NCBI RefSeq assembly: GCF_900625105.1 | Contig: NZ_UYYD01000002.1 | Span: 124,001-188,000, forward strand | Source: Agathobaculum sp. Marseille-P7918 | GTDB taxonomy: Bacteria > Bacillota > Clostridia > Oscillospirales > Butyricicoccaceae | Direction: 5' to 3' | DNA: 64,000 bases | Shown here: positions 1 through 64,000 of the stretch, in pieces | Layout: each line of letters begins with the position of its first letter | Position numbering within the stretch: the first letter of the stretch is position 1 | Translations under genes and position numbers: made by a program | The notes under the pieces: model-generated | What the model was told of the DNA's origin: nothing | Database searches by the model: none | Seen by the model: only the letters and a program-made list of their open reading frames with translations

Positions 1-1
1 C

Positions 2-1063
2 AACGACACCTGCTACCCCGCCCTGCTGGTCATCGGCCAGTTGCTCGACGCAATCGAGTCCGGCAAGTACGACATCCACAAGATCGCGCTCATCCTGCCG
101 CAGACCGGCGGCGGCTGCCGCGCCTCCAACTACATCCACCTGATGCGCAAGGCGTTGGAAAAGAACGGCTACGGCTTTATCCCGGTCATCTCGCTCAACT
201 TTGCCGGTCTGGAAGCGGACGCAAACCCCGGCTTCAAGCTGACCAAGACCATGGTGATGCAGATCGCCTATGCGCTGATGATCGGCGACCTGATCATGAT
301 GGTGGCCAACCAGTGCCGCCCGTACGAGGTCGTGCCCGGCTCGACCGACAAGGCGATCGAGATCTGTATGAACGCGGTCACCGCCCGCTTTACCGGCGAC
401 CGCATGGTGCGCTATGGCGAGGTCAAGCACCTGTACAAGTATGTCTTGACCGCGTTCGGCAAGCTGCGGCTGGACAAGACGCAGAAAAAGAAGATGGTCG
501 GCATCGTCGGCGAGATCTACGTCAAGTTCTCCCCGCTCGGCAACAACCGTCTGGAAGAGTTCCTGCTCTCCGAGGGCTGCGAGCCGGTGCTGCCCGGTCT
601 GGTCGATTTCTGCATGTACTCGATCTACAACTCGGTCATCGACCATGACCTGTACGGCCGCTCGGCCAAGCGCGCCGCGATCTATAAGCTGGTTTACCAG
701 TTCCTGCTGGGCAAGCAGGCCGACCTGATCAAGATCATGAAAAAGGACGGCCACTTCCGTCCCCCGATGCCGTTTGACGAGGTGCGCAAAAAGTCGCACG
801 CGATCATCGGCGAGGGCGTCAAGATGGGCGAGGGCTGGCTGCTGCCGGCCGAAATGGTCGAGCTGATCACCGAAGGCGTGACCAACATCGTCTGCACCCA
901 GCCGTTCGGCTGCCTGCCCAACCACATCGCGGGCAAGGGCATGATCCGCAAGATCCGCGAGGTCTACCCGCAGGCGAACATCGTCGCGGTCGATTACGAC
1001 CCCGGCGCCTCCAAAATCAATCAGGAAAACCGCATCAAGCTGATGCTGTCGAGTGCGGAATGA
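2..1063 (+). CDS. acyl-CoA dehydratase activase-related protein, C-terminal part (5' end outside window)
   Basis: The frame is open from the first bases of the window (NDTCYPALLVIGQLL...) and ends at the TGA at 1061-1063, so this is the last ~353 residues of a longer protein. The text resembles the C-terminal DUF2229/HgdB-like region of the very large activase-related proteins of Clostridia, which carry BcrAD/BadFG ATPase domains further upstream. Visible marks are the NDTCYP start, the LPQTGGGCRASNY segment and the ending CTQPFGCLPNHIAGKG, where conserved cysteines probably contribute to an iron-sulfur site. Such proteins are linked to 2-hydroxyacyl-CoA dehydration in amino acid fermentation, but their exact reaction is not established. 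An internal ATG or TTG start is unlikely because the conserved block begins before any of them. The next gene is convergent. Confidence 0.8.
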   Translation, partial: NDTCYPALLVIGQLLDAIESGKYDIHKIALILPQTGGGCRASNYIHLMRKALEKNGYGFIPVISLNFAGLEADANPGFKLTKTMVMQIAYALMIGDLIMMVANQCRPYEVVPGSTDKAIEICMNAVTARFTGDRMVRYGEVKHLYKYVLTAFGKLRLDKTQKKKMVGIVGEIYVKFSPLGNNRLEEFLLSEGCEPVLPGLVDFCMYSIYNSVIDHDLYGRSAKRAAIYKLVYQFLLGKQADLIKIMKKDGHFRPPMPFDEVRKKSHAIIGEGVKMGEGWLLPAEMVELITEGVTNIVCTQPFGCLPNHIAGKGMIRKIREVYPQANIVAVDYDPGASKINQENRIKLMLSSAE

Positions 1064-1101
1064 CGCAAAAAACCGGAACCCAAGGGTTCCGGTTTTTTGC
1101 G
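1064..1101. terminator. bidirectional intrinsic terminator
   Basis: Perfect 18-bp inverted repeat (1064-1081 with 1084-1101, loop AA) immediately after the stop codon. The outer arms are A6 and T6 runs, so it works on both strands and separates the convergent activase-related gene and the anti-sigma gene. Confidence 0.9.
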
Positions 1102-1116
1102 TTTATGGGTGCGGGA

Positions 1117-1950
1117 TTATCCCCTCCGCCAGCCGGGATAGCTGGCGTCCAGGTAATACGGAAGATACGCCAGCAGTTCATCGGGCGTTGGGTAGTCTGT
1201 TACGGTGATGCCCGCGGCCGCGGCAGCCTCCGCGGCGGGCGAGCGGCGCGTCTCCGCCAGCCCAAAGCGCGCGGCGATCTCGGCCAGCTGGTCGTCAGTC
1301 GCGCGGGGCAAGTCCATGCCCTGCCGCCAGATCAGCACGGCATCCTCCCCTTCGCCCCAGTAATAGGCGGTCGTCGTCTGCGCGCCGTCCCGCACGCGGG
1401 AGACGTTTTCCTCCTCCCAGTCGTAGATATGCCAATCGCCGCTCCGCCAGTCGCGATTACCCTGCTCGCCCAGCCCGGTGATGGAATGATAAGGGATTTT
1501 GTACTTCTCCCCGTTTTCCCCTTCCTCGAAGCGGTATTCCATATAGCGGTCGCCCGGATAGTCCAGCCGGTAGGCGATGCGCCCGTCCGGCAGCACACAC
1601 TGATCATATACCCGCATGTCCGACAGGTCATACGGCACCGACGCATGCCAGCCGACCAAAGCCGCGAACAGCCCAAGCAGCACGGCGCACAGCAGCGCCG
1701 TGACCGCGCAGCCCTTGGCAAACGCCCGCAGCTTGCCGCGCCGCCACGTTTTTGCCACGCCGTCCAGCGCACGCACCTCATGCTGCTCTTCCGCCGTCTG
1801 TCCAAACGGCGCATCCAGCGCTTCCAGCTCCGCGCGGCAAGCCGCGCAGTCCGCCAGATGCGCCTCGACCAGCGCGCGCGTCTCATCCGCACACACGCCA
1901 TCCCGATAGAGCGGCAGCAGGTCGCGGATTACATTACAGCTCAGCTTCAT
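1117..1950 (-). CDS. zinc-finger (zf-HC2) anti-sigma factor, membrane protein
   Basis: 277 aa. The N-terminus carries the zinc-binding anti-sigma module with the HxxxCxxC signature (VEAHLADCAACRAEL, about residues 27-41), preceded by a Cys near residue 5. One hydrophobic segment (about residues 83-105) would anchor it in the membrane, leaving a ~170-residue outer domain that I do not recognise (DMRVYDQCVLPDGRIAYRLDY region). It overlaps the ECF sigma gene by 17 bases, so the two are translationally coupled. By family knowledge it should bind and silence that sigma factor until an envelope signal arrives. The signal is unknown. Confidence 0.82.
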   Translation of the reverse strand: MKLSCNVIRDLLPLYRDGVCADETRALVEAHLADCAACRAELEALDAPFGQTAEEQHEVRALDGVAKTWRRGKLRAFAKGCAVTALLCAVLLGLFAALVGWHASVPYDLSDMRVYDQCVLPDGRIAYRLDYPGDRYMEYRFEEGENGEKYKIPYHSITGLGEQGNRDWRSGDWHIYDWEEENVSRVRDGAQTTTAYYWGEGEDAVLIWRQGMDLPRATDDQLAEIAARFGLAETRRSPAAEAAAAAGITVTDYPTPDELLAYLPYYLDASYPGWRRG

Positions 1951-2410
1951 CTCGCAATTCCTCCTTCAGTTTTTGTCTTGCGCGGTAATAGGTCACGCGC
2001 GCCCAGCTTTCGGTTTTGCCGAACAGCTGCCCGATCTGCGCAAACGGCAGCTCACCGAACAACCGCAGCGAAAACACCTCTTTGTACGGCTCGGGCAGAG
2101 CGTGCAGCGCCTTGTGGACAGCGAATGCCGTCTCCCTGCGCAGAAATTTCTGTTCGAGGTCTTCAACGCGGTCTTCCACCGGTTCGCCGCCCCGGTTTTT
2201 GCGCAGCCAGGTGCAATACTCATTTTTGGCGATCTGGCATAGCCAGACATACAGGCGGCACTCGCCCCGGAACCCGCCGATCGCCCGAAGCGCCTTGAAA
2301 AACGTCTGCTGCGTGATCTCCTCGGCCACGTCCTCGTTCCGGCACAGCGACAGCACATAGCGGTACACGTCGGTGAAATACATCCGGTACACCTGCTCGA
2401 AATCCTGCAC
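1934..2410 (-). CDS. ECF-type RNA polymerase sigma factor
   Basis: About 158 aa. Region 2 (FEQVYRMYFTDVYRYVLSLC ... EEITQQTFFKALRAI) and region 4 (LPEPYKEVFSLRLFGELPFAQIG ... RVTYYRARQKLKEEL) are both present, with the short linker typical of extracytoplasmic-function sigma factors. I place the start at the GTG at 2408-2410 because a strong AGGAGGT lies 5-6 bases upstream; an upstream GTG in the same frame would put that ribosome site inside the coding sequence. It is co-transcribed with its zf-HC2 anti-sigma factor, the usual partner-switch pair. Confidence 0.85.
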   Translation of the reverse strand: MQDFEQVYRMYFTDVYRYVLSLCRNEDVAEEITQQTFFKALRAIGGFRGECRLYVWLCQIAKNEYCTWLRKNRGGEPVEDRVEDLEQKFLRRETAFAVHKALHALPEPYKEVFSLRLFGELPFAQIGQLFGKTESWARVTYYRARQKLKEELRDEAEL

Positions 2411-2444
2411 GCGCCCACCTCCTTTCCTCACAGATAAGACCGCC

Positions 2445-2497
2445 CCGCCCGCTGTTCGTTACAGCGCGGCGGGGATTTTTTTGCCGCTCCCAGTATA
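2445..2497 (-). promoter_or_regulatory. extended -10 promoter and hairpin leader of the sigma/anti-sigma operon
   Basis: On the minus strand TGTTATACT (extended -10, TATACT at 2492-2497) precedes the sigma gene. Between it and the start codon lies a GC-rich hairpin (about 2447-2474). Its T-run is on the plus strand, so it would terminate plus-strand transcription entering from the sigma side and would not stop the sigma mRNA. No clear -35 box was seen. Confidence 0.45.
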
Positions 2498-2584
2498 ACA
2501 CGCCGCATCTCCGCCGCATAGCATGAAGCGACCGCTTTCCCTGCGGGAAGTGCGGCCAAAATCTTTCAAACCGGGAATGATTGC

Positions 2585-2830
2585 ATGAATCACGAAACCT
2601 TTTCCCCGCTGTCCGACCTGCCGGAGGGCACCCGGGCGCGCGTGCACGCCCTGCACCTGTCGGGCGGCATGCGCCGCCGTTTGCAGGACCTCGGGCTGGT
2701 GGCGGGCACGCGGGTGTGCTGCATCCAGCGCGCCGCGGCGGGCGACCCGACCGCCTACCGCATCCGCGGCGCGGTCATCGCACTGCGCGCGGATGACGCG
2801 GCGCAGATCGAGATCGGGGTGGACGCTTGA
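2585..2830 (+). CDS. feoA: FeoA, ferrous iron transport accessory protein
   Basis: 81 aa, the normal size for FeoA, an SH3-like cytoplasmic protein that supports FeoB-mediated Fe(II) uptake. The family pattern is clear: SDLPEGTRARV, then GGMRRRLQDLGLVAGTRV, ending with VIALRADDAAQIEIG. The ATG at 2585 has only a weak ribosome site. Its TGA overlaps the TTG start of feoB, the normal feoAB arrangement. Because feoB is split downstream, this protein may lack a functional partner unless the island excises. Confidence 0.9.
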   Translation: MNHETFSPLSDLPEGTRARVHALHLSGGMRRRLQDLGLVAGTRVCCIQRAAAGDPTAYRIRGAVIALRADDAAQIEIGVDA

Positions 2831-3990
2831 CCGGGGCAGCCCGCACGCCGGTCGTGGCGCTCATGGGCAACCCCAACGTCGGCAAATCTACCGTCTTTAA
2901 CGCGCTGACCGGCGCGCGCCAACACACCGGCAACTGGAGCGGCAAAACCGTGTCGGGCGCGCGCGGCGTGCTGCACTGCGGCGGGCGGGAGGTGGCGCTG
3001 GTCGATCTGCCGGGCACCTATTCGCTGCGCCCCCGCTCGGCGGAAGAGCGCGTGGCGCGGGATTTTCTCGTCTCGGGCGAGGCGAACGCCGCCGTGCTGG
3101 TGGCCGACGCGACCTGTCTCGAGCGCAACCTGATCCTGATTTTGCAGGTGCTCGAAGTCATCCCCAATGTGGTCGTCTGCCTCAACCTGATGGACGAGGC
3201 GCGCAAAAAGCGCATCCGCATCGACGTGCCCGCGCTCGCGCGCGAGCTGGGCGTGCCGGTCGTGCCGTGTGCGGCGCGGCGCGGCCGCGGCCTGCCGCAG
3301 CTGACGCAGGCGGTCTGCCGTCTGCTGGACGGGGAGACCGTGCCGCATCCGACGACGATCCGCTATCCCGCCGAGATCGAGCAGGCGGTGCGCGCGTCCG
3401 CTCTGCCCCGCGCCGAGGCGCTGGCCGCCCTGTCCGCGCAGCCGCCCGCAGGTCTGACCCCGCAGCAGCTGGACGACCGGATGACCGCCGCGGCCGCGCT
3501 GCGCGCCGAGGAGATCGCGCTGACCTGCGTGCAGGTCCCCGCGGACGCGGATGCGCGCGACCGGCGCATCGACCGCGTGCTGCTCAGCCGCCGGTTTGGG
3601 CTGCCGCTCATACTGCTGCTGCTCGCCGCCGTGTTTTACATCACCCTGTTCGGCGCCAATGTGCCGAGCGAATGGCTGGGCGACCACCTGCTCGGCCTCG
3701 GTGCGCCGTTCGCCGCCGGTCTTTCCGCCCTTGGGCTGCCGCCGTTTGCCGTTTCGCTGCTGGTTGACGGTCTGTGGCGCGTGCTGGCGACCGTCGTTTC
3801 GGTCATGCTGCCGCCCATGGCCATCTTTTTTCCGCTTTTCACGCTGCTCGAGGACGCCGGCTATCTGCCGCGCGTCGCCTTCCAGCTCGACCACGCTTTC
3901 CGCCGCGCGCACGCCTGCGGCAAGCAAAGCCTGACCATGTGCTTGGGTCAAAAACGGATGCGAAATCCGATGAATTTCCATCTACGTTAA
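2827..3990 (+). pseudogene. feoB: feoB, 5' part (372 codons, interrupted by the island)
   Basis: N-terminal part of the Fe(II) permease FeoB. It contains the complete cytosolic GTPase domain: G1 GNPNVGKST, G3 DLPGTYSLRPRS, G4 NLMDEA. The helical spacer and the first membrane segments follow (LPLILLLLAAVFYITLFGAN; RVLATVVSVMLPPMAIFFPLF). The text follows clostridial FeoB through GKQSLTMC at 3942 and then changes abruptly to unrelated residues ending at 3990. The missing continuation (MGFGCNACGVTGC...) begins at 38505. The start is a TTG whose second and third bases overlap the stop of feoA. As it stands the product would lack the C-terminal transmembrane half and should not transport iron. Confidence 0.92.
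3937..3962 (+). repeat. left end of the feoB island (attL-like site)
   Basis: The 6-bp direct repeat ATGTGC (3937-3942) is followed by TTGGGTCAAAAACGGATGCG at 3943-3962. Read outward, this arm matches the right end of the island (38483-38504) as an imperfect inverted repeat: GCTTGGG, an A-run and CGGATGCG are shared. FeoB homology stops exactly here. Confidence 0.8.
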
Positions 3991-4125
3991 AGGCAGTTAA
4001 AATGTAAGATAAGCTTTGGAAAGAGCGGTTGAGAACGCATTTTTACCGTGCTATACTCGCTTCTGGATACAGGGAAAGTCATTTTTCACACCCTGCAATT
4101 ACATGCAAAAAGGGAGTAATCACGA

Positions 4126-6042
4126 ATGCAGACAAAAAGAGTTTTGGCAGGCATCCTGACCAGCACGCTGCTGCTCGGCGCCTACCCGTTCGCTTCCGCG
4201 GCGGACTATAACGATTCGAGTGTCACCGGCGCCGCCGGCTGGCAGGCGTGGACCGAAGCGTGGAACACGGTCGCGACCGACTACACGCAGGTTTCCATGA
4301 CGCCCGGCGCGGACGAGACCCAGCTGAACTTCGCCTGGTACAGCAAGGACGAGGCCGGCAAGAGCGCAACGCCGGTCGTGCACTTCGGCACGGACAAAAA
4401 TAACCTCGCCAAGTTCACCGGCACCGCGGACGCCGTGGACACCAGCCTGACCGACGGCACCGCCTATTCCTACAACCACGTCACGGTGACCGGCCTTAAG
4501 GCCAACACCACCTACTACTACACGGTGGAAAAGAATGGTGTGCAGACCGAAGTCAAGACCTACCGGACCGGTGATTTTGAAAGCGCGCAGATCCTGTACG
4601 TCGGCGACCCGCAGATCGGCGCTTCCAAGGGCCAGTCGCAGAACGGCGAGGCGCTTGCCGGGGACAGCGGCGCGGCCAACACCGCTGCGCGCAACGACAG
4701 CTTCGCCTGGGACCGCACGCTGGACATCGCACTCGAGCAGAACCCCGGCCTGGACTTTGTGATCTCCGCGGGCGACCAGATCAACAAGACCGGCAAGCCC
4801 AAGGAAGAAGAGTACGCGGGCTACCTCTCCGCCAGCGCGCTGGCAAGCCTGCCGGTTGCCACCACGATCGGCAACCATGACTCGCTCAACGCGGACTACC
4901 AGTACCACTTCTTTAATCCGAACCAGACCGGTTACGGCGAAACCGAAGCGGGCGGCGACTACTACTACTCCTACGGCTCCGGCCTGTTCATCGTGCTCAA
5001 CACCAACAACTACAACGTGGCTGAGCATGAAAAGACCATTCAGGAAGCCATTGCCTCGGATCCGGACGCCACGTTCCGCATCGTCACCATCCATCAGGAC
5101 ATCTACGGCTCGGGCCTTGACCACTCGGATACGGACGGCATGATCCTGCGCACCCAGCTGACCCCGATCTTTGACGAGTACGACATCGACGTTGTCCTGC
5201 AGGGCCACGACCACACCTACAGCCGCACCAAGCTGCTCTACGGCGACGGCCAGACCCACGGCACCTACGAGTTCCGCCTGAACGAGGACGGCTCGGACTA
5301 CGACTGGGACAACGCGTACAACACCCAGACCGATGAGCAGATCCCGCTCTACCCCGAGGATGAGGCGGGCCAGACCAAACACGACGCCTTCCAGGCTGAT
5401 AACGAGTGCTACACCATCGAGGACGTTGACGGCAACACGGTCACCAACCCGCAGGGCATCCTGTACATGACCGCAAACTCGGCTTCGGGCTCCAAATTCT
5501 ATGAGCTGATCGCGTCCCAGCAGGATTACGTTGCCGAGCGCAGCCAGAACTGGCTGCCGAGCTACTCGGTCATCAACCTGACGGCCGACACCTTCTCGAT
5601 CGACACCTACCAGATCACCGAAGCGGGCAAGGTGGAAAAGATCGACGACACCTTCACCATCAAAAAGACCGACGAGCAGGCCGCAGCGGTCACCGTGGAC
5701 GGAGCAGCCAAGCAGGTTGCGACCGCCGACGTCAATGGCGAGACCTACTACCGCCTGCGCGACCTTGCCACTGCGGTAAACGGCACGGCTGCCCAGTTTA
5801 ACGTCGAGTGGAAGGACGGCGTCATCGTCATCACCGGCGAGCGCTACGACACCGCGGCGCTTGCCCCGGCTGCCGAGACCACCGGCGTCAAGGAGACCCT
5901 GACCATGCGGGTGGACGGCAAGACCGTGACCACGGCCGCCGCCAGCATCAAGGACAACTACTATGTCCCGGCCAGCCTGCTCAATACGCTGGGCATCCAG
6001 GGCACGGTTTCCGGCGACACGCTGACCATCACCACCAAGTAA
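4126..6042 (+). CDS. secreted purple-acid-phosphatase-like metallophosphoesterase with C-terminal stalk domain
   Basis: 638 aa. A signal peptide (MQTKRVLAGILTSTLLL...ASA) leads into a fibronectin-like N-terminal domain (about 50-145) typical of purple acid phosphatases. The metallophosphoesterase core follows with all five motif blocks: VGDPQIG, SAGDQ, GNHD, VTIHQD and GHDHTYSR (about 160-370). The last ~120 residues (TVDGAAKQVATADVNGETYYRLRDLA ... YYVPASLLNTLGI) form a copper-amine-oxidase-N-type domain often found in Firmicute cell-surface proteins. It should hydrolyse phosphate esters outside the cell; the substrate is unknown. GGGAG lies 8 bases before the ATG. It is monocistronic, with a terminator downstream, and is the first gene inside the island. 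Confidence 0.87.
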   Translation: MQTKRVLAGILTSTLLLGAYPFASAADYNDSSVTGAAGWQAWTEAWNTVATDYTQVSMTPGADETQLNFAWYSKDEAGKSATPVVHFGTDKNNLAKFTGTADAVDTSLTDGTAYSYNHVTVTGLKANTTYYYTVEKNGVQTEVKTYRTGDFESAQILYVGDPQIGASKGQSQNGEALAGDSGAANTAARNDSFAWDRTLDIALEQNPGLDFVISAGDQINKTGKPKEEEYAGYLSASALASLPVATTIGNHDSLNADYQYHFFNPNQTGYGETEAGGDYYYSYGSGLFIVLNTNNYNVAEHEKTIQEAIASDPDATFRIVTIHQDIYGSGLDHSDTDGMILRTQLTPIFDEYDIDVVLQGHDHTYSRTKLLYGDGQTHGTYEFRLNEDGSDYDWDNAYNTQTDEQIPLYPEDEAGQTKHDAFQADNECYTIEDVDGNTVTNPQGILYMTANSASGSKFYELIASQQDYVAERSQNWLPSYSVINLTADTFSIDTYQITEAGKVEKIDDTFTIKKTDEQAAAVTVDGAAKQVATADVNGETYYRLRDLATAVNGTAAQFNVEWKDGVIVITGERYDTAALAPAAETTGVKETLTMRVDGKTVTTAAASIKDNYYVPASLLNTLGIQGTVSGDTLTITTK

Positions 6043-6100
6043 ATCCACCCAGTAATCTTCCTTCTCTCCTAACCTTTGTTTCCCGTTTTTCCGGCAGATT

Positions 6101-6135
6101 CTCCGCGGATGACAGCGCATCCGCGGAGATTTTTC
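6101..6135 (+). terminator. intrinsic terminator after the phosphatase gene
   Basis: CTCCGCGGAT (6101-6110) pairs with ATCCGCGGAG (6119-6128), followed by ATTTTT. Confidence 0.8.
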
Positions 6136-6211
6136 CGGTTTTCCGACCCCTTTGTTTTTGCTTTGCCGGCCCGCTGCGCCGCGCAGGGCACGACCCATTT
6201 CCGTAAAGCGA

Positions 6212-7372
6212 GTGATTGATTTGCATACCGATAACCAACCCGTCCGCCGCCTGCTGCTGCGCTGGGCGCCGCCGCTGGTGCTGCTCTTGCTGTTCTGCGC
6301 GTTTGTGCTGCGCATCAATGTGGTGGACAAGACCGAACTGGTCTCCCGCGAGGGGCAGACCTTTGAAAAAGGCGTCGTCACCGAAGTGGTGCAGGACAAC
6401 TTGCAGCCGGACGGCAGCCGCGTGGGCGAGCAGCTGGTGCGCGTCCTGATGAAAACCGGTGAGCGCGCCGGCGAAACGCTCGAGATGACCAGCTCGTCCG
6501 GCTATCTGTTCGGCGCGGGCTGCACCGAAGGGATGAAGGTCATCGTCATGCAGAGCGTGTCGGGCGACTCAACCGTCGCGAGCGTCTACGCGCAGGACCG
6601 AGAAACCGTCATCTATATTTTCGCGGGGCTGTATCTGCTCGTGCTGTGCCTTGTAGGCGGCAAGCAGGGCGTCAAGGGCGCGCTCGGTCTGGTGTTCACG
6701 TTTTTCTGCATCCTGTTCGTATATCTGCCGCTCGTCTACCGCGGCCACTCCCCGTTCTGGGTGTCGGTGCTCATCTGCACAATCACCACAGTTGTGACCA
6801 TGTACCTGATCGGCGGGCCGACGATGAAAACGCTGGTCGCGACCGGCGGCACGGTCGCGGGCGTGTGCATCGCGGGTCTGGCCGCGACCGCGTTCAGCGC
6901 GGCCTCGGGCATCACGGGCTGGAACGTCAGCGACATCGAAAGCCTGCTGACGCTGTGGAACACGAACGGAATTCAGGTCGGCGGCCTGCTGTTTTCCGGC
7001 CTGCTGATCTCCAGTCTGGGTGCGACGATGGACGTGGCCATGTCGATCGGCAGCGCGATCAGCGAGATCCACGCCCAGACGCCGGAGATCCCCCGGCGCG
7101 AGCTGTTCCGCGCGGGCATGCGCGTCGGCCGCGACATGATGGGCACGGATTCCAACACGCTCATCCTCGCCTTTGCGGGCGGCAGCATCAGCATGCTCGT
7201 GCTCGACTACGCCTACGACCTGCCCTATCAGCAGATCATCAACTCCAACAACATCGGCATTGCGATCATGCAGGGGCTGGCCGGCAGCTTCGGCATCGTG
7301 CTGAGCGTCCCGGTGACCGTGCTGCTCGCCGTTTTCCTGTATACGCTCGGCTGGCAAAAACAATCTGTCTGA
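6212..7372 (+). CDS. YibE/F family multi-pass membrane protein
   Basis: About 386 aa. An N-terminal membrane helix (WAPPLVLLLLFCAFVLRI) precedes a ~110-residue extracytoplasmic domain. Seven or so membrane segments follow (IFAGLYLLVLCLVGG, GALGLVFTFFCILFVYLPLV, VSVLICTITTVVTMYLIGG and others). The signature GLLISSLGATMDVAMSIGSA, together with RVGRDMMGTDSNTLILAFAG, is characteristic of YibE/F. Function in Firmicutes is not settled; the lactococcal members were linked to membrane or phage-related phenotypes. The start is uncertain: GTG 6212 and TTG 6221 are both possible and no strong ribosome site is visible. It stands alone between two terminators. Confidence 0.82.
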   Translation: MIDLHTDNQPVRRLLLRWAPPLVLLLLFCAFVLRINVVDKTELVSREGQTFEKGVVTEVVQDNLQPDGSRVGEQLVRVLMKTGERAGETLEMTSSSGYLFGAGCTEGMKVIVMQSVSGDSTVASVYAQDRETVIYIFAGLYLLVLCLVGGKQGVKGALGLVFTFFCILFVYLPLVYRGHSPFWVSVLICTITTVVTMYLIGGPTMKTLVATGGTVAGVCIAGLAATAFSAASGITGWNVSDIESLLTLWNTNGIQVGGLLFSGLLISSLGATMDVAMSIGSAISEIHAQTPEIPRRELFRAGMRVGRDMMGTDSNTLILAFAGGSISMLVLDYAYDLPYQQIINSNNIGIAIMQGLAGSFGIVLSVPVTVLLAVFLYTLGWQKQSV

Positions 7373-7379
7373 CCTTCCA

Positions 7380-7417
7380 AAACGGCGGCGTCCTTGCAAA
7401 AAGGCGCCGCCGTTTTT
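7380..7417 (+). terminator. intrinsic terminator after the YibE/F gene
   Basis: AAACGGCGGCG (7380-7390) pairs with CGCCGCCGTTT (7405-7415), followed by further T residues. Confidence 0.85.
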
Positions 7418-7524
7418 CCTCAATCCGCACACTCTGGTACAAAATGTATGGAAAGTGCTGTCAATCTACACGGGAATACAAAAAATCGACGGGATATGCC
7501 GCCGGATTTCGGTCAATAACACTC

Positions 7525-7553
7525 TTGTAAAGCGTGCGTGTTTTGCTTAAAAT
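7525..7553 (+). promoter_or_regulatory. probable promoter of apt
   Basis: TTGTAA (7525-7530), 17-bp spacer, TAAAAT (7548-7553), about 80 bases before the apt start. I looked for a purine riboswitch in the leader and did not see one. Confidence 0.5.
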
Positions 7554-7633
7554 GATTTTGTATGATCTGTCGCCGCCGCGCGGCAGACGCCCACATGCAC
7601 CATACACAGACAAAACTGAACGAAGGAGGAAGC

Positions 7634-8158
7634 ATGAGCAAAATCGAACCATATATCACCAGCATCCCGGATTTCCCGGAACGGGGCGTGATCTTCCGGG
7701 ACATCACCACCGTGATCGGCAACGCGGACGGCCTGCAGCTTTCCGTGGACGAAATGGCGGCGCTGCTGGAGGGGGAAACGTTTGATGTGATCGCGGGACT
7801 GGAATCGCGCGGGTTCCTGTTCGGCATGCCGATCGCATACAAGCTGCACAAGGCCTTTATTCCGATCCGAAAGGCCGGAAAACTGCCGCGCGAAACCGCC
7901 GGCATGTCGTATGAGCTGGAATACGGCACCGCCTCGATCGAGGTGCACCGCAACGACATCCGCCCGGGCATGCGCATCGTGCTGGTCGATGACCTGATCG
8001 CCACCGGCGGCACGCTTGAGGCCGCCGTCAAGCTGCTCGAGTCGCTCGGCGCGAAGGTCGTCAAGATCGTGTGCCTGCTCGAGCTCAAGGGCCTGCACGG
8101 CCGCGACCGTCTGGCCGATCACCCGCTCGCCACCGTGGTCTCCTACGACGGCAAATAA
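7634..8158 (+). CDS. apt: adenine phosphoribosyltransferase
   Basis: 174 aa, the normal length for Apt. The enzyme converts adenine and PRPP to AMP in cytoplasmic purine salvage. The type I PRTase signature is complete: IPDFPERGVIFRDITT at the N-terminus, GLESRGFLFG, and the PRPP loop VLVDDLIATGGT. The start is the ATG at 7634, behind GAAGGAGGAA; an upstream ATG in the same frame lacks a ribosome site. A purine permease follows 45 bases downstream, so uptake and salvage are coupled. Presence of a housekeeping-type salvage pair inside an island is unusual. Confidence 0.93.
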   Translation: MSKIEPYITSIPDFPERGVIFRDITTVIGNADGLQLSVDEMAALLEGETFDVIAGLESRGFLFGMPIAYKLHKAFIPIRKAGKLPRETAGMSYELEYGTASIEVHRNDIRPGMRIVLVDDLIATGGTLEAAVKLLESLGAKVVKIVCLLELKGLHGRDRLADHPLATVVSYDGK

Positions 8159-8203
8159 TACGCAAGGGGAAAAAGAGAAACGCAAAAGGGGCTGAAAACA
8201 AAC

Positions 8204-9565
8204 ATGTTTGAAAAGATGTTCAAACTGACAGACAACCATACCACCGTCCGCACCGAGGTCATGGCAGGCATCACCACCTTCATGACCATGGCATACATCC
8301 TTGCGGTCAACCCGAGTGTCCTCGGCTCGACCGGCATGGATACGACCGCCGTTCTGCTGGCCACCGCGCTGGCGTCCTTCATCGGCACGATCTGCATGGC
8401 CTTCATGGCCAACCTGCCGTTTGCGCTGTCCGCCGGCATGGGCCTGAACGCCTTCATGGCCTACACGGTCGTCGCCGGCTACGGCTACAGCTGGCAGGTC
8501 GCGCTGCTCGCGGTCTTTATCGAGGGCCTGATCTTCATCGTGCTGTCGCTGACCAACGTGCGTGAAGCCATCTTCAACGCCATCCCGCTGACGCTCAAAA
8601 AGGGCGTTTCGGTCGGTATCGGCCTGTTCATCGCCTTCATCGGCCTGCAGAACGCGGGCCTGTCGGTCGATTCCTCCACGCTCGTCACCATCACGAGCTT
8701 CACCGACAACTTCCACACCGCCGGCATCTGCGCGCTGCTCGCGCTGGTCGGCCTGTTCATCACCGCGGTGCTGTATATCCATAAGGTCAAGGGCGCCATC
8801 CTGTTCGGCATTTTGCTGACCTGGATCATCGGCATGCTTTGCCAGCTGGTCGGGCTGTATGTGCCGGACGCGGAAGCGGGCTTCTACACCCTGTTCCCGG
8901 CCTTCGGCATGACCGATTTCTCCAAGCTCGGCCTGACCTTCGGCCAGTGCTTCAATGTGGATTTCGGCGCGGTCGGCATCATCAACTTCATCGTCGTCAT
9001 CTTCTCGTTCCTGTTTGTCGATATCTTTGATACGCTCGGCACGCTGATCGGCGTTGCCACCAAGGCGGACATGCTCGACAAGGACGGCAAGCTGCCCGGC
9101 ATCAAGCCCGCGCTGCTGTCCGACGCGATCGCGACTTCGGCGGGCGCCATCCTCGGCACCTCGACCACCACGACCTTCGTCGAATCCGCTTCCGGCGTTG
9201 CCGTCGGCGGCCGCACCGGCCTGACCGCACTGGTCACCGGCGTGCTGTTCCTGATCTCCACGCTGTTTGCGCCGATCTTCACCGCGATCCCGTCGTTTGC
9301 CACCGCGCCGGCGCTGATCATGGTCGGCTTCCTGATGGTCGGCACGGTCACCGAGATCCGCTTCGATCTGGACAACCTGACCGACGCCATCCCGGCTTAC
9401 CTCGCCATCATCTCCATGCCGCTGTTCTACAGCATCTCGGAAGGCATCTCGATGGGCGTCATTTCCTATGTGCTGCTCAACCTCGCCGCAGGCAAGGGCA
9501 AGAAGGTCACCCCGCTCATGTATGTGCTGGCGGTGCTGTTCATCCTCAAGTATATCTTCCTGTAA
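8204..9565 (+). CDS. NCS2-family purine permease (AzgA/PbuG type)
   Basis: 453 aa, a polytopic membrane protein of about 12-14 segments that should import adenine, guanine or hypoxanthine. Family marks: EVMAGITTFMTMAYILAVNP near the N-terminus, FALSAGMGLNAFMAY, and the IFDTLGTLIGVATKADML segment near residue 280. TSTTTTFVESASGVAVGGRTGL follows, the substrate-binding region of AzgA proteins. AAAGGGG lies rather far (12 bases) before the ATG. It is probably co-transcribed with apt. Confidence 0.9.
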   Translation: MFEKMFKLTDNHTTVRTEVMAGITTFMTMAYILAVNPSVLGSTGMDTTAVLLATALASFIGTICMAFMANLPFALSAGMGLNAFMAYTVVAGYGYSWQVALLAVFIEGLIFIVLSLTNVREAIFNAIPLTLKKGVSVGIGLFIAFIGLQNAGLSVDSSTLVTITSFTDNFHTAGICALLALVGLFITAVLYIHKVKGAILFGILLTWIIGMLCQLVGLYVPDAEAGFYTLFPAFGMTDFSKLGLTFGQCFNVDFGAVGIINFIVVIFSFLFVDIFDTLGTLIGVATKADMLDKDGKLPGIKPALLSDAIATSAGAILGTSTTTTFVESASGVAVGGRTGLTALVTGVLFLISTLFAPIFTAIPSFATAPALIMVGFLMVGTVTEIRFDLDNLTDAIPAYLAIISMPLFYSISEGISMGVISYVLLNLAAGKGKKVTPLMYVLAVLFILKYIFL

Positions 9566-9580
9566 GCCGATCACTGTACG

Positions 9581-9617
9581 GACCGCTGTCCCCCTTCGGG
9601 GGCGGCGGTCTTTTTTT
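9581..9617 (+). terminator. intrinsic terminator after apt-permease
   Basis: GACCGCTGTCCCCC pairs with GGGGGCGGCGGTC around a TTC loop, followed by T7. Confidence 0.9.
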
Positions 9618-9632
9618 GCACCAAACCCACAA

Positions 9633-9661
9633 TTGACGGCACGCGGCCTGTCGGGTACAAT
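9633..9661 (+). promoter_or_regulatory. promoter of the deacetylase gene
   Basis: TTGACG (9633-9638), 17-bp spacer, TACAAT (9656-9661), 40 bases before the start codon. Confidence 0.65.
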
Positions 9662-9701
9662 GGGATAAACCCCTACCCGCATCCCGCAAAGGAGGTACGA
9701 T

Positions 9702-11453
9702 ATGAGAAAGAGACTATCCGCCCTGCTGCTGGGGCTTGCGCTGCTGCTGTCCAGCCTGCCGCTCGCCGCGGCGGCCGAACAAATGCCTGTGGCCGCAAGC
9801 ACCGGCGCCAAACTGATCGCGTTCACCTTTGACGACGGTCCCTCGGTCTACACCCCGACGCTGCTCGACGGGCTCAAGGCCCGCGGCGCCAAGGCGACCT
9901 TTTTTATGAACGGCGTCAACGGCTCGCACGGCATCGTGAACCACAAATCCGTGCTCACCCGCATGCGCGACGAAGGCCATCAGCTGGCCAACCATACTTA
10001 CCAGCACCTGATCCCGTTTGACAAATACGGTGCGTCCACCATCGCAAGCGAGGTCAGCCGCGTGGAAAGCCTGCTGTTCGACCGCATGGGCGGCGCGTAC
10101 ACCGACATGGTGCGCACGCCCGGCGGCGCGGTGGGCGGCGCGGTCAAGAGCACAGTCGCCGCGCCCATCATCCTGTGGAGCGTGGACCCGCTCGACTGGA
10201 AATACCGCAACGCGAACACGGTATACAACAACATCGTCCGCGGCGCGCACGACGGCGCGATCGTCCTCGTGCACGACATCTACCAGACCAGCGTGCAGGG
10301 CGCGCTGCGCGCGATCGACACGCTCAAAAGCCAAGGGTATGAGTTCGTGACCGTCGCCGAGCTGCTGCGCCGCCGCGGCGTCACGCCACAAAACGGCGTG
10401 GTGTACACCAGCGCGCCGAACAAGGGTACCAACCTGCCCGCGTATACCGCGCCGACGATTGCATCCACCCCGGGCGACAACGGCGTGACGGTCACGTTTT
10501 CCTCGCCCGACAAGGGCGTGACGCTGTACTACACGACCAGCGCCATGACCCCGCACCTCGGCAGTCAAAAATACACCGGCCCGATCACGATCACCCGCGA
10601 CACGACGTTCTCGGTCGTCGGCATCGACCAGTACGGCACGCGCACGCCGGTGACGACCAAGACCGTGTCCGGCCTGCCGCCCACGGCCGCGCCGACGGTC
10701 TCCTATGCAGACGGCATGCTGACGCTGTCCTGCGCTACGCCGGGCGCGTCCATCTACTACACGACCGACGGCTCGACGCCGACCGCGTCCAGCACCCTGT
10801 ACACCGAACCATTTGCCCCCACGACCACGACCCAGTGCATCGCCATGCTGGACGGGCATCGGAACAGCCCGGTCATCACCTGCACGCTGACCAAATACGG
10901 CCGCCTGTTCACCGACGTGCCCGCGGACAGCTGGTACTATGACAGCGTGGGCGAGATCGTGCAGCAGGGCGTGATGAACGGCACGGGCGATTACACCTTC
11001 TCGCCCGACACCGTGATGACGCGCGCCATGCTGACCACGGTGCTTTACAACCTCGCGGGCGCGCCCGAAGTGGGCGACAACCTCGGCTATCCGTACGCCG
11101 ACGTGGACGCGAACGCCTACTATGCCCTGCCCGTCTACTGGGCGCGGCAAAACGGGCTGGTGGAAGGCTATCCGGACAACACCTTCCGCCCGAACGCCCC
11201 GGTCACGCGCGAGCAGACCGCGGTGCTGCTCTGCCGGTTCGCCGCCTTCCGCGGCATGGACACCACCGCGCGCGCCGACCTGTCCGTGTACACGGATGCG
11301 GCGCAAATCAGCGCCTATGCGCAGGACGCCATGCAGTGGGCGGCTGCCGTCGGGCTGGTAAACGGCCGCACCGCGACCACACTCGTCCCGCAGGGCAGCG
11401 CGACCCGTGCAGAGGGCGCGAAGATCCTGACGGGCTTCACCGCACTTTCCTGA
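9702..11453 (+). CDS. SLH-anchored polysaccharide deacetylase
   Basis: 583 aa. A signal peptide (residues 1-25) is followed by a NodB/CE4 deacetylase domain (about 35-225). The catalytic FTFDDGPS, the metal-binding HxxxH in NHTYQH, and VRTPGG and LVHD motifs are all visible. Two repeats resembling the chitobiase C-terminal fold come next (about 245-390; GVTLYYTTSAMTP and GASIYYTTDGSTP). Three S-layer homology repeats close the protein (about 395-583; FTDVPADSWYYDSVGEIVQQG, YADVDANAYYALPVYWARQNG, YTDAAQISAYAQDAMQWAAAVG). It should deacetylate peptidoglycan or a related polymer while held on the wall. AAAGGAGG is well placed before the ATG. Confidence 0.9.
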   Translation: MRKRLSALLLGLALLLSSLPLAAAAEQMPVAASTGAKLIAFTFDDGPSVYTPTLLDGLKARGAKATFFMNGVNGSHGIVNHKSVLTRMRDEGHQLANHTYQHLIPFDKYGASTIASEVSRVESLLFDRMGGAYTDMVRTPGGAVGGAVKSTVAAPIILWSVDPLDWKYRNANTVYNNIVRGAHDGAIVLVHDIYQTSVQGALRAIDTLKSQGYEFVTVAELLRRRGVTPQNGVVYTSAPNKGTNLPAYTAPTIASTPGDNGVTVTFSSPDKGVTLYYTTSAMTPHLGSQKYTGPITITRDTTFSVVGIDQYGTRTPVTTKTVSGLPPTAAPTVSYADGMLTLSCATPGASIYYTTDGSTPTASSTLYTEPFAPTTTTQCIAMLDGHRNSPVITCTLTKYGRLFTDVPADSWYYDSVGEIVQQGVMNGTGDYTFSPDTVMTRAMLTTVLYNLAGAPEVGDNLGYPYADVDANAYYALPVYWARQNGLVEGYPDNTFRPNAPVTREQTAVLLCRFAAFRGMDTTARADLSVYTDAAQISAYAQDAMQWAAAVGLVNGRTATTLVPQGSATRAEGAKILTGFTALS

Positions 11454-11470
11454 CCGCACAACCAACAGCC

Positions 11471-11507
11471 AAACGGGACGCACCATCCACCTCGGTGCGT
11501 CCCGTTT
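11471..11507. terminator. terminator between the deacetylase and recombinase genes
   Basis: 14-bp perfect stem (11471-11484 with 11494-11507) shared by the convergent genes. The recombinase stop codon (11506-11508) lies at its edge, so the recombinase gene abuts the deacetylase terminator directly. Confidence 0.85.
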
Positions 11508-13116
11508 ATTCGATCCAGTCGATTTGGCAGGGTTCGGGCAGGAATCGGAAGTGAATCACGATTTTCTGCCGTTTGACCCTGCCCTTGTCGGTCTTTTCGT
11601 ATGTACCCTGCCCGACCTCGATCCGCTCGATCAGCGCAAACAACAAAGCAGGCGTCAGCGTTTCGATCTCCGTATACCGGTGAATGATCGCCCACAGGCG
11701 TTCCTGCAACCGTTTTTGGTGTTCCGCCCCGCGATCCGGCGGCAGCGCATCGATCTGCTGCCGCAGCGCGGCCGTTTTGCGCTCATAGCGGTCGAGCAGC
11801 GGATAAAAGTTTGTCTCCCCGATTTTTCCTGCCGCGCGGTCCTCATACAGCTGCGCGATCAGGCGCTGCACCTGCTTCTGCTGCTGCGTCAACCGTTCAC
11901 GCGCGCAGCCCACTTCCCGTCCCCGCTCATCTAAGCGCAAACGGCGCTGCAACCGCTCGAATAATTCGTCACAGTCCTGTTCGGACAGGCAGACATAACG
12001 CCGCACCGCCTCCAAGACGCAGCGGTAGAGCGACTCATAGGCGATAAAATGGTTGGAGCATGCCGCAGTGCCCCGGAGTTTGTACGCACCGCAGGCCAGA
12101 CTCGCCGCCGAGCTTTTCCGCCGCGTGCCGACCGTGGACATCGCCTTGCCGCAGTCGAGGCAAAAGGCCAGCCCGGAAAACAGGTTGGAAAACGCGCCTT
12201 TCCGGTCGCAGCGACGGGCCGACCGCTGGCGCTGCACCGCGTCAAAGGTCTGCCGGGAAACCAGTGGCTCATGGCAATCCGGAACGATGATCCACTCGTC
12301 CGCCCGCTTTTCGCGCGTCTTTTTACTTTTGAAGCTGATTTTATCGGTCTTGCCCTGCGCGATATGCCCCAGATAGACGACATCCCGCAGCATGCGGCCG
12401 ACCCCGGCCGACGTCCATTCCCTGCGTTTGGAGTACTGGTCGGGGTTCAGTCCCGGATGCACCAACGCGCGATAGGCCGCCGGCGGCGGCTCGCCGCGCG
12501 CATTGAGCCGCCGCGCGATTTCGGCCGGGCGCTTGCCGGATGCCGCCCAAGTGAAGATCTGCCGCACGGTCGCGGCGGCGCGCTCGTCCGGAATCAAGTG
12601 GTTTTTGTCCGCCGGGTCTTTCTGGTATCCGTACGGCGCAAAATTGCCGATGAACTTGCCCGCCTGCATTTTGGTGTGCAGCGCGCTGCGGATCTTGCGG
12701 CTGGTATCGCGGGCATACATCTCGTTGATGACGTTGCGGAACGGCGCAAGGTCGGTATCCGCCCGCGCGGTGTCAATGCCGTCGCCGACCGCGATCAGCC
12801 GCACGCCGTGCGCCGGGAATACCAACTCGAGATACCTGCCGGTCTGGATATAATCGCGCCCGAGCCGCGACAGATCCTTGACCAGCACGACCTCGAACCG
12901 GTGCCGCTCCATATCGCGGAGCATAGCCTGAAAGCGTGGGCGGTCAAACCGTGTGCCCGACCAGCCGTCATCCACATACTCCCCGACAACATCCAGTCCC
13001 TCCCGCGCCGCGTACGCCCGCAGCAGGCTGCGCTGGTTCTGAATGCTTTCGCTCTCGCCGGGATTGTCATCGTCGCGGCTCAGCCGCAGATACAAAACCG
13101 CACGGCATGCTGACAT
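11506..13116 (-). CDS. large serine recombinase (site-specific integrase/resolvase family)
   Basis: 536 aa. The N-terminal resolvase catalytic domain shows YLRLSRDD (nucleophile Ser13), EYVDDGWSGTRFDRP and VKDLSRLGRDYIQTGRYLE. The Recombinase domain follows (GYQKDPADKNHLIPDERAAATVRQIF). A zinc ribbon (CLDCGKAMS ... CGAYKLRGTAACSNHF, about 325-365) and a long C-terminal coiled coil complete it, the standard architecture of integrases that move ICEs, phages and islands. AGGAGG lies 8 bases before the ATG at 13116. A 38-aa ORF precedes it. It is the only recombinase in the island and therefore the best candidate for its integration in feoB, although it lies 7.6 kb from the left end. Confidence 0.92.
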   Translation of the reverse strand: MSACRAVLYLRLSRDDDNPGESESIQNQRSLLRAYAAREGLDVVGEYVDDGWSGTRFDRPRFQAMLRDMERHRFEVVLVKDLSRLGRDYIQTGRYLELVFPAHGVRLIAVGDGIDTARADTDLAPFRNVINEMYARDTSRKIRSALHTKMQAGKFIGNFAPYGYQKDPADKNHLIPDERAAATVRQIFTWAASGKRPAEIARRLNARGEPPPAAYRALVHPGLNPDQYSKRREWTSAGVGRMLRDVVYLGHIAQGKTDKISFKSKKTREKRADEWIIVPDCHEPLVSRQTFDAVQRQRSARRCDRKGAFSNLFSGLAFCLDCGKAMSTVGTRRKSSAASLACGAYKLRGTAACSNHFIAYESLYRCVLEAVRRYVCLSEQDCDELFERLQRRLRLDERGREVGCARERLTQQQKQVQRLIAQLYEDRAAGKIGETNFYPLLDRYERKTAALRQQIDALPPDRGAEHQKRLQERLWAIIHRYTEIETLTPALLFALIERIEVGQGTYEKTDKGRVKRQKIVIHFRFLPEPCQIDWIE

Positions 13117-13156
13117 GCTCTTTCCCTCCTGTCACCGCCCAGACGGTCCCGACGGA

Positions 13157-13273
13157 TTATGCCGGTTCCTCGGCCGTTTCTTCCTCAAACTGCGCCGCGA
13201 TGACGTTCTCGAGCAGCTCGAGCAGGACGCGGCGGGCCTGCGCCGACTGTGCGGTTGTCTCAGTGACGGGCAT
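13157..13273 (-). CDS. 38-aa acidic protein upstream of the recombinase
   Basis: Small ORF starting MPVTETTAQSAQARR, with a predicted amphipathic helix (VLLELLENVIAAQFEEE) and an acidic tail. The ribosome site AGGAGG is optimal, 7 bases before the ATG at 13271-13273. It ends 40 bases before the recombinase start on the same strand, so the two are probably co-transcribed. I do not recognise a family. Position and size would fit a recombinase accessory or directionality protein, but that is inference from context only. Confidence 0.6.
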   Translation of the reverse strand: MPVTETTAQSAQARRVLLELLENVIAAQFEEETAEEPA

Positions 13274-13389
13274 GGGTTGGCCTCCTTTCCGTTCCGGTAC
13301 CATCCTATGCGTCCTTCCCACACAAATTGCCTGCGGAAGGGCCGTTTCCTCCTCGGGGCCGGCATGCGCAACCGCCTGCTGCTTTCTTG

Positions 13390-13431
13390 GGACAAAAAGC
13401 AGCCACCGGAACAATCGTTCCAGTGGCTGCC
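13390..13431 (-). repeat. 42-bp direct repeat, copy 1 (terminator-like hairpin)
   Basis: Identical to 33631-33672. It contains an inverted repeat, GCAGCCAC.GGAAC / GTTCC.GTGGCTGC, around AATC. On the minus strand the hairpin is followed by T5, i.e. an intrinsic terminator. No minus-strand gene is visible just upstream of this copy. It marks the left edge of the less GC-rich sugar region. Confidence 0.85.
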
Positions 13432-13511
13432 AGCCGCACCCACAGGCGGGCGCTTTCCCATTTTTAATTTTGACCATCACCTGAAATCAGCACAAATTTT
13501 GATCCGTGTCG

Positions 13512-13540
13512 TTGTCTTTCGCCGTAAGATCCTCTATGAT
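13512..13540 (+). promoter_or_regulatory. promoter of the membrane protein/TetR unit
   Basis: TTGTCT (13512-13517), 17-bp spacer, TATGAT (13535-13540), 47 bases before the start of the 118-aa protein. The remainder of the 13274-13587 gap holds only the 42-bp repeat. Confidence 0.55.
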
Positions 13541-13587
13541 TTTATCAGCAGCTGCAAAGAATCCATCATAAAGAGGAGAAGCACACC

Positions 13588-13944
13588 ATGAACACGGATA
13601 AAATTTTTGCGGAAGCCATTGCCAATGAATACGCTCCAAAAGACACCTCCAAGGTCGTCGCCCTGAGAAAGCTGGACCGAAAAGCAAAAAGCACGGCCAA
13701 CATCTTCGCCTACACCTTCGGCGTCGGAATGACCCTGATCCTCGGCCTGGGGATGTGCCTTTCCATGCAGGTGATCGGCGGCGGCATTCTGATGACGGGC
13801 ATCGGAATCCTTCTGGGGATTCTCGGCATCATCGGCGTGGGTTTAAACTACCCCATCTATAAAAAACTGCTCCGGACAGGCAAAGAAAAGTATGCCTTTG
13901 AGATCATGCAGCTCGCCCGAGAAATCAGCGAATCTGCGGAATGA
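13588..13944 (+). CDS. small two-helix membrane protein of unknown function
   Basis: 118 aa. A charged N-terminus (MNTDKIFAEAIANEYAPKDTSKVVALRKLDRKAK without recognisable motif) is followed by two hydrophobic helices (about 42-62 and 65-88; glycine-rich) and a basic/acidic tail (YKKLLRTGKEKYAFEIMQLA). GAGGAG lies 8 bases before the ATG. The following TetR gene starts 21 bases downstream, so the regulator probably controls this unit. I recognise no function. Confidence 0.65.
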   Translation: MNTDKIFAEAIANEYAPKDTSKVVALRKLDRKAKSTANIFAYTFGVGMTLILGLGMCLSMQVIGGGILMTGIGILLGILGIIGVGLNYPIYKKLLRTGKEKYAFEIMQLAREISESAE

Positions 13945-13964
13945 AAACGAAAGGAGGGCGGCCG

Positions 13965-14555
13965 ATGAACAAATCCGAAAGCAAATATTTTAACACCGCC
14001 CTGCGGATGGACGAAGCACTCATCACGCTGCTGGAACAGAAAGATTTGGAGTACATCACCGTCAAAGAGCTCTGCCAGCAGGCCGGCGTGAACCGATCCA
14101 CCTTCTATCTGCACTATGAGACCATCGCCGATCTGGTGAATGAAACACTGGAACGGATCAACCAACGCTTTCTCTCCTATTTCCCCAAGCAGGAAGAAGA
14201 GGTTCTGGGCAATATGGACAGCCGGAAGCGGGAAGAACTGGTTCTGGTCACCCGGGAATATCTTTTACCCTATCTTCGCTTCATCCGGGACAACAAAAAG
14301 ATCTACCGTGCGGCGTTCCGCAATCCGGGCGGCATGCAGGCCTATGCCCGATACGGGGAACTGAAACAGCATATCCTCGGTCCCATTCTGGAACGATTTG
14401 CAATTCCAACCGTCCATCGCCCTTATTACATCGCCTACTATGTCGAGGGCATCATCGCCATCATCAAAGAGTGGCTGCGGCAGGACTGTGCGGATGATGT
14501 GAAGATGATTGCCGACATCATTGAAACCTGCGTACGGCCAAAGGAGAAACAGTAG
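13965..14555 (+). CDS. TetR/AcrR-family transcriptional regulator
   Basis: 196 aa. The N-terminal helix-turn-helix is clear (DEALITLLEQKDLEYITVKELCQQAGVNRSTFYLHYETIADLV split here only for reading: ITVKELCQQAGVNRST and FYLHYETIADL). The C-terminal ligand/dimer domain is of the common clostridial TetR_C type. The start is the ATG at 13965 with AGGAGG 7 bases upstream; an ATG 24 bases earlier overlaps the previous gene and lacks a site. It likely represses its own operon with the 118-aa membrane protein. Confidence 0.82.
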   Translation: MNKSESKYFNTALRMDEALITLLEQKDLEYITVKELCQQAGVNRSTFYLHYETIADLVNETLERINQRFLSYFPKQEEEVLGNMDSRKREELVLVTREYLLPYLRFIRDNKKIYRAAFRNPGGMQAYARYGELKQHILGPILERFAIPTVHRPYYIAYYVEGIIAIIKEWLRQDCADDVKMIADIIETCVRPKEKQ

Positions 14556-14709
14556 GTCAGTATCGAACTCCCCCTCTCACCCGCTTTACCCGTTCCGACT
14601 CCGCGACTTTCATTTGCCGCTTCCACAGCTTTCACGCCCTCTCCGAGATGGTGCTCCGCCAGTTTGGCAGGGCTGCCTTCGTCCCCTTGTCAAAAGTACC
14701 GGACGGATC

Positions 14710-14738
14710 TTGCCAAGCCGTTTTTATTTCAGTACAAT
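14710..14738 (+). promoter_or_regulatory. promoter of the esterase gene
   Basis: TTGCCA (14710-14715), 17-bp spacer, TACAAT (14733-14738). The rest of the 14556-14794 gap shows no gene. Confidence 0.6.
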
Positions 14739-14794
14739 AGAACCAGCAGGAACACCGCTGCAAAATCCATGAAACGAAAAGCAGGTGAACCCGG

Positions 14795-15469
14795 ATGCGC
14801 GTCTTTACCGTCGGTGACAAAACCATCTCCGTTTTCCCCAGCGTCGAACCAAAGGCGCCGGTGATCTATCTCAACACCTTTGCCGATGAGGGACAGAAGG
14901 TATTCGAGGCTGCGCAGGCTGCGGGCTGCCCGGCGTTTACGCTGGCGGCAGTCAGCGGGCTGAACTGGGATCACGACATGGCCCCTTGGAACAGCCCGCC
15001 CATCTTCAAAAGCGCACAGCCTTGCACGGGCGGGGCGGACGCATATCTGCGGCTTCTGACGGAACAAATCCTCCCGGCGACGGAAAACGCTCTGCCCGCA
15101 GCCCCACGGTGGCGTGGGATCGCCGGATACTCCCTGGCCGGGTTGTTCTCCGTGTATGCTATCTACCGGACAGATGTATTTTCCCGCGTGGGCAGCATAT
15201 CCGGGTCGCTCTGGTTTCCCGGCATAAAAGAATACATTTTTTCTCACAGGCCCAATTGCCGGCCCGACCGCATGTACTTTTCTCTGGGAGACCGGGAGCA
15301 CAAGACCCGCAACCCGGTTCTGCAAAGCGTCCGGCAGAATACCGAAGCGATTCAGGCGTTTTATCGGGAAAAGGGCATCGACACTGTGTTCCGGCTCAAT
15401 CCCGGCAACCATCACAACCATGCATCGGAACGCACCGCCGCCGGCATTGCGTGGCTGCTGCGCGGATAG
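14795..15469 (+). CDS. alpha/beta hydrolase, esterase-D/IroE-like
   Basis: 224 aa. The nucleophile elbow is GYSLAG (about residue 112-117). A terminal histidine lies in NHHNHASER, and an aspartate in SLGDREHKT could complete the triad. This pattern and length fit small esterases related to enterochelin esterase and feruloyl-type hydrolases, so a cytoplasmic ester-cleaving enzyme is likely. No signal peptide is visible. AGCAGGTGA precedes the ATG. It has its own promoter and terminator and is convergent with galT. Confidence 0.7.
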   Translation: MRVFTVGDKTISVFPSVEPKAPVIYLNTFADEGQKVFEAAQAAGCPAFTLAAVSGLNWDHDMAPWNSPPIFKSAQPCTGGADAYLRLLTEQILPATENALPAAPRWRGIAGYSLAGLFSVYAIYRTDVFSRVGSISGSLWFPGIKEYIFSHRPNCRPDRMYFSLGDREHKTRNPVLQSVRQNTEAIQAFYREKGIDTVFRLNPGNHHNHASERTAAGIAWLLRG

Positions 15470-15568
15470 AACGCAGGCGTTGCTTTCCACTGCACGCGCG
15501 GTTGCCATGCTGCAAACATAACTTGCACAGTCTCCCCATGGACAAACGATTTCCACCTGAACCAATCC

Positions 15569-15637
15569 AAAAAAGCGCTTCCTAACCGAGGGACGGAAAA
15601 GACCGTCCATTCTCCGTTTGGAAGCGTTTTTTTTGAC
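15569..15637 (+). terminator. long hairpin terminator after the esterase gene
   Basis: A-run and GCGCTTCC at about 15569-15584 pair with GGAAGCG at 15618-15625, with an inner ACGG/CCGT stem, followed by T8. The 15470-15732 gap holds nothing else I can identify. Confidence 0.7.
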
Positions 15638-15732
15638 TTTTCACAACCTGCGGATACGCAAATACATTCATCCGGGCAGGCAAGGGGTCCTCCAGCTATA
15701 CGCACTTGCCCCCCGCTGCCGGTGGGAGCAGA

Positions 15733-17235
15733 TCAACAGGTACCGACCTGAGAAAGAAATCGCTCAAACGCCTTTTGCCCCGCTGCTGTCCGCTTATATA
15801 CACCTGCCTGCTCCAGAACCGTGGCAAAAACCTGCCCCACTTCCTCCTGTAATACACGGGTGATGTTGTCCGCCGTTATGCTGCGGCGGCCTGCGATCTC
15901 CTCTGCCCACTTTGCATGGGAATCCGTCAGCGGATCGCCACGCAAATCTTGTCCCGCCACCATTTTGTCCGCCACAGCGGATAGTTCCGCCTTGAGACGG
16001 GCCGGCAGAACCGCAAGGCCCATCACCTCAATCAAGCCGATATTCTCCTTCTTGATATGATGCAGTTCTTCATGCGGATGATACAGGCCCAGCGGATGTT
16101 CCGCTGTCGTCAGGTTGTTGCGCAGGACCAGATCCAACTCATAGTCATCGCCGCGCCTTCTTGCGATAGGGGTGATGGTATTGTGTGAAACACCGTCTGT
16201 CTCCGCCAAAATCATCGCGTTTCGATCGGTATAGCCACGCCAGGAGCGCAGAATCCGATCCGCCAATTCGATCAGCCGTGACGGATCTGCCGCAGTCAAA
16301 CGGATCACCGACATCGGCCATTTGACAATTCCCGCGCGAACATCATCAAATCCGCGAAATGGGATCTCCTTTTCCACGGGAGCCTTCTCCATGGCGAATG
16401 TGAAATGTCCGCCCTGGAAATGATCGTGCGCCAAAATGGATCCGCCCACAATCGGGAGATCCGCATTGGAGCCCACGAAATAATGCGGAAACTGACCGAC
16501 AAAGTCGAGCAGTTTGCAAAAACAGGATCGATCGATTCTCATGGGAACATGCTCGGCATTGAGCACGATACAGTGTTCGTTGTAATATACATACGGCGAA
16601 TACTGCAAATACCATCGATTTCCGTCTATGTTAATGGGAATCATTCGATGATTCTGTCGGGCCGGGTGGTTGACTCTGCCGGCATAGCCCTCATTTTCGG
16701 CACACAACTGGCATTGGGGATACCCAGCGGCCGGCATATTGCGGGCAGCCGCGATCGCTTTGGGATCCTTTTCCGGCTTGGATAGGTTGATCGTGATATC
16801 CAAGGTACCATATGCGGTATCCGCCTTCCATTGGATATCCTTTGCAATCCGATCCCGACGGATATAATTGGTCGCCTGACTGAACGAATAATACCAGTCG
16901 GTTGCCCGCTGCGGCGAAGCCGCATACAGTGCGCGGAATTTCCAGACCACCTCATGCGGCGGCGGTGTCAGCCGACCCATCAAGCCGGTGTCAAACAGAT
17001 CCCTGTAAACCACGGAATCCTGCTCCAGCAGCCCTCTGCCGGCTGCGTCATCGGTCAGCTCCCGCAAAACCGCTTCCAGACAAACCGGTTCCTGTGCCGT
17101 GTCTTCGGGTTCGGTGTATGTATCCCGCCGCAGCGCGTCCAAAATCGTATTGACAGCCCAGATATGATCCTCCCGCGCAATCAACCCGTTCTCTTCCGCA
17201 TAGCGGATCAAATCGGCAATCGCACGATCCACCAT
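15733..17235 (-). CDS. galT: UDP-glucose--hexose-1-phosphate uridylyltransferase
   Basis: 500 aa, matching the longer Firmicute class (GalT2) and not the ~350-aa enterobacterial class. The catalytic histidine region is AHDHFQGGHF (about 285), with CQLCAENEGYAGR and GNRWYLQYSPY earlier. It exchanges UMP between UDP-glucose and galactose-1-phosphate in the Leloir pathway. It starts 5 bases after galE ends, as the last gene of a galK-galE-galT operon. Confidence 0.93.
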   Translation of the reverse strand: MVDRAIADLIRYAEENGLIAREDHIWAVNTILDALRRDTYTEPEDTAQEPVCLEAVLRELTDDAAGRGLLEQDSVVYRDLFDTGLMGRLTPPPHEVVWKFRALYAASPQRATDWYYSFSQATNYIRRDRIAKDIQWKADTAYGTLDITINLSKPEKDPKAIAAARNMPAAGYPQCQLCAENEGYAGRVNHPARQNHRMIPINIDGNRWYLQYSPYVYYNEHCIVLNAEHVPMRIDRSCFCKLLDFVGQFPHYFVGSNADLPIVGGSILAHDHFQGGHFTFAMEKAPVEKEIPFRGFDDVRAGIVKWPMSVIRLTAADPSRLIELADRILRSWRGYTDRNAMILAETDGVSHNTITPIARRRGDDYELDLVLRNNLTTAEHPLGLYHPHEELHHIKKENIGLIEVMGLAVLPARLKAELSAVADKMVAGQDLRGDPLTDSHAKWAEEIAGRRSITADNITRVLQEEVGQVFATVLEQAGVYKRTAAGQKAFERFLSQVGTC

Positions 17236-17240
17236 TTGTT

Positions 17241-18239
17241 TTACCCCCTTTCCTGTTCATAGCCGGTCGGATGGCTCTGGTGCCACGCCCATGCCGTTTC
17301 AATGATGGTTTGCAGACTGTCATATTCCGGCTTCCAACCCAGCACAGTTTTGGCTTTATCGCTCGAAGCAATCAGCTGCGCCGGATCTCCCGCGCGGCGG
17401 TCTTCTATCTTGGCGGGAATCGGATGCCCGGTGACACGGCGCGCCTCCTCCAGCACTTCCAGCACAGAAAAGCCCACACCGTTACCCAGATTAAAGACGT
17501 CATTCTGTCCGCCCTGCATCAGATAATCGAGTGCCAGAATATGCGCCTGCGCCAGATCACAAACATGGATGTAATCGCGGATGCAAGTGCCGTCCGGCGT
17601 CGGATAATCCTTGCCGAAAACAGAGATATGGCTGCGTTTCCCCTGCGGCACCTGCAGGATCAGCGGGATCAGATGCGTCTCCGGATTGTGGGCTTCCCCG
17701 ATCGACGCATCCGGCTCCGCCCCGCAGGCATTGAAATAGCGCAATGCAACAAAGTGTAAACCATGCGCCGCGGATACCCACTTCATCATGTGCTCCATGG
17801 CCAGTTTGGTTTCTCCATAGCAGTTGGTGGGGCAGGTCCTGTCCGTTTCCAAAATCGGCACACGTTCCGGCTCGCCATATGTCGCGGCTGTAGAGGAGAA
17901 TACGATTTTATCCACACCGTGTGCGACCATGCTCTCCAGCAGGGTTTTGGTGCCGCACAGGTTATTGTCATAATATTTCAGCGGCTTTACCATGCTTTCC
18001 CCAACCTGAGAATTTGCCGCAAAATGGATCACGCCGTCAATGTTCTCCTGTTCCAGCAGGCGATCGACAAAGGCGCGGTCACGAATATCACCCTCATAGA
18101 ATCTTGCTGCGTCCGGTACCGCCGCCCGGAAGCCCGTTTCCAGATTATCGGCAACCACGACATCCCGGCCGGCCTTCACCAGCGCCAGCGCGGTGTGCGA
18201 CCCGATATATCCTGCGCCGCCCAATACCAAAATTGACAT
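17241..18239 (-). CDS. galE: UDP-glucose 4-epimerase
   Basis: 332 aa, short-chain dehydrogenase fold. The NAD-binding GGAGYIGSH lies at the very N-terminus, the active-site YGETK near residue 147, and the SSTAATYG serine motif precedes it. It interconverts UDP-galactose and UDP-glucose. The start is the ATG at 18239, with GGAGGCG 7 bases upstream; an earlier ATG includes that site. It sits between galK and galT. Confidence 0.95.
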   Translation of the reverse strand: MSILVLGGAGYIGSHTALALVKAGRDVVVADNLETGFRAAVPDAARFYEGDIRDRAFVDRLLEQENIDGVIHFAANSQVGESMVKPLKYYDNNLCGTKTLLESMVAHGVDKIVFSSTAATYGEPERVPILETDRTCPTNCYGETKLAMEHMMKWVSAAHGLHFVALRYFNACGAEPDASIGEAHNPETHLIPLILQVPQGKRSHISVFGKDYPTPDGTCIRDYIHVCDLAQAHILALDYLMQGGQNDVFNLGNGVGFSVLEVLEEARRVTGHPIPAKIEDRRAGDPAQLIASSDKAKTVLGWKPEYDSLQTIIETAWAWHQSHPTGYEQERG

Positions 18240-18290
18240 TTCTATCGCCTCCACGCAAAATTTTGTCCGTTCGTTCTCCGTTTCCCCGCC

Positions 18291-19580
18291 TTACACCAGC
18301 GCCGTGCCTCCCATCGGCCGGATTTTTAAGAAATGGCAGCATCCTTTGCCGAGCACCGCTTCCATACCGGCCTGAAACCGCTCCATATTGGCCGTTGGGA
18401 CAAATGCCTGCACCGTCCCGGCGAAGCCGCCTCCATGCACTCGCACCGCGCCATCGCCGTCCAGCAGCCGTCTGGCCGCGGCAATGGCGATCCCCACCGC
18501 CTGCTGCTGCGGTTTTGCAATGCAGTAAAGATTCTGGAGCAGCTCGGCCGAAGAGCGACCGGACCGGTTGATATACTCCAGAAATCCATGAAAATCATTT
18601 GCCTCCAGCATCTGTGCTTCGCGATACGCATATGCATTATCCGCAAAGAAATGGATCGCGCGCAGCACGGCGCGGTCTCCGGTCTGCTCACGCACCTGCG
18701 CCAAGTCGTTCCACACTTCCCGCGAATCGACCTCGCGCAGATACTCCTTGTCAAAACACTGCGCCACCGCACGCATTTCCTGCGGGATCGCTGCATATTC
18801 ATCGGTCAGATCCGCATGGTCGGCGCCGGAATCGATAATGCACAGTTCATAACCCGACTGCGCCAAGTCGTAATCGATCCGCTTGACCACCGGCTGCGCC
18901 GGATTTTGAAAATCAATCGATACCACGCCGCCCACCGAACTTGCCAGCTGATCCATCAAACCGCAGGGTTTGCCGAAAAACACGTTTTCCGCATATTGGC
19001 CAATCTGTGCGATCTCCACCGGCGTCAATGCCCTGTGACAAAACAGATCGTTAAAGATGACGCCGATCAGGACTTCATAAGCCGCAGAGGACGACAGCCC
19101 CGACCCGCCAAGCACGGTCGATTGCATCACTGCGTCAAACCCGCCAAGCGAATAACCCATTTCGGATATGCGCGCTGCCACGCCTCGCACCAATGCCGCC
19201 GAAGTTGTTCTTTCTTCCACATGCAGTCTCAAATCCTGCAAATCCACTTCCAACGCAGGGTATCCGGCCGACCGAATCCGCACCACGCTGGAACCGTTGG
19301 GCGCCACACAGGCCACCGCGTCCAGATCAATCGCCGCCGCCAGCACACGCCCATGCTGATGGTCGGTATGATTCCCTCCGATTTCCGTGCGGCCCGGCCC
19401 GGAAAACAGCCTGACCGCTTTGTCCTGTCCGAATTCCTTTTCATATGTATCCATCAACCCAAGCAGCCGTGCATGCAGCGCCGGCAGATCAGCCTGTGAG
19501 CCATATACCTCGCGCAAGCGTTCATCCAGGCCACCGCTTGCCAACTGTTTCTTTAAAGCAGAGATCCTTGTCATACTCAT
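18291..19580 (-). CDS. galK: galactokinase
   Basis: 429 aa, GHMP kinase. Motif I GPGRTEIGGNHTDHQHG is the galactose-binding signature, motif II LGGSGLSSSAAYE the ATP-binding loop, and motif III is GGGFAGTVQAF near the C-terminus. It phosphorylates galactose to galactose-1-phosphate. Two ATG codons six bases apart at the start are both plausible (19580 and 19574). First gene of the gal operon; 51 bases separate it from galE. Confidence 0.94.
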   Translation of the reverse strand: MSMTRISALKKQLASGGLDERLREVYGSQADLPALHARLLGLMDTYEKEFGQDKAVRLFSGPGRTEIGGNHTDHQHGRVLAAAIDLDAVACVAPNGSSVVRIRSAGYPALEVDLQDLRLHVEERTTSAALVRGVAARISEMGYSLGGFDAVMQSTVLGGSGLSSSAAYEVLIGVIFNDLFCHRALTPVEIAQIGQYAENVFFGKPCGLMDQLASSVGGVVSIDFQNPAQPVVKRIDYDLAQSGYELCIIDSGADHADLTDEYAAIPQEMRAVAQCFDKEYLREVDSREVWNDLAQVREQTGDRAVLRAIHFFADNAYAYREAQMLEANDFHGFLEYINRSGRSSAELLQNLYCIAKPQQQAVGIAIAAARRLLDGDGAVRVHGGGFAGTVQAFVPTANMERFQAGMEAVLGKGCCHFLKIRPMGGTALV

Positions 19581-19933
19581 ATTTTTCCTTTCCGCTGCAC
19601 CAGCATCAGGCGATTCCTTATGCCGTTTTTATCCCTTAACACCCGTTTCCCCACAAAGAAAACCTCCGGCAGGATGTCCGGAACAACACCACGTCGGAGG
19701 TCAACACAAAAGAAAGAGCAGCCTTCCAGTGTGGTTTCACATTCAGCAGTGCACATCGGTTGCTTGCATCCCATTTTTCACTTTATTGCAATTTGCGTCA
19801 CGCAGGCCGAATCATGTCGTGGAGCGCCCCTGAGGTCGAGATTTTACCCGGTCAAAACTGTGACGATGGAGGAGTTGCGAAACTGCTGATCGGATCACTG
19901 GCACCGGCAGGAACTTTTTCTCCTTCCGTTCAT
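19581..19933. other. 353-bp intergenic region between the ATPase and galK genes
   Basis: No gene is visible. CCTCCG/CGGAGG arms (about 19665-19718) with a T-rich tail on the minus strand could be a weak terminator for the ATPase gene or part of the galK leader. I could not identify a convincing promoter for galK. Confidence 0.4.
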
Positions 19934-21046
19934 TTACAGGATGACATTGGTCGTTTCCGGATCAAACAGCTTCATCTTGTTGGTATCGACAGCCAGACGG
20001 ATCTTCTCACCCGACTTGGCCATTACGCGCGAAGGCGTACACACCACAACCGGCATGCCAGCGCATTCACCATGCAGATACATTTCCGCGCCCATCATTT
20101 CGACTACATCGATATCCACTTCGATTTGCTCGGATTCGTTCACTGCGTTCAGAAAGACCGGTTCCGCATGCATATCCTCTGGACGGATACCGCACACAAC
20201 CGAGCGATCCACATACTGCTGCAGATCGACGCCCTCCATACGGCCTTCCGGAATGCAGATCCGGTATGGACCGATCTGGACAAAAAATGCCCCGTCCTGA
20301 TGGATGATTTTCGCATCCAGAAAATTCATCTGCGGCGAGCCGATAAAGCCGGCGACAAACATATTGCACGGATTGTTATACAGGTTTTGCGGGGTATCCG
20401 CCTGCTGGATCACGCCGTCTTTCATAACCACAATGCGGTCGCCCATGGTCATTGCCTCCGTCTGGTCATGCGTTACATAGACAAAGGTGGTATCCAGCTG
20501 TCTGTGCAATTTGGTGATTTCCGTTCTCATCTGGGTGCGCAGCTTTGCATCCAGGTTGGACAGCGGTTCATCCAGCAGGAATACGGCGGGATCGCGCACC
20601 ATGGCGCGTCCCAACGCAACACGCTGCCGCTGGCCGCCGGACAGTGCTTTCGGCTTACGATCCAACAGCTGTTCCAAATCCAGGATCTTTGCTACCGCAC
20701 GCACCTTCTCATCGATTTCCTTCTTGTCCATTTTGCGCAGCTTCAATCCAAAGGCCATATTTTTATACACGGTCATATGGGGATACAATGCATAGTTCTG
20801 GAACACCATGGCAATATCGCGGTCCTTCGGCTCAACATCATTGACCAAACGGTCGCCGATATACAGTTCACCGCCGCTGATATCCTCCAAGCCGGCAATC
20901 ATACGCAGGGTGGTGGACTTGCCGCAGCCGGACGGGCCAACCAAGACGATAAATTCCTTATCTTTGATCTCCAGGTTCAAATCGTTGATAACCTCTACCC
21001 CACCAGGATAAACTTTTTTAATATGGCGCAATGAAATACTAGCCAT
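19934..21046 (-). CDS. MsmK/UgpC-type sugar ABC transporter ATPase
   Basis: About 370 aa. Walker [11 protein letters not shown]-loop [13 protein letters not shown], signature [14 protein letters not shown], Walker [13 protein letters not shown] and the H-loop THD are all present. A C-terminal OB/TOBE regulatory domain follows ([14 protein letters not shown]), which marks the MsmK/UgpC/MalK class that can energise several CUT1 sugar importers. The start ATG at 21046 has AAGGAG 9 bases upstream. The CUT1 importer at 29957-33079 has no ATPase of its own, so this protein is its likely motor. Divergent from the AraC regulator. Confidence 0.92.
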
Positions 21047-21097
21047 TTGCAATTGCTCCTTCCTTGATTATCCAGAGCCATACACGCTCTTCTTGAT

Positions 21098-21126
21098 TGC
21101 TTTTTTCTTTTTTGATATGTTATAAT
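21098..21126 (+). promoter_or_regulatory. extended -10 promoter of the AraC-family regulator
   Basis: TGTTATAAT (TATAAT at 21121-21126) in a T-rich stretch. The -35 position (21098-21103) is poor, as expected for an extended -10 promoter. It lies in the 117-bp divergent region shared with the ATPase gene. Confidence 0.5.
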
Positions 21127-21163
21127 ATTTAATATCTCATCCCACAGTCGTAGGTGATTGCTT

Positions 21164-22012
21164 ATGGCCAATTTAGATACGGAAAAACTGAAAAAGTTGC
21201 TGCAAAGTTTTTATCACTTAACTGGCCTGCGCATCGTCATTTTCGATAATTCATTTCATGAAATTCTGGGCTATCCGTTTGAGCATTGCAGTTTCTGTTC
21301 CCTCATCCGCTCCAATGAGACCGCGCTGCAAAAATGTTTTGCATGCGACGAAGCAGCCTGCAAGGTTTGCCAGCATACCAACGAATTATATTTGTATACC
21401 TGTCATGCCGGGCTGTCCGAAGTGGTTTCTCCCATTTATTACAACAACACGATTATCGCATATCTGATGTTTGGCCAGATCTGCAACTATCCGGACAAAG
21501 ACGCCGTCTGGCCGTTTATCCGGGAACGCTGTAAAGACTACGCCATTGACATAGAAGCATTGAAACAGGCTTTTTTCAAAAAGCAATATGTTTCTGTGGA
21601 AACACTGCATGCTGCTGCCAATATCATCGAAGCCTGTACCGCATACATTCACCTTTCCGAACTGATTCGGCAGGATTCAAACGATTTGCCGTCCCAGATC
21701 AACCAGTACATCATATCTAACTTGGATAAAGTGCTGACCGCCGACTCCATCTGCCAGGAGTTCCACATCAGCCACTCCCGGCTTTACCGGATCTCGGAAC
21801 AGCTTTACGGCTGCAGTATCGGCAAACAAATCAAAAAGCTGCGCATTCAGGCCGCGCAAAAACTTCTGCGTGATTCTGATTTGAATATCAGCGAAATCGC
21901 AACCCGAATCGGCATCTATGATTACAATTATTTCACGAAATATTTCAAACAGGCTACCGGCGTAACCCCCAGCCTATATCGCGCATCCAGTTCCGCAAAC
22001 ACCGATCTTTAA
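21164..22012 (+). CDS. PocR-sensor AraC-family transcriptional regulator
   Basis: 282 aa. The N-terminal ~165 residues are a PocR-type ligand-binding domain with its cysteine cluster (HCSFCSLIR, CFACDEAACKVC) and the VVSPIYYNNTIIAYLMFGQ segment. The C-terminal ~100 residues are two AraC helix-turn-helix units (TADSICQEFHISHSRLYRIS and LNISEIATRIGIYDYNYFTKY). PocR domains bind small hydrocarbon or polyol-like ligands. The regulator converges with the sugar-catabolic operon (4-bp overlap at the stop codons) and probably activates it. The ATG at 21164 has AGGTGA 6 bases upstream. Confidence 0.85.
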   Translation: MANLDTEKLKKLLQSFYHLTGLRIVIFDNSFHEILGYPFEHCSFCSLIRSNETALQKCFACDEAACKVCQHTNELYLYTCHAGLSEVVSPIYYNNTIIAYLMFGQICNYPDKDAVWPFIRERCKDYAIDIEALKQAFFKKQYVSVETLHAAANIIEACTAYIHLSELIRQDSNDLPSQINQYIISNLDKVLTADSICQEFHISHSRLYRISEQLYGCSIGKQIKKLRIQAAQKLLRDSDLNISEIATRIGIYDYNYFTKYFKQATGVTPSLYRASSSANTDL

Positions 22013-23493
22013 ATCCCGATATATTTGGTCGCGGCATAAATCTTTTTATACACATTGTAGTAATGCATATAAATCTCATGCGCCTCCGACCGCGGATGAT
22101 ATTCTTTTCCCAATTTCACCAATTTCTCCTGGGCTTGCTGGATATTTTCATAAATGCCGCACGCAACGCCCGCCAGCATGATGCATCCCAATGTACCCGA
22201 TTGGGCACTGCCCAACGTGACAATCTTGCAATTCAAAATGTCCGCTTTCATTTGCAGCCACACCTCGGACGTGGCCCCGCCGCCTGTCGCGCGCAGCTCG
22301 GTGATGTAGACACCCGCCTCCTGCAAACGCTCCAGATTGAGCAGCATTTCATAGGTCACGCCTTCCATCAGCGCCCGGTAGATCTCTTCCGCTGTTGTAT
22401 CCAAGGACAGCCCCAGGATCGCACCCTTCGCATCGATATCCATATACGGCGTTGCTGCACCCGCAAAATACGGCAACACCAACAGGCTGGAGGGTGAATC
22501 GCCAAGCTTCTGATTCATGTGTTCATAAAAATTCATTCCACGCTGCTTAGCCACGATCGTTTCCAGCGCGCCGAATTGATCCCGGTACCAGCGCAGCAGG
22601 GCACCGCCTGTAAAGGAAAATGCATAGCATACAAAGCTGTTCGGGAAAACATACGGAACCACCGCATAATTGTTTTTCTGCAGTTTGACTGTGTCGGGTT
22701 TTCGGCTGAACATCGATGTGATACATTCCACAGTGCCCGTACCATCCACCGCCATACCATCTTTTGCAATACCGGTCCCCAGGCTTGCTGCGATCTGATC
22801 GTGACACCCTGTCACAATCATGATATCCTGTGACAGGCCCAGGTCGGCCGCAACCGATTTGCGAATCATTCCTGCCTTTGTGCCGCTTGGCACCGTGGGC
22901 GGGAATTTGTTTTTTTCAATGCCTGCATACTCCAATATCTCATCGCACCAGTCCAGCTTGTGGATATCAAAGGCCATGGTACGCGCAGCCAGGGAGTAAT
23001 CCATCTGTGCCACTCCGCTGAGCATATATACGATATAATCTGCGAAAAGGAAGATCCGCGATACTTTTTTGCATAATTCCGGTTGATTTCGGGAAACCCA
23101 CATCAACTTGCAGATAGAATACATGGAATGCGGCGCCGTACCTGTCAGCTGAGCAATCCGATCCGCGCCCATCTTGCGGATCAATTCTTCGCATTCGGCT
23201 TGCCCGCGTGTATCCGTATACAGAATCGTCGGCATCACCGGGCGGTCATTTTCATCCAGCAGCACCGGCGCTTCTCCAAACGAGGTCACACTGATCGCCT
23301 GCAGCGGGAAGCCTCTGGCGGCGCCGGTCAAAACCTTCTTGACGCTGTGCCAAACTATCTCAGGCTGCAATGATCCATAGGACCCCTCCACCTCGGCAAA
23401 ATACTCGTCATAACATTCCGCAAGAATCGTGCCGTCCACATCACAAACCGTGCATTTACAGCCTGTCGTTCCAACATCAATGCCAGCTATCAT
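22009..23493 (-). CDS. FGGY-family carbohydrate kinase
   Basis: 494 aa. The N-terminal IAGIDVGTTGCKCTV phosphate loop, the TSFGEAPVLLDEN segment and TGGGATSEVWLQMKADIL near residue 400 identify an FGGY sugar kinase (xylulokinase/gluconokinase relatives). It phosphorylates a sugar or sugar acid with ATP; the substrate cannot be read from sequence. As last gene of the nine-gene operon and directly after an aldolase, it probably makes the ketose phosphate that the aldolase cleaves. GGAGGTG precedes the ATG. Confidence 0.88.
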   Translation of the reverse strand: MIAGIDVGTTGCKCTVCDVDGTILAECYDEYFAEVEGSYGSLQPEIVWHSVKKVLTGAARGFPLQAISVTSFGEAPVLLDENDRPVMPTILYTDTRGQAECEELIRKMGADRIAQLTGTAPHSMYSICKLMWVSRNQPELCKKVSRIFLFADYIVYMLSGVAQMDYSLAARTMAFDIHKLDWCDEILEYAGIEKNKFPPTVPSGTKAGMIRKSVAADLGLSQDIMIVTGCHDQIAASLGTGIAKDGMAVDGTGTVECITSMFSRKPDTVKLQKNNYAVVPYVFPNSFVCYAFSFTGGALLRWYRDQFGALETIVAKQRGMNFYEHMNQKLGDSPSSLLVLPYFAGAATPYMDIDAKGAILGLSLDTTAEEIYRALMEGVTYEMLLNLERLQEAGVYITELRATGGGATSEVWLQMKADILNCKIVTLGSAQSGTLGCIMLAGVACGIYENIQQAQEKLVKLGKEYHPRSEAHEIYMHYYNVYKKIYAATKYIGI

Positions 23494-23511
23494 ATTTCCA
23501 CCTCCTACAGA

Positions 23512-24366
23512 TCACATCACCTGCATATTGAATACTTGCAACGCACGTTTGACATTCTGCTTCATTGCCTGCATGCCGACAGTGAAAATATCATGGAAAT
23601 AAACCGGCTGGTCACCGGATCGCTGCATCATTTCCCGGACCGCTTCTCCGCCTGCCTTTGCCATATAAGTATAATAATTGATCTTACGCACGCCTCTGGC
23701 GATCACCGCGCGATAGTCATCCTCGCTGACGCCCGAACCCCCGTGCATGACCAGCGGAAGCGAAACACGCTGCCGCACCCCTTCCAGAACGCCCATATCC
23801 AGTTTGGGTTCTTTCAGATACAGGCCATGTGCCGTACCGAACGAACAGGCCAGCGCATCGATGCCGGTTTCCTTGACAAAGCGCTCTGCATCTTCCGGAT
23901 CCGTATAGATCTGCGCGCCTTCGCCGTCGTCCGCACCGCCGCATTCTCGTTTGCCCAGTGTACCGATCTCCGCTTCCACGGATGCGCCATACGCCTTGGC
24001 CATTTCAACGACCTGACAGGTTTTGGCCACATTTTCCTCAAACGGCAGCAGTGATCCGTCATACATTGCCGAGGTAAATCCCAGTTTGAACGCCCGTGCG
24101 ATATAATCAACGCTCTCGCCATGGTCCAAGTGAACGCACACCGGAATGCGTGCCTTCTCAGCCTTTTCCAGCATGACCGGCCCGATGATATCCAGCGGCA
24201 TGATCTCTTCATGCACCTGCGCATGCATCAGGATGACAGGTACATTCAACTCCTCCGCCGCACCCAGAACCGCTAAAATGCTCTCGAGATTCGGCGTATT
24301 AAACGAACCGACTGCAACCTGATTGTTTTCTGCATCTTTTAATACTTCTTTTAACGTTACTAACAT
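23512..24366 (-). CDS. class II ketose-bisphosphate aldolase family protein
   Basis: 284 aa, the size of FbaA/GatY/KbaY-type zinc aldolases. Zinc ligands are seen in HLDHGES (about residue 81), in FGTAHG (about 180) and in MHGGSGVS (about 208). VGSFNTPNLESILAVLGAA and GGGVRKINYYT-like text complete the family pattern. It should split a ketose phosphate into dihydroxyacetone phosphate and an aldehyde. Neighbours (isomerase, kinase) suggest a substrate other than ordinary fructose-1,6-bisphosphate. Confidence 0.9.
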   Translation of the reverse strand: MLVTLKEVLKDAENNQVAVGSFNTPNLESILAVLGAAEELNVPVILMHAQVHEEIMPLDIIGPVMLEKAEKARIPVCVHLDHGESVDYIARAFKLGFTSAMYDGSLLPFEENVAKTCQVVEMAKAYGASVEAEIGTLGKRECGGADDGEGAQIYTDPEDAERFVKETGIDALACSFGTAHGLYLKEPKLDMGVLEGVRQRVSLPLVMHGGSGVSEDDYRAVIARGVRKINYYTYMAKAGGEAVREMMQRSGDQPVYFHDIFTVGMQAMKQNVKRALQVFNMQVM

Positions 24367-24372
24367 ATTTTC

Positions 24373-25383
24373 TCACTCCTGATTGATACGGGTAAAACCA
24401 TTTCGCCAATCCGATTCATTCCGGAAAAAATGCAAATCGATGCAGTACGAAACTTCTTCACCCGGCTGCAGTTGTGCTAGGTTCCCGGACTGACGCATCT
24501 TATCCCGTCCATCCGGGTGGCAATTCCCAGGTTCCAGACCAAGCACATATTCGCGTTCGCCCATCATTTTCCACTGCACAAAATAGGGCAATTGCTTCGC
24601 ATCATAAGATATCACAAGCCCCTTTTGGACCGCCGGATTATAAATACCGGCCAGTCCCTTGTCAGTAAACTGATGATAGAAGCATTCTTCTTCAAATTGC
24701 GGCTGCGGTTTGGTGATTTCCTGCCAATGGGAAATTCCCTTTTCCGCTTTTGCCGTTCTGCCCGAAACATGTTCGGAGGGAATGGCAAGTTCTGCGGTTT
24801 CACTGAGCAGCGGATAACCCATATTCATGTGATACAGCACCATGCACGGGCTGATCCGATCGCCTTCATTGACAATCCGATCCCGGATGCTCAGGCAGTT
24901 GTCCTGCGTCGAACAGGTAATGGTCCGATACAGAACCAGCTTTCGTCCGAACATTTCGGATTGATCGATTTTGGCCTGTATCACGATCGCGTCCTCTGTT
25001 TGATGCGTCTGTATGCTTTCCGCAGGCGTGTTGCCCACAGAACCGTGCAGCGGCGTATCCTCCCCTTCATCATGGCAGGGGGTTCCGACCGCGTAAAGAC
25101 CGCATGTCGTCAGGAACCCCGCGGTAAACGATTTGAGAAAACCGTTTCCAACACCGTCATAATACGATGGTGCAACATACCCCACCGGAGAAAAATATCC
25201 CAGATTGACGCCGTCAACGCTGAGCCGGGAAATATCCGCGCACCGGTCGGCCGAGACGGTAAATTCCAGTCCTCTGCCGTTGCGCACCAGGAAAAGCCGC
25301 ATACCGTCTCCGCGGCCGCCGACCAAGCGGTGTTCTTCTACGCCGGATACCTGACTCATGTGGCCAATATACGCTTTATCCAA
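24373..25383 (-). CDS. aldose 1-epimerase-like protein (DUF4432 family)
   Basis: About 336 aa. Galactose-mutarotase-like beta-sandwich family: GRGLEFTVSADRCADISRL near residue 37, a histidine in TPLHGSVGN, and VLYHMNMGYPLL and LEPGNCHPDG further on. The start is taken as TTG 25383 because GGAAGGGAG sits 8 bases upstream; a GTG seven codons earlier would contain that site. Members probably interconvert anomers of an unusual sugar or bind it. Tightly packed in the sugar operon. Confidence 0.78.
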   Translation of the reverse strand: MDKAYIGHMSQVSGVEEHRLVGGRGDGMRLFLVRNGRGLEFTVSADRCADISRLSVDGVNLGYFSPVGYVAPSYYDGVGNGFLKSFTAGFLTTCGLYAVGTPCHDEGEDTPLHGSVGNTPAESIQTHQTEDAIVIQAKIDQSEMFGRKLVLYRTITCSTQDNCLSIRDRIVNEGDRISPCMVLYHMNMGYPLLSETAELAIPSEHVSGRTAKAEKGISHWQEITKPQPQFEEECFYHQFTDKGLAGIYNPAVQKGLVISYDAKQLPYFVQWKMMGEREYVLGLEPGNCHPDGRDKMRQSGNLAQLQPGEEVSYCIDLHFFRNESDWRNGFTRINQE

Positions 25384-25413
25384 CCAAACCACTCCCTTCC
25401 GCACATGAACCGA

Positions 25414-26805
25414 TCAAAAACGTGTTACTTCATAACCCAGATACGTTTTCATTGCTTCTTCCATGGCATCCGCATAATGGCCTGCGGTAATGGTGGTGTG
25501 ATGACGGAAACCGTTTCTGGCCATATAAAGGATTTTCTTCTGGAGATCGTTGATTTCCGCAACGCCCGCGCAGCCGAAATACTCTTTTTCGATCGGCTCA
25601 CCGGTCATTCTGCCTTCATCCACATAAGTGTAAAGCAAGCCGTTTTCCGTTCTTGCACTGGCATACGTCATTGGCATGGCGGCAATACGGCCCTCGTTGA
25701 CACCCCAGCCATAGTCCGGGCCATTGCCCTTGGCGAACATCTTATGCACGCCAACGGTGCCCTTATCTTCCATCAGTCCCTGCGCCGTGGAGCCACAGTG
25801 GAACAGGATACACTTGTTTTCATCGTCGCCATAGTTGTTATTCCAGTCGAGGCATGCCGCCGGCTTCTGGGAAGCCTGCGCCAGAATTTCCATCGTGATG
25901 GTGTTGGCAACATCCATCTCGCAGGACGCCACAATGCCGCGGTCGTTCAGTTCGCTGAGCAGCACACAGGGAGCGATGCCGAATTCCTGATGCATCTCAT
26001 TCCAGCAGCGGATCGAAACGCTGTCAAAATGGTATTGCTCGATCATATCATCAATTGCGACCGACATTTTTGCCAGAATCTGCATTTTCTCATCCGGTAC
26101 CTTGCAGAAATTGCAGTATTTCCTGAGCGATTCCACCTTATCCTTGACCGCGCCGCGCGTATCGGGCATGCTGCGGATTCTGGAGAACAGTTCGCTCAGA
26201 TCGTAGGATTCATAAGTAACGCCGTACCGCTGCAGTGCCAGCTCGTCAAACCGCACGGTCTTGAACAGCGTGGTACGCGCACCGATGCCGCCGATCGTAT
26301 ACCGTTTCATGCGCTTGACAATGCGGCATACCGCGGCAAAATCGTTCAGATTTTTCTGGAATGCATCGGAGGACGGGTGTACGACATGCGGCGGGAAGAT
26401 CGTGTAGGGAATCTTATACTGATAAAACATGTCTTCAATGCTGAACTTGCCGCAGAATGCGTCCCGGCGATTGGCAAAATCCATCTTGCCGAATTCATCG
26501 GGATACGCCTGCAGGAAAATCGGCACGCCTGCGTCCCGTACCGCCGGGATGGCGCCGTTCTCATCGCCGAAATTCGGCAGGCTCATGATTACGCCGTCAT
26601 ACTCCCCGCGGTGCGCTTCCAGAAACGCCGCATACTTACGGCCTTCATCCACTGTTTCCACTGCGCCAAACTTGGTTGCATCCGGGTCCATTTCAATATA
26701 GCTATGTCCGGCTTTTTTAACCGCTTGTTCGACTTCCTCCCGCGCGCTTGCAATCAGCGATCCAGGGAAAAAACCTCGATTCGCAAAATATAATGCAAAA
26801 ACCAT
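25414..26805 (-). CDS. L-fucose/L-arabinose isomerase-fold protein
   Basis: 463 aa. The text fits the FucI/AraA-type sugar isomerase superfamily: VIMSLPNFGDENGAIPA, KFSIEDMFYQYKIP, SIRCWNEMHQEFGIAPC, ASCEMDVANTITMEIL and ILFHCGSTAQGLM. The conserved Glu in CEMD and the His in LFHCG are in the expected metal-binding places. It should convert an aldose to a ketose; which one is unknown. The operon order isomerase-epimerase-aldolase-kinase suggests a ketose-phosphate route. GGAGGTG precedes the ATG. Confidence 0.82.
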   Translation of the reverse strand: MVFALYFANRGFFPGSLIASAREEVEQAVKKAGHSYIEMDPDATKFGAVETVDEGRKYAAFLEAHRGEYDGVIMSLPNFGDENGAIPAVRDAGVPIFLQAYPDEFGKMDFANRRDAFCGKFSIEDMFYQYKIPYTIFPPHVVHPSSDAFQKNLNDFAAVCRIVKRMKRYTIGGIGARTTLFKTVRFDELALQRYGVTYESYDLSELFSRIRSMPDTRGAVKDKVESLRKYCNFCKVPDEKMQILAKMSVAIDDMIEQYHFDSVSIRCWNEMHQEFGIAPCVLLSELNDRGIVASCEMDVANTITMEILAQASQKPAACLDWNNNYGDDENKCILFHCGSTAQGLMEDKGTVGVHKMFAKGNGPDYGWGVNEGRIAAMPMTYASARTENGLLYTYVDEGRMTGEPIEKEYFGCAGVAEINDLQKKILYMARNGFRHHTTITAGHYADAMEEAMKTYLGYEVTRF

Positions 26806-26826
26806 TGTTTACACCTCCGTTTTATC

Positions 26827-27831
26827 TCATTTCCCAAATTTCTCGACAAACGCCTTATCCATTGTCAATTCACTTGCGCTTACCAGTCCTGCTACCTGCT
26901 CCGGAACATCCACCGAGGAAAGCGCAATGACTTGGAACGGCTGGCTGAACAGATAGGCAATCGACAGCGCGAAAATGGACGTCCCCTCTTGTTCATGCCG
27001 CCGGCACAGTTCCTCGTAAATATACAGATTGCGTTCATTGAGGAATTCATCCAACAGCGGCTGAGGAAGATTGATGTCCCCGGCAGGCGCAATGACCTTG
27101 CCGTCTTTCGCCACAACACCAGCCTGATACAGTCTGTCAAAAAGGCCGGAGGCCGTGGACGAATACGGGATCAGCGGCATGCCTGTCTGCACATGCCATT
27201 TGTATTCCTCCTCGCTCACTGCAACCGTTGTATTGTCATTCCCAACGCCATAGGCGCTTTTTTTCCTTGCAAGGCTCCATTGATTGGACACCGCGCAAAA
27301 GCCCTGTATATGGTTTTCCGCAGCACACTTTTCAAATTCCCGCAAACGCGCAAGCGTGAAGTTGGATGCTCCATAATAACGGATCTTACCTTCCGTGCGC
27401 AGTTGTTCCAGCAGCGCCAGGATGTCTTCTGCCGGCACTGTCGGATCATCCCGATGCAGCCAATACAGATCGATGCAGTCCCGGTGCAGCGTTTGCAGGC
27501 TCTCCTCCAAATCCTTTCGGATTTCGGATTCCCTGATGCGGGAAACCTGCGGTGCTGCGAAATCATAATGACCGCCTTTGGTCGCGACAACGATATCCGA
27601 GGCCTTGGCTGTTTTGAGCCACTCCCCCAGAATTTGTTCCGCGCAGTTGCCCGCGCCCGGGATCCATTTGCAGTAGGCATTTGCGGTATCAATAAAATTG
27701 CCGCCCAGTTCGCAATAACGGTCCAGAATCTCAAAAGCGGATTTTTTATCAATCCGATCCCCGAACGATCCGGTACCCATGCTGATATTGCTCACACGCA
27801 AATCCGTGTTTCTCAGTGTCACATATTTCAT
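26827..27831 (-). CDS. aldo/keto reductase
   Basis: 334 aa, AKR barrel. The catalytic tetrad is partly readable: D in FIDTANAY (with the Tyr), K in VATKGGHYD and H in LYWLHRDDP. The NADPH site lies near VIALSSVDVPEQV. It would oxidise or reduce a sugar carbonyl. Its start overlaps the stop of the alpha-galactosidase (ATGA), so the two are translationally coupled, which hints that it acts on the product of that hydrolysis. Confidence 0.88.
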   Translation of the reverse strand: MKYVTLRNTDLRVSNISMGTGSFGDRIDKKSAFEILDRYCELGGNFIDTANAYCKWIPGAGNCAEQILGEWLKTAKASDIVVATKGGHYDFAAPQVSRIRESEIRKDLEESLQTLHRDCIDLYWLHRDDPTVPAEDILALLEQLRTEGKIRYYGASNFTLARLREFEKCAAENHIQGFCAVSNQWSLARKKSAYGVGNDNTTVAVSEEEYKWHVQTGMPLIPYSSTASGLFDRLYQAGVVAKDGKVIAPAGDINLPQPLLDEFLNERNLYIYEELCRRHEQEGTSIFALSIAYLFSQPFQVIALSSVDVPEQVAGLVSASELTMDKAFVEKFGK

Positions 27832-29945
27832 GCGTCATCCTCCGCATCCAACCGTTCCAATACAAAAATTCTTGCCGAGACAGAGGCCGGAAGCACCGCG
27901 CTCAGACTGCCCTGTTCCCGATTCCATTCACACTTGGCGGGCAGGGATTGCGGATAAAAGCAACTTGCTTTGACCGGCTTGCCCTTCCACTGAGGAACCG
28001 GCAGCGAAATCGTCCCCGTTTTGCTGTTGCATCTCCAAACAGCAAGGAAAATACGCTTTTCCGTTTCCATACCGAGACTGATCCATTCGTCGCCCAGTGC
28101 CGACAGCCCGATCGGCCAGAACGGCAGGAAGTGCGGCACATCCATCCGCAGCTGCTTATAGCAGGCAATGCCTTCCTGGATGAGCTTACGGCACGCCGGC
28201 GCAATCACATCCGGTCTGCCGCTTTGATGAATCCGCATCAGCATTGCATTGACCATGTTGAATGCGGTTTGTTCCTCCGTGCTGTCCGCCAGCGGATAAG
28301 ACCAGACACCAGCCTGTTCTGGCGTCACTGCGCTCGGCGCGTTGGCTGCAATGGATGCTGTATAGATGTAATCCTCCTGATCGCTCGTCGACTGGAGCGG
28401 GTAGCGCGCCAGCATGGCGTAATCCATACGCAAACCGCCGCTCGAGCAGTTCTCAATCACCAGATCCGGATAGCGGTCCATGATGGATTCCAGCCACCGC
28501 AGATACGCACGGTTGTGGGACAGCAAACCGTCTCCAAAGCTGTCGGCATCGGCCTCTGTGCCTACGCCGGCCTCAATATTGTAATCGATCTTGAAATATC
28601 CCACGCCATACTCTTGAATCAGACGATCTATGGTTGCATCCATATAGCGGATCACTTCCGGATTTCTGAAATCCAGCTGATAACGGGAACGTTCCTGCAC
28701 CGCTTTGCCGTGCCGCGTAAAAAACCAATCGGGTTTCACCTGTGCGACCATCGGCGAGTGAATGCCCATCACTTCCAGTTCCAGCCACAGGCCAGGGATC
28801 ATTCCCTTGCTGCGGATATAGTCCATCACTTCTACCAGCCCGTTGGGGAAGCGTTCCCGGCTTTCCTTCCACTCGCCGACGCTGTCCCACCAATAGCCGG
28901 ACGAATACCATCCGCCGTCTACAACGAAGTATTCACAGCCCAGTTCCGCTGCCGTGTCAATCAGCTTCCGTTCTTTTTCTGTGGTCGGATCTGCAAACAG
29001 GCAGTTCATATAATCATTGAAGATCACACTTACTTTTACATGATCCGGATGACTGCGGCGAATTCTGCGTCTGTACTTGGTCATTTCGCCAACAGCTTGC
29101 GAAAAACTGCCATTGACTGCGGAAACTGCCACCGGAACAGAAACAAATTGCTCGCCCGGTTTGAGGGACTTCCACCAGTGATTGTCGCTTTCGGTGGGGC
29201 CGGACAGCAGCAGATAATAATATCCGGTCTGATCTCCGATCTCCCAATGCCAGGAGCCGTTATTTTCAATCTGCCAGAGAAGCGCCGCACCGGTTTCCGT
29301 GTTTTCCAGATAACCCATCGGGAGATAGGACTTGGTAGACCAAGTGCCGGTATTGCCGACGGCCAGCGCGGTTGCGGAATGCTGCCGCTGCCGGATCTGG
29401 CTGCTGGTGAGGCCCACCTCGGGGAAAGAATAGGATTTCCACTGTGCCTCACGGCACCAGGTGTTGTGCGGGATCCATACGCGCATCTTGTCCTCCGGCG
29501 CAGACAATCCACCTCTTTCCACACCAGTCAAAGCAAAAGAGGATACATATTCAATCCCCAAATCGCGGGAACCGATATTTTCCAGTTCGGCCCATGCGCG
29601 CACGGTCTGAACTCCATCATAAAACTGATAAACCTGACGTGCCTGCAAGCCCATCACAGGTTCCTGCATATAGAACGTAATGCGCCGTCCATTTTCATTT
29701 CTTTCATCCGTATGGCGGAGATATTGCAGTCTCCAACCAGCGCTGGTTACGGCATGGCGGATGCCATTCCGTTCCGGTTCACAGTTTTCCCCTGTGACCT
29801 GTACTTCCATCGTGTAAAATCCCTCTTGCGGCATTTCACTTTCCCGGAAAGCCTGCGCTGAAAAATGCAGCAGCTGCACCTGCAGATTATCGCAGATCCG
29901 CCAGACCGCATAAATTCCGTTTTCATACAGCTCGATTTGTTTCAT
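27828..29945 (-). CDS. GH36-family alpha-galactosidase, cytoplasmic
   Basis: 705 aa, near the usual ~720. The catalytic nucleophile Asp is in YFKIDYN (about residue 440) and the acid/base Asp in ENCSSGGLRMDYAML (about 500). FVVDGGWY and the N-terminal beta-sandwich also match GH36. No signal peptide, so it acts on galactosides after import by the adjacent ABC transporter. Galactose released here feeds the galKET operon 10 kb away; the aglycone probably enters the isomerase/kinase/aldolase branch. GAGGTGA precedes the ATG. Confidence 0.9.
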   Translation of the reverse strand: MKQIELYENGIYAVWRICDNLQVQLLHFSAQAFRESEMPQEGFYTMEVQVTGENCEPERNGIRHAVTSAGWRLQYLRHTDERNENGRRITFYMQEPVMGLQARQVYQFYDGVQTVRAWAELENIGSRDLGIEYVSSFALTGVERGGLSAPEDKMRVWIPHNTWCREAQWKSYSFPEVGLTSSQIRQRQHSATALAVGNTGTWSTKSYLPMGYLENTETGAALLWQIENNGSWHWEIGDQTGYYYLLLSGPTESDNHWWKSLKPGEQFVSVPVAVSAVNGSFSQAVGEMTKYRRRIRRSHPDHVKVSVIFNDYMNCLFADPTTEKERKLIDTAAELGCEYFVVDGGWYSSGYWWDSVGEWKESRERFPNGLVEVMDYIRSKGMIPGLWLELEVMGIHSPMVAQVKPDWFFTRHGKAVQERSRYQLDFRNPEVIRYMDATIDRLIQEYGVGYFKIDYNIEAGVGTEADADSFGDGLLSHNRAYLRWLESIMDRYPDLVIENCSSGGLRMDYAMLARYPLQSTSDQEDYIYTASIAANAPSAVTPEQAGVWSYPLADSTEEQTAFNMVNAMLMRIHQSGRPDVIAPACRKLIQEGIACYKQLRMDVPHFLPFWPIGLSALGDEWISLGMETEKRIFLAVWRCNSKTGTISLPVPQWKGKPVKASCFYPQSLPAKCEWNREQGSLSAVLPASVSARIFVLERLDAEDDA

Positions 29946-29956
29946 GCGCTTTCACC

Positions 29957-30784
29957 TCAGAGTTTACCGCCGGACGTTGCAATGCCTTCTACAAACTGCT
30001 TCTGGAAAATCAGGTAAATGACGATCATCGGGATGCACGCCAGCAGCGATGCCGCCATCAGCTCCGGATAATCAGACGAGAAGGTGCCCTGCAGCTTGGC
30101 CAGCGCCGAAGCCAGCGGCATCGTTGCCTGATTGGTGTTGACGACCAACGGCCACATCAGATCCTTGAATGCGAACAGCGCAGTAAAGATGCCCAGTGCC
30201 ACCATGCCGGATTTGGCCAGCGGCAGCATGATAAACAGGAAAGTCTGTCCAACATTGCACCCATCCAAACGGGCGGATTCCTCCAGCTCCTTGGGCAGAT
30301 TGATGAAGTTCTGCCGCATCAGGAAGGTACCAAATGCCGTCACAAGGCCGGGGAAGATCAGCGCGAAAATACTGTTCTGCGCGCCAAGTGCATTGATCAT
30401 CAGGTACTGCGGGATGATGAAGATCTGCGTCGGAATCATCATCTGGAAAATAACCAGTGTAAACAGCAGCTTTTTGCCCTTGAACTCCAACCGTGCAAAC
30501 GCATAGCCTGCCATCGTTGCCGTCAATACCGCACATACCACGCGGCCTACGATCATCCAGATGGTGTTCCAATAAAGCTGCGGAATATCCATTTTTGCGA
30601 TCGCGCTTTCAAAGCCGTCCAGCAGCCACTTCGAAGGGAAGATGACAAAAGGATTCACCTGCGTTGCCTCTGTAACCGATTTGAACGCCGTCAGAACCAT
30701 CCAAATAAAGGGAACCAGCATCACAACGGCACCAATGGAAAGCAAACAGATCGCCAAAATATTTTTGCTTCGTTTTTTGCCCAT
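29957..30784 (-). CDS. CUT1 sugar ABC transporter permease, MalG type
   Basis: 275 aa with six membrane helices. The EAA loop, which docks the ATPase, is ELEESARLDGCNVGQTFLFI (about residue 185). Typical MalG start (SIGAVVMLVPFIWMVLTAFKS). Partner permease and binding protein genes lie just upstream in the operon. Confidence 0.93.
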   Translation of the reverse strand: MGKKRSKNILAICLLSIGAVVMLVPFIWMVLTAFKSVTEATQVNPFVIFPSKWLLDGFESAIAKMDIPQLYWNTIWMIVGRVVCAVLTATMAGYAFARLEFKGKKLLFTLVIFQMMIPTQIFIIPQYLMINALGAQNSIFALIFPGLVTAFGTFLMRQNFINLPKELEESARLDGCNVGQTFLFIMLPLAKSGMVALGIFTALFAFKDLMWPLVVNTNQATMPLASALAKLQGTFSSDYPELMAASLLACIPMIVIYLIFQKQFVEGIATSGGKL

Positions 30785-30830
30785 AACGTCTCCTTTCCCA
30801 AGTTCAAACCATCGTCGGTTTCTTCTTTTC

Positions 30831-31745
30831 TCAGTTATAGTGCACCCATTTCTTTTCCAGGTAATTCTGGAACAATGTGATGACCATAATAATCATAAGA
30901 AGCAGAATAACGATCGTTGAACCGTAACCCTTATTGCCTTCGATGAAGGAATAATTATAGAACAGGTATACCAGCGACTGCGTTTCTCCCAATGCGGGGT
31001 TGCTCAGATCCATCATCATATAGATCACGTCAAACACCTGCATCGCCGCAATCAGGCGTGTAACCAGGACGAAGAACAGGGTCGGCGAAAGCAGCGGGAT
31101 TGTAACGTTGAAAAACTGCTGCACCGAATTTGCCCCGTCAATACGGGCCGCCTCATAATAGTCCTTCGGGATTTCCTGCAGGCCCGCCAAAAACAGCACC
31201 ATGTTGTATCCAATCACCGACCAGATGCCAACCACAGCCACCGAGTAAATCGCGATCTTAGGATCGGAAATCCAATTGACCGGCCCGAATCCAAAGATGC
31301 CCAGAATATGATTGAGCAAACCGAACTGACTGTTATACAGCCACCGCCAAACCATTGCCACGGCAGCGGGTGCCGCAATCATGGGTAAGAAATAAATGGT
31401 GCGGAATGCCACCCGGCATTTCATTTTGCGGTTTAAAAGCACTGCCAGCAGCAAGGCGATGACAATCGAAATCGGCACTTCAACAATCGTATACCGGATC
31501 GTATTCCATACGGCCTGCCAAACGGAAGAATCATGGATCAGTGTGATATAATTCTGCAATCCAATGAAAATGTTTCCTTTTCCAAAATCGCCTGTTTTGA
31601 AAAAGCTCTGGTAAATGGTTTGAAAAATAGGAATGATATTCAGAACGATTAAACCAAGTATGGTGGGGAGCACCATAAGGTATCCCCACCATGCTTCGTT
31701 ACGCTTTTTCGCAGAATATCTTACGGCTTTATTTTTTCCGCTCAT
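30831..31745 (-). CDS. CUT1 sugar ABC transporter permease, MalF type
   Basis: 304 aa with about six membrane helices (GYLMVLPTILGLIVLNIIPI first). The EAA motif reads YYEAARIDGANSVQQFFNVT (about residue 200). It forms the channel with the MalG-type partner. AGGAGG is well placed before the ATG. Confidence 0.93.
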   Translation of the reverse strand: MSGKNKAVRYSAKKRNEAWWGYLMVLPTILGLIVLNIIPIFQTIYQSFFKTGDFGKGNIFIGLQNYITLIHDSSVWQAVWNTIRYTIVEVPISIVIALLLAVLLNRKMKCRVAFRTIYFLPMIAAPAAVAMVWRWLYNSQFGLLNHILGIFGFGPVNWISDPKIAIYSVAVVGIWSVIGYNMVLFLAGLQEIPKDYYEAARIDGANSVQQFFNVTIPLLSPTLFFVLVTRLIAAMQVFDVIYMMMDLSNPALGETQSLVYLFYNYSFIEGNKGYGSTIVILLLMIIMVITLFQNYLEKKWVHYN

Positions 31746-31774
31746 GGTATTCCTCCTGCGAATTGCATTTTTTG

Positions 31775-33079
31775 TTAATTGGTTTCTTTCAAAATCTGAT
31801 TCATCTGCTCTGCAATGTTCTTGCAGGTCTCTTCCGGCGTCTTTTCACCCGTGAAGCCCGCGCCAATCTCTTCCTTGATCATATTGGCCCAGTTGACCGT
31901 ACGGCGGGAGTGCGGGAAAATCACCATCGTGTCATCCATAACATCCAGATACGCCTGCAGATTGAACTCAGGATGTGCATTGATCCAGTTATCCGAAGTA
32001 CCTTCCCAAGCCGACATCATAACGCCCAGATCGGACTGCATCTGCTGTGCTTCCTGCGAGCCCAGATACTCAATGACCTTCCAAGCCGTTTCCGGATCAG
32101 AGGAGTTTGCCGGAGCCGCCCAGGCAACGCCATTGTAAATGGTGGTGCGGACATTGTTCGGACCCATCGGCTTGATCACAACATCGCAGTTTTCCTTCAC
32201 ATATTCGTTGTTCGTCAGGTCGTTTACCTTCCAGGAGCCCTGCAGCGTCATCGCTACCTGGCCGGACATGAACAGCGTGCAGTCGCCGTTTTCCACCAGC
32301 GTCGTGTACGGCGGCATATAGCCGTTCTTCTCCATATCCATCAGGACGGTGAGGCCCTCAATGGTGCCCGGCTGGTCAAAACCGGAGGTCTGCTGGTCGT
32401 CCGAAAGGACATATCCGCCGTAATCGTAAATGATGTTGTAGTAACCGCCCTGATCATTATCCGGGCTGACTGCGAAACCATACTGGCTGCCGTCCGCCTT
32501 CGTCAGCTTCTGGGCTGCTGCCGCAACGTCTTCCCAAGTCCAGGTATCATCCGGATACGCCAGACCGGCTTCGTCAAACATCGTCTTGTTGTACCAAAGC
32601 GCTACCGTATCAATGTCCTTCGGAATGCCCAGCTGCGCGCCGTCCTCATTCTGATACAGACTTACGATATCCTGCGGATATTTGCTCATATCAATTTTAT
32701 CGCTCTTGGAAATGTAATCGGTCAGATCGAGCAGCATATCATTTTCTGCATACTTGGCAATTTCATTGGAATGCATAATGAATACATCCGGCATCGAACC
32801 GCCAGTCGCTGCAGCTTCCAGCATGGTCCAGTACTGATCCCAGGGGGTCACCTCGATGCGGGTCTCAATACCGGTTTCTTCGGTAAATTTCTTAAGGATT
32901 TCGGTAAACCCAGGCTCCTGCGGAGAATCCCACATGGCAACCGTGATCACATCGCTGCTGCCACTGGACTGCGATGCATCCGAATTTGCCGCATCCTGAT
33001 CTGTGGATGTCTGGCCGCAGCCAACCAAACCCGCCAGCATCGCTGACAAAAGCGCCCAACCAATCAATCGTTTTTTCAT
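31775..33079 (-). CDS. sugar ABC transporter substrate-binding lipoprotein
   Basis: 434 aa, family 1 extracellular solute-binding protein. A lipoprotein signal ends in LVGCGQ (lipid-modified Cys about residue 21). The mature part shows ITVAMWDSPQEPGFTEILKKF, WDQYWTMLEAAATGGSMPDVF and the PFAWAAP-like GVAWAAPANSS block. It captures the galactoside outside the cell. First gene of the nine-gene minus-strand operon (33079 to 22009), with gaps of at most 46 bases; AAGGAG precedes the ATG. Confidence 0.92.
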   Translation of the reverse strand: MKKRLIGWALLSAMLAGLVGCGQTSTDQDAANSDASQSSGSSDVITVAMWDSPQEPGFTEILKKFTEETGIETRIEVTPWDQYWTMLEAAATGGSMPDVFIMHSNEIAKYAENDMLLDLTDYISKSDKIDMSKYPQDIVSLYQNEDGAQLGIPKDIDTVALWYNKTMFDEAGLAYPDDTWTWEDVAAAAQKLTKADGSQYGFAVSPDNDQGGYYNIIYDYGGYVLSDDQQTSGFDQPGTIEGLTVLMDMEKNGYMPPYTTLVENGDCTLFMSGQVAMTLQGSWKVNDLTNNEYVKENCDVVIKPMGPNNVRTTIYNGVAWAAPANSSDPETAWKVIEYLGSQEAQQMQSDLGVMMSAWEGTSDNWINAHPEFNLQAYLDVMDDTMVIFPHSRRTVNWANMIKEEIGAGFTGEKTPEETCKNIAEQMNQILKETN

Positions 33080-33560
33080 TTTCTGACACTCCTTTTCAAT
33101 TCCTGCTGATTACCTTGTCACTCTTCTCTTCATAAGAATCATGTCCTTAACGACAAACGAATCTTACCATAGGATTCTTTTTGAGAATAGTGAATTTTCC
33201 ATCGCAAATAGAAAATTTGTTTCAATTTCTTTCATCCAGTCGCTTACAATTTTACAGCTTCTTTTTGTCTGTTATGCACAATTATATTAAAAAGCGCTGC
33301 CTGTCATTTCAGAATAATGTCCATATTTTCCCTAAAAATCCCATTTCCCCTTTTCGTAACTTATTGATTTTCATCCTGTGATGCGCCGCCTTCGGAATAG
33401 AAAATTTGTCGCAGCATTCTCTCTTACTGCGCATCCATATCAGCACTGTATCTGCACAGGCTCTCCATCTGTCCCGCCCTACTTCTCTTCTGCACAGCAC
33501 CATACCACGCACTGTTTGATATGAAGTATTCCGCATCAAAAGGTGTTGCTTTCCCGCGCA
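33080..33560. other. AT-rich intergenic region upstream of the sugar operon
   Basis: No gene. It should hold the promoter and regulator site of the sugar operon. A TAAGAT-like -10 on the minus strand lies within a GAATC...GATTC inverted repeat near 33157-33178, a possible operator, but no good -35 is seen. A short run (TAGAAAATTTGT) occurs twice, near 33206 and 33399. The stretch 33420-33540 holds nothing I recognise. Confidence 0.4.
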
Positions 33561-33609
33561 CCGCATCCGACTTTTCCCCAAGCACGTGATTGGGTGAAAA
33601 ATAAATGCC
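33561..33609 (+). repeat. internal attachment-like junction: right end joined to a left end
   Basis: 33561-33584 is identical over 24 bases to the right end of the island at 38482-38505. It is followed by ACGTGA in place of ATGTGC. Next comes TTGGGTGAAAAATAAATGCC (33590-33609), which matches the island left end at 3943 in about 15 of 20 positions. The layout right-end / 6 bp / left-end is what a junction between two adjacent elements, or a circular-form attachment site, would look like. Confidence 0.72.
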
Positions 33610-33630
33610 ACCAGACACTGCACTTGCTTC

Positions 33631-33672
33631 GGACAAAAAGCAGCCACCGGAACAATCGTTCCAGTGGCTGCC
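33631..33672 (-). terminator. 42-bp repeat copy 2, terminator of the two-component operon
   Basis: Identical to 13390-13431. On the minus strand the hairpin (arms GCAGCCAC.GGAAC) ends in T5, 36 bases after the stop of the histidine kinase gene, so it should terminate that operon. Confidence 0.8.
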
Positions 33673-33707
33673 CACTATATTGTCATGCCGGCGCACCGGC
33701 AAATTCA

Positions 33708-34817
33708 TTATCCATCTGCCGAAAGCACGGCCTGCGGCGGAAATCGCACCGCGATGGTCGTTCCTTCCTCCGAGCTTTTTTCCACCCAAACCGAGCCGCC
33801 GTGCAGCGCGGCGATCTCCCAAACGAGCGACAGACCCAACCCAACGCCGCCGTATTCCCGGCTGCGCGATTTGTCCACGCGAAAAAACGGATGGAAAATG
33901 CTGTGCTGATAAGCCTCTGGAATGCCGCAGCCGGTATCGGCAATGCGGATCTGCAAACCGGACTCCTCCCGGGCTACCGCCACGCCCACCATCCCGCCAG
34001 GGCGGTTATACTTGATGGCGTTTTCCGTCAGATTGAACAGCATCCGATAAAGCAAGGGATCGCTGCCGGTCATGGTGGCGTCGCCCTCCCGCTCCAAGGC
34101 GATCCCGCGCTGTTCTGCCAGCGGCGCAAGGTCGGTGAAAATCTCCTCGATCATCGGCCCGAGCTGGATGCGGTCCGTGCGCGGCGCAGATTGCAGGCTG
34201 TTCATCTCCAGCAGCGTCTGGGACAGCTGGGACAGCCGCTCGGTCTGCTCCCGCAGCAGGCCGAGGAATTCCGCTGTTTCAGGCAGCACCTCCGGATGCT
34301 CGGCGGCAAACAACTCGAGCTGCGCCTGCATCAGCGCCAGCGGCGTGCGCAGTTCATGGGCTGCGTTGCCGGTGAACTGCCGCTGGGTTTCAAACGCGCG
34401 GCTCAGCCGCTCCAGCATCTGGTTGAACGACCGGCTCAGCTGCCGGAACTCCGGCAGCAAATCCTCGTCGATTTTGATTTCCGCCAGATTGGTCAGCTGC
34501 ACCTGTTCCACCTGCGCGGCAAAGCGCCGCAGCGGCCGGAGCGCCCGCCCGCTGACAAAATACGCCAGCACGCCGCCGAGCAGCGTGACCCCTGCGGTCA
34601 TATACCAATTGGTCATGCAGAAATCTTCCTGCGTTTCGCGGATGAAAGCGCTGGTTTCCGCGCCCGCCCCGCCGCTGCGCGCCTGCACAAACTGCCCAAT
34701 GGCGTCCATATAGCCGATGCCGGACGAGCAAAGCAGCAGTTTCATGGCAACACAGGTGACGCCGATGAGCAGGACGGTCATCAGGGTGATCCGCCACTGA
34801 AGGGAGAGCCGTTTCAT
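33708..34817 (-). CDS. sensor histidine kinase
   Basis: 369 aa. Two membrane helices (about 12-32 and 73-92) flank a short ~40-residue outer loop. HAMP-like linker, then the dimerisation/phosphoacceptor H-box NAAHELRTPLA (about 150-160) and the ATPase blocks N (LTENAIKYN), G1 (IADTGCGIP), F (FFRVDKSRS) and G2 (GGVGLGLSLV). Its ATG overlaps the stop of the response regulator gene (ATGA). The pair is divergent from the redox-repair genes and presumably controls them. Confidence 0.92.
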   Translation of the reverse strand: MKRLSLQWRITLMTVLLIGVTCVAMKLLLCSSGIGYMDAIGQFVQARSGGAGAETSAFIRETQEDFCMTNWYMTAGVTLLGGVLAYFVSGRALRPLRRFAAQVEQVQLTNLAEIKIDEDLLPEFRQLSRSFNQMLERLSRAFETQRQFTGNAAHELRTPLALMQAQLELFAAEHPEVLPETAEFLGLLREQTERLSQLSQTLLEMNSLQSAPRTDRIQLGPMIEEIFTDLAPLAEQRGIALEREGDATMTGSDPLLYRMLFNLTENAIKYNRPGGMVGVAVAREESGLQIRIADTGCGIPEAYQHSIFHPFFRVDKSRSREYGGVGLGLSLVWEIAALHGGSVWVEKSSEEGTTIAVRFPPQAVLSADG

Positions 34818-35491
34818 GGTTCCGTTCCTCCCATCAGATACCCTTCGCCGATGCGGTTGCGGATGGGATCGTATCCCAGCGCCGCGCGCAGCTTTTTGCG
34901 CAGGGACGAAATATGCACCCGGATGGAATTGCTGAACGTATCGACACTGTTATCCCAGACGTGCTCCAGCAGTTCCTCCTGACTGACCGGCCGTCCTTGA
35001 TGGAACATCAGATATTCCATGATCCCGGTCTCCTTGCGTGTGAGCGTCAGCGTCTGCCCACGGGCGGCGGCCGTGCGCGCCTTTGTGTCAAAGGTCAGCG
35101 GCCCGCAGGACAACATCACATCGTGCTGGGTGAACTGCCGCAGCGTCAGGCTGCGGATCCGGGCTTCCAGTTCCGCCAGATGGAAGGGTTTGGACAGATA
35201 GTCATTGGCGCCGGCGTCCAGCCCCTCCACCTTATCGGCGACCTCGTTGCGCGCCGACAGGATGAGCACCCGTGTCTCCCGGTCGGTCTGGCGCAGCTTG
35301 CGCAGCACGGTCATCCCGTCCTGTCCGGGCAAATTCAAATCCAGCAGCACCAGATCATACCGCTCGGTTTGCAGCAGCTCGAGCGCTTTCTCGCCGTCAT
35401 AGCAAAAATCCACGCTGTAAGCCAGCCGCCGCAGGCTCCGGACGATGGTCTGGCACAGGGCGCGTTCATCTTCCACGACCAACAGATGCAT
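34814..35491 (-). CDS. OmpR/PhoB-family response regulator
   Basis: 225 aa. Receiver domain with acidic pocket VVEDER, phosphoacceptor Asp in LVLLDLNLPGQDG (about residue 51), the Ser/Thr in LILSARN and Lys in LSKPFH. A winged-helix DNA-binding domain follows (TLTRKETGIMEYLM ... VHISSLRKKL). The start ATG at 35491 has GGAGGAG 6 bases upstream. Translationally coupled to the kinase. Confidence 0.93.
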   Translation of the reverse strand: MHLLVVEDERALCQTIVRSLRRLAYSVDFCYDGEKALELLQTERYDLVLLDLNLPGQDGMTVLRKLRQTDRETRVLILSARNEVADKVEGLDAGANDYLSKPFHLAELEARIRSLTLRQFTQHDVMLSCGPLTFDTKARTAAARGQTLTLTRKETGIMEYLMFHQGRPVSQEELLEHVWDNSVDTFSNSIRVHISSLRKKLRAALGYDPIRNRIGEGYLMGGTEP

Positions 35492-35532
35492 TTTCACTCC
35501 TCCTTTCCGGTTTTCGTCATACCGATGCATTC

Positions 35533-35607
35533 ATTATAGCAGAGGCGGATAAAGTTTTTGTTAAATTTCTGTTTTTAACGCAGATCTTAACTGCCATACG
35601 GTATGAT
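35533..35607. promoter_or_regulatory. divergent promoter region with direct repeats for the response regulator
   Basis: A minus-strand TATAAT (35533-35538) faces the regulator gene and a plus-strand TATGAT (35602-35607) faces the redox genes. Between them TTAAC occurs at 35575 and 35587, 12 bases apart, with TTAAA at 35561. This is the spacing class of OmpR-type half sites. Neither promoter has a good -35, which suggests activation by the regulator. Confidence 0.5.
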
Positions 35608-35630
35608 AAAAGCGCAAACGGAAAGGAGGA

Positions 35631-35783
35631 ATGCAGTTGTTCCTTTCAAAACGGACTGCAGCACAGCTCATCCTGTTCGCCGCGGGCATTGCCATGACCG
35701 TCTTCGGCGTCTGGCGCGGCGAAGCGGATACCGTGCTGTACAAGGCGATCAATCTATGTCTGGAGTGTGTGGGCATTGGATAA
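35631..35783 (+). CDS. 50-aa CXXC membrane protein, CD1871A-like
   Basis: Short ORF, MQLFLSKRTAAQ start, with one hydrophobic helix (LILFAAGIAMTVFGVW) and the C-terminal INLCLECVGIG signature of the CD1871A family of CXXC mini-proteins. AAAGGAGG lies 2-3 bases before the ATG, close but usable. Its end overlaps the start of the 4Fe-4S protein. The paired cysteines facing the membrane boundary could relay electrons between the polyferredoxin-like protein and the thioredoxin-like lipoprotein; that role is inferred from context. Confidence 0.8.
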   Translation: MQLFLSKRTAAQLILFAAGIAMTVFGVWRGEADTVLYKAINLCLECVGIG

Positions 35784-36720
35784 AAGACCTTTTGGCGTGT
35801 CCCGCCTGCTGTCCCGCTGCCGTGGTTGGATACAGGCAGGCGCCGCTCTGCTGACCAACCTTCATCTTCCCAACTTCCTCCGGGGCGGACTGTATCAGGG
35901 GCCCGGGAAACGCTTGTGCGTTCCGGGGCTCAACTGTTACTCCTGTCCGGCATCGGCCGGCGCTTGTCCCATCGGGGCGTTTCAGGCCGTGGTGGGTTCC
36001 TCCAAATTCCACTTTTCCTATTATATTACCGGCCTGCTGATCCTGCTGGGCGTGCTGCTGGGACGGTTCATCTGCGGTTTCCTTTGTCCGTTCGGCTGGT
36101 TTCAGGAGCTGCTGTACAAAATCCCGCTTGCAAAGCGCTCCACCAAGGCGCTCTACCCGCTGACCTGGCTCAAATATCTGGTTCTGCTGGGGATGGTCGT
36201 GCTGCTTCCCATGCTGGCGGTGAACCAAGCGGGCTTGGGCGATCCGTTCTTTTGCAAATACCTCTGTCCGCAGGGCGTACTGGAGGGCGCCATCCCGCTG
36301 GCGCTGGTCAATCCCGGCATCCGCGCCACACTGGGTGATCTGTTCCTCTGGAAATGCGGCATTCTGCTGGCTGTGATCCTATGCAGCATCGCATTCTTCC
36401 GTCCGTTCTGCAAGTGGCTGTGCCCGCTGGGCGCGTTTTACGCCCTGTTCAACCAGATTTCACTGGTTCGGATGCAAGTGGACCAGACAAAATGCATTTC
36501 CTGCGGGAAGTGCGCCAAGGCCTGCAAAATGGATGTGGACGTGACTCGGACGCCGGACCACACCGAATGCATCCGCTGCGGCATGTGCGTCCGGGCCTGT
36601 CCCACCGGCGCTGTGCGCTTCTGCTGCGGCGCGCCGTCCGGCAAAGCCCGAAGCGGCGCCGGACAAACCGCACAGCCGACCCCGCAAACCGACCCTACCA
36701 AGCAAGGAGAAAAACCATGA
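35776..36720 (+). CDS. 4Fe-4S polyferredoxin-like membrane protein (NapH/CcoG type)
   Basis: About 314 aa. Cysteine clusters occur early (CYSCPASAGACP) and after each of several membrane helices (CGFLCPFGW, CKYLCPQG, CKWLCPLG), the pattern of the NapH/RnfB-like 4Fe-4S_5 domain. Two classic CxxCxxCxxxC ferredoxin sites lie near the C-terminus (CISCGKCAKACKMDV; CIRCGMCVRACPTG). I take TTG 35776 as start, since an upstream GTG lies farther inside the previous gene. It probably carries electrons across the membrane to the TlpA-like and MsrAB lipoproteins. Confidence 0.85.
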   Translation: MDKRPFGVSRLLSRCRGWIQAGAALLTNLHLPNFLRGGLYQGPGKRLCVPGLNCYSCPASAGACPIGAFQAVVGSSKFHFSYYITGLLILLGVLLGRFICGFLCPFGWFQELLYKIPLAKRSTKALYPLTWLKYLVLLGMVVLLPMLAVNQAGLGDPFFCKYLCPQGVLEGAIPLALVNPGIRATLGDLFLWKCGILLAVILCSIAFFRPFCKWLCPLGAFYALFNQISLVRMQVDQTKCISCGKCAKACKMDVDVTRTPDHTECIRCGMCVRACPTGAVRFCCGAPSGKARSGAGQTAQPTPQTDPTKQGEKP

Positions 36721-37307
36721 ACAGAACCAAATTTGCCGCGCTGCTGCTGACCGCGCTTTTCGCGCTTTCTCTGGCAGCCTGCGGCGCAAAGAGCCAACCG
36801 GACACGACCGAAGACATGGCTCCGTCTGCGGACGCATCCATGCAGCAATTTCCCGCCTTTGAGGGGAAGGATCTGGACGGAAATGCGGTGAACAGCCAAG
36901 ACCTGTTCTCCGAAAACGCCGTCACAGTGGTCAACTTCTGGTTCACCACCTGCGGCCCCTGTGTCGGGGAGCTGGCCGATCTGGATGCCCTGAACAAGGA
37001 GCTCCAGAAGCAGGACGGCAGGCTCATCGGCATCAATGCCTTCACGCTGGACGGCAATGAAACGGCGGTTGCCGAGGCCAAGGACGTTCTGGCAAAGACC
37101 GGTGCCTCCTATACGAACGTCTATTTTGATTCCGACAGTGAAGCAGGCACGTTTGCCTCGGGCGTGTACGCTTACCCTACGACGTATGTGGTAGACCGCA
37201 GCGGCAATCTCGTAGGCGAGCCCATTTTGGGGGCGGTGACCGAACCCAAGCAGATGGAATCCCTCAAGCAAATGATCCAGCAGGCGATCGACCAGGACAA
37301 GGGATAA
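36717..37307 (+). CDS. TlpA/ResA-like thioredoxin lipoprotein
   Basis: 196 aa. Lipoprotein signal with lipobox SLAACGAK (Cys about residue 22), then a thioredoxin fold with the redox-active CGPC in FWFTTCGPCVGEL (about residue 81) and the cis-proline YPTTYVVD near 160. It overlaps the previous stop (ATGA). Anchored outside the membrane, it should accept electrons from the membrane protein and reduce the MsrAB partner encoded next. Confidence 0.92.
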   Translation: MNRTKFAALLLTALFALSLAACGAKSQPDTTEDMAPSADASMQQFPAFEGKDLDGNAVNSQDLFSENAVTVVNFWFTTCGPCVGELADLDALNKELQKQDGRLIGINAFTLDGNETAVAEAKDVLAKTGASYTNVYFDSDSEAGTFASGVYAYPTTYVVDRSGNLVGEPILGAVTEPKQMESLKQMIQQAIDQDKG

Positions 37308-37346
37308 GCACATCGTATCCCCGGAACGCAGGAGGTGTTATTTTTT

Positions 37347-38468
37347 ATGCGAGGCAAGGTTCTTTCGCTTCTTTTGGCGTCTGTACTGATGCTGGGCGGC
37401 TGTGCCGCGCAGCCCAATGCGCCGCAGCCGACCGACGAACAGGAAACCCCGCCGCCGGCAGCCGGACAGTCTGCCGGCGCATCCGAAAAGGAGAATATGT
37501 ATATGGATTCTACTGAAAACGTCATCTATCTGGCCGGCGGCTGCTTCTGGGGCATGGAGCACCTGATGCAGTCCATCCCCGGCGTCATTGATGCGCAAAG
37601 CGGCTACGCCAACGGCACCGGCGAGGCCGATGCCAATTACCGGGCGGTCTGCGCCGGCAACACGGGTTTCCGGGAAACCGTGCGCGTGGAATACGATCCG
37701 GAGCAGGTCAGTCTGGACGCACTGCTGCTGGCGTACTTCTATGTCATCGACCCCACGGTGCAGAACCAGCAGGGCAACGACCGGGGCACCCAGTATCAGA
37801 CCGGTGTCTATTATACCAACGACAAGGCAAAGGAGACCGTCGATCGGATCGCTGCGATCGAACGCAGCCGCAGTGAGGAATTTTTTGTGGAAATCGGCCC
37901 GCTGATGAATTTTTATCCGGCCGAGGAATACCATCAGGATTATCTGGAGAAAAACCCCTTCGGCTACTGCCATATCCCGACCGAGGAAATCGCGCTGTTT
38001 TCCAAGCTGCGCATCGATCCGGGGGACTACCGCAAGCCCGCGGCGGAATCCATTCGCGACAAGCTGACCGACGAGCAATACCGCATCACACAGGAAAACG
38101 GCACAGAACACGCGTTTGACAACGCCTTCTGGGACCAGTTTGAAAAGGGCATCTATGTGGATATCGTGACCGGCGAACCGCTGTTTTCCTCTACGGACAA
38201 GTTTGAAAGCGGCTGCGGCTGGCCCGCTTTTTCCAAGCCCATCGAATCCCCGGCGGTGGTCGAGCTGCCGGACGACAGCCTCGGCATGCACCGCACGGAA
38301 GTCCGCAGCCGGGCGGGCAACTCGCATCTCGGCCATGTCTTTACCAATGATCCCGAGTCCCCCAACGGCGTGCGCTACTGCATCAACAGCGCGGCGCTGC
38401 GTTTCATCCCCTATGAAAAAATGCAGGCCGAAGGCTATGGTTACCTGCTCGATCTGTTCGACGACTGA
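37347..38468 (+). CDS. msrAB: MsrA-MsrB fusion methionine sulfoxide reductase, lipoprotein
   Basis: 373 aa. Lipobox MLGGCAAQ (Cys about residue 19). The MsrA domain (about 57-210) holds the catalytic Cys in GGCFWGME, with GYANG and EEYHQDYL. The MsrB domain (about 228-372) has [14 protein letters not shown] and the catalytic Cys in [11 protein letters not shown]. It repairs both sulfoxide epimers of methionine in surface proteins. GGAGGTG precedes the ATG. It is the last gene of the redox operon and ends only 14 bases before the island's right end repeat. Confidence 0.95.
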
Positions 38469-38481
38469 CCGCTTGCCCCTC

Positions 38482-38510
38482 CCGCATCCGACTTTTCCCC
38501 AAGCATGTGC
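38482..38510 (+). repeat. right end of the feoB island (attR-like site)
   Basis: The arm 38483-38504 (starting CGCATCCG, ending CCCCAAGC) is the imperfect inverted partner of the left end, and ATGTGC (38505-38510) repeats the bases at 3937-3942. The same 24 bases (38482-38505) recur at 33561-33584. Confidence 0.82.
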
Positions 38511-39338
38511 ATGGGCTTCGGATGCAACGCCTGCGGCGTGACCGGCTGCCGCATCATCGACTCGCCGCGCGAGCGGCTGATCGCCATTCTGACCAACACG
38601 TTTGCGCCCTGCAACGGGCGGTTCCCGCTGCTGATCTTCCTGTGCGCCACGTTTTTCGCGGGCAACGCCGCCGGCGGCGCGCTGCTGCTGACCGCCGTGA
38701 TCGCGGGCAGCGTCATGCTCACCCTTGTCGCCTCGCGCCTGCTGAGCGCGACCGTACTGAAAGGCGTGCCGTCCTCGTTCACGCTCGAGCTGCCACCCTA
38801 CCGCGCGCCGCAGCTCGGGCAGGTGATCGTGCGCAGCGTGCTTGACCGGACTCTGTTCGTCCTCGGCCGCGCGGCGGCGGTGGCCGCGCCCGCAGGCGCG
38901 CTCATCTGGCTGCTGGCCAATCTGCAAATCGGGGACGCGTCGGTTTTCGCGCACCTGACCGCCTGGCTCGACCCCGCGGGGCGGCTGTTGGGGCTGGACG
39001 GCGTGATCCTGCTCGCCTTTCTCCTCGCCTTTCCGGCAAACGAGCTGGTGATGCCGCTGATCGTCATGGGCTACCTCGCGACCGGCACGATCGCGGACGT
39101 GACCGACCTTGCGGCCTTCCGCACGCTGCTGCTGGCCAACGGCTGGACGGTGTGCACCGCGCTGTGCACGCTGGTGTTTGCGGTGGCGCACTGGCCGTGC
39201 TCGACCACCTGCCTGACCATCTGGAAAGAGACGCGCAGCGTCCGCTGGACGCTCGCCGCCGTGGCGCTGCCGACCGCGTTCGGCCTTGCGCTCTGTCTTG
39301 CCGTGCACGGCATGTGCACGCTCCTCGGCCTTGCATAA
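38505..39338 (+). pseudogene. feoB: feoB, 3' part
   Basis: 277 codons. The text MCMGFGCNACGVTGCRIIDSP... continues FeoB exactly where the 5' part stops at 3942. It covers the GFGCN gate motif, SPRERLIAILTNTFAPCNGR and the remaining membrane helices to the natural end. Joined with the 5' part it would give about 648 residues, a normal FeoB. The duplicated ATGTGC supplies an ATG in frame, so a C-terminal fragment might be made, but no ribosome site is seen. The stop is followed by a terminator, as expected for the end of the feoAB operon. Confidence 0.9.
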
Positions 39339-39339
39339 C

Positions 39340-39368
39340 AAAAGCCGCCCTTCCGGGGCGGCTTTTTT
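39340..39368 (+). terminator. terminator of the feoAB operon
   Basis: AAAAGCCGCCC pairs with GGGCGGCTTTT, followed by T residues, directly after the feoB stop. Confidence 0.88.
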
Positions 39369-39390
39369 CCCGCGCGCACAAACAGAACAT

Positions 39391-39419
39391 TTGTTTTCCT
39401 GTCTCATCTGTGATATACT
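39391..39419 (+). promoter_or_regulatory. promoter of pcrA
   Basis: TTGTTT (39391-39396), 17-bp spacer, TATACT (39414-39419) with an extended -10 TG. Confidence 0.65.
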
Positions 39420-39453
39420 GATTTCGTATCTTCACAACGAAACGAGGAACCCC

Positions 39454-41859
39454 ATGGAACCGACCAAATTTGACCTGAAATACGCCGCTGTACGGCGCGC
39501 GATCATCGAGCAGTCGTTTGCGCACCTCAACGACCGCCAGCGCGAAGCGGTGTTCACGACCGAAGGCCCGCTGCTCATCCTTGCGGGCGCGGGCAGCGGC
39601 AAGACGACCGTGCTCATCAACCGCATCGTCAATATCCTGCGCTTCGGGCAGGGCCTGACGAACGAATTTGCCCCCGAGGGCGCCACTGAGGACGACCTGC
39701 TGTTCCTGACCGAATACCTGACCGATCCCAAGCCGGAAAACCGCGCCCGCGCCGAGCACTTGTGCGCGGTCGATCCCGCGCGCCCGTGGCAGGTGATCGC
39801 GATCACCTTCACCAACAAGGCCGCGCGCGAGCTGCGCGACCGCCTGCTGGCCGCCCTGCCGGACGAAACCGCGGCAAACGACGTCTGGGCCTACACCTTT
39901 CACACGGCCTGCCTGCGCATCCTGCGCCGGTATAACGACCTGCTCGGCTTCGACACCCCGTTCACCATCTACGACGAGGACGATAAAAAGCGCGTTGTGA
40001 CCAACGTGATGAAGCAGCTGAACCTCGACACCAAGACCTTTGACCCGCGCACCGTGATCGGCATGATTTCGCGCGCAAAAGACAAGCTGATGACCCCCAA
40101 GCAGTTTGCCGCCGACGCCGCGGGCGATTACTTCCGCGAAAAGGTGGCAGAGGTCTACAAGCTGTACGAAAAGGAGATGCGCAAAGCCGCGGCGCTCGAC
40201 TTTGACGACATCATCATGAAAACCGTCCTGCTGCTGCAAAGCAACCCGGATGTGCTCGAGCTGTACCAGCGGCAGTTCCGCTATGTGCTGGTGGACGAGT
40301 ATCAGGACACCAACTACGCCCAGTATGTGCTGACCAGCCTGCTGGCGGGATATTACGAAAACATCTGCGTGGTCGGCGACGACGACCAAAGTATCTACAA
40401 ATTCCGCGGCGCGACGATCGCAAACATCCTGGAGTTTGAAAAGCAGTTCAAAAACGCAAAAACCATCCGGCTCGAGCAGAACTACCGCTCGACCGGCAAC
40501 ATCTTAAGCGCCGCCAACGAGGTCATCCGCAACAACGTCGGCCGCAAGGGCAAGGAGCTCTGGACCGATCAGGCAGGCGGCTCCAAAATCCACCTGCACC
40601 GCTCGGACAGCCAGGAGGGCGAAGCCGCCTACATCGCGGACACCATCCGCGAAGGCGTCGAAGCCGGCCGCCGGTGGAGCGATTTTGCGATTTTGTACCG
40701 CAATAACGTACTGAGCGATAACATCGCCGCGGCGTTCATCCGCGCGGGCATCCCCTACCGCGTCTACAAGGGCCGCGACTTCTTCTCGCGCGCCGAGGTG
40801 CGCGATATGTTCGCCTATCTGTGGGTGCTGGAAAACCCGGCGGACGAGCTGCGTCTGCGCCGCATCATCAACGTGCCTGCGCGCAAGATCGGCGACAAGT
40901 CGGTCGAGACCGCGTCCCAGCTCGCGCTGGAAAACGGCATGCTGCTGTATGACGTGGTGCGCAACGCTTCCCAGTTCCCCGCCCTGTCGCGCGGCGCGTC
41001 CGCGATGGAAAAGTTCGGCACGATGATGGAAAACCTGCGCCAGCAGCGCGCGTTCCTGTCGCTGTCCGAGCTGTATGACGAGCTGCTCGAGCAGACCGGC
41101 TACCGCCGCGCGCTCGAGGAAAAGGGCGGCGTGGAAGAGCAGGGCCGCCTCGAGCACATCGAGGAGCTCAAGTCCTACCTCGTCGATTACGAAGAGAAGA
41201 ACGAAGCGCCCACGCTGGGCGGTTTTCTGGAAAACATGGCGCTGTACACCGACGCCGACCAGACCGAAGAGGACGAGGACGCCGTGCTGATGATGACCAT
41301 GCACTCGGCTAAGGGTCTGGAATTCCCGGTCGTGTTCCTTGCGGGCATGGAGGACGGTCTGTTCCCCGGCTTCCGCGCGATGGAGCGCGACGAGGACATG
41401 GAGGAGGAGCGCCGGCTGTGCTATGTTGCGGTCACGCGCGCGCGGGAAGAGCTGTACCTGACCTGCGCCGAGCGCCGTCTGCTGTACGGCCGCACGCAGT
41501 ACGCACATCCCTCGCGCTTCATCGACGAGATGCCGCGCGAGCTGCTCGACAGCAACATCGTGGAGAGCCGCATGTTCGCCGCCGCGACCCAGCCCGAACC
41601 CGGCCTGCCCCGCGCGCAGATCCACCGGGCGCGCACGTTCTCGGCCGCGTCCTCGGTTCCCGCAGCGCCCAAGGCGGCGGGCGCGCCGCTGCCGGACTTC
41701 CCGGCGGGCTGCCGCGTGCACCACAAGGCCTTCGGCGACGGCATGATCCTGAGCGCCAAGCCGATGGGAAACGACGCATTGCTCGAGATCGCCTTCGACC
41801 AGAAGGGCACCAAGCGCCTGATGGCCAAGGCGGCCGCGAATTTCATGCAGAAAATCTAA
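39454..41859 (+). CDS. pcrA: UvrD/PcrA-type superfamily 1 DNA helicase
   Basis: 801 aa. Motif I LAGAGSGKTT, Ia ITFTNKAARELRDR, II VDEYQDTN, III GDDDQSIYKFRGA, IV LEQNYRSTGNIL, V TMHSAKGLEFPVVFLAGMEDGLFPG and VI YVAVTRAREELYLT are all present in order. A Tudor-like PcrA tail closes the protein (GCRVHHKAFGDGMIL). A 3'-5' helicase for repair and replication-transcription conflicts. The start ATG at 39454 has CGAGGA upstream; an upstream ATG in frame runs through the promoter. An insertion of about 45 residues between motifs I and Ia (TNEFAPEGATEDD...) is longer than in the Bacillus enzyme. Confidence 0.94.
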   Translation: MEPTKFDLKYAAVRRAIIEQSFAHLNDRQREAVFTTEGPLLILAGAGSGKTTVLINRIVNILRFGQGLTNEFAPEGATEDDLLFLTEYLTDPKPENRARAEHLCAVDPARPWQVIAITFTNKAARELRDRLLAALPDETAANDVWAYTFHTACLRILRRYNDLLGFDTPFTIYDEDDKKRVVTNVMKQLNLDTKTFDPRTVIGMISRAKDKLMTPKQFAADAAGDYFREKVAEVYKLYEKEMRKAAALDFDDIIMKTVLLLQSNPDVLELYQRQFRYVLVDEYQDTNYAQYVLTSLLAGYYENICVVGDDDQSIYKFRGATIANILEFEKQFKNAKTIRLEQNYRSTGNILSAANEVIRNNVGRKGKELWTDQAGGSKIHLHRSDSQEGEAAYIADTIREGVEAGRRWSDFAILYRNNVLSDNIAAAFIRAGIPYRVYKGRDFFSRAEVRDMFAYLWVLENPADELRLRRIINVPARKIGDKSVETASQLALENGMLLYDVVRNASQFPALSRGASAMEKFGTMMENLRQQRAFLSLSELYDELLEQTGYRRALEEKGGVEEQGRLEHIEELKSYLVDYEEKNEAPTLGGFLENMALYTDADQTEEDEDAVLMMTMHSAKGLEFPVVFLAGMEDGLFPGFRAMERDEDMEEERRLCYVAVTRAREELYLTCAERRLLYGRTQYAHPSRFIDEMPRELLDSNIVESRMFAAATQPEPGLPRAQIHRARTFSAASSVPAAPKAAGAPLPDFPAGCRVHHKAFGDGMILSAKPMGNDALLEIAFDQKGTKRLMAKAAANFMQKI

Positions 41860-41874
41860 AAACGCGCACAAAAC

Positions 41875-41902
41875 AAGGCGGCTGCCAAATGGCAGCCGCC
41901 TT
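41875..41902. terminator. bidirectional terminator
   Basis: 13-bp perfect stem (41875-41887 with 41890-41902, loop AA) between the convergent pcrA and membrane-protein genes. Confidence 0.88.
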
Positions 41903-41916
41903 TTGTGCTTCTTTTG

Positions 41917-42360
41917 TCATACTTTGTCCGACCCGCGCACGGGAAACGCCGCGCGGAACCACAAAAACCCGAAAACAAACGCCGCGATGCCCAGCACCGC
42001 CACCAGAACGAACCACAGGTCCAGCCCCATGACGTACCAGCCCTCGACGCCGATCTGGAACATCACCATCACCGCCATCAGGCCGAGCAGCACGAGCGTC
42101 AGGATCATCACCGCGCCGTTGATCACCGCGAGCAGATATTTTGCCCAGTGCAGCCCCACGCCGTACAAAATCGCCGGCAGCAGATACACCACCGCGGCCA
42201 GCGCCGCCGCCAGCCACATCGTGCGGCTGCCGAAGCCGCCAAAATACGGGATGCTGCCCTGCATCGTGGGGGAAAGCGAGATCGCAAGAACAATCATCAC
42301 CCAAAGCACGGCCAGACCCACAGCCCAGCCAACCACCGATTTCCGCACGGTTTTCCGCAT
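41917..42360 (-). CDS. four-helix membrane protein of unknown function
   Basis: 147 aa, almost entirely hydrophobic: helices at about 8-28, 47-70, 75-98 and 112-137. A short basic N-terminus (MRKTVRKS) and a C-terminal FRAAFPVRGSDKV tail lie in the cytoplasm. The start is the ATG at 42360 with AAGGGGTG 7 bases upstream; a GTG three codons earlier overlaps that site. No family recognised. It stands alone between two terminators. Confidence 0.62.
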   Translation of the reverse strand: MRKTVRKSVVGWAVGLAVLWVMIVLAISLSPTMQGSIPYFGGFGSRTMWLAAALAAVVYLLPAILYGVGLHWAKYLLAVINGAVMILTLVLLGLMAVMVMFQIGVEGWYVMGLDLWFVLVAVLGIAAFVFGFLWFRAAFPVRGSDKV

Positions 42361-42437
42361 CGCGCCCACCCCTTTTCGGTTTCTGCTTTCAGTTTACCCT
42401 ACCCCGGGCGGGCTGTCAACGATAAAACACAGGCGTC

Positions 42438-42476
42438 AATAAAGCGGACTGCCCCTCGGATGCAGTCCGCTTTATT
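42438..42476 (-). terminator. terminator of the spoIIA operon
   Basis: 15-bp perfect stem (42438-42452 with 42462-42476) that includes the sigF stop codon and has A/T-rich arms. Confidence 0.8.
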
Positions 42477-43179
42477 CGGTCAGTTTTTTGCGCAGCGTCT
42501 CGATCGCGCGCTTTTCGATGCGCGAGACCTGCACCTGCGACACCCCGATGATGCGGGACACCTGCTGCTGGGTCAGATCGCGCGAAAACCGCAGCGCGAG
42601 CACCTGCCGCTCGCGTTCGGGCAGCGTGCGCATCGCCTCCCCCAGCGACAGATACAGGCAGGTGCGCTCCTCCATGCCCTCGTCGCCGACCAGATCGCCC
42701 AGCCGTCCGCCGCCGGACAGCTCGCGCTCAAACGAGTCCACCGTCACGTCCGCCTGCTCGCAGGACGCGACCTCCTCGGCCGTCAGCCCGGCTGCCGCCG
42801 CGACCTCGTTGACCGTGGGCGAGCGTCCGGTGCGCCCTTCCAGCTCGGCCTGGATGCGCCGCACGCGCACCGCGCGCTCCTTGACCGCGCGCCCGACCTT
42901 GACCGCGCCGTCGTCGCGCAGAAAGCGCCGGATTTCGCCCGCGATCTTGGGCACCGCATAAGTAGAAAACTCGTTGCCGAGCGCCGCGTCAAAGCCGCGC
43001 ACCGCTTTGATAAAGCCCACGCAGGCCAGCTGGTACAGGTCGTCCGGCTCGACGCCGCGCCCGTAATACCGCCGCGCGATCGACCAGATCAGCCCGCTGT
43101 TTTGCTCGATCAGCTGCGCCTCGGCCTCGCGGTCGCCCGCCGCCGCCCGCTCGAGCAGGCCGCGCATCGTGCTGGTCAC
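42472..43179 (-). CDS. sigF: sporulation RNA polymerase sigma factor SigF
   Basis: 235 aa. Region 2 (LIEQNSGLIWSIARRYYGRG, DDLYQLACVGFIKAVRGFD, EFSTYAVPKIAGEIRRFLRDDG) and regions 3-4 (LPERERQVLALRFSRDLTQQQV, GVSQVQVSRIEKRAIETLR) match sigma-F/SpoIIAC, the first forespore-specific factor. It overlaps spoIIAB by 4 bases as third gene of spoIIAA-spoIIAB-sigF, the canonical order. This places the organism among endospore formers. Confidence 0.94.
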   Translation of the reverse strand: MTSTMRGLLERAAAGDREAEAQLIEQNSGLIWSIARRYYGRGVEPDDLYQLACVGFIKAVRGFDAALGNEFSTYAVPKIAGEIRRFLRDDGAVKVGRAVKERAVRVRRIQAELEGRTGRSPTVNEVAAAAGLTAEEVASCEQADVTVDSFERELSGGGRLGDLVGDEGMEERTCLYLSLGEAMRTLPERERQVLALRFSRDLTQQQVSRIIGVSQVQVSRIEKRAIETLRKKLTE

Positions 43180-43613
43180 GCGCCGCGCTCCCGCAGAATC
43201 TTGACCATGGTGACGATCGTGCCCTTGCCGGGCGTGGAGCGCACGCGCAGCTTGTCGGTGAACGATTCCATGATGGTAAAGCCCATGCCGCTGCGGGTGT
43301 CGTCGCCCGTGGTGAACATGGGCTGACGCGCCTGCTCGACGTTCTCAATGCCGCGCCCCGCGTCCTTGACCTTGAGCTCGAGCACGCGCCCCTCCATCAG
43401 CCGCACGGTGACCGTGATAAACCCGGTTTTGTCCGCGTAGCCGTGGACGATCGCGTTGGTGACCGCCTCGGACACGACGGTTTTGATGTCGCCCAGCTCC
43501 TCCATGGTCGGGTCGAGCTGCGAAACGAACGCGCCGACCGCCTGCCGCGCAAACGCTTCGTTGACCGAATGGCTTTCAAATTTCAGGCTCATTTTGTTGA
43601 TGACCGCGCGCAA
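43176..43613 (-). CDS. spoIIAB: anti-sigma F factor / serine kinase SpoIIAB
   Basis: 145 aa, GHKL ATPase fold. N-box EAVTNAIVHGY, G1 KDAGRGIEN and G2 RSGMGFTIMESF are visible, and QLDPTMEELGDIKTVVSEA is nearly identical to the Bacillus protein. It holds sigma-F inactive and phosphorylates SpoIIAA. The start may be TTG 43613, one base after the spoIIAA stop with a G-rich ribosome site, or ATG 43592, which aligns with the Bacillus start region. Confidence 0.93.
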   Translation of the reverse strand: MRAVINKMSLKFESHSVNEAFARQAVGAFVSQLDPTMEELGDIKTVVSEAVTNAIVHGYADKTGFITVTVRLMEGRVLELKVKDAGRGIENVEQARQPMFTTGDDTRSGMGFTIMESFTDKLRVRSTPGKGTIVTMVKILRERGA

Positions 43614-43614
43614 G

Positions 43615-43932
43615 TTACTCCCCCCTCTCGAAAATCATGACCTGCGGCAGACCCGCCGCCTCGAATACGCGCATGGGCTGCGGCGGCGTGCCGCGCACCA
43701 CAAAATCGCAGCCGCTGCGCGCACAGGTGCGGTGCAGATGCAAGACGACCGCAAGCCCCGAACTGTCCATGAACGTCAGCCCGGCCAGACTCAGCACCAG
43801 CTTTTGACAGGGATAGAGCGCCATCAGGTCCTCGCTCTGCTCGATGGCCTCGCGCGCGGCATGGTGGTCAAGCTCGCCCGCGAGCGAAACCGTCAGCACG
43901 CCCCCGCTTTCGGCCTGTGTGATATGCAGCAT
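43615..43932 (-). CDS. spoIIAA: anti-anti-sigma factor SpoIIAA
   Basis: 105 aa STAS domain. The phosphorylatable serine is in LTFMDSSGLAVVLH (about residue 58). It frees sigma-F by binding SpoIIAB when dephosphorylated by SpoIIE. First gene of the operon. A sigma-H or A promoter was not resolved in the short gap upstream. Confidence 0.94.
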   Translation of the reverse strand: MLHITQAESGGVLTVSLAGELDHHAAREAIEQSEDLMALYPCQKLVLSLAGLTFMDSSGLAVVLHLHRTCARSGCDFVVRGTPPQPMRVFEAAGLPQVMIFERGE

Positions 43933-43968
43933 ATGTGTCTTTCACCTCATTTTTTCTGTCCAAACGAA

Positions 43969-43997
43969 AAGGCTTGTACCCTTTCGGTACAAGCCTT
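43969..43997 (-). terminator. terminator of folC
   Basis: 12-bp perfect stem (43969-43980 with 43986-43997) with TTTTCGTTT following on the minus strand. Confidence 0.82.
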
Positions 43998-44018
43998 AGT
44001 TTACCATTTTTTACCGTT

Positions 44019-45323
44019 TTATTCTGCCGCTTTCTGTCGCGCGCGCAGGATTTTTTCTGCCTCGCCGATCAGATACAGCGACCCGCAGACCAGCACGCAG
44101 TCGCGCGGTCCGGCCTTTTCCAGCGCCTGCGACAGCGCATGCTCGACCGTGTGGCAGTCGTACACCTCGCCGCAGTGCTGCTCGGCAATGGCCGCGGCGG
44201 TCTGCGCGGGCAGAGCGCGCGCATCCGCTTCGGGCGCGCAGGCGAAAAACACATCCGCGCGGCGCGCCATCTCGTAAATGCATTCCCCGTATTCCTTGTC
44301 CTTGACCATGCCCATCACGACCAGCAGACGGCGCATTTTGAGCATTTCGTCCACCGTGCGGGTGAGCGCCGCCACGCCCGCGGCGTTGTGCGCGCCGTCG
44401 AGCAGCACGAGCGGCATATCCAGCATGCGCTCCAGCCGGCCGGGCATGCGCGCCCGCGCCAAGCCGCGCACCTCGGCCTCGACCGAGATGGTCCAGCCGC
44501 GCTCGCGCAGCGCGGCGATCACACGCAGCGCGGTCTGCGCGTTTTGCAGCTGATGCCGGCCGGGCATCGGGATGGTGTAGCCCTGTCCCCCGCGCACAAA
44601 TGCCGAACCCAGAATATCGCACCGCAGCACGCGCATCTCCTGCATGCCGTCAAACCAGACCGCGCCCGCGGCGTCGCACGCGCGCCGGAGCACCGGCAGC
44701 GCCTCGTCCGGCTGATGGTCCGCACACACCACCGCGCAGGCCGGCTTGATGATGCCCGCCTTCTCCCCGGCGATCGCGGCGACCGTATCGCCCAGCACAG
44801 CCATGTGGTCGCGCGAGATGGGCGTGATGACGCACACCTCGGGCGCACGGATGACGTTGGTCGCGTCGCACCGGCCGCCGAGGCCGGTCTCGAGCACCAC
44901 GATGTCGCACTGCTGCTCGGCAAAGTAGAGAAACGCGACCGCAGTCGTGAACTCGAACTCGCCGATGTGCTCACCCTCGGGCAGCGTCAGCCCCTTGCAC
45001 GCCTGCGCGACCTGTTCGGACAGGCGCGTCAGATCCGCGTCCGGGATCATGGCGCCGTTTACGCGGATGCGCTCATGGAACTGCACGAGATAGGGCGAGG
45101 TGTACAGCCCGACGCGATACCCGGCCGCGCGCAGCACGGAGTCCAGCATGCAGGCGGTCGAGCCCTTGCCGTTCGTGCCCGCCAGATGCACGAATTTCAG
45201 TTTGTCCTGCGGGTCGCCCAGCGCGCTGCACAGCGCGCGGATGCGGTGCAGGCCGGCCTTGCCGGAAAAGCGGCCGAGCGAATGAATATAGTCGATCGCG
45301 GTTTTGGGAATTGCGGTGTCCAT
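44019..45323 (-). CDS. folC: folylpolyglutamate synthase / dihydrofolate synthase
   Basis: 434 aa, Mur-ligase-like. P-loop LAGTNGKGSTACML (about residue 44), GLYTSPYLVQFHERIRVNG and LETGLGGRCDATNVI are hallmark FolC blocks; LDGAHNAAGVAAL lies in the C-terminal domain. It adds glutamates to folates. The start is the ATG at 45323, with AGGAAAGGG about 6 bases upstream. Confidence 0.94.
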   Translation of the reverse strand: MDTAIPKTAIDYIHSLGRFSGKAGLHRIRALCSALGDPQDKLKFVHLAGTNGKGSTACMLDSVLRAAGYRVGLYTSPYLVQFHERIRVNGAMIPDADLTRLSEQVAQACKGLTLPEGEHIGEFEFTTAVAFLYFAEQQCDIVVLETGLGGRCDATNVIRAPEVCVITPISRDHMAVLGDTVAAIAGEKAGIIKPACAVVCADHQPDEALPVLRRACDAAGAVWFDGMQEMRVLRCDILGSAFVRGGQGYTIPMPGRHQLQNAQTALRVIAALRERGWTISVEAEVRGLARARMPGRLERMLDMPLVLLDGAHNAAGVAALTRTVDEMLKMRRLLVVMGMVKDKEYGECIYEMARRADVFFACAPEADARALPAQTAAAIAEQHCGEVYDCHTVEHALSQALEKAGPRDCVLVCGSLYLIGEAEKILRARQKAAE

Positions 45324-45422
45324 AATAAACCCTTTCCTGTCATAAGATAGCAACATTATAGCACGCCTTGACGAAAAGAAAAAGGAGAAACCGCGGTTTC
45401 CCCTTTTCCTGCGCCCGATGGG

Positions 45423-46292
45423 TCAGTCGTCCTGCCCGCGCACGGACGCCGCTTTGAGCGCCGCCCGCTTGCGCCGGAACCGGCCGTGGATCGCGCCCGC
45501 CGCGCCGCGCGCGGACACCGGCAGCTGCACGCCGAAGATGATCTTGGTCACCCAGAGGAAGAACAGCAGCACCGCGATCGGCAGCACACAGCTGGTGATG
45601 ATCAGCACCGCGACCGCGTCGATAAACTGGCTGAGCAGGTTTTCCGCCTGCTCCATCACGCCGGACACCCCGTTTGTGATGGTCTCGCCGATGCCGCTGA
45701 GCCAGCCGCCGATGCCGCCGTCCTGCGTCTGCTCGGCGGTGTCGTCCTGCTCGATCTCGTCGGTCGCCTGCTGCACGGTTTGGACCGTCTTTTGGGTGTC
45801 GAACGTCTCCTCCACCAGATGGCTCACCTGTATGCTGGCCGGCACGACCAGACAGATCACGAGGCCGAACACCGCCAGCCGCACGGCAAGCTGCACAAGC
45901 ACGGTCCGGCGGCAGAACAGCCAGAAGATCGTCAGCACGCACGCGGCCGGGATGAGGTACTGGAAGGTCACGAGGCAGGTCATGGTGAGCAGGAACTTTT
46001 CCAGCAGGATCGCGCCCACCACGATCAGCAGATAGGTCGCCATTTCGGCGATCTGGTTGGCGATCGGCGTGGTCGCGTCGCCCGGAATGGCCGAAACCGC
46101 AACCGAACCCGCGGCGGCCGCCGCCGTCAGCTCGGTCACCGTCCCCTTTTTCTCGTCCAGCGCCGCGATGGACGCCGCGTGGAACGCCGGGTCGGACAGC
46201 CTGCCCGCCAGCACAAACGCGGACAGCAGGGCGATCACGACCAGCGCCGCCACGGCGATCCATTTCTTGACATTGGGATTTAGGGTTTTCAT
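45423..46292 (-). CDS. multi-pass membrane protein of unknown function
   Basis: About 289 aa. A helix at 11-29 (WIAVAALVVIALLSAFVLAG), then a ~45-residue outer segment, three helices at about 78-165 (YLLIVVGAILLEKFLLTMTCLV and others), an acidic glutamine-rich loop (TVQQATDEIEQDDTAEQTQDGG without known motif) and a last helix near 240. The C-terminus is strongly basic (GRFRRKRAALKAASVRG). The start ATG at 46292 has GAGGAGAG upstream. I do not recognise a family. Confidence 0.62.
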   Translation of the reverse strand: MKTLNPNVKKWIAVAALVVIALLSAFVLAGRLSDPAFHAASIAALDEKKGTVTELTAAAAAGSVAVSAIPGDATTPIANQIAEMATYLLIVVGAILLEKFLLTMTCLVTFQYLIPAACVLTIFWLFCRRTVLVQLAVRLAVFGLVICLVVPASIQVSHLVEETFDTQKTVQTVQQATDEIEQDDTAEQTQDGGIGGWLSGIGETITNGVSGVMEQAENLLSQFIDAVAVLIITSCVLPIAVLLFFLWVTKIIFGVQLPVSARGAAGAIHGRFRRKRAALKAASVRGQDD

Positions 46293-46410
46293 CAAAATCT
46301 CTCCTCTCAGGTTTTTGCGTCTCCGCATAAGAGAGCCTGTTGTTTTCGCGCGGTGGTTTTCCACATTGTTTCAATCTTCGACATTATAGCACGTTTTCCG
46401 ACAAAAGAAA

Positions 46411-46437
46411 AACGGTATGGCACAGCCATACCGTTTT
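46411..46437 (-). terminator. terminator of valS
   Basis: 12-bp perfect stem (46411-46422 with 46426-46437) followed by TTTTCTTTTG on the minus strand. Confidence 0.85.
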
Positions 46438-46456
46438 TTTCATGTTGCACTTGATT

Positions 46457-49078
46457 TTAGCCGAGGGCTGCGATGGATTCCTCGAGCTTTGCCAGGTGCT
46501 CGCGCAGGTGTTCGGCCTTTTCTCGTTCGGCCGCGACGACCTTCTCGGGCGCCTTATCGACAAACTTCGGGTTGTCGAGCTTTTTCATGACGAACGCGAT
46601 GTCGTCCTCGACCTTGGCCTTCTCCTTCTCGAGGCGCGCGCGCTCGGCGGCGAAGTCGATCAGGTCGCCCATCGGCATATACAGCTGCGCGTCACCCGTG
46701 ACGACCGACGCCATCTTGGCCGCGTCCGCGGGCACCGCGTCGATCAGCTCAATGCCGGACGCATAGGCGAGCTTAGGGAAGAAGCCTTCGCCGGCGGCAA
46801 AGGTGTCCTTCTTCTCGGTCAGGATGAGCACCTTGGCCTTCTTGGACGGCGGGACGTTCATCTCGCTGCGGCGGTTGCGGATGGCGCGCACCGCGTCCAT
46901 CAGCGTCTCCATCTGTGCCTCTTCGGCGGCAAAGTGCAGCTTTTCGTCGTACTCCGGCCACTTGGACACCATGACCGACGGGCCTTCGTGCGGCAGCGCC
47001 TGCCAGATGGTCTCGGTGATGAACGGCATGAACGGATGCAGCAGCTGCATCGCGCCCGACAGCACATAGCACAGCACCTTCTGGACGCTCTCGTCGCCCG
47101 CCTGCAGACGGGTCTTGGCGATCTCGATATACCAGTCGCAGAAGTTGTCCCAGATGAAGTCGTTGAGCTTGGAAGCCGCCAGACCCAGCTCGTACTGGTC
47201 GATGTTGCGGGTGACCTCGGCAACCAGCGTGTTGTACTTGGACACGATCCACTTGTCCTCGAGCGCAAGCGTCTCGGGCAGCGCGGGCTTTTCGTCCTTG
47301 CTGATGGTCAGGTTCATCTGAATGAAACGCGACGCGTTCCAGATCTTGTTGCAGAAGTTACGCGACGCCTGCACGCGCTCGTCCGAGAAACGCATGTCGT
47401 TTCCGGGGCTGTTGCCGGTCGCGAGGGTGAAGCGCAGCGCGTCCGCGCCGTACTGGTCGATGACTTCCAGCGGGTCGATGCCGTTGCCGAGCGACTTGGA
47501 CATCTTGCGGCCCTGCGCGTCGCGCACCAGGCCGTGGATATACACGGTCTTGAACGGGGTCTGGCCCATGTGCTCGACACCCGAGAAGATCATGCGCGCG
47601 ACCCAGAAGAAGATGATGTCGTAGCCGGTGACCAGCGTGGAGGTCGGGTAGAAGTAATCAAGCTCCGGGGTCTTGTCCGGCCAGCCGAGCGTGGAGAACG
47701 GCCACAGCGCGGAGGAGAACCAGGTATCCAGCACGTCCTCTTCCTGACGGACGTTCTTGGAGCCGCACTTCGGGCAGACGTGCACGTCTTCCTTGGAGAC
47801 GGTCATCTCGCCGCAGTCGTCGCAGTAGAACGCCGGGATGCGATGGCCCCACCACAACTGACGCGAAATGCACCAGTCATGCACGTTTTCCATCCAGCGC
47901 AGATAGGTCTTGGAGAAGCGGTCGGGCACGAACTTGGTCTTGCCCTCGGTGACGACGTCCATCGCGGGCTTCGCAAGCGGCGCCATCTTGACGAACCACT
48001 GAGCCGAGGTCATCGGCTCGACCGTCGTGCCGCAGCGGTAGCAAGTGCCGACGTTGTGCTCGTGGTCCTCGATCTTGACCAGATAGCCGCCCTCTTCGAG
48101 GTCCTTGATAACCGCCTTGCGGCACTCGTAGCGGTCCATGCCCTCGTACTTACCGCCGTTTTCGTTGACGGTCGCGTCCTCGTTGAACACGAGGATCTGC
48201 TCGAGGTTGTGGCGCTGGCCCATCTCGAAGTCGTTCGGGTCGTGGCAGGGCGTGACCTTAACGCAGCCCGTACCAAATTCCATATCGACGTAATCGTCGC
48301 CGAAGATCGGGATTTCGCGGTTCATAATCGGCAGAATGCAGGTCTTGCCGATCAGGTGCTTGTAGCGCTCGTCATTCGGGTTGACGGCAACGCCGGTATC
48401 GCCCATGAAGGTCTCCGGGCGGGTGGTCGCAACGACCAGATCGCCCGAACCGTCCGCCAGCGGATAGCGGATGTGCCACAGCTTGCCCGGCTGGGTCTCG
48501 TATTCGACCTCGGCGTCAGACAGCGCGGTCGCGCAGTGCGGGCACCAGTTGATAATGCGGTGGCCCTTGTAAATCAGGCCCTTGTTATAGAGGTTGACAA
48601 ACACCTCGCGGACTGCCTTGGAGCAGCCTTCGTCCATCGTGAAGCGCTCGCGCTCCCAATCGCAGGACGAGCCGAGCTTTTTCAGCTGGCTGATGATGCG
48701 GTCGCCGTACTTGTTCTTCCAGTCCCAGACGCGCTCGAGGAACTTCTCGCGGCCAAGGTCGTAGCGGGTCAGGCCCTCTTCCTTGCGCAGGTTCTCCTCC
48801 ACCTTGATCTGCGTCGCGATACCCGCGTGGTCAGTGCCGGGCATCCACAGTGCTTCGTAGCCCTGCATACGCTTGGTGCGGATCAGGATATCCTGCAAGG
48901 TCTCGTCGAACGCGTGGCCCATGTGGAGCTGGCCGGTCACGTTCGGGGGCGGGATGACGATGGTATAGGGTTTCTTGTCCGGGTTGACCTCGGCGTGGAA
49001 GAAGCCGGAGTCATTCCAGAAGCTGTACAGCTTGTCCTCGACCGCTTTTGGGTCGTAGGTCTTGGGCAGTTCGCTCAT
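46457..49078 (-). CDS. valS: valyl-tRNA synthetase
   Basis: 873 aa, class I. HIGH-type motif [14 protein letters not shown] near residue 43 and KMSKS in [14 protein letters not shown] (about 520). The editing domain holds [17 protein letters not shown]-terminal coiled coil closes the protein ([19 protein letters not shown]). Charges tRNA-Val. The start is the ATG at 49078, with AAGGAG 9 bases upstream. Regulated by the valine T-box leader at 49343-49592. Confidence 0.96.
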
Positions 49079-49080
49079 GG

Positions 49081-49342
49081 CTCTATCTCCTTTTGAATTA
49101 AATTGACTGGTTTTCACATGCACCGCCGCCGGCGCGGCAGCGCCCTCTGGGGTGGCAGATCTCCCTTGCTGTTTCTCTCAGCAGTCGGGTGGCAGCCGTT
49201 TGGCAGAACCCACCTTTGCGCGCAAAGCGCGCCCTGCAGGAAGAGGGTGATTCGCAAGAGGGGGAAACCACGGGTTTTCCCCTCGTGTGCGCCTGCGGCG
49301 CGCAGCCGCACACTTGCCGTCGCCCGCGGAATACGGGCAAAC
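49081..49342 (-). other. hairpin-rich segment between the T-box terminator and valS
   Basis: 262 bp without a gene. Consecutive inverted repeats include GTGTGCG/CGCACAC (49285/49307), GAGGGGGAAACC with GGTTTTCCCCTC (49258/49273), GCGCGC/GCGCGC (near 49219), TGCTG/CAGCA (near 49168) and TTGCC/GGCAA (49314/49336). It forms the 3' part of the valS leader after read-through. Confidence 0.6.
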
Positions 49343-49592
49343 AAAAAAAGCACGCCGTCCATACTAGGACGAAGCGTGCTCCGTGGTACCACCTAACTTC
49401 GCGGCAAAAAAGCCGCGCACTCGTTGACCCGTAACGTGGGCGGGACGGGACGGCTTACTCATTTCAGCCCTCCTGCTCGAAAGCGACCTTCTTCCTGCCT
49501 GCCGAAGGGCTTGCACCGAACCGCCCTCTCTCTTGACGCGCGGGGAACAGGAATACTCCTCTTTGTCATTGCATTTTGCATATTAACTTAAT
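49343..49592 (-). promoter_or_regulatory. valine T-box leader of valS
   Basis: On the minus strand: AGAGAGAGGG and GGTGCAAGCCC of stem I, a specifier GTC (valine; plus coordinates 49485-49487) after GAAG, stem III, then the T-box AGGTGGTACCACGG (complement of 49381-49394). A GCACGC/GCGTGC terminator with T7 closes it (49343-49380). Uncharged tRNA-Val should favour antitermination. Confidence 0.92.
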
Positions 49593-49593
49593 C

Positions 49594-49622
49594 AGTATAT
49601 CCACATTCTGAAAGGTTGTCAA
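49594..49622 (-). promoter_or_regulatory. promoter of the valS T-box transcript
   Basis: Minus strand TTGACA (complement of 49617-49622), 17-bp spacer, TATACT (49594-49599): near-consensus. Confidence 0.8.
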
Positions 49623-49687
49623 GCACCATTACCAAAATACTGCCTTTATTTTGCACAAAATCGGCTCAAACTATGTCGTCCTGTAAC

Positions 49688-49715
49688 TTGTTCTTTACAT
49701 CCCTTTTGCTATAAT
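49688..49715 (+). promoter_or_regulatory. promoter of the 263-aa membrane protein
   Basis: TTGTTC (49688-49693), 16-bp spacer, TATAAT (49710-49715), 32 bases before the start codon. Confidence 0.6.
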
Positions 49716-49747
49716 AAAGGTATCAAAACGTAGGGGAGGCGACCGCC

Positions 49748-50539
49748 ATGCGTGCAAAGCTCCGTTCTGTTCTCTGCCTGTTTGCCTTGCTTCTCGTGCT
49801 GCTGCCCGCAACCGCGAGCGCCAACGGCCTGCCGTATACATCCATTTATATCGGCATTGCCGGTCTGGACGACGGCATCACGCATGTCGCCCTGCTGGGA
49901 CGCGAGCCGTATACCAAACCCTTGAGTTCCCCGCCCGAAGCACTCACCGCCGCCCTGCCGGATGGCTGGCATGTGTGGGACTGGACATCATACGACCGCG
50001 ACGACCAGCCCATGTATTTTATGGACGTCCCCTACCCGGGGCCGTTCCGCGTGGCCGTGCTGCACGAGGACGGCACGCTGCTAGTCACGGACGAGGCGGA
50101 ACGCATCCGCGCGATGCAAACCTTTTCCGTCGACGCACAGACCGGCGCGATTTCCACCTTGGGCGCCTGGTTCACCCTGCTCAAGCAGTTCGCGTGCACG
50201 TTTCTGTTCACGCTGCTGATTGAGGTAGTCGTCCTGCTGCTGTTTGGCTTTCCGCTGGGCGAAAACATCGTACCATTCCTGCTGGTCAACCTTGCAACGC
50301 AGGCTTTGATGACGCTGACCTATGGGCGCATCCTGCTCTCCTCCAACCGAGAGCACGCCTTTTTCTGGGCGTTTGCCATCGAAGCGGTCATTTTCGTCAT
50401 CGAGTCGCTTGCCTATGCGCGTTTTCTGCATGGTCATACCCGCGCGCGCCGTGTGGCCTATGCCATCACCGCCAACCTGCTGAGTTTTGTCATCGGCACG
50501 CTGCTGATTACGCCATTTTACAGCGCGCTCCGGCTTTGA
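49748..50539 (+). CDS. signal-peptide-bearing membrane protein of unknown function
   Basis: 263 aa. A signal peptide (about 1-26, ending ATASANG) precedes a ~130-residue outer domain (YTSIYIGIAGLDDGITHVALL, DGWHVWDWTSYDRDDQPMYF). Four membrane helices follow (FACTFLFTLLIEVVVLLLFGF, IVPFLLVNLATQALMTLTYG, FFWAFAIEAVIFVIESLAYA, VAYAITANLLSFVIGTLLI). The membrane half resembles proteins seen in other Clostridia but I recognise no named family. GGGGAGGC precedes the ATG. Confidence 0.65.
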   Translation: MRAKLRSVLCLFALLLVLLPATASANGLPYTSIYIGIAGLDDGITHVALLGREPYTKPLSSPPEALTAALPDGWHVWDWTSYDRDDQPMYFMDVPYPGPFRVAVLHEDGTLLVTDEAERIRAMQTFSVDAQTGAISTLGAWFTLLKQFACTFLFTLLIEVVVLLLFGFPLGENIVPFLLVNLATQALMTLTYGRILLSSNREHAFFWAFAIEAVIFVIESLAYARFLHGHTRARRVAYAITANLLSFVIGTLLITPFYSALRL

Positions 50540-50562
50540 GGGGATAAAAATGCATTTTCCCC

Positions 50563-50596
50563 TTGCATTTGCCCAAAAACTGTGTTTTAATAATAC
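50563..50596 (+). promoter_or_regulatory. promoter of the pheS T-box transcript
   Basis: Possible pairs are TTGCCC (50569-50574) with TAATAC (50591-50596, 16-bp spacer), or TTGCAT (50563-50568) with TAATAA (50588-50593). Confidence 0.5.
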
Positions 50597-50599
50597 TGT

Positions 50600-50874
50600 T
50601 ATGGAAGAATGACACCTGCGATGAACAGGGAAAGTACCGTCACTCCCCTCTTTTCAGAGAAAACGGCCTTTGGCTGCGAGCCGTCCAAAGAGACCTGACG
50701 CGAAGTTCCCCTGCGAGCACCGGCGCTGAACCAAAACAGTAGGCGCAGGCGAAGTAACGCCCCGTTACCGGCGTTCAATGAGTGCCCGGCCCGTCCGGGA
50801 ATCAGGGTGGTACCACGGAAGACAGTGTTTGCACGCCTTTCGTCCCTATTTTGCGGGACGAAAGGCTTTTTTTA
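50600..50874 (+). promoter_or_regulatory. phenylalanine T-box leader of pheS-pheT
   Basis: Stem I with CAGAGAAAACGG, a specifier TTC (phenylalanine, 50706-50708) after GCGAAG, stem III, the T-box AGGGTGGTACCACGG (50804-50818) and a 12-bp terminator stem GCCTTTCGTCCC (50835-50846 with 50855-50866) followed by T7. Regulates pheS by tRNA-Phe charging. Confidence 0.93.
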
Positions 50875-50912
50875 TTGCGTCCCTGAACGATTTTTCATAA
50901 AGGAGAGTCACC

Positions 50913-51932
50913 ATGAAAGAAAAACTGCAAGGCATTTTGCAGGCCGCGAAAGATCAGCTTGCCGCGGCAAACGACGCCCGCGCGCTCGACGAGGCGCGTG
51001 TCCGCTTCCTCGGCAAAAAGGGCGAGCTGACCGCTCTGCTCAAGGGCATGAAGGACGTTGCTCCGGAGGAACGTCCGGCTGTCGGTCAGCTGATCAACGA
51101 CGTGCGCGCCGAGATCGAAACCATCATTGAAAAGCAGAAGAAAGTCATCGAGCAGGCAGCGCTCGCGCACAAGCTCGAGGCCGAGACCATCGACGTCACC
51201 CTGCCGGGTGAGGATGTCGTCATCGGCAAAAAGCATCCGCTCAACATCGTACTGGACGAACTCAAGGAAATCTTCATCGGTCTGGGCTTCTCGATCGCGG
51301 AAGGCCCGGAGGTCGAGCTCGACCACTATAACTTCGAAGCGCTCAACATCCCGAAGGACCACCCCGCGCGCGACACGCAGGATACGTTCTACATTTCGGA
51401 CAACGTCGTGCTGCGCACGCAGACCTCGGGCATGCAGGTGCGCGTCATGGAAAAGAAAAAGCCGCCGATCCGCATCATCGCGCCCGGCCGCGTTTACCGT
51501 TCGGACGCCGTGGACGCCACCCACTCCCCGCTGTTCCACCAGATCGAGGGCTTGGTCGTTGACAAGGGCATCCGCATGAGCGACCTCAAGGGCATCCTCG
51601 AGCTGTTCGCCAAGAAGCTGTACGGCGAGGACACGGTCGTTCGCTTCCGCCCGCACCACTTCCCGTTCACCGAGCCGAGCGCCGAAATGGACATCCAGTG
51701 CTACCGCTGCCACGGCGCGGGCTGCCCGCTGTGCAAGGGCGAGGGCTGGATCGAGATCCTCGGCTGCGGCATGGTGCACCCCAAGGTGCTCGAAACCAGC
51801 GGCATCGACCCGGAAGAGTACTCGGGCTATGCGTTCGGCATCGGCCTGGAGCGCACGGTCATGGGCCGCTTCAAGATCGACGATATCCGCCTGTTCTATG
51901 AGAACGACGTGCGGTTCCTGGAGCAGTTCTAA
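50913..51932 (+). CDS. pheS: phenylalanyl-tRNA synthetase alpha subunit
   Basis: 339 aa, class II. Coiled-coil N-terminus (about 1-85), then the catalytic core: [19 protein letters not shown], motif 2 [38 protein letters not shown] and motif 3 [16 protein letters not shown]. Works as an alpha2-beta2 enzyme with PheT. GGAGAG precedes the ATG. A 340-bp hairpin array separates it from pheT. Confidence 0.96.
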
Positions 51933-51936
51933 AAAG

Positions 51937-52249
51937 TATAGGGGACTTCAAAAGTCCCCTATATACGAGAACAAGTTCCGGAGAAACTTGTTCTCGATAC
52001 CCGAACGACGCGCCCCAAGGGCGCTGGGTCGGGGTGTAAAAAGTCCGGCAAAGCTGGACTTTTTACGAGCGCGCAATGCGCGTATAAAATAGAAAACCGC
52101 ACCGCGGTTTTCATCAAAACCGGGAGCATGTATCACGGTTTTGATACCAGAGCGGAGAAAAGTTTCGCTCGCCGGAACTTTTCGCAGCCCTGAATGCGTC
52201 CGAACCATGTTCGGCGCATTCCCCTCGATTGAAACCGTGGTTTCAATCG
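51937..52249 (+). repeat. array of about nine hairpins between pheS and pheT
   Basis: Successive inverted repeats: 51937-51948/51952-51963 (12 bp), 51966-51977/51985-51996 (12), 52036-52046/52056-52066 (11), 52092-52100/52104-52112 (9), 52113-52122/52136-52145 (10), 52156-52163/52176-52183 (8), 52192-52205/52209-52221 (13 with one bulge) and 52226-52236/52239-52249 (11). Imperfect GC-rich ones lie near 52001-52034 and 52070-52083. No ORF is supported. None has a clear T-tail on the plus strand, so this is unlikely to be a plain terminator series. Confidence 0.75.
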
Positions 52250-52272
52250 AAAAAATTCAAGGAGGAATTTTT

Positions 52273-54975
52273 GTGAAATTGCCGCTTTCCTGGCTTTCGG
52301 ATTATACCGATATTTCCGGCATCACCCCCAAGGAGTACGATGCCCGCATGACCATGTCCGGCTCCAAGGTCGAGGAGGTCTACAACCTCGGCGAGGAGAT
52401 CCAGAACGTTGTGGTCGGCCGTATCAATGAAATGACCCGCCACCCCAATTCCGACCACATGTGGATCTGCCAGATCGACGTGGGCGACGAGGTCACCCAG
52501 ATCTGCACCGGCGCGTGGAACATCCATGTCGGCGACCTGATCCCGGTGGCAAAGCACAAGTCCACGCTGCCCGGCGGTGTCAAGATCACCAAGGGCAAGC
52601 TGCGCGGCGAGGTGTCCAACGGCATGCTGTGCTCGCTCAAGGAACTGCAGCTGGACGTGCACAACGCGCCCTACGCGGTCATCAAGCCGGCCGCCATCCT
52701 AAACGACTACACCTGCCTCAAGGACCAGAAGCCCTCGCTGCCCGAGGAGCTGACCGCGGGCTACAAGATCTACGGCAAAACGCTGTGCGCCAAGGTGCTG
52801 TCGGTTCAGACCACCGGCTATTCCCAGTACGACCTGACCGTGGACTTCGGCGCGGGCGAAACCGCCGTCTCGACCGACTGCTCCAACATCCATGAGGGCG
52901 ACTTCATCGCGGTCGATACCGCAAAGCTGACCGTGTGCACGCCGGACGACCTGCACGCGCAGCAGGCCGAGTTCCCGCACTGCATCACCGACGGCATCTT
53001 TATCCTGAATGAGGACTGCAAGCCCGGCGACGACATCTGCAAGGTGATGGGTCTGGACGAGTATGTCGCGGACTTTGAGATCACCTCCAACCGCGCCGAC
53101 TGCTTCAGCGTCATCGGCCTCGCCCGCGAGACCGCCGCGACCTTCGACCGCCCGTTCGCGGTCAAGGAGCCGGTGGTCAAGAGCATCGGCGACGACATCA
53201 ACAAATATATGTCGGTGCAGGTAATCGACACCGACCTGTGCCCGCGCTACACCGCGCGTCTTGTCAAGAACATCAAGATCGAGCCGTCCCCGGCGTGGAT
53301 GCGTGAGCGTCTGCACGCCTGCGGCGTGCGCCCGATCAACAACATCGTCGATATCACCAACTACGTCATGCTCGAGTACGGCCAGCCGATGCACGCGTTT
53401 GACTACTCCTGCCTGTCCGACGGCAAGATCGTCGTGCGCCGCGCGCGGGGTGGCGAGTCCATCCAGACGCTGGACGGCGTGGACCACGACCTGACCGACA
53501 AGATGCTCGCCATCTGCGACAACGACAAGCCGGTTGCGGTCGCGGGCGTCATGGGCGGCGCAAACTCCGAAATCGTTGACGGCACCAAGACCGTCGTGTT
53601 CGAGTCCGCCTGCTTCCACGGCGCGACCGTGCGCGTCACCGCCAAGGCGCTCGGCATGCGCACCGAGGCATCCGGCCGCTTCGAAAAGGGCCTTGACCCG
53701 TCGCTGACCATGCCCGCCGTGCAGCGCGCCTGCGAGCTGGTCGAGCTGCTGGGCGCGGGCGAAGTCGTCGACGGCATCATCGATGCCTGCGCTGCCGACC
53801 TGACCCCCAAGACGCTGCCCTTCGAGCCGGACAAGATGAACGCGCTGCTCGGTCTTGAGCTATCCGCCGACGAGCAGAAGGCATATCTGGAGCGTCTCGA
53901 GTTCCGCGTCGAGGACGGCAAGGTCATCATCCCGTCCTTCCGCGTGGACATCACGCGCATGTGCGATCTGGCCGAGGAAGTCGCCCGTATGTACGGCTAC
54001 GATAAGATCCCGACCACGCTGTACGCCGGCGAGATGGTGCAGGGCGAGTACACCCCCAAGCAGATGGCGGAAAAGACGGTCTCCGAGACCTGCCGCGACG
54101 CCGGCTTTGACGAGGCGATGAGCCACTCGTTCATCTCCCCGAAGTTCTATGACATGATCGGCTGGGCAGCGGACGACCCGCGCCGCATTTCCACGACTAT
54201 TCTGAACCCGCTCGGCGAGGACTTCAGCATCATGCGCACGACCGTGCTGCCCTCCATGCTGCAATCGCTCGCGCACAACCACGCGCACCGCAACCCGACC
54301 GCGTCGCTGTTCGAGCTGGGCACGGTCTATCTCCCGACTGTCAAGGACGGCAAGGCCGATCCGGATGTGCTGCCGCACGAGGAAAAGGTCCTCACCCTCG
54401 GCACCTACGGCCGCCTGTCCTTCTTCCAGTTCAAGGGCGTGGTGGAAGCCATCTGCCGCGAGCTGAACATCAAGGACGTGCAGTTCGTGCCCGAGAAGAA
54501 CAACCCGTCCTATCATCCGGGCCGCTGCGCGAACGTGCTGATCGGCGGCGAGGTGATCGGCGTGTTCGGCACGGTGCATCCGACCGTCGCTGCGCGCTAC
54601 GGCCTGTCCGGCGAGGTGCTGGCTGCCGAGCTGCCGCTCGACAAGCTGTTTGCCGCGATCGACCCGGTCAAGCTCTACCACCCGCTGCCCAAGTTCCCGG
54701 CCTCGACCCGCGACATCGCCGTGCTGGTGGACGACACGGTGCCCGCCGCTTCCATGCAGGCCGCGATCGAGAAGGCCGCCGGCCATATCCTGGAAAACGT
54801 CAAGCTGTTTGACGTATATAAGGGCAAGGGCATCCCGGAAGGCAAGAAGTCGGTCGCCTACTCGCTTTCCATGCGCGCGCCTGACCGCACGCTGACCGAC
54901 GAGGAATGCGATAAGGCGATGAAAAATGCGCTGGCAGCGCTGGAAAAAGATTTTGGCGCGGTTTTGCGCGGATAA
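52273..54975 (+). CDS. pheT: phenylalanyl-tRNA synthetase beta subunit, with extra N-terminal segment
   Basis: 900 aa, about 95 longer than the Bacillus protein. Order: N-terminal EMAP-type tRNA-binding OB fold (about 40-150), an additional segment (about 155-235) that resembles a second copy of it, B3/4 editing domain, B5, the catalytic-like core ([33 protein letters not shown]) and the C-terminal anticodon-binding FDX-ACB domain ([16 protein letters not shown]). The start is GTG 52273, with GGAGGA 6 bases upstream. Co-regulated with pheS. Confidence 0.94.
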
Positions 54976-55052
54976 GACTTTACTTTTCGGCCGTTTTGTA
55001 TTATGCTGTTTATAGCAAAAAACCAACCGGTAGGATCGGAAAGGAGACAGAC

Positions 55053-55298
55053 ATGCTTGACGGCACGAGAAAATTCAGCCTTGTAGACGAGTCCAACAAG
55101 GAGATGAAGCGCACGCTGACCGCAGTATACGACGCGCTTAAGGAGAAAGGGTATAACCCGATCAACCAGATCGTGGGCTATCTCCTCTCTGAGGACCCGA
55201 CGTACATCACCAACCACAACAACGCGCGCAGCCTGATCTGCAAGATCGACCGCGACGAGCTGATGCAGGAACTGGTGCAGTTCTACCTCGATAACTGA
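55053..55298 (+). CDS. ireB: IreB family regulatory phosphoprotein (UPF0297)
   Basis: 81 aa, normal length. Text [32 protein letters not shown] (in pieces [16 protein letters not shown] and [18 protein letters not shown]) and [22 protein letters not shown] match IreB, a small protein phosphorylated by the PASTA kinase IreK in Enterococcus, where it restrains cephalosporin resistance. AAAGGAG lies 8 bases before the ATG. The usual ruvX/DUF1292 partners are not adjacent here. Confidence 0.92.
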
Positions 55299-55320
55299 GG
55301 GCATCCTCACTTTGTGACAT

Positions 55321-55356
55321 AAAAATAACCGCTCCTAAACGGAAGCGGTTATTTTT
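55321..55356 (+). terminator. terminator of ireB
   Basis: 13-bp stem (55321-55333 with 55344-55356) with A/T-rich arms, T6 at the end. Confidence 0.85.
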
Positions 55357-55377
55357 TACACCTTTTGCCTTCCACTC

Positions 55378-55405
55378 TTGACAAACAGGGTAAATTCGTT
55401 ATAAT
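55378..55405 (+). promoter_or_regulatory. consensus promoter of the candidate antitoxin RNA
   Basis: TTGACA (55378-55383), 16-bp spacer, TATAAT (55400-55405). No ORF of useful size with a ribosome site follows before the terminator at 55471-55507. Confidence 0.85.
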
Positions 55406-55411
55406 AAGAGT

Positions 55412-55508
55412 AGCAAAAGGGCAGTCCGGCAAAGACGGTTGACCCTAAGTATCTATCATTTCAAAAAAAATGACCGTACCCGGGGCAAGTGGGCGGTCAT
55501 TTTTTTAT
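55412..55508 (+). ncRNA. candidate ~95-nt antitoxin RNA opposing the 22-aa toxin gene
   Basis: Predicted from a perfect promoter to an intrinsic terminator (ATGACCG at 55470-55476 with CGGTCAT at 55494-55500, then T7). The last third is complementary to the 3' end of the toxin transcript, including its stop codon and terminator loop. Its 5' region (CAGTCCGGCAA, GGTTGACC; 55422-55444) is also present, in sense, at the 5' end of the toxin mRNA. Ends are inferred, not measured. Confidence 0.7.
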
Positions 55509-55565
55509 GGTCTTGATGATTTCAAGCAGAATGAGCAGCAAAATGATCTGCCACACAATCTCCAT
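55497..55565 (-). CDS. 22-aa hydrophobic peptide, candidate type I toxin
   Basis: The ORF begins MEIVWQ, continues with an unbroken run of Ile and Leu (IILLLILLEII) and ends KTIKK, i.e. one membrane-spanning helix with a basic tail. The ribosome site GGGAGGTGG is excellent, 5-6 bases before the ATG at 55563-55565. Transcription from the minus-strand promoter at 55629-55657 gives a ~160-nt mRNA ending in the terminator shared with the opposing RNA. Size, composition and layout resemble Fst/TxpA-type type I toxins, but the sequence itself I do not recognise. Confidence 0.72.
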   Translation of the reverse strand: MEIVWQIILLLILLEIIKTIKK

Positions 55566-55628
55566 AAAAACCACCTCCCTTGCGAGGAGCATGGTCAACC
55601 GCCTTTGTCTTGCCGGACTGTATCTTCC

Positions 55629-55657
55629 ATGATAGTCGATCTTTTACGTTTTGTAAA
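55629..55657 (-). promoter_or_regulatory. promoter of the candidate toxin mRNA
   Basis: Minus strand TTTACA (complement of 55652-55657), 17-bp spacer, TATCAT (55629-55634). It overlaps the upstream region of ygiQ. Confidence 0.7.
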
Positions 55658-55671
55658 GCGAAAGGAAAAAA

Positions 55672-57588
55672 ATGAACGGTTTTCTCCCCATTTCCAAACA
55701 GGATATGCTAGATCGCGGCTGGTATTACTGCGACTTTTTGCTCGTGACCGGCGACGCGTACGTCGATCATCCCTCGTTCGGCACCGCGATCATCTCGCGT
55801 GTTTTAGAGGACGCGGGCTACAAGGTCGCGATCCTCAGCCAGCCGGATTTTCACGACGAGCACGACTTTGCCGCGATGGGCCGGCCGCGCTACGCGGTGC
55901 TCATCAACGGCGGCAACATCGACTCGATGGTGGCGCACTACACCGCCGCGAAAAAGCGCCGCTCGGACGACGCCTACACGCCCGGCGGCAAGGCGGGTCG
56001 CCGCCCCGACCGCGCGGTGACCGTCTATGCCATGCTCGCGCGGCGCGCCTTCCCGGACACGCCGATCTACCTCGGCGGCATCGAGGCCAGCCTGCGCCGC
56101 TTCGCGCACTACGACTACTGGGCCGACCGCGTCATGCCCTCGATTTTGGAATCGACCGGTGCAGACGGGCTGATGTTCGGCATGAGCGAGCACTCGGTCG
56201 TGGAACTCGCGAACAACTTGAAGCACGGCAAAAAGGGCGCGGAGGCCTGCGTGGGCGTGCGCGGGACAGCCTATCTGGCGCACGACGCGGACGGCATCGA
56301 AAACGCAGTTGAGTGCCCGTCCTACGAGGACGTGTGCGCCAGCAAACCGGACTATGCCCGCTCGGTCAAATTGCAGTACGACGAGCAGGACGCGGTGCGC
56401 GGCAAAACGCTTTTGCAGCGCCACGGCAAGCGCGTGCTCATCCAGAACCCGCCCGCGAAACCCCTTACAACCGCCGAAATGGACCACGTCTATTCCTTGC
56501 CCTACATGCGCACCTATCATCCGTCGTATGAAGCGCTCGGCGGCGTGCCCGCGATTCAGGAAGTGCAGTTCTCGATCATCCACAACCGCGGCTGCTTCGG
56601 CGCGTGCAACTTCTGCGCGCTCGCCTTCCATCAGGGGCGCTATGTGCAGGCGCGCAGCCACGAAAGCGTGATCGCGGAGGCCAAGCAGATCGTGCAGATG
56701 CCGAACTTCAAGGGCTATATCCACGACGTTGGCGGGCCGACGGCCAACTTCCGCTTCCCGTCCTGCAAAATGCAGGAAGAGCACGGTTTGTGCAAAAACA
56801 AGCGCTGCCTGTTCCCGTCCGCGTGTAAAAACCTCGAGGCCGACCACACGGATTACCTCAACCTGCTGCGCGAGCTGCGCCAGATCGAGGGCATCAAAAA
56901 GGTGTTCGTGCGCTCGGGCCTGCGCTATGACTACATGATGGCCGACCACAACGACGCATTCTTCCGCGAGTTGGTCGAGCACCACATCTCGGGTCAGCTC
57001 AAGGTCGCGCCCGAGCATATGAGTGATAACGCACTGTATTATATGGGCAAACCATCATTTTCCGTATACGAGCAGTTCCGCGAACGATACGCCCGCATCA
57101 ACCAGAAACTGGGCCGCAAGCAGTACCTCGTCCCCTACCTGATGAGCTCGCACCCCGGCGCGACGCTGGACGACGCGATTTTGCTGGCCGAGTACCTCAA
57201 CCACGTCGGCTACATGCCTGAGCAGGTGCAGGACTTCTACCCCACGCCGGGCACGCTCTCGACCGCGATGTACTACACCGAGATCGACCCGCGCACGATG
57301 AAGCCGGTCTATGTCGCCAAAACCGCCGAGGAAAAGGCCATGCAGCGCGCGCTGCTGCAATGGCGGCGGCCGGACAAGCGGCCGATTGTGCTGGCCGCGC
57401 TCAAAAAAGCCGGCCGCGAGGACTTGATCGGCTACGGCAAGGAATGCCTGATCCGCCCCGCGCGCGGCGAAAAGCCGCCGGTGCCGTCCGGGCGCACGGG
57501 CAAGACCGCCAAGGGCGCGCGTCCCGCGGCGCACCTCCCCGCCCCGCCGAAGAAAAAGGGCTGGGCCAAGGCCAAACGCAAAAAATAG
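55672..57588 (+). CDS. YgiQ-family radical SAM protein
   Basis: 638 aa. UPF0313/YgiQ N-terminal domain (FLPISKQDMLDRGWYYCDFLLVTGDAYVDHP in the family pattern), then the radical SAM cluster CFGACNFC (about residue 310) in a TIM-barrel. VAPEHMSDNALYYMGKP and VQDFYPTPGTLSTAMYYTEIDP follow. The C-terminal tail is Lys/Arg/Pro-rich. The reaction of YgiQ proteins is not known. AAAGGAAAA precedes the ATG. Confidence 0.92.
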   Translation: MNGFLPISKQDMLDRGWYYCDFLLVTGDAYVDHPSFGTAIISRVLEDAGYKVAILSQPDFHDEHDFAAMGRPRYAVLINGGNIDSMVAHYTAAKKRRSDDAYTPGGKAGRRPDRAVTVYAMLARRAFPDTPIYLGGIEASLRRFAHYDYWADRVMPSILESTGADGLMFGMSEHSVVELANNLKHGKKGAEACVGVRGTAYLAHDADGIENAVECPSYEDVCASKPDYARSVKLQYDEQDAVRGKTLLQRHGKRVLIQNPPAKPLTTAEMDHVYSLPYMRTYHPSYEALGGVPAIQEVQFSIIHNRGCFGACNFCALAFHQGRYVQARSHESVIAEAKQIVQMPNFKGYIHDVGGPTANFRFPSCKMQEEHGLCKNKRCLFPSACKNLEADHTDYLNLLRELRQIEGIKKVFVRSGLRYDYMMADHNDAFFRELVEHHISGQLKVAPEHMSDNALYYMGKPSFSVYEQFRERYARINQKLGRKQYLVPYLMSSHPGATLDDAILLAEYLNHVGYMPEQVQDFYPTPGTLSTAMYYTEIDPRTMKPVYVAKTAEEKAMQRALLQWRRPDKRPIVLAALKKAGREDLIGYGKECLIRPARGEKPPVPSGRTGKTAKGARPAAHLPAPPKKKGWAKAKRKK

Positions 57589-57665
57589 CGCGGCGCAAAT
57601 TTGCACAACCGCGCGCCGTGCTTTTCGTGCCCACTGCGCCGAATCGCCAAACTTTCGGAAAGCCG

Positions 57666-57709
57666 TTGACAAGACGGCTTTCTGTTGATAAAATTATGTA
57701 GCAAGCTAC
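57666..57709 (+). promoter_or_regulatory. marR promoter and operator
   Basis: TTGACA (57666-57671), 17-bp spacer, TAAAAT (57689-57694), with the palindrome GTAGCAAGCTAC (57698-57709) over the expected start of transcription. The same GTAG...CTAC pattern recurs before the MATE gene, so autorepression by the MarR protein is likely. Confidence 0.72.
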
Positions 57710-57732
57710 TCAATTGGAAGGAAGGTGCTGTC

Positions 57733-58164
57733 TTGCTTAGTCCGGTTTTCCCCGGCGAATACATCAAAATGATCAGCATTCAGTTCATGGCGCACGCAGA
57801 CGCGGCGCTGCGCCCGCTCGGCCTGACCTGCGCGCAGAGCGACGTGCTGCTGTATCTGAACGCGCGCGGCGATCAGGAAACCACGGTGCAGGACATCGGC
57901 CAGCACTTCCGGCTCAAGCATCCGACGGTAATCGGCTTCCTGCGTCGGCTGGAGGACAAGGGCTTTGTCACCACGGCCGTATCCGAACGCGACCGCCGCT
58001 GCCGCACCATCCGGCTGACCGACAAATTCAGCGAAGTGCAGCGCGTGATGAACGACATCCGACTATATCTGGACGCCCAGGCATCCCGCGGCTTTTCCGA
58101 AGCGGAAATGGCGCAGCTGGAAGAATATCTGTCCCGCGTCTACCGCAATATCAGCGAAAGCTGA
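57733..58164 (+). CDS. MarR-family transcriptional regulator
   Basis: 143 aa. Winged helix-turn-helix: LTCAQSDVLLYLNARGDQET, VQDIGQHFRLKHPTVIGFLRRLEDKGFV and the wing SERDRRCRTIRLTDKF. The start is taken as TTG 57733, with GGAAGG 7 bases upstream; the ATG at 57685 lies inside the promoter. It probably represses itself and the downstream efflux pump. The stop codon lies in a terminator stem. Confidence 0.85.
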   Translation: MLSPVFPGEYIKMISIQFMAHADAALRPLGLTCAQSDVLLYLNARGDQETTVQDIGQHFRLKHPTVIGFLRRLEDKGFVTTAVSERDRRCRTIRLTDKFSEVQRVMNDIRLYLDAQASRGFSEAEMAQLEEYLSRVYRNISES

Positions 58165-58173
58165 TATTTTTTC
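58148..58173 (+). terminator. terminator/attenuator after marR
   Basis: ATATCAGC (58148-58155) pairs with GCTGATAT (58160-58167) around a GAAA loop, followed by T6; it includes the marR stop codon. Confidence 0.8.
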
Positions 58174-58181
58174 GCCCAGTT

Positions 58182-58197
58182 ATGTAGCTAACTACAT
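58182..58197 (+). promoter_or_regulatory. MarR operator before the MATE gene
   Basis: Perfect palindromic arms ATGTAG/CTACAT around CTAA, related to the operator at 57698-57709. Confidence 0.7.
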
Positions 58198-58222
58198 TTA
58201 CATAATTACAGGAGGTAATATA

Positions 58223-59575
58223 ATGAGAGATAATAACGATTCTGTGTTCCGCGACGCACCGATCCCCAAGGCGGTCGCACAGATGGCCGTCCCGACCATG
58301 CTGAGCATGCTGGTGGTCGTATTGTACAACATGGTGGACACCTTTTTCGTCGGCCAGACGGGCGACGCCAATCAGGTGGCGGCGGTCTCGGTGGCAACGC
58401 CGGTGTTTCTCATTCTGATGGCCTTCGGCAACATGTTCGGCATCGGCGGCTCGTCGCTTATTTCGCGTCTGCTGGGCGCGGGCGAAGGCGAGCGCGCCAA
58501 AAAGGTCAGCGCGTTCTGCTGCTACGGCTCGCTCATCTGGGGCGTCATTATGATTTTCGTGTTCCTTGCCGCCATGCCGTTTATCCTGTCGGTCATCGGC
58601 ACGAGTGAGTACACCATCGGCTACGCCCACGACTATCTGTTCTGGATCTCGCTCGGCGCGCCGTTCATCATTTTCGCCAACGGCTTCTGCAACCTGATCC
58701 GCGGCGAAGGCGCGGCGACTGCGTCCATGGTCGGCAACATGGTCGGCACGGTGATTAACATCATTCTCGACCCGATCATGATCCTTGCGCTGAACTGGGG
58801 CGTTGCGGGCGCGGCCATCGCGACCGTCATCGGCAACATCTGCGCCTGCTTTTTCTACCTGTTCTACTTCCTGCGCGGCAAGACCGTGCTGTCCATCCAC
58901 CCGCGCGACTTTGCCGTGCGCGGCATCATCGGCGGCGTGATCGCGATCGGCCTGCCCGCCTCGCTCAACAACATCCTGATGAGCCTGTCCAACATCCTGC
59001 TCAACAAGTACCTCGCCGGTTACGGCGACAACGCGGTCGCCGGCATGGGCGTTGCCATGAAGGCCAACATGCTGGTGGTGTTCGTCCAGCTCGGCCTTGC
59101 CATGGGCGTGCAGCCGCTGATCGGCTTCGCGTACGGCGCGAACAACATCCGCCGGGTGCGCGGCGTGGTCAACTTCTCGGCCGTGTGCACGACGATCATG
59201 GGCATCATCCTGACCGTGATCTACTGGTTCACCGCCGACTCGATCATCTCGCTGTTCATCAATGACCCGGCCGTCATCGAGGCCGGCGTGCCCATGCTGC
59301 GCGCGCTGATGTTCTCCGCCCCGGTGCTCGGCATCATGTTCGTGCTGCAAAACGCTTTGCAGGCCATGGGCCGCGCGGCTGCCGCGCTGGTGCTCGCCGT
59401 CAGCCGTCAGGGCTTCGTCTTTGTCCCCTGCGTCATCATCGCGGGCGCGTACCTCGGCATGACCGGCATCATCTTCTCCCAGCCGGCGGCCGACCTGTTC
59501 TCGGTCGTGATGAGTATCATCATGTTCATCGTCATTGCCCGCCGTCTGTCCCATACATCCGAATCCCACGCCTGA
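58223..59575 (+). CDS. MATE-family multidrug efflux transporter
   Basis: 450 aa, 12 membrane helices. Family marks: PKAVAQMAVPTMLSMLVVVLYNMVDTFFVG at the N-terminus, GNMFGIGGSSLISRLLGAG, LIRGEGAATASMVGNMVGTVINIILDP, and NILLNKYLAGYGDNAVAGMGVAMK in the second half. Exports drugs or metabolites by Na+ or H+ antiport. AGGAGG lies 8 bases before the ATG. Controlled by the adjacent MarR. Confidence 0.92.
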   Translation: MRDNNDSVFRDAPIPKAVAQMAVPTMLSMLVVVLYNMVDTFFVGQTGDANQVAAVSVATPVFLILMAFGNMFGIGGSSLISRLLGAGEGERAKKVSAFCCYGSLIWGVIMIFVFLAAMPFILSVIGTSEYTIGYAHDYLFWISLGAPFIIFANGFCNLIRGEGAATASMVGNMVGTVINIILDPIMILALNWGVAGAAIATVIGNICACFFYLFYFLRGKTVLSIHPRDFAVRGIIGGVIAIGLPASLNNILMSLSNILLNKYLAGYGDNAVAGMGVAMKANMLVVFVQLGLAMGVQPLIGFAYGANNIRRVRGVVNFSAVCTTIMGIILTVIYWFTADSIISLFINDPAVIEAGVPMLRALMFSAPVLGIMFVLQNALQAMGRAAAALVLAVSRQGFVFVPCVIIAGAYLGMTGIIFSQPAADLFSVVMSIIMFIVIARRLSHTSESHA

Positions 59576-59593
59576 TACAGGCTTCGCGTCCCG

Positions 59594-59631
59594 GCGCACA
59601 CCCCGCTTTTTGCGGGCGTGTGCGCTTTTTT
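59594..59631 (+). terminator. terminator after the MATE gene
   Basis: GCGCACACCCCGC (59594-59606) pairs with GCGGGCGTGTGCGC (59612-59625), followed by T6. Confidence 0.88.
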
Positions 59632-59755
59632 GCCGTTTTCGCTAAAAAGGCCTGTCTTGACAGGGTTTCTTTTTGATTGCGCGCGCCGCGCTTTGGTGTT
59701 AGAATAGATACTGATATATTGTGTAAATCTCACATCAGAACGAGGGATATGTTTT

Positions 59756-60622
59756 ATGTGGATCGCGGATCACTGGAAAGAATTTGCCGTCATCGACTGC
59801 GGCGGCGGCGAAAAGATTGAGCGCTGGGGCAATCAGATTTTGCAGCGGCCCGACCCGCAGGCCATCTGGCCGCGGGCGGAAGGCTGCCGCGCGTGGGAGA
59901 AACCGAACGCCATCTATCACCGCTCCAAGGCGGGCGGCGGACAATGGGAAATCCGCAAACTGCCCGAGCAGTGGGCGATCCATTACGGCGACCTGACCTT
60001 CCAGCTCAAGCCCATGAGCTTCAAGCACACCGGCCTGTTCCCCGAGCAGGCCGCCAACTGGGACTTTATCGACCATATGGTGCGGAACGCCGGACGGCCG
60101 GTGAACGTACTCAACCTGTTCGCCTACACGGGCGGCGCAACGCTCGCCGCGGCAAACGCAGGCGCATCAGTCTGCCATGTGGATGCCTCCAAGGGCATGG
60201 TGCAGTGGGCGCGCGAGAACGCCGCGTCCAGCGGCCTGGCCGACCGCCCGATCCGCTGGATCGTGGACGACTGCAAAAAGTTCGTCCAGCGCGAGATCCG
60301 GCGCGGCCGCAAGTACGACGCCATCATCATGGACCCGCCTTCCTACGGGCGCGGCCCGTCGGGCGAAACCTGGAAGATTGAAGAGGATGTGGCCGACTTT
60401 GTCGAGCTGACCATGGGGGTACTCTCGGACAAGCCTTTGTTCGTGCTGATCTCGAGCTACTCGACCGGGCTTGCGCCCTCGGTGATGAGCTATCTGCTCG
60501 GCATCACGGCGGCCAAACGCGCCGCGGGCAAAATCGAAGCGCAGGAGCTTGGCCTGCCGGTCGAGGCGACCGGGCTTGTGCTGCCGTGCGGCTCGTCTGC
60601 ACGCTTTATCGCGGAAACCTAA
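59756..60622 (+). CDS. class I SAM-dependent methyltransferase (RlmI/RlmK-like)
   Basis: 288 aa. The SAM site is VLNLFAYTGGATLAAANAG with the following VDASKGMVQWARENAASSGL. Catalytic DPPSYGRG and a late SSYSTG cover the rRNA cytosine-methyltransferase pattern. The N-terminal PUA domain of true RlmI is missing, so the exact target (23S rRNA m5C or other) is uncertain. Its own gap of 180 bp precedes it. Confidence 0.82.
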   Translation: MWIADHWKEFAVIDCGGGEKIERWGNQILQRPDPQAIWPRAEGCRAWEKPNAIYHRSKAGGGQWEIRKLPEQWAIHYGDLTFQLKPMSFKHTGLFPEQAANWDFIDHMVRNAGRPVNVLNLFAYTGGATLAAANAGASVCHVDASKGMVQWARENAASSGLADRPIRWIVDDCKKFVQREIRRGRKYDAIIMDPPSYGRGPSGETWKIEEDVADFVELTMGVLSDKPLFVLISSYSTGLAPSVMSYLLGITAAKRAAGKIEAQELGLPVEATGLVLPCGSSARFIAET

Positions 60623-60668
60623 AACGAACAACCACACACCGGGATAGAGACAAAAGGAGTTGACTGTA

Positions 60669-60815
60669 ATGCATCAGTTATATTGGTTTACGACATATCT
60701 CCCCTTTCTGATTTACTCCCTGATCCCCATGGCCATTGGCCTATTCCTGTTGTATTTTGTCATCAAAAAGGCGGTCAAGGACGCGATCAACGAGTCCAAT
60801 CTGCCAAAATTCTGA
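60669..60815 (+). CDS. 48-aa single-helix membrane protein
   Basis: Short ORF MHQLYWFTTYLPFLIYSLIP... with a helix (about 12-34) and a cytoplasmic tail FVIKKAVKDAINESNLPKF. AAAGGAG lies 8 bases before the ATG at 60669 and the frame ends 20 bases before ecfA1, so it belongs to the ECF transporter transcript. No S-component fold is possible at this size; function unknown. Confidence 0.72.
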   Translation: MHQLYWFTTYLPFLIYSLIPMAIGLFLLYFVIKKAVKDAINESNLPKF

Positions 60816-60835
60816 TTGCCATAAGGACGAATACT

Positions 60836-61684
60836 ATGTCTGAAATCATCAAAACCGAAAACCTGCAATACGCCTACCCCGTCGAGGAAGGCCAGCTTGC
60901 CGTGCCCGTGCTCAAGGGCGTGAACCTCTCGATCAAGCGCGGCGAGTTCGTCGCGGTGCTGGGCCACAACGGCTCGGGCAAAAGCACGCTCGCGGGCTGC
61001 TTCAACGCCATCCGCCTGCCGACCGGCGGCGTGTGCTACGTCGATATGATGGACACGCGTGACGAAAACAACACCTACGAGATCCGCAAGACCGTCTCGA
61101 TGGTGTTCCAGAACCCGGACAACCAGCTGGTTGCGACCGTGGTCGAGGAGGACGTCGCGTTCGCGCTCGAAAATATGGGCGTTCCGCCCGCCGAGATCCG
61201 CAAGCGCGTGGACGACGCGCTCAAAGCCGTCGGCATGTACGAATACCGCGCGCAGGCGCCGCACCGCCTGTCCGGCGGACAGAAGCAGCGCGTCGCGATC
61301 GCGGGCGTCATCGCGATGATGCCGCGCTGCGTCGTGCTCGACGAGCCGACCGCCATGCTCGACCCGCAGGGCCGGCGCGAGGTCATGGCGGTGGTGCGCG
61401 AGCTCAACCGCAAATACGGCATCACGGTCATCCTGATCACCCACCATATGGACGAAGCCGTGCAGGCCGGACGCGTGGTCGTGATGCATCAGGGCAACGT
61501 GCTCATGGACGGCACGCCGCGCGAGATCTTCACGCAGGTGGACACGCTGCGCGCCGCGTCCCTGACCGTGCCGCAGACGATCGAGGTGCTGTACGACCTC
61601 GACCGGCAGGACGGCGAAACCCTGCCCATCGACGCGCTTTCGGTAGACGAATGCGCGGACATCTTAGAGAAATACCTACAGTGA
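60836..61684 (+). CDS. ecfA1: ECF transporter ATPase, first subunit
   Basis: 282 aa. Walker A LGHNGSGKST, Q-loop VFQNPDNQLVATVVEEDVAF (the NPDNQ feature of EcfA1), signature LSGGQKQRVAIAG, Walker B CVVLDEPTAMLDP, and H-loop THHMDEA. It powers shared vitamin importers with EcfA2 and EcfT. The start ATG at 60836 has AAGGA upstream. Confidence 0.94.
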   Translation: MSEIIKTENLQYAYPVEEGQLAVPVLKGVNLSIKRGEFVAVLGHNGSGKSTLAGCFNAIRLPTGGVCYVDMMDTRDENNTYEIRKTVSMVFQNPDNQLVATVVEEDVAFALENMGVPPAEIRKRVDDALKAVGMYEYRAQAPHRLSGGQKQRVAIAGVIAMMPRCVVLDEPTAMLDPQGRREVMAVVRELNRKYGITVILITHHMDEAVQAGRVVVMHQGNVLMDGTPREIFTQVDTLRAASLTVPQTIEVLYDLDRQDGETLPIDALSVDECADILEKYLQ

Positions 61685-61727
61685 GGCTGCGCGCCCACTG
61701 ATTTTGACACACGGGAGGACGAATCCT

Positions 61728-62597
61728 TTGTCAACCATTCTGGAAACCCGGGGCCTGACCCATATCTATGGCGCAGGCACCCCTTTTGAGCGCGTCGCGC
61801 TCGACCATGTCGATCTGAAAATCGAAAAAGGCGAAATTCTGGGCGTCATCGGCCACACCGGCTCGGGCAAGTCGACGCTCATCCAACATTTCAACGGGCT
61901 TTTGAAGCCCGACCAAGGCGAAGTGCTGCTGGGCGGCCAGTCCATCTGGAACGAAAAGGGCAAGTGCGCCAGAGAGACGCGCTTCCGCGTCGGTCTGGTG
62001 TTTCAGTACCCGGAATACCAGCTGTTTGAAGAGACGATCGCAAAAGACATCGCCTTCGGCCCGACCAACATGGGGCTCAAGCAAGACGAAATCGACGAGC
62101 GCGTTTTGGAATCCATGCGCGCGGTCGGTCTGGACGAAAGCATGGCGAACCAGTCGCCGTTTGCGCTGTCGGGCGGACAAAAGCGCCGCGTCGCGATCGC
62201 GGGCATCCTGGCCATGCGCCCCGAAGTGCTCGTGCTCGACGAGCCGACCGCGGGCCTTGACCCGCACGGCCGCGACGAGATCCTCGGTCTGGTCAAGGAA
62301 TACCACAAGCAGTCGGGCGCGACCATCCTGATCGTGTCGCACTCGATGGAGGACATCGCGGGGCTGGCTGACCGCCTGCTCGTGATGAACCATGCCAAAG
62401 TCCTGTTTTGCGACACGCCGCGCGCGGTCTTTTCGCACGCGGAGGAGATCATCGCGGCGGGACTCGACATCCCGATGATCACCAAGGTCATGCTCGAGCT
62501 GAAAAAACGCGGGCATGATGTGGACACTTCGGTCTATACGGTGCAGCAGGCGCTCGACGCCCTGCGCGCCTGCAAAGCGAAAGGGGGCGCGCGCTGA
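61728..62597 (+). CDS. ecfA2: ECF transporter ATPase, second subunit
   Basis: 289 aa. Walker A IGHTGSGKST, VFQYPEYQLFEETIAKDIAFGP (the YPEYQLF mark of EcfA2), LSGGQKRRVAIAGILAM, VLVLDEPTAGLDP. The start is TTG 61728, with GGGAGGA 8 bases upstream; an earlier ATG is farther from any site. Its stop overlaps the ecfT start by one base. Confidence 0.94.
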   Translation: MSTILETRGLTHIYGAGTPFERVALDHVDLKIEKGEILGVIGHTGSGKSTLIQHFNGLLKPDQGEVLLGGQSIWNEKGKCARETRFRVGLVFQYPEYQLFEETIAKDIAFGPTNMGLKQDEIDERVLESMRAVGLDESMANQSPFALSGGQKRRVAIAGILAMRPEVLVLDEPTAGLDPHGRDEILGLVKEYHKQSGATILIVSHSMEDIAGLADRLLVMNHAKVLFCDTPRAVFSHAEEIIAAGLDIPMITKVMLELKKRGHDVDTSVYTVQQALDALRACKAKGGAR

Positions 62598-63400
62598 TGC
62601 TCAAGGACATCACCATCGGCCAGTTTTTCCCCGGTGACACCGCCGTGCACCGGCTTGACCCCCGCGTCAAGATTGTGCTGACGATCGCGTTCATCGTGCT
62701 GCTCTTCCTCGCGGAAGGCCCGATTTCCTATGTGCTGATCGTCGCGTTTCTGGCCATTATCATCGGCATTTCGCGCATCTCGCCCAAACTGGTTGTGCGC
62801 GGACTCAAGCCGATCCTGTTTATCGTGGCGTTCACCGCGCTGCTCAACCTGTTCTACACCCCCGGCGACTATATCTGGCAATGGGGCTTCCTGCACATCA
62901 GCAAGCAGGGCATCCGGCTGGCGGTCTTTATGGTCATCCGCCTGATGCTGCTGATCATTGCGACCTCGATGCTGACCTATACGACAAGCCCGATCCAGCT
63001 GACCGACGGGCTTGAGCGTCTGCTCTCGCCGCTCAAAAAGCTGCACGCACCCGTGCACGAGCTTTCCATGATGATGTCGATCGCGCTGCGCTTCATCCCG
63101 ACGCTGATCGAGGAGACCGAGAAGATCATCTCGGCGCAGAAAGCGCGCGGCGCGGATTTTGAATCCGGCAGTCTGGTGCAGCGCGCAAAAGCGATGATCC
63201 CGATTCTGGTGCCGCTGTTTATCTCGGCGTTCCGCCGCGCGGACGAGCTCGCAACCGCGATGGAGTGCCGTCTGTACCGCGGCGACGTCGGCCGCACCCG
63301 CATGAAGCAGCTCAAAATTGAGCGCGTGGACATCTGCGCGATCCTGATCTGCGCAGTGCTGTTCGCGGCGGTCCTTGTGCTGAGGCAGTTCGGCCTATGA
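62597..63400 (+). CDS. ecfT: ECF transporter transmembrane component
   Basis: 267 aa, about five membrane helices. The two coupling ARG-type signatures needed to engage the ATPases are QKARGADFES (about 187) and MECRLYRGD (about 220). N-terminal GQFFPGDTAVHRLDPRVKI is typical of the family. It joins EcfA1/A2 to interchangeable vitamin-binding S-components encoded elsewhere. Overlaps truA by 4 bases. Confidence 0.94.
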   Translation: MLKDITIGQFFPGDTAVHRLDPRVKIVLTIAFIVLLFLAEGPISYVLIVAFLAIIIGISRISPKLVVRGLKPILFIVAFTALLNLFYTPGDYIWQWGFLHISKQGIRLAVFMVIRLMLLIIATSMLTYTTSPIQLTDGLERLLSPLKKLHAPVHELSMMMSIALRFIPTLIEETEKIISAQKARGADFESGSLVQRAKAMIPILVPLFISAFRRADELATAMECRLYRGDVGRTRMKQLKIERVDICAILICAVLFAAVLVLRQFGL

Positions 63401-64000
63401 ATATTGCAGTGGTTTTGTCCTATGACGGGACGGCCTATAACGGCTGGCAGGTGCAGAAAAACGGCCCGTCCATTCAGGAATCCATGGAAACCGCGATCCA
63501 GCGTCTGCTCGGCCAGAAAACGCACGTCTCGGGCGTCGGCCGCACGGACTCCGGCGTACACGCGCGGCGCTATGTGGCCAGCTTCAAGGCGGACTGCACC
63601 ATCCCGATGGACCGTCTGCCCTATGCCTTAAACAGTTTTCTGCCGCCCGACATTGCGGTGTCGGGCGCGGTACAGGTGCCGGACGCGTTCGACGCGCGGT
63701 TTGACTGCACCAAAAAGGAATACGCCTATTATATCTTCCCGTCCACCCTGCGCAACCCGTTCCACGCGCGCTATGCCTATCGCTACAACTATCCGCTCGA
63801 CATCGCGCGCATGCAGGAAGGCGCGCAGCGCTTTGTCGGACGGCAGGACTTCGCCGCCGTGCGCAGTCAGGGCACGCCGGTCAAAAGCACCGTGCGCACC
63901 ATCTTCTGGTGCGAGGTCGAGCCGGTGGACGACCTGATCCGCATCCGCGTATGCGGCGACGGCTTTCTGTACAACATGGTGCGCGCGATCGCGGGCACCC
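63397..64000 (+). CDS. truA: tRNA pseudouridine(38-40) synthase, 5' part (window ends inside)
   Basis: The first 201 codons are present. The catalytic Asp lies in GRTDSGVHA (about residue 51). NIAVVLSYDGTAYNGWQ and YNMVRAIAGT also match TruA, which modifies positions 38-40 in the tRNA anticodon arm. The ATG overlaps the ecfT stop (ATGA), the standard clostridial order ecfA1-ecfA2-ecfT-truA. Confidence 0.94.
   Translation, partial: MNIAVVLSYDGTAYNGWQVQKNGPSIQESMETAIQRLLGQKTHVSGVGRTDSGVHARRYVASFKADCTIPMDRLPYALNSFLPPDIAVSGAVQVPDAFDARFDCTKKEYAYYIFPSTLRNPFHARYAYRYNYPLDIARMQEGAQRFVGRQDFAAVRSQGTPVKSTVRTIFWCEVEPVDDLIRIRVCGDGFLYNMVRAIAGT

Follow-up and report, generated by a model that had tools for sequence, protein, structure and literature searches.

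Several elements that split bacterial genes offer points of comparison for the locus described here. The skin element of Bacillus subtilis and Clostridioides difficile splits sigK, a mother-cell sporulation gene, encodes a large serine recombinase (LSR) and is excised precisely; in C. difficile this excision requires a directionality factor (PMC5025042). In Bacillus cereus ATCC10987 the sporulation gene gerE is split by gin, a non-phage element with a site-specific recombinase and an extra factor, GirX, with a single site described (PMC5595907). Phage or prophage-like insertions in sporulation genes are represented by yin in yabG of Clostridium botulinum (PMC10747680) and by SP-beta in spsM of B. 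subtilis (PMC4191935). Heterocyst cyanobacteria carry elements in nifD, nifH and hupL, with several elements per gene, recombinases that cluster by site and smallest members comprising little more than a recombinase (PMC4874684).

The locus analyzed here lies in a 64,000-nucleotide stretch of Agathobaculum DNA (the window) and shares with skin and gin an element with a predicted site-specific recombinase lying inside a host gene. Unlike skin, it interrupts the gene of an iron transporter, feoB, rather than of a sigma factor, a gene that five LSR groups enter at four sites, and its excision is something that we infer. From gin it differs in gene and cargo, and from yin and SP-beta in that no phage gene was recognized in the window element, though a related genome has a prophage at the same codon. 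The cyanobacterial elements, which resemble it in number per gene and in the sorting of recombinases by site, belong to other hosts and another developmental program. SCC cassettes likewise combine an LSR (Ccr), imperfect inverted ends and tandem cassettes, one of them without a recombinase, as does the window island, and have a target gene other than feoB. Assignment of the window LSR to described classes was rejected both for XisF of the cyanobacterial fdxN element (81 bits against a cut-off of 375) and for the SCC recombinases, where the best of CcrA, CcrB and CcrC was CcrB with 99 bits against a cut-off of 900. Searches of the open literature found no paper linking feoB with a large serine recombinase, or with a serine recombinase and an integration site, and feoB was not described as an insertion site in the titles and abstract openings of the open papers found.

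The feoB gene is split by two tandem elements

The feoA gene (2585..2830, forward strand; Pfam FeoA, E = 5.9e-20) is followed by the N-terminal half of feoB (2827..3942, forward strand), which comprises the G domain and the first membrane part and matches positions 1-356 of the 594-position TIGR00437 profile. The reading frame breaks off at ATGTGC (3937) and picks up at a second ATGTGC (38505), with a spacing of 34,568 bp, where the C-terminal half begins (38505..39338, forward strand; profile positions 361-594 of 594); the right neighbor is a uvrD/pcrA helicase gene identified by Pfam (39454..41859, forward strand). Joining the flanks at ATGTGC yields a single feoB frame of 648 codons including the stop, so that the in-frame split between direct repeats claimed in an earlier note on this DNA was confirmed on the window sequence.

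The island is bounded by attL (3937..3962, forward strand), composed of the core ATGTGC and the left end TTGGGTCAAAAACGGATGCG, and by attR (38483..38510, forward strand), composed of the right end CGCATCCGACTTTTCCCCAAGC and the same core. Its inner ends form an imperfect inverted repeat, in which 4 of 22 positions differ between the right end and the reverse complement of the left end, in line with the ends of about 22 bp given in the earlier note, which overlooked a third copy of the end pair inside the insert. This internal junction (33562..33609, forward strand) contains the right end CGCATCCGACTTTTCCCCAAGC, the core ACGTGA and the left end TTGGGTGAAAAATAAATGC, and divides the island into element A (3943..33583, forward strand, 29.6 kb) and element B (33584..38504, forward strand, 4.9 kb); the right ends of the two agree at all 22 bp. 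The genome of the window comprises 2.83 Mb in 36 contigs, and FeoB_N matches two further open frames of it, 842 and 720 codons long. Misassembly is an unlikely cause of the split because in 10 of 17 split genomes both halves lie on one contig (in G005 the C half in part), including a single-contig genome of 4.0 Mb and a two-contig genome.

Element A carries the genes for the LSR, apt, a permease, a deacetylase and a galactose/ABC-transport block. Cargo varies between species; apt and the xanthine/uracil-type permease (7562..9565, forward strand) recur in relatives as shared cargo: of the 14 genomes with the window LSR family (window counted), 11 have them next to the LSR or to a feoB half, at 70-98% identity. 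Element B encodes a two-component system, a 4Fe-4S membrane protein, a thioredoxin-like protein and MsrAB, and no recombinase was found among its scanned ORFs. Homologues of this MsrAB occur in 3 of 25 related genomes, namely its own copy and two at 52% identity, both of the latter on contigs other than the feoB contig of their genome. Pfam scanning of 30 island ORFs detected no phage structural domains.

The LSR of 536 amino acids (11506..13116, reverse strand) has Resolvase, Recombinase, Zn ribbon and DUF4368 domains by Pfam, which identify it as a predicted site-specific recombinase, and its relatives adjoin FeoB halves. A 38-aa ORF with a strong Shine-Dalgarno sequence (13157..13273, reverse strand), which matched neither Pfam nor NCBIfam, is a candidate recombination directionality factor by its conservation: in 11 of 16 loci the LSR operon opens with a small ORF that contains the conserved stretch ...LLxLLENVIxAQFE... 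and lies 157-182 nt ahead of the recombinase. The sequence CATAGGAT (13302..13309, reverse strand), 36 nt upstream of the 38-aa ORF, matches the motif CATANNNT and resembles a mother-cell-sigma −10 box. Of 29 loci, which are not independent of one another, 16 have this motif no more than 75 nt ahead of the LSR operon, where shuffling predicts 1.36; no clear −35 element was seen among them.

The same codon is occupied in many genomes and empty in others

A close orthologue of the window feoB could be classified in 22 of the 25 genomes of the Agathobaculum group sample. It is split at the identical codon in 17 of them, with the halves on one contig in 10, on two contigs in 6 and the C half alone found in one (G014), and intact in five (G008, G010, G016, G018 and G021). 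The earlier note had proposed an island integrated in feoB and, as a check, a search for empty sites in relatives; the island is supported, as a site-specific one, and the five genomes intact at that codon provide the empty sites. Of the remaining genomes, G002 also has a split feoB with a divergent FeoB (47-58%), and in G019 and G020 no orthologue was found. The intact feoB of G018 has the neighbors seen in the window, feoA, feoB and uvrD being adjacent; intact G016 is the sister of split G023, and the empty sites are scattered over the feoB tree.

Elements of more than one kind use this codon. The inserts of G011 and G024 have ends other than those of the window element, and a 3.6-kb element in G009 has different ends again. 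By its ORFs the G011 insert is a prophage, with terminase-, portal- and tail-like ORFs recognized by eye, and its LSR is 99% identical to one in the G024 insert; the latter holds a second LSR as well. Searching the 25 genomes for att-like ends with up to three mismatches matched 14 genomes at a total of 25 places, all at feoB or, in G000 and G002, additionally inside the feoB insert. Neither an excised circle (attP junction) nor a mixed state was found in these genomes. A search of viral contigs with the circular junction gave one hit, at a locus with neither an LSR nor a feoB match, and was set aside as chance.

LSR groups sort by four insertion sites in feoB

Among the best 80 of 563 LSR relatives, 18 loci have 44-87% identity and 15 of these have a FeoB half in the examined flank, the exceptions being two contigs shorter than 8 kb and the G002 locus, where the FeoB half is about 19 kb away; none of the 62 more distant relatives among these 80 has one. 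Twelve named loci in this set, with the LSR at 63-87% identity, comprise 11 from Agathobaculum and one from Butyricicoccus. An order search together with related matches yielded 31 loci: nine with a FeoB half, three from genomes known as split, two on contigs of 6-7 kb and 17 with more distant LSRs and no FeoB half in flanks of about 1.5 kb or less. In a class sample, five of 391 genomes passed a strict score, and the LSR adjoins a FeoB half in all five.

In some genomes feoB is in more than two pieces: four in G649 and G047, and three in G044. Every insert in these genomes has an LSR close to a junction, and the G047 insert at MCMGFGCN has two. Insertions recur at four sites, a near HTGNWPGKT, b at WRVLA/WVVSVM, c at MCMGFGCN, where the window feoB is split, and d at NGRFP, and five LSR groups sort by feoB site. 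LSR identity is 50% at site b (two loci) and 51-62% at site d (three loci), and a second group at site c shows 58-63% over four loci, two of which are 99% alike. The grouping at site a appears weak, since its two LSRs share 33% with each other against 31% with a site-b LSR. Junction repeats in these further genomes were chosen by eye from up to three candidates each so as to restore conserved residues, the site-d junction of G649 also being read by eye, and G570 and L187 have imperfect cores on joining.

The 15 interrupted genes outside the 22 genomes amount to 31 pieces and 7,962 codons with no stop, a count based on pieces found by homology, from which a wholly decayed feoB would escape. One match segment in G047 that starts 11 residues before the counted piece contains one TAG, the counted piece itself being free of it. 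L187 has a shortened LSR and an eroded repeat, and even so its two feoB halves are open.

Both halves are under purifying selection

In the group, the 21 N halves and 22 C halves examined were free of stops and frameshifts. For seven split species (21 pairs, dS near 0.56), the median dN/dS was 0.115 for FeoB-N and 0.065 for FeoB-C, with 0.058 for the control uvrD, indicating that both halves are under purifying selection. In the whole group, split pairs were at least as constrained as intact pairs, with values of 0.155 vs 0.251 (N) and 0.134 vs 0.191 (C). The neutral expectation on the tips of the seven-species tree is 17.3 stops, against zero observed. G005 and G006 share element genes in the same order at a divergence like that of the chromosome; between them FeoB-C shows 3 nonsynonymous vs 49 synonymous differences over 195 codons (P = 5e-24) and FeoB-N 26.5 vs 72.5. 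For this pair alone 3.3 stops are expected, and zero stops occurred in 3.4% of simulations.

Distances between LSRs track those between chromosomes when 11 or 14 genomes are compared (rho = 0.89 and 0.85, P = 0.0005) and fail to do so inside the seven-species clade (rho = 0.11, P = 0.32). In this clade apt and the permease follow the chromosome weakly (0.44, P = 0.06, or 0.51, P = 0.014, with uvrD alone as the reference), and the LSR of G006 is closer to that of G017 (dS 0.37) than to that of G005 (0.44). From the departure in this clade we conclude that elements or their LSRs have been exchanged, which makes the dating of each insertion uncertain.

A sigma-K-type promoter box precedes feoAB

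The feoA leaders of the group have CATAG.ATG in common, mostly with AC 15-17 nt upstream. In the window the box lies at 2500..2524 (forward strand), with AC at 2500-2501, a spacer of 15 nt and CATAGCAT at 2517-2524. A stretch at 2532..2556 (forward strand) may form a hairpin, judged by eye from a 20-sequence alignment in which the stem letters vary between species. The pattern AC-N15:17-CATANNNT is present in 18 of 20 group feoA leaders, G004 and G023 being without it, and is absent from all 164 regions examined upstream of 20 other reading frames. Among 18 non-redundant leaders it occurs in 11, where 2000 mononucleotide shuffles gave 0.52 on average and 4 at most; four of the seven leaders without it precede interrupted genes (G122, G570, L177 and G002). 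A similar box, ACTTCATCCACCTCCCCGGCATACAAT, stands before the intact feoB of Vescimonas fastidiosa; a search ahead of the other two feoB genes in the window genome found none.

In C. difficile, the sigma-E and sigma-K −10 boxes are alike with ATA or AC as the −35 element, and the table of the same study, as we read it, assigns the feoA-feoB operon CD1518-CD1517 to the sigma-K regulon, giving a sigma-K promoter and a sigK-mutant ratio of 0.05 (PMC3789822). By analogy with this operon and by the box in the leaders, the window feoB may be specific to spore formation. Several observations count against reading the island as an element excised in sporulation: a feoA and a feoB of C. acetobutylicum fall in a transitional-phase cluster and not in a late one (PMC2530871); SpoIVA, present in 20 of the 25 group genomes, was not found in the other five, all of them split and 78-90% complete; the promoter box has the gaps described above, and the LSR operon shows no clear −35; no circle or mixed state turned up in the 25 genomes; and LSR distances depart from the chromosome inside the seven-species clade.

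Discussion

We favor, with moderate confidence, the interpretation that the island interrupts the gene of a mother-cell iron importer as a gene-intervening element and leaves it when the cell sporulates, in the manner of skin or gin. The LSR would have placed the island within a sporulation-type feoB, at the conserved MCMGFGCN codons, and together with a small partner protein, for which the 38-aa ORF is the candidate, should cut it out precisely. Excision would most likely take place in the mother cell, where the sigma-K-type promoter would drive feoAB, so that the germ line would retain the island and the doomed mother cell receive an intact Fe(II) importer; this timing is suggested by the promoter boxes and by another species, C. 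difficile. Excision in a terminal cell would explain how an insert that breaks feoB persists while both halves stay selected.

The main competing view is that conserved feoB codons serve as attB for ordinary site-specific islands and prophages, which leave feoB broken until the element is lost by unprogrammed excision, with the halves intact as a result of young insertions and fast turnover. The unlike cargo of different species, the use of the same codon by a prophage and a 3.6-kb element, the discordance of LSR and chromosome distances in the seven-species clade and the dispersal of empty sites on the feoB tree are all in keeping with this view. It sits poorly with 17 of 22 sites being filled and yet no half decayed, with the G005/G006 pair, whose shared element genes have diverged like the chromosome while both feoB halves remained selected, with the LSR-chromosome agreement over 11 and 14 genomes and with the sigma-K-type box in the feoAB leader, and we regard it as rather unlikely. 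The halves might instead act as two separate polypeptides, the split being tolerated, as both remain open and the window C half starts with ATG at the core. This reading was set aside on the strength of the Shine-Dalgarno sequence before the C half: none is seen there in the 14 genomes split by the window LSR family, where anti-SD energies are +0.4 to +3.8, compared with a median of −8.1 before uvrD and of −7.8 before the permease (the value in G009, whose ends differ, is −3.5). In addition, both prophage-split genomes have ATC, not ATG, at the C-half start, and pieces of 27-62 codons in G649, G047 and G044 could hardly act alone, and we hold functional separate polypeptides to be very improbable.

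Hardly more credible is a reversible population-level switch of vegetative Fe(II) uptake, the form in which we take the switch of iron uptake that the earlier note held possible. The frame can be restored and empty sites exist, as such a switch would need; the two further feoB frames of the genome speak against a general iron-uptake switch, and they leave the view of the note that Fe(II) import is probably off while the island is integrated without support. Given the sporulation-type box in the feoAB leader and the C. difficile feoA-feoB operon listed in the sigma-K regulon, it seems likelier that feoB is restored in a terminal cell type than that it is switched in this way. Regaining the insert would also require the circle to be kept, and the empty G016 and G018 are without the cargo permease, but so is the filled G023, which makes this point weak.

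Returning to the gene-intervening reading, other LSR groups occupy three further sites of feoB in related bacteria. This leads to a broader proposition, which in our judgment has an even chance of being right: feoB may be a bacterial gene in pieces, coding for a mother-cell iron importer of spore-forming Firmicutes, which five LSR groups have entered at four codons. Every sporulating cell would put the gene together again through several separate excision events, and the fragmented form would be handed down in the germ line. If excision is developmental, an iron transporter would join the few genes that sporulating bacteria reassemble by DNA splicing, and iron uptake may be a step of late sporulation in gut Firmicutes. 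Late mother-cell genes might then be favored landing sites, as an inserted copy would cost the germ line little, and the five LSR groups with natural sites in one gene could be used for testing.

Composition of the island

The 22 bp forming the right end of element B, the 4.9-kb part of the island, are identical to those at the right end of element A, and no recombinase was found in element B (33562-38504). Element B looks like a passenger cassette mobilised in trans. A terminator-like stretch, GCAGCCACCGGAACAATCGTTCCAGTGGCTGC, lies upstream of the recombinase operon (13386-13432) and recurs at the left end of element B (33628-33673), and the two copies may be the trace of a former element boundary.

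feoB and its surroundings in other loci

In genome G011, a prophage encoding a serine integrase ORF of 471 aa is located inside feoB at the same codon as in the window (L090-L091, G011:C1 3134865-3161320). On a contig from a viral collection (L244 1316-4794), a piece of feoB is flanked on each side by a large serine recombinase gene, the two belonging to different groups. Vescimonas fastidiosa carries an intact feoB adjoining genes annotated as sporulation-related (YabP/YqfC family, YqfD; L012 4992-11009). In the feoA leader of the window, a putative hairpin (2532-2556), recognised by eye, lies 3' of the sigma-K-type promoter box; its stem letters vary among species.

In genomes G008, G010 and G022 (L161, L162, L160), apt and the permease gene adjoin uvrD, apart from feoB; this points either to a rearrangement or to the element having picked up genes from the chromosome.
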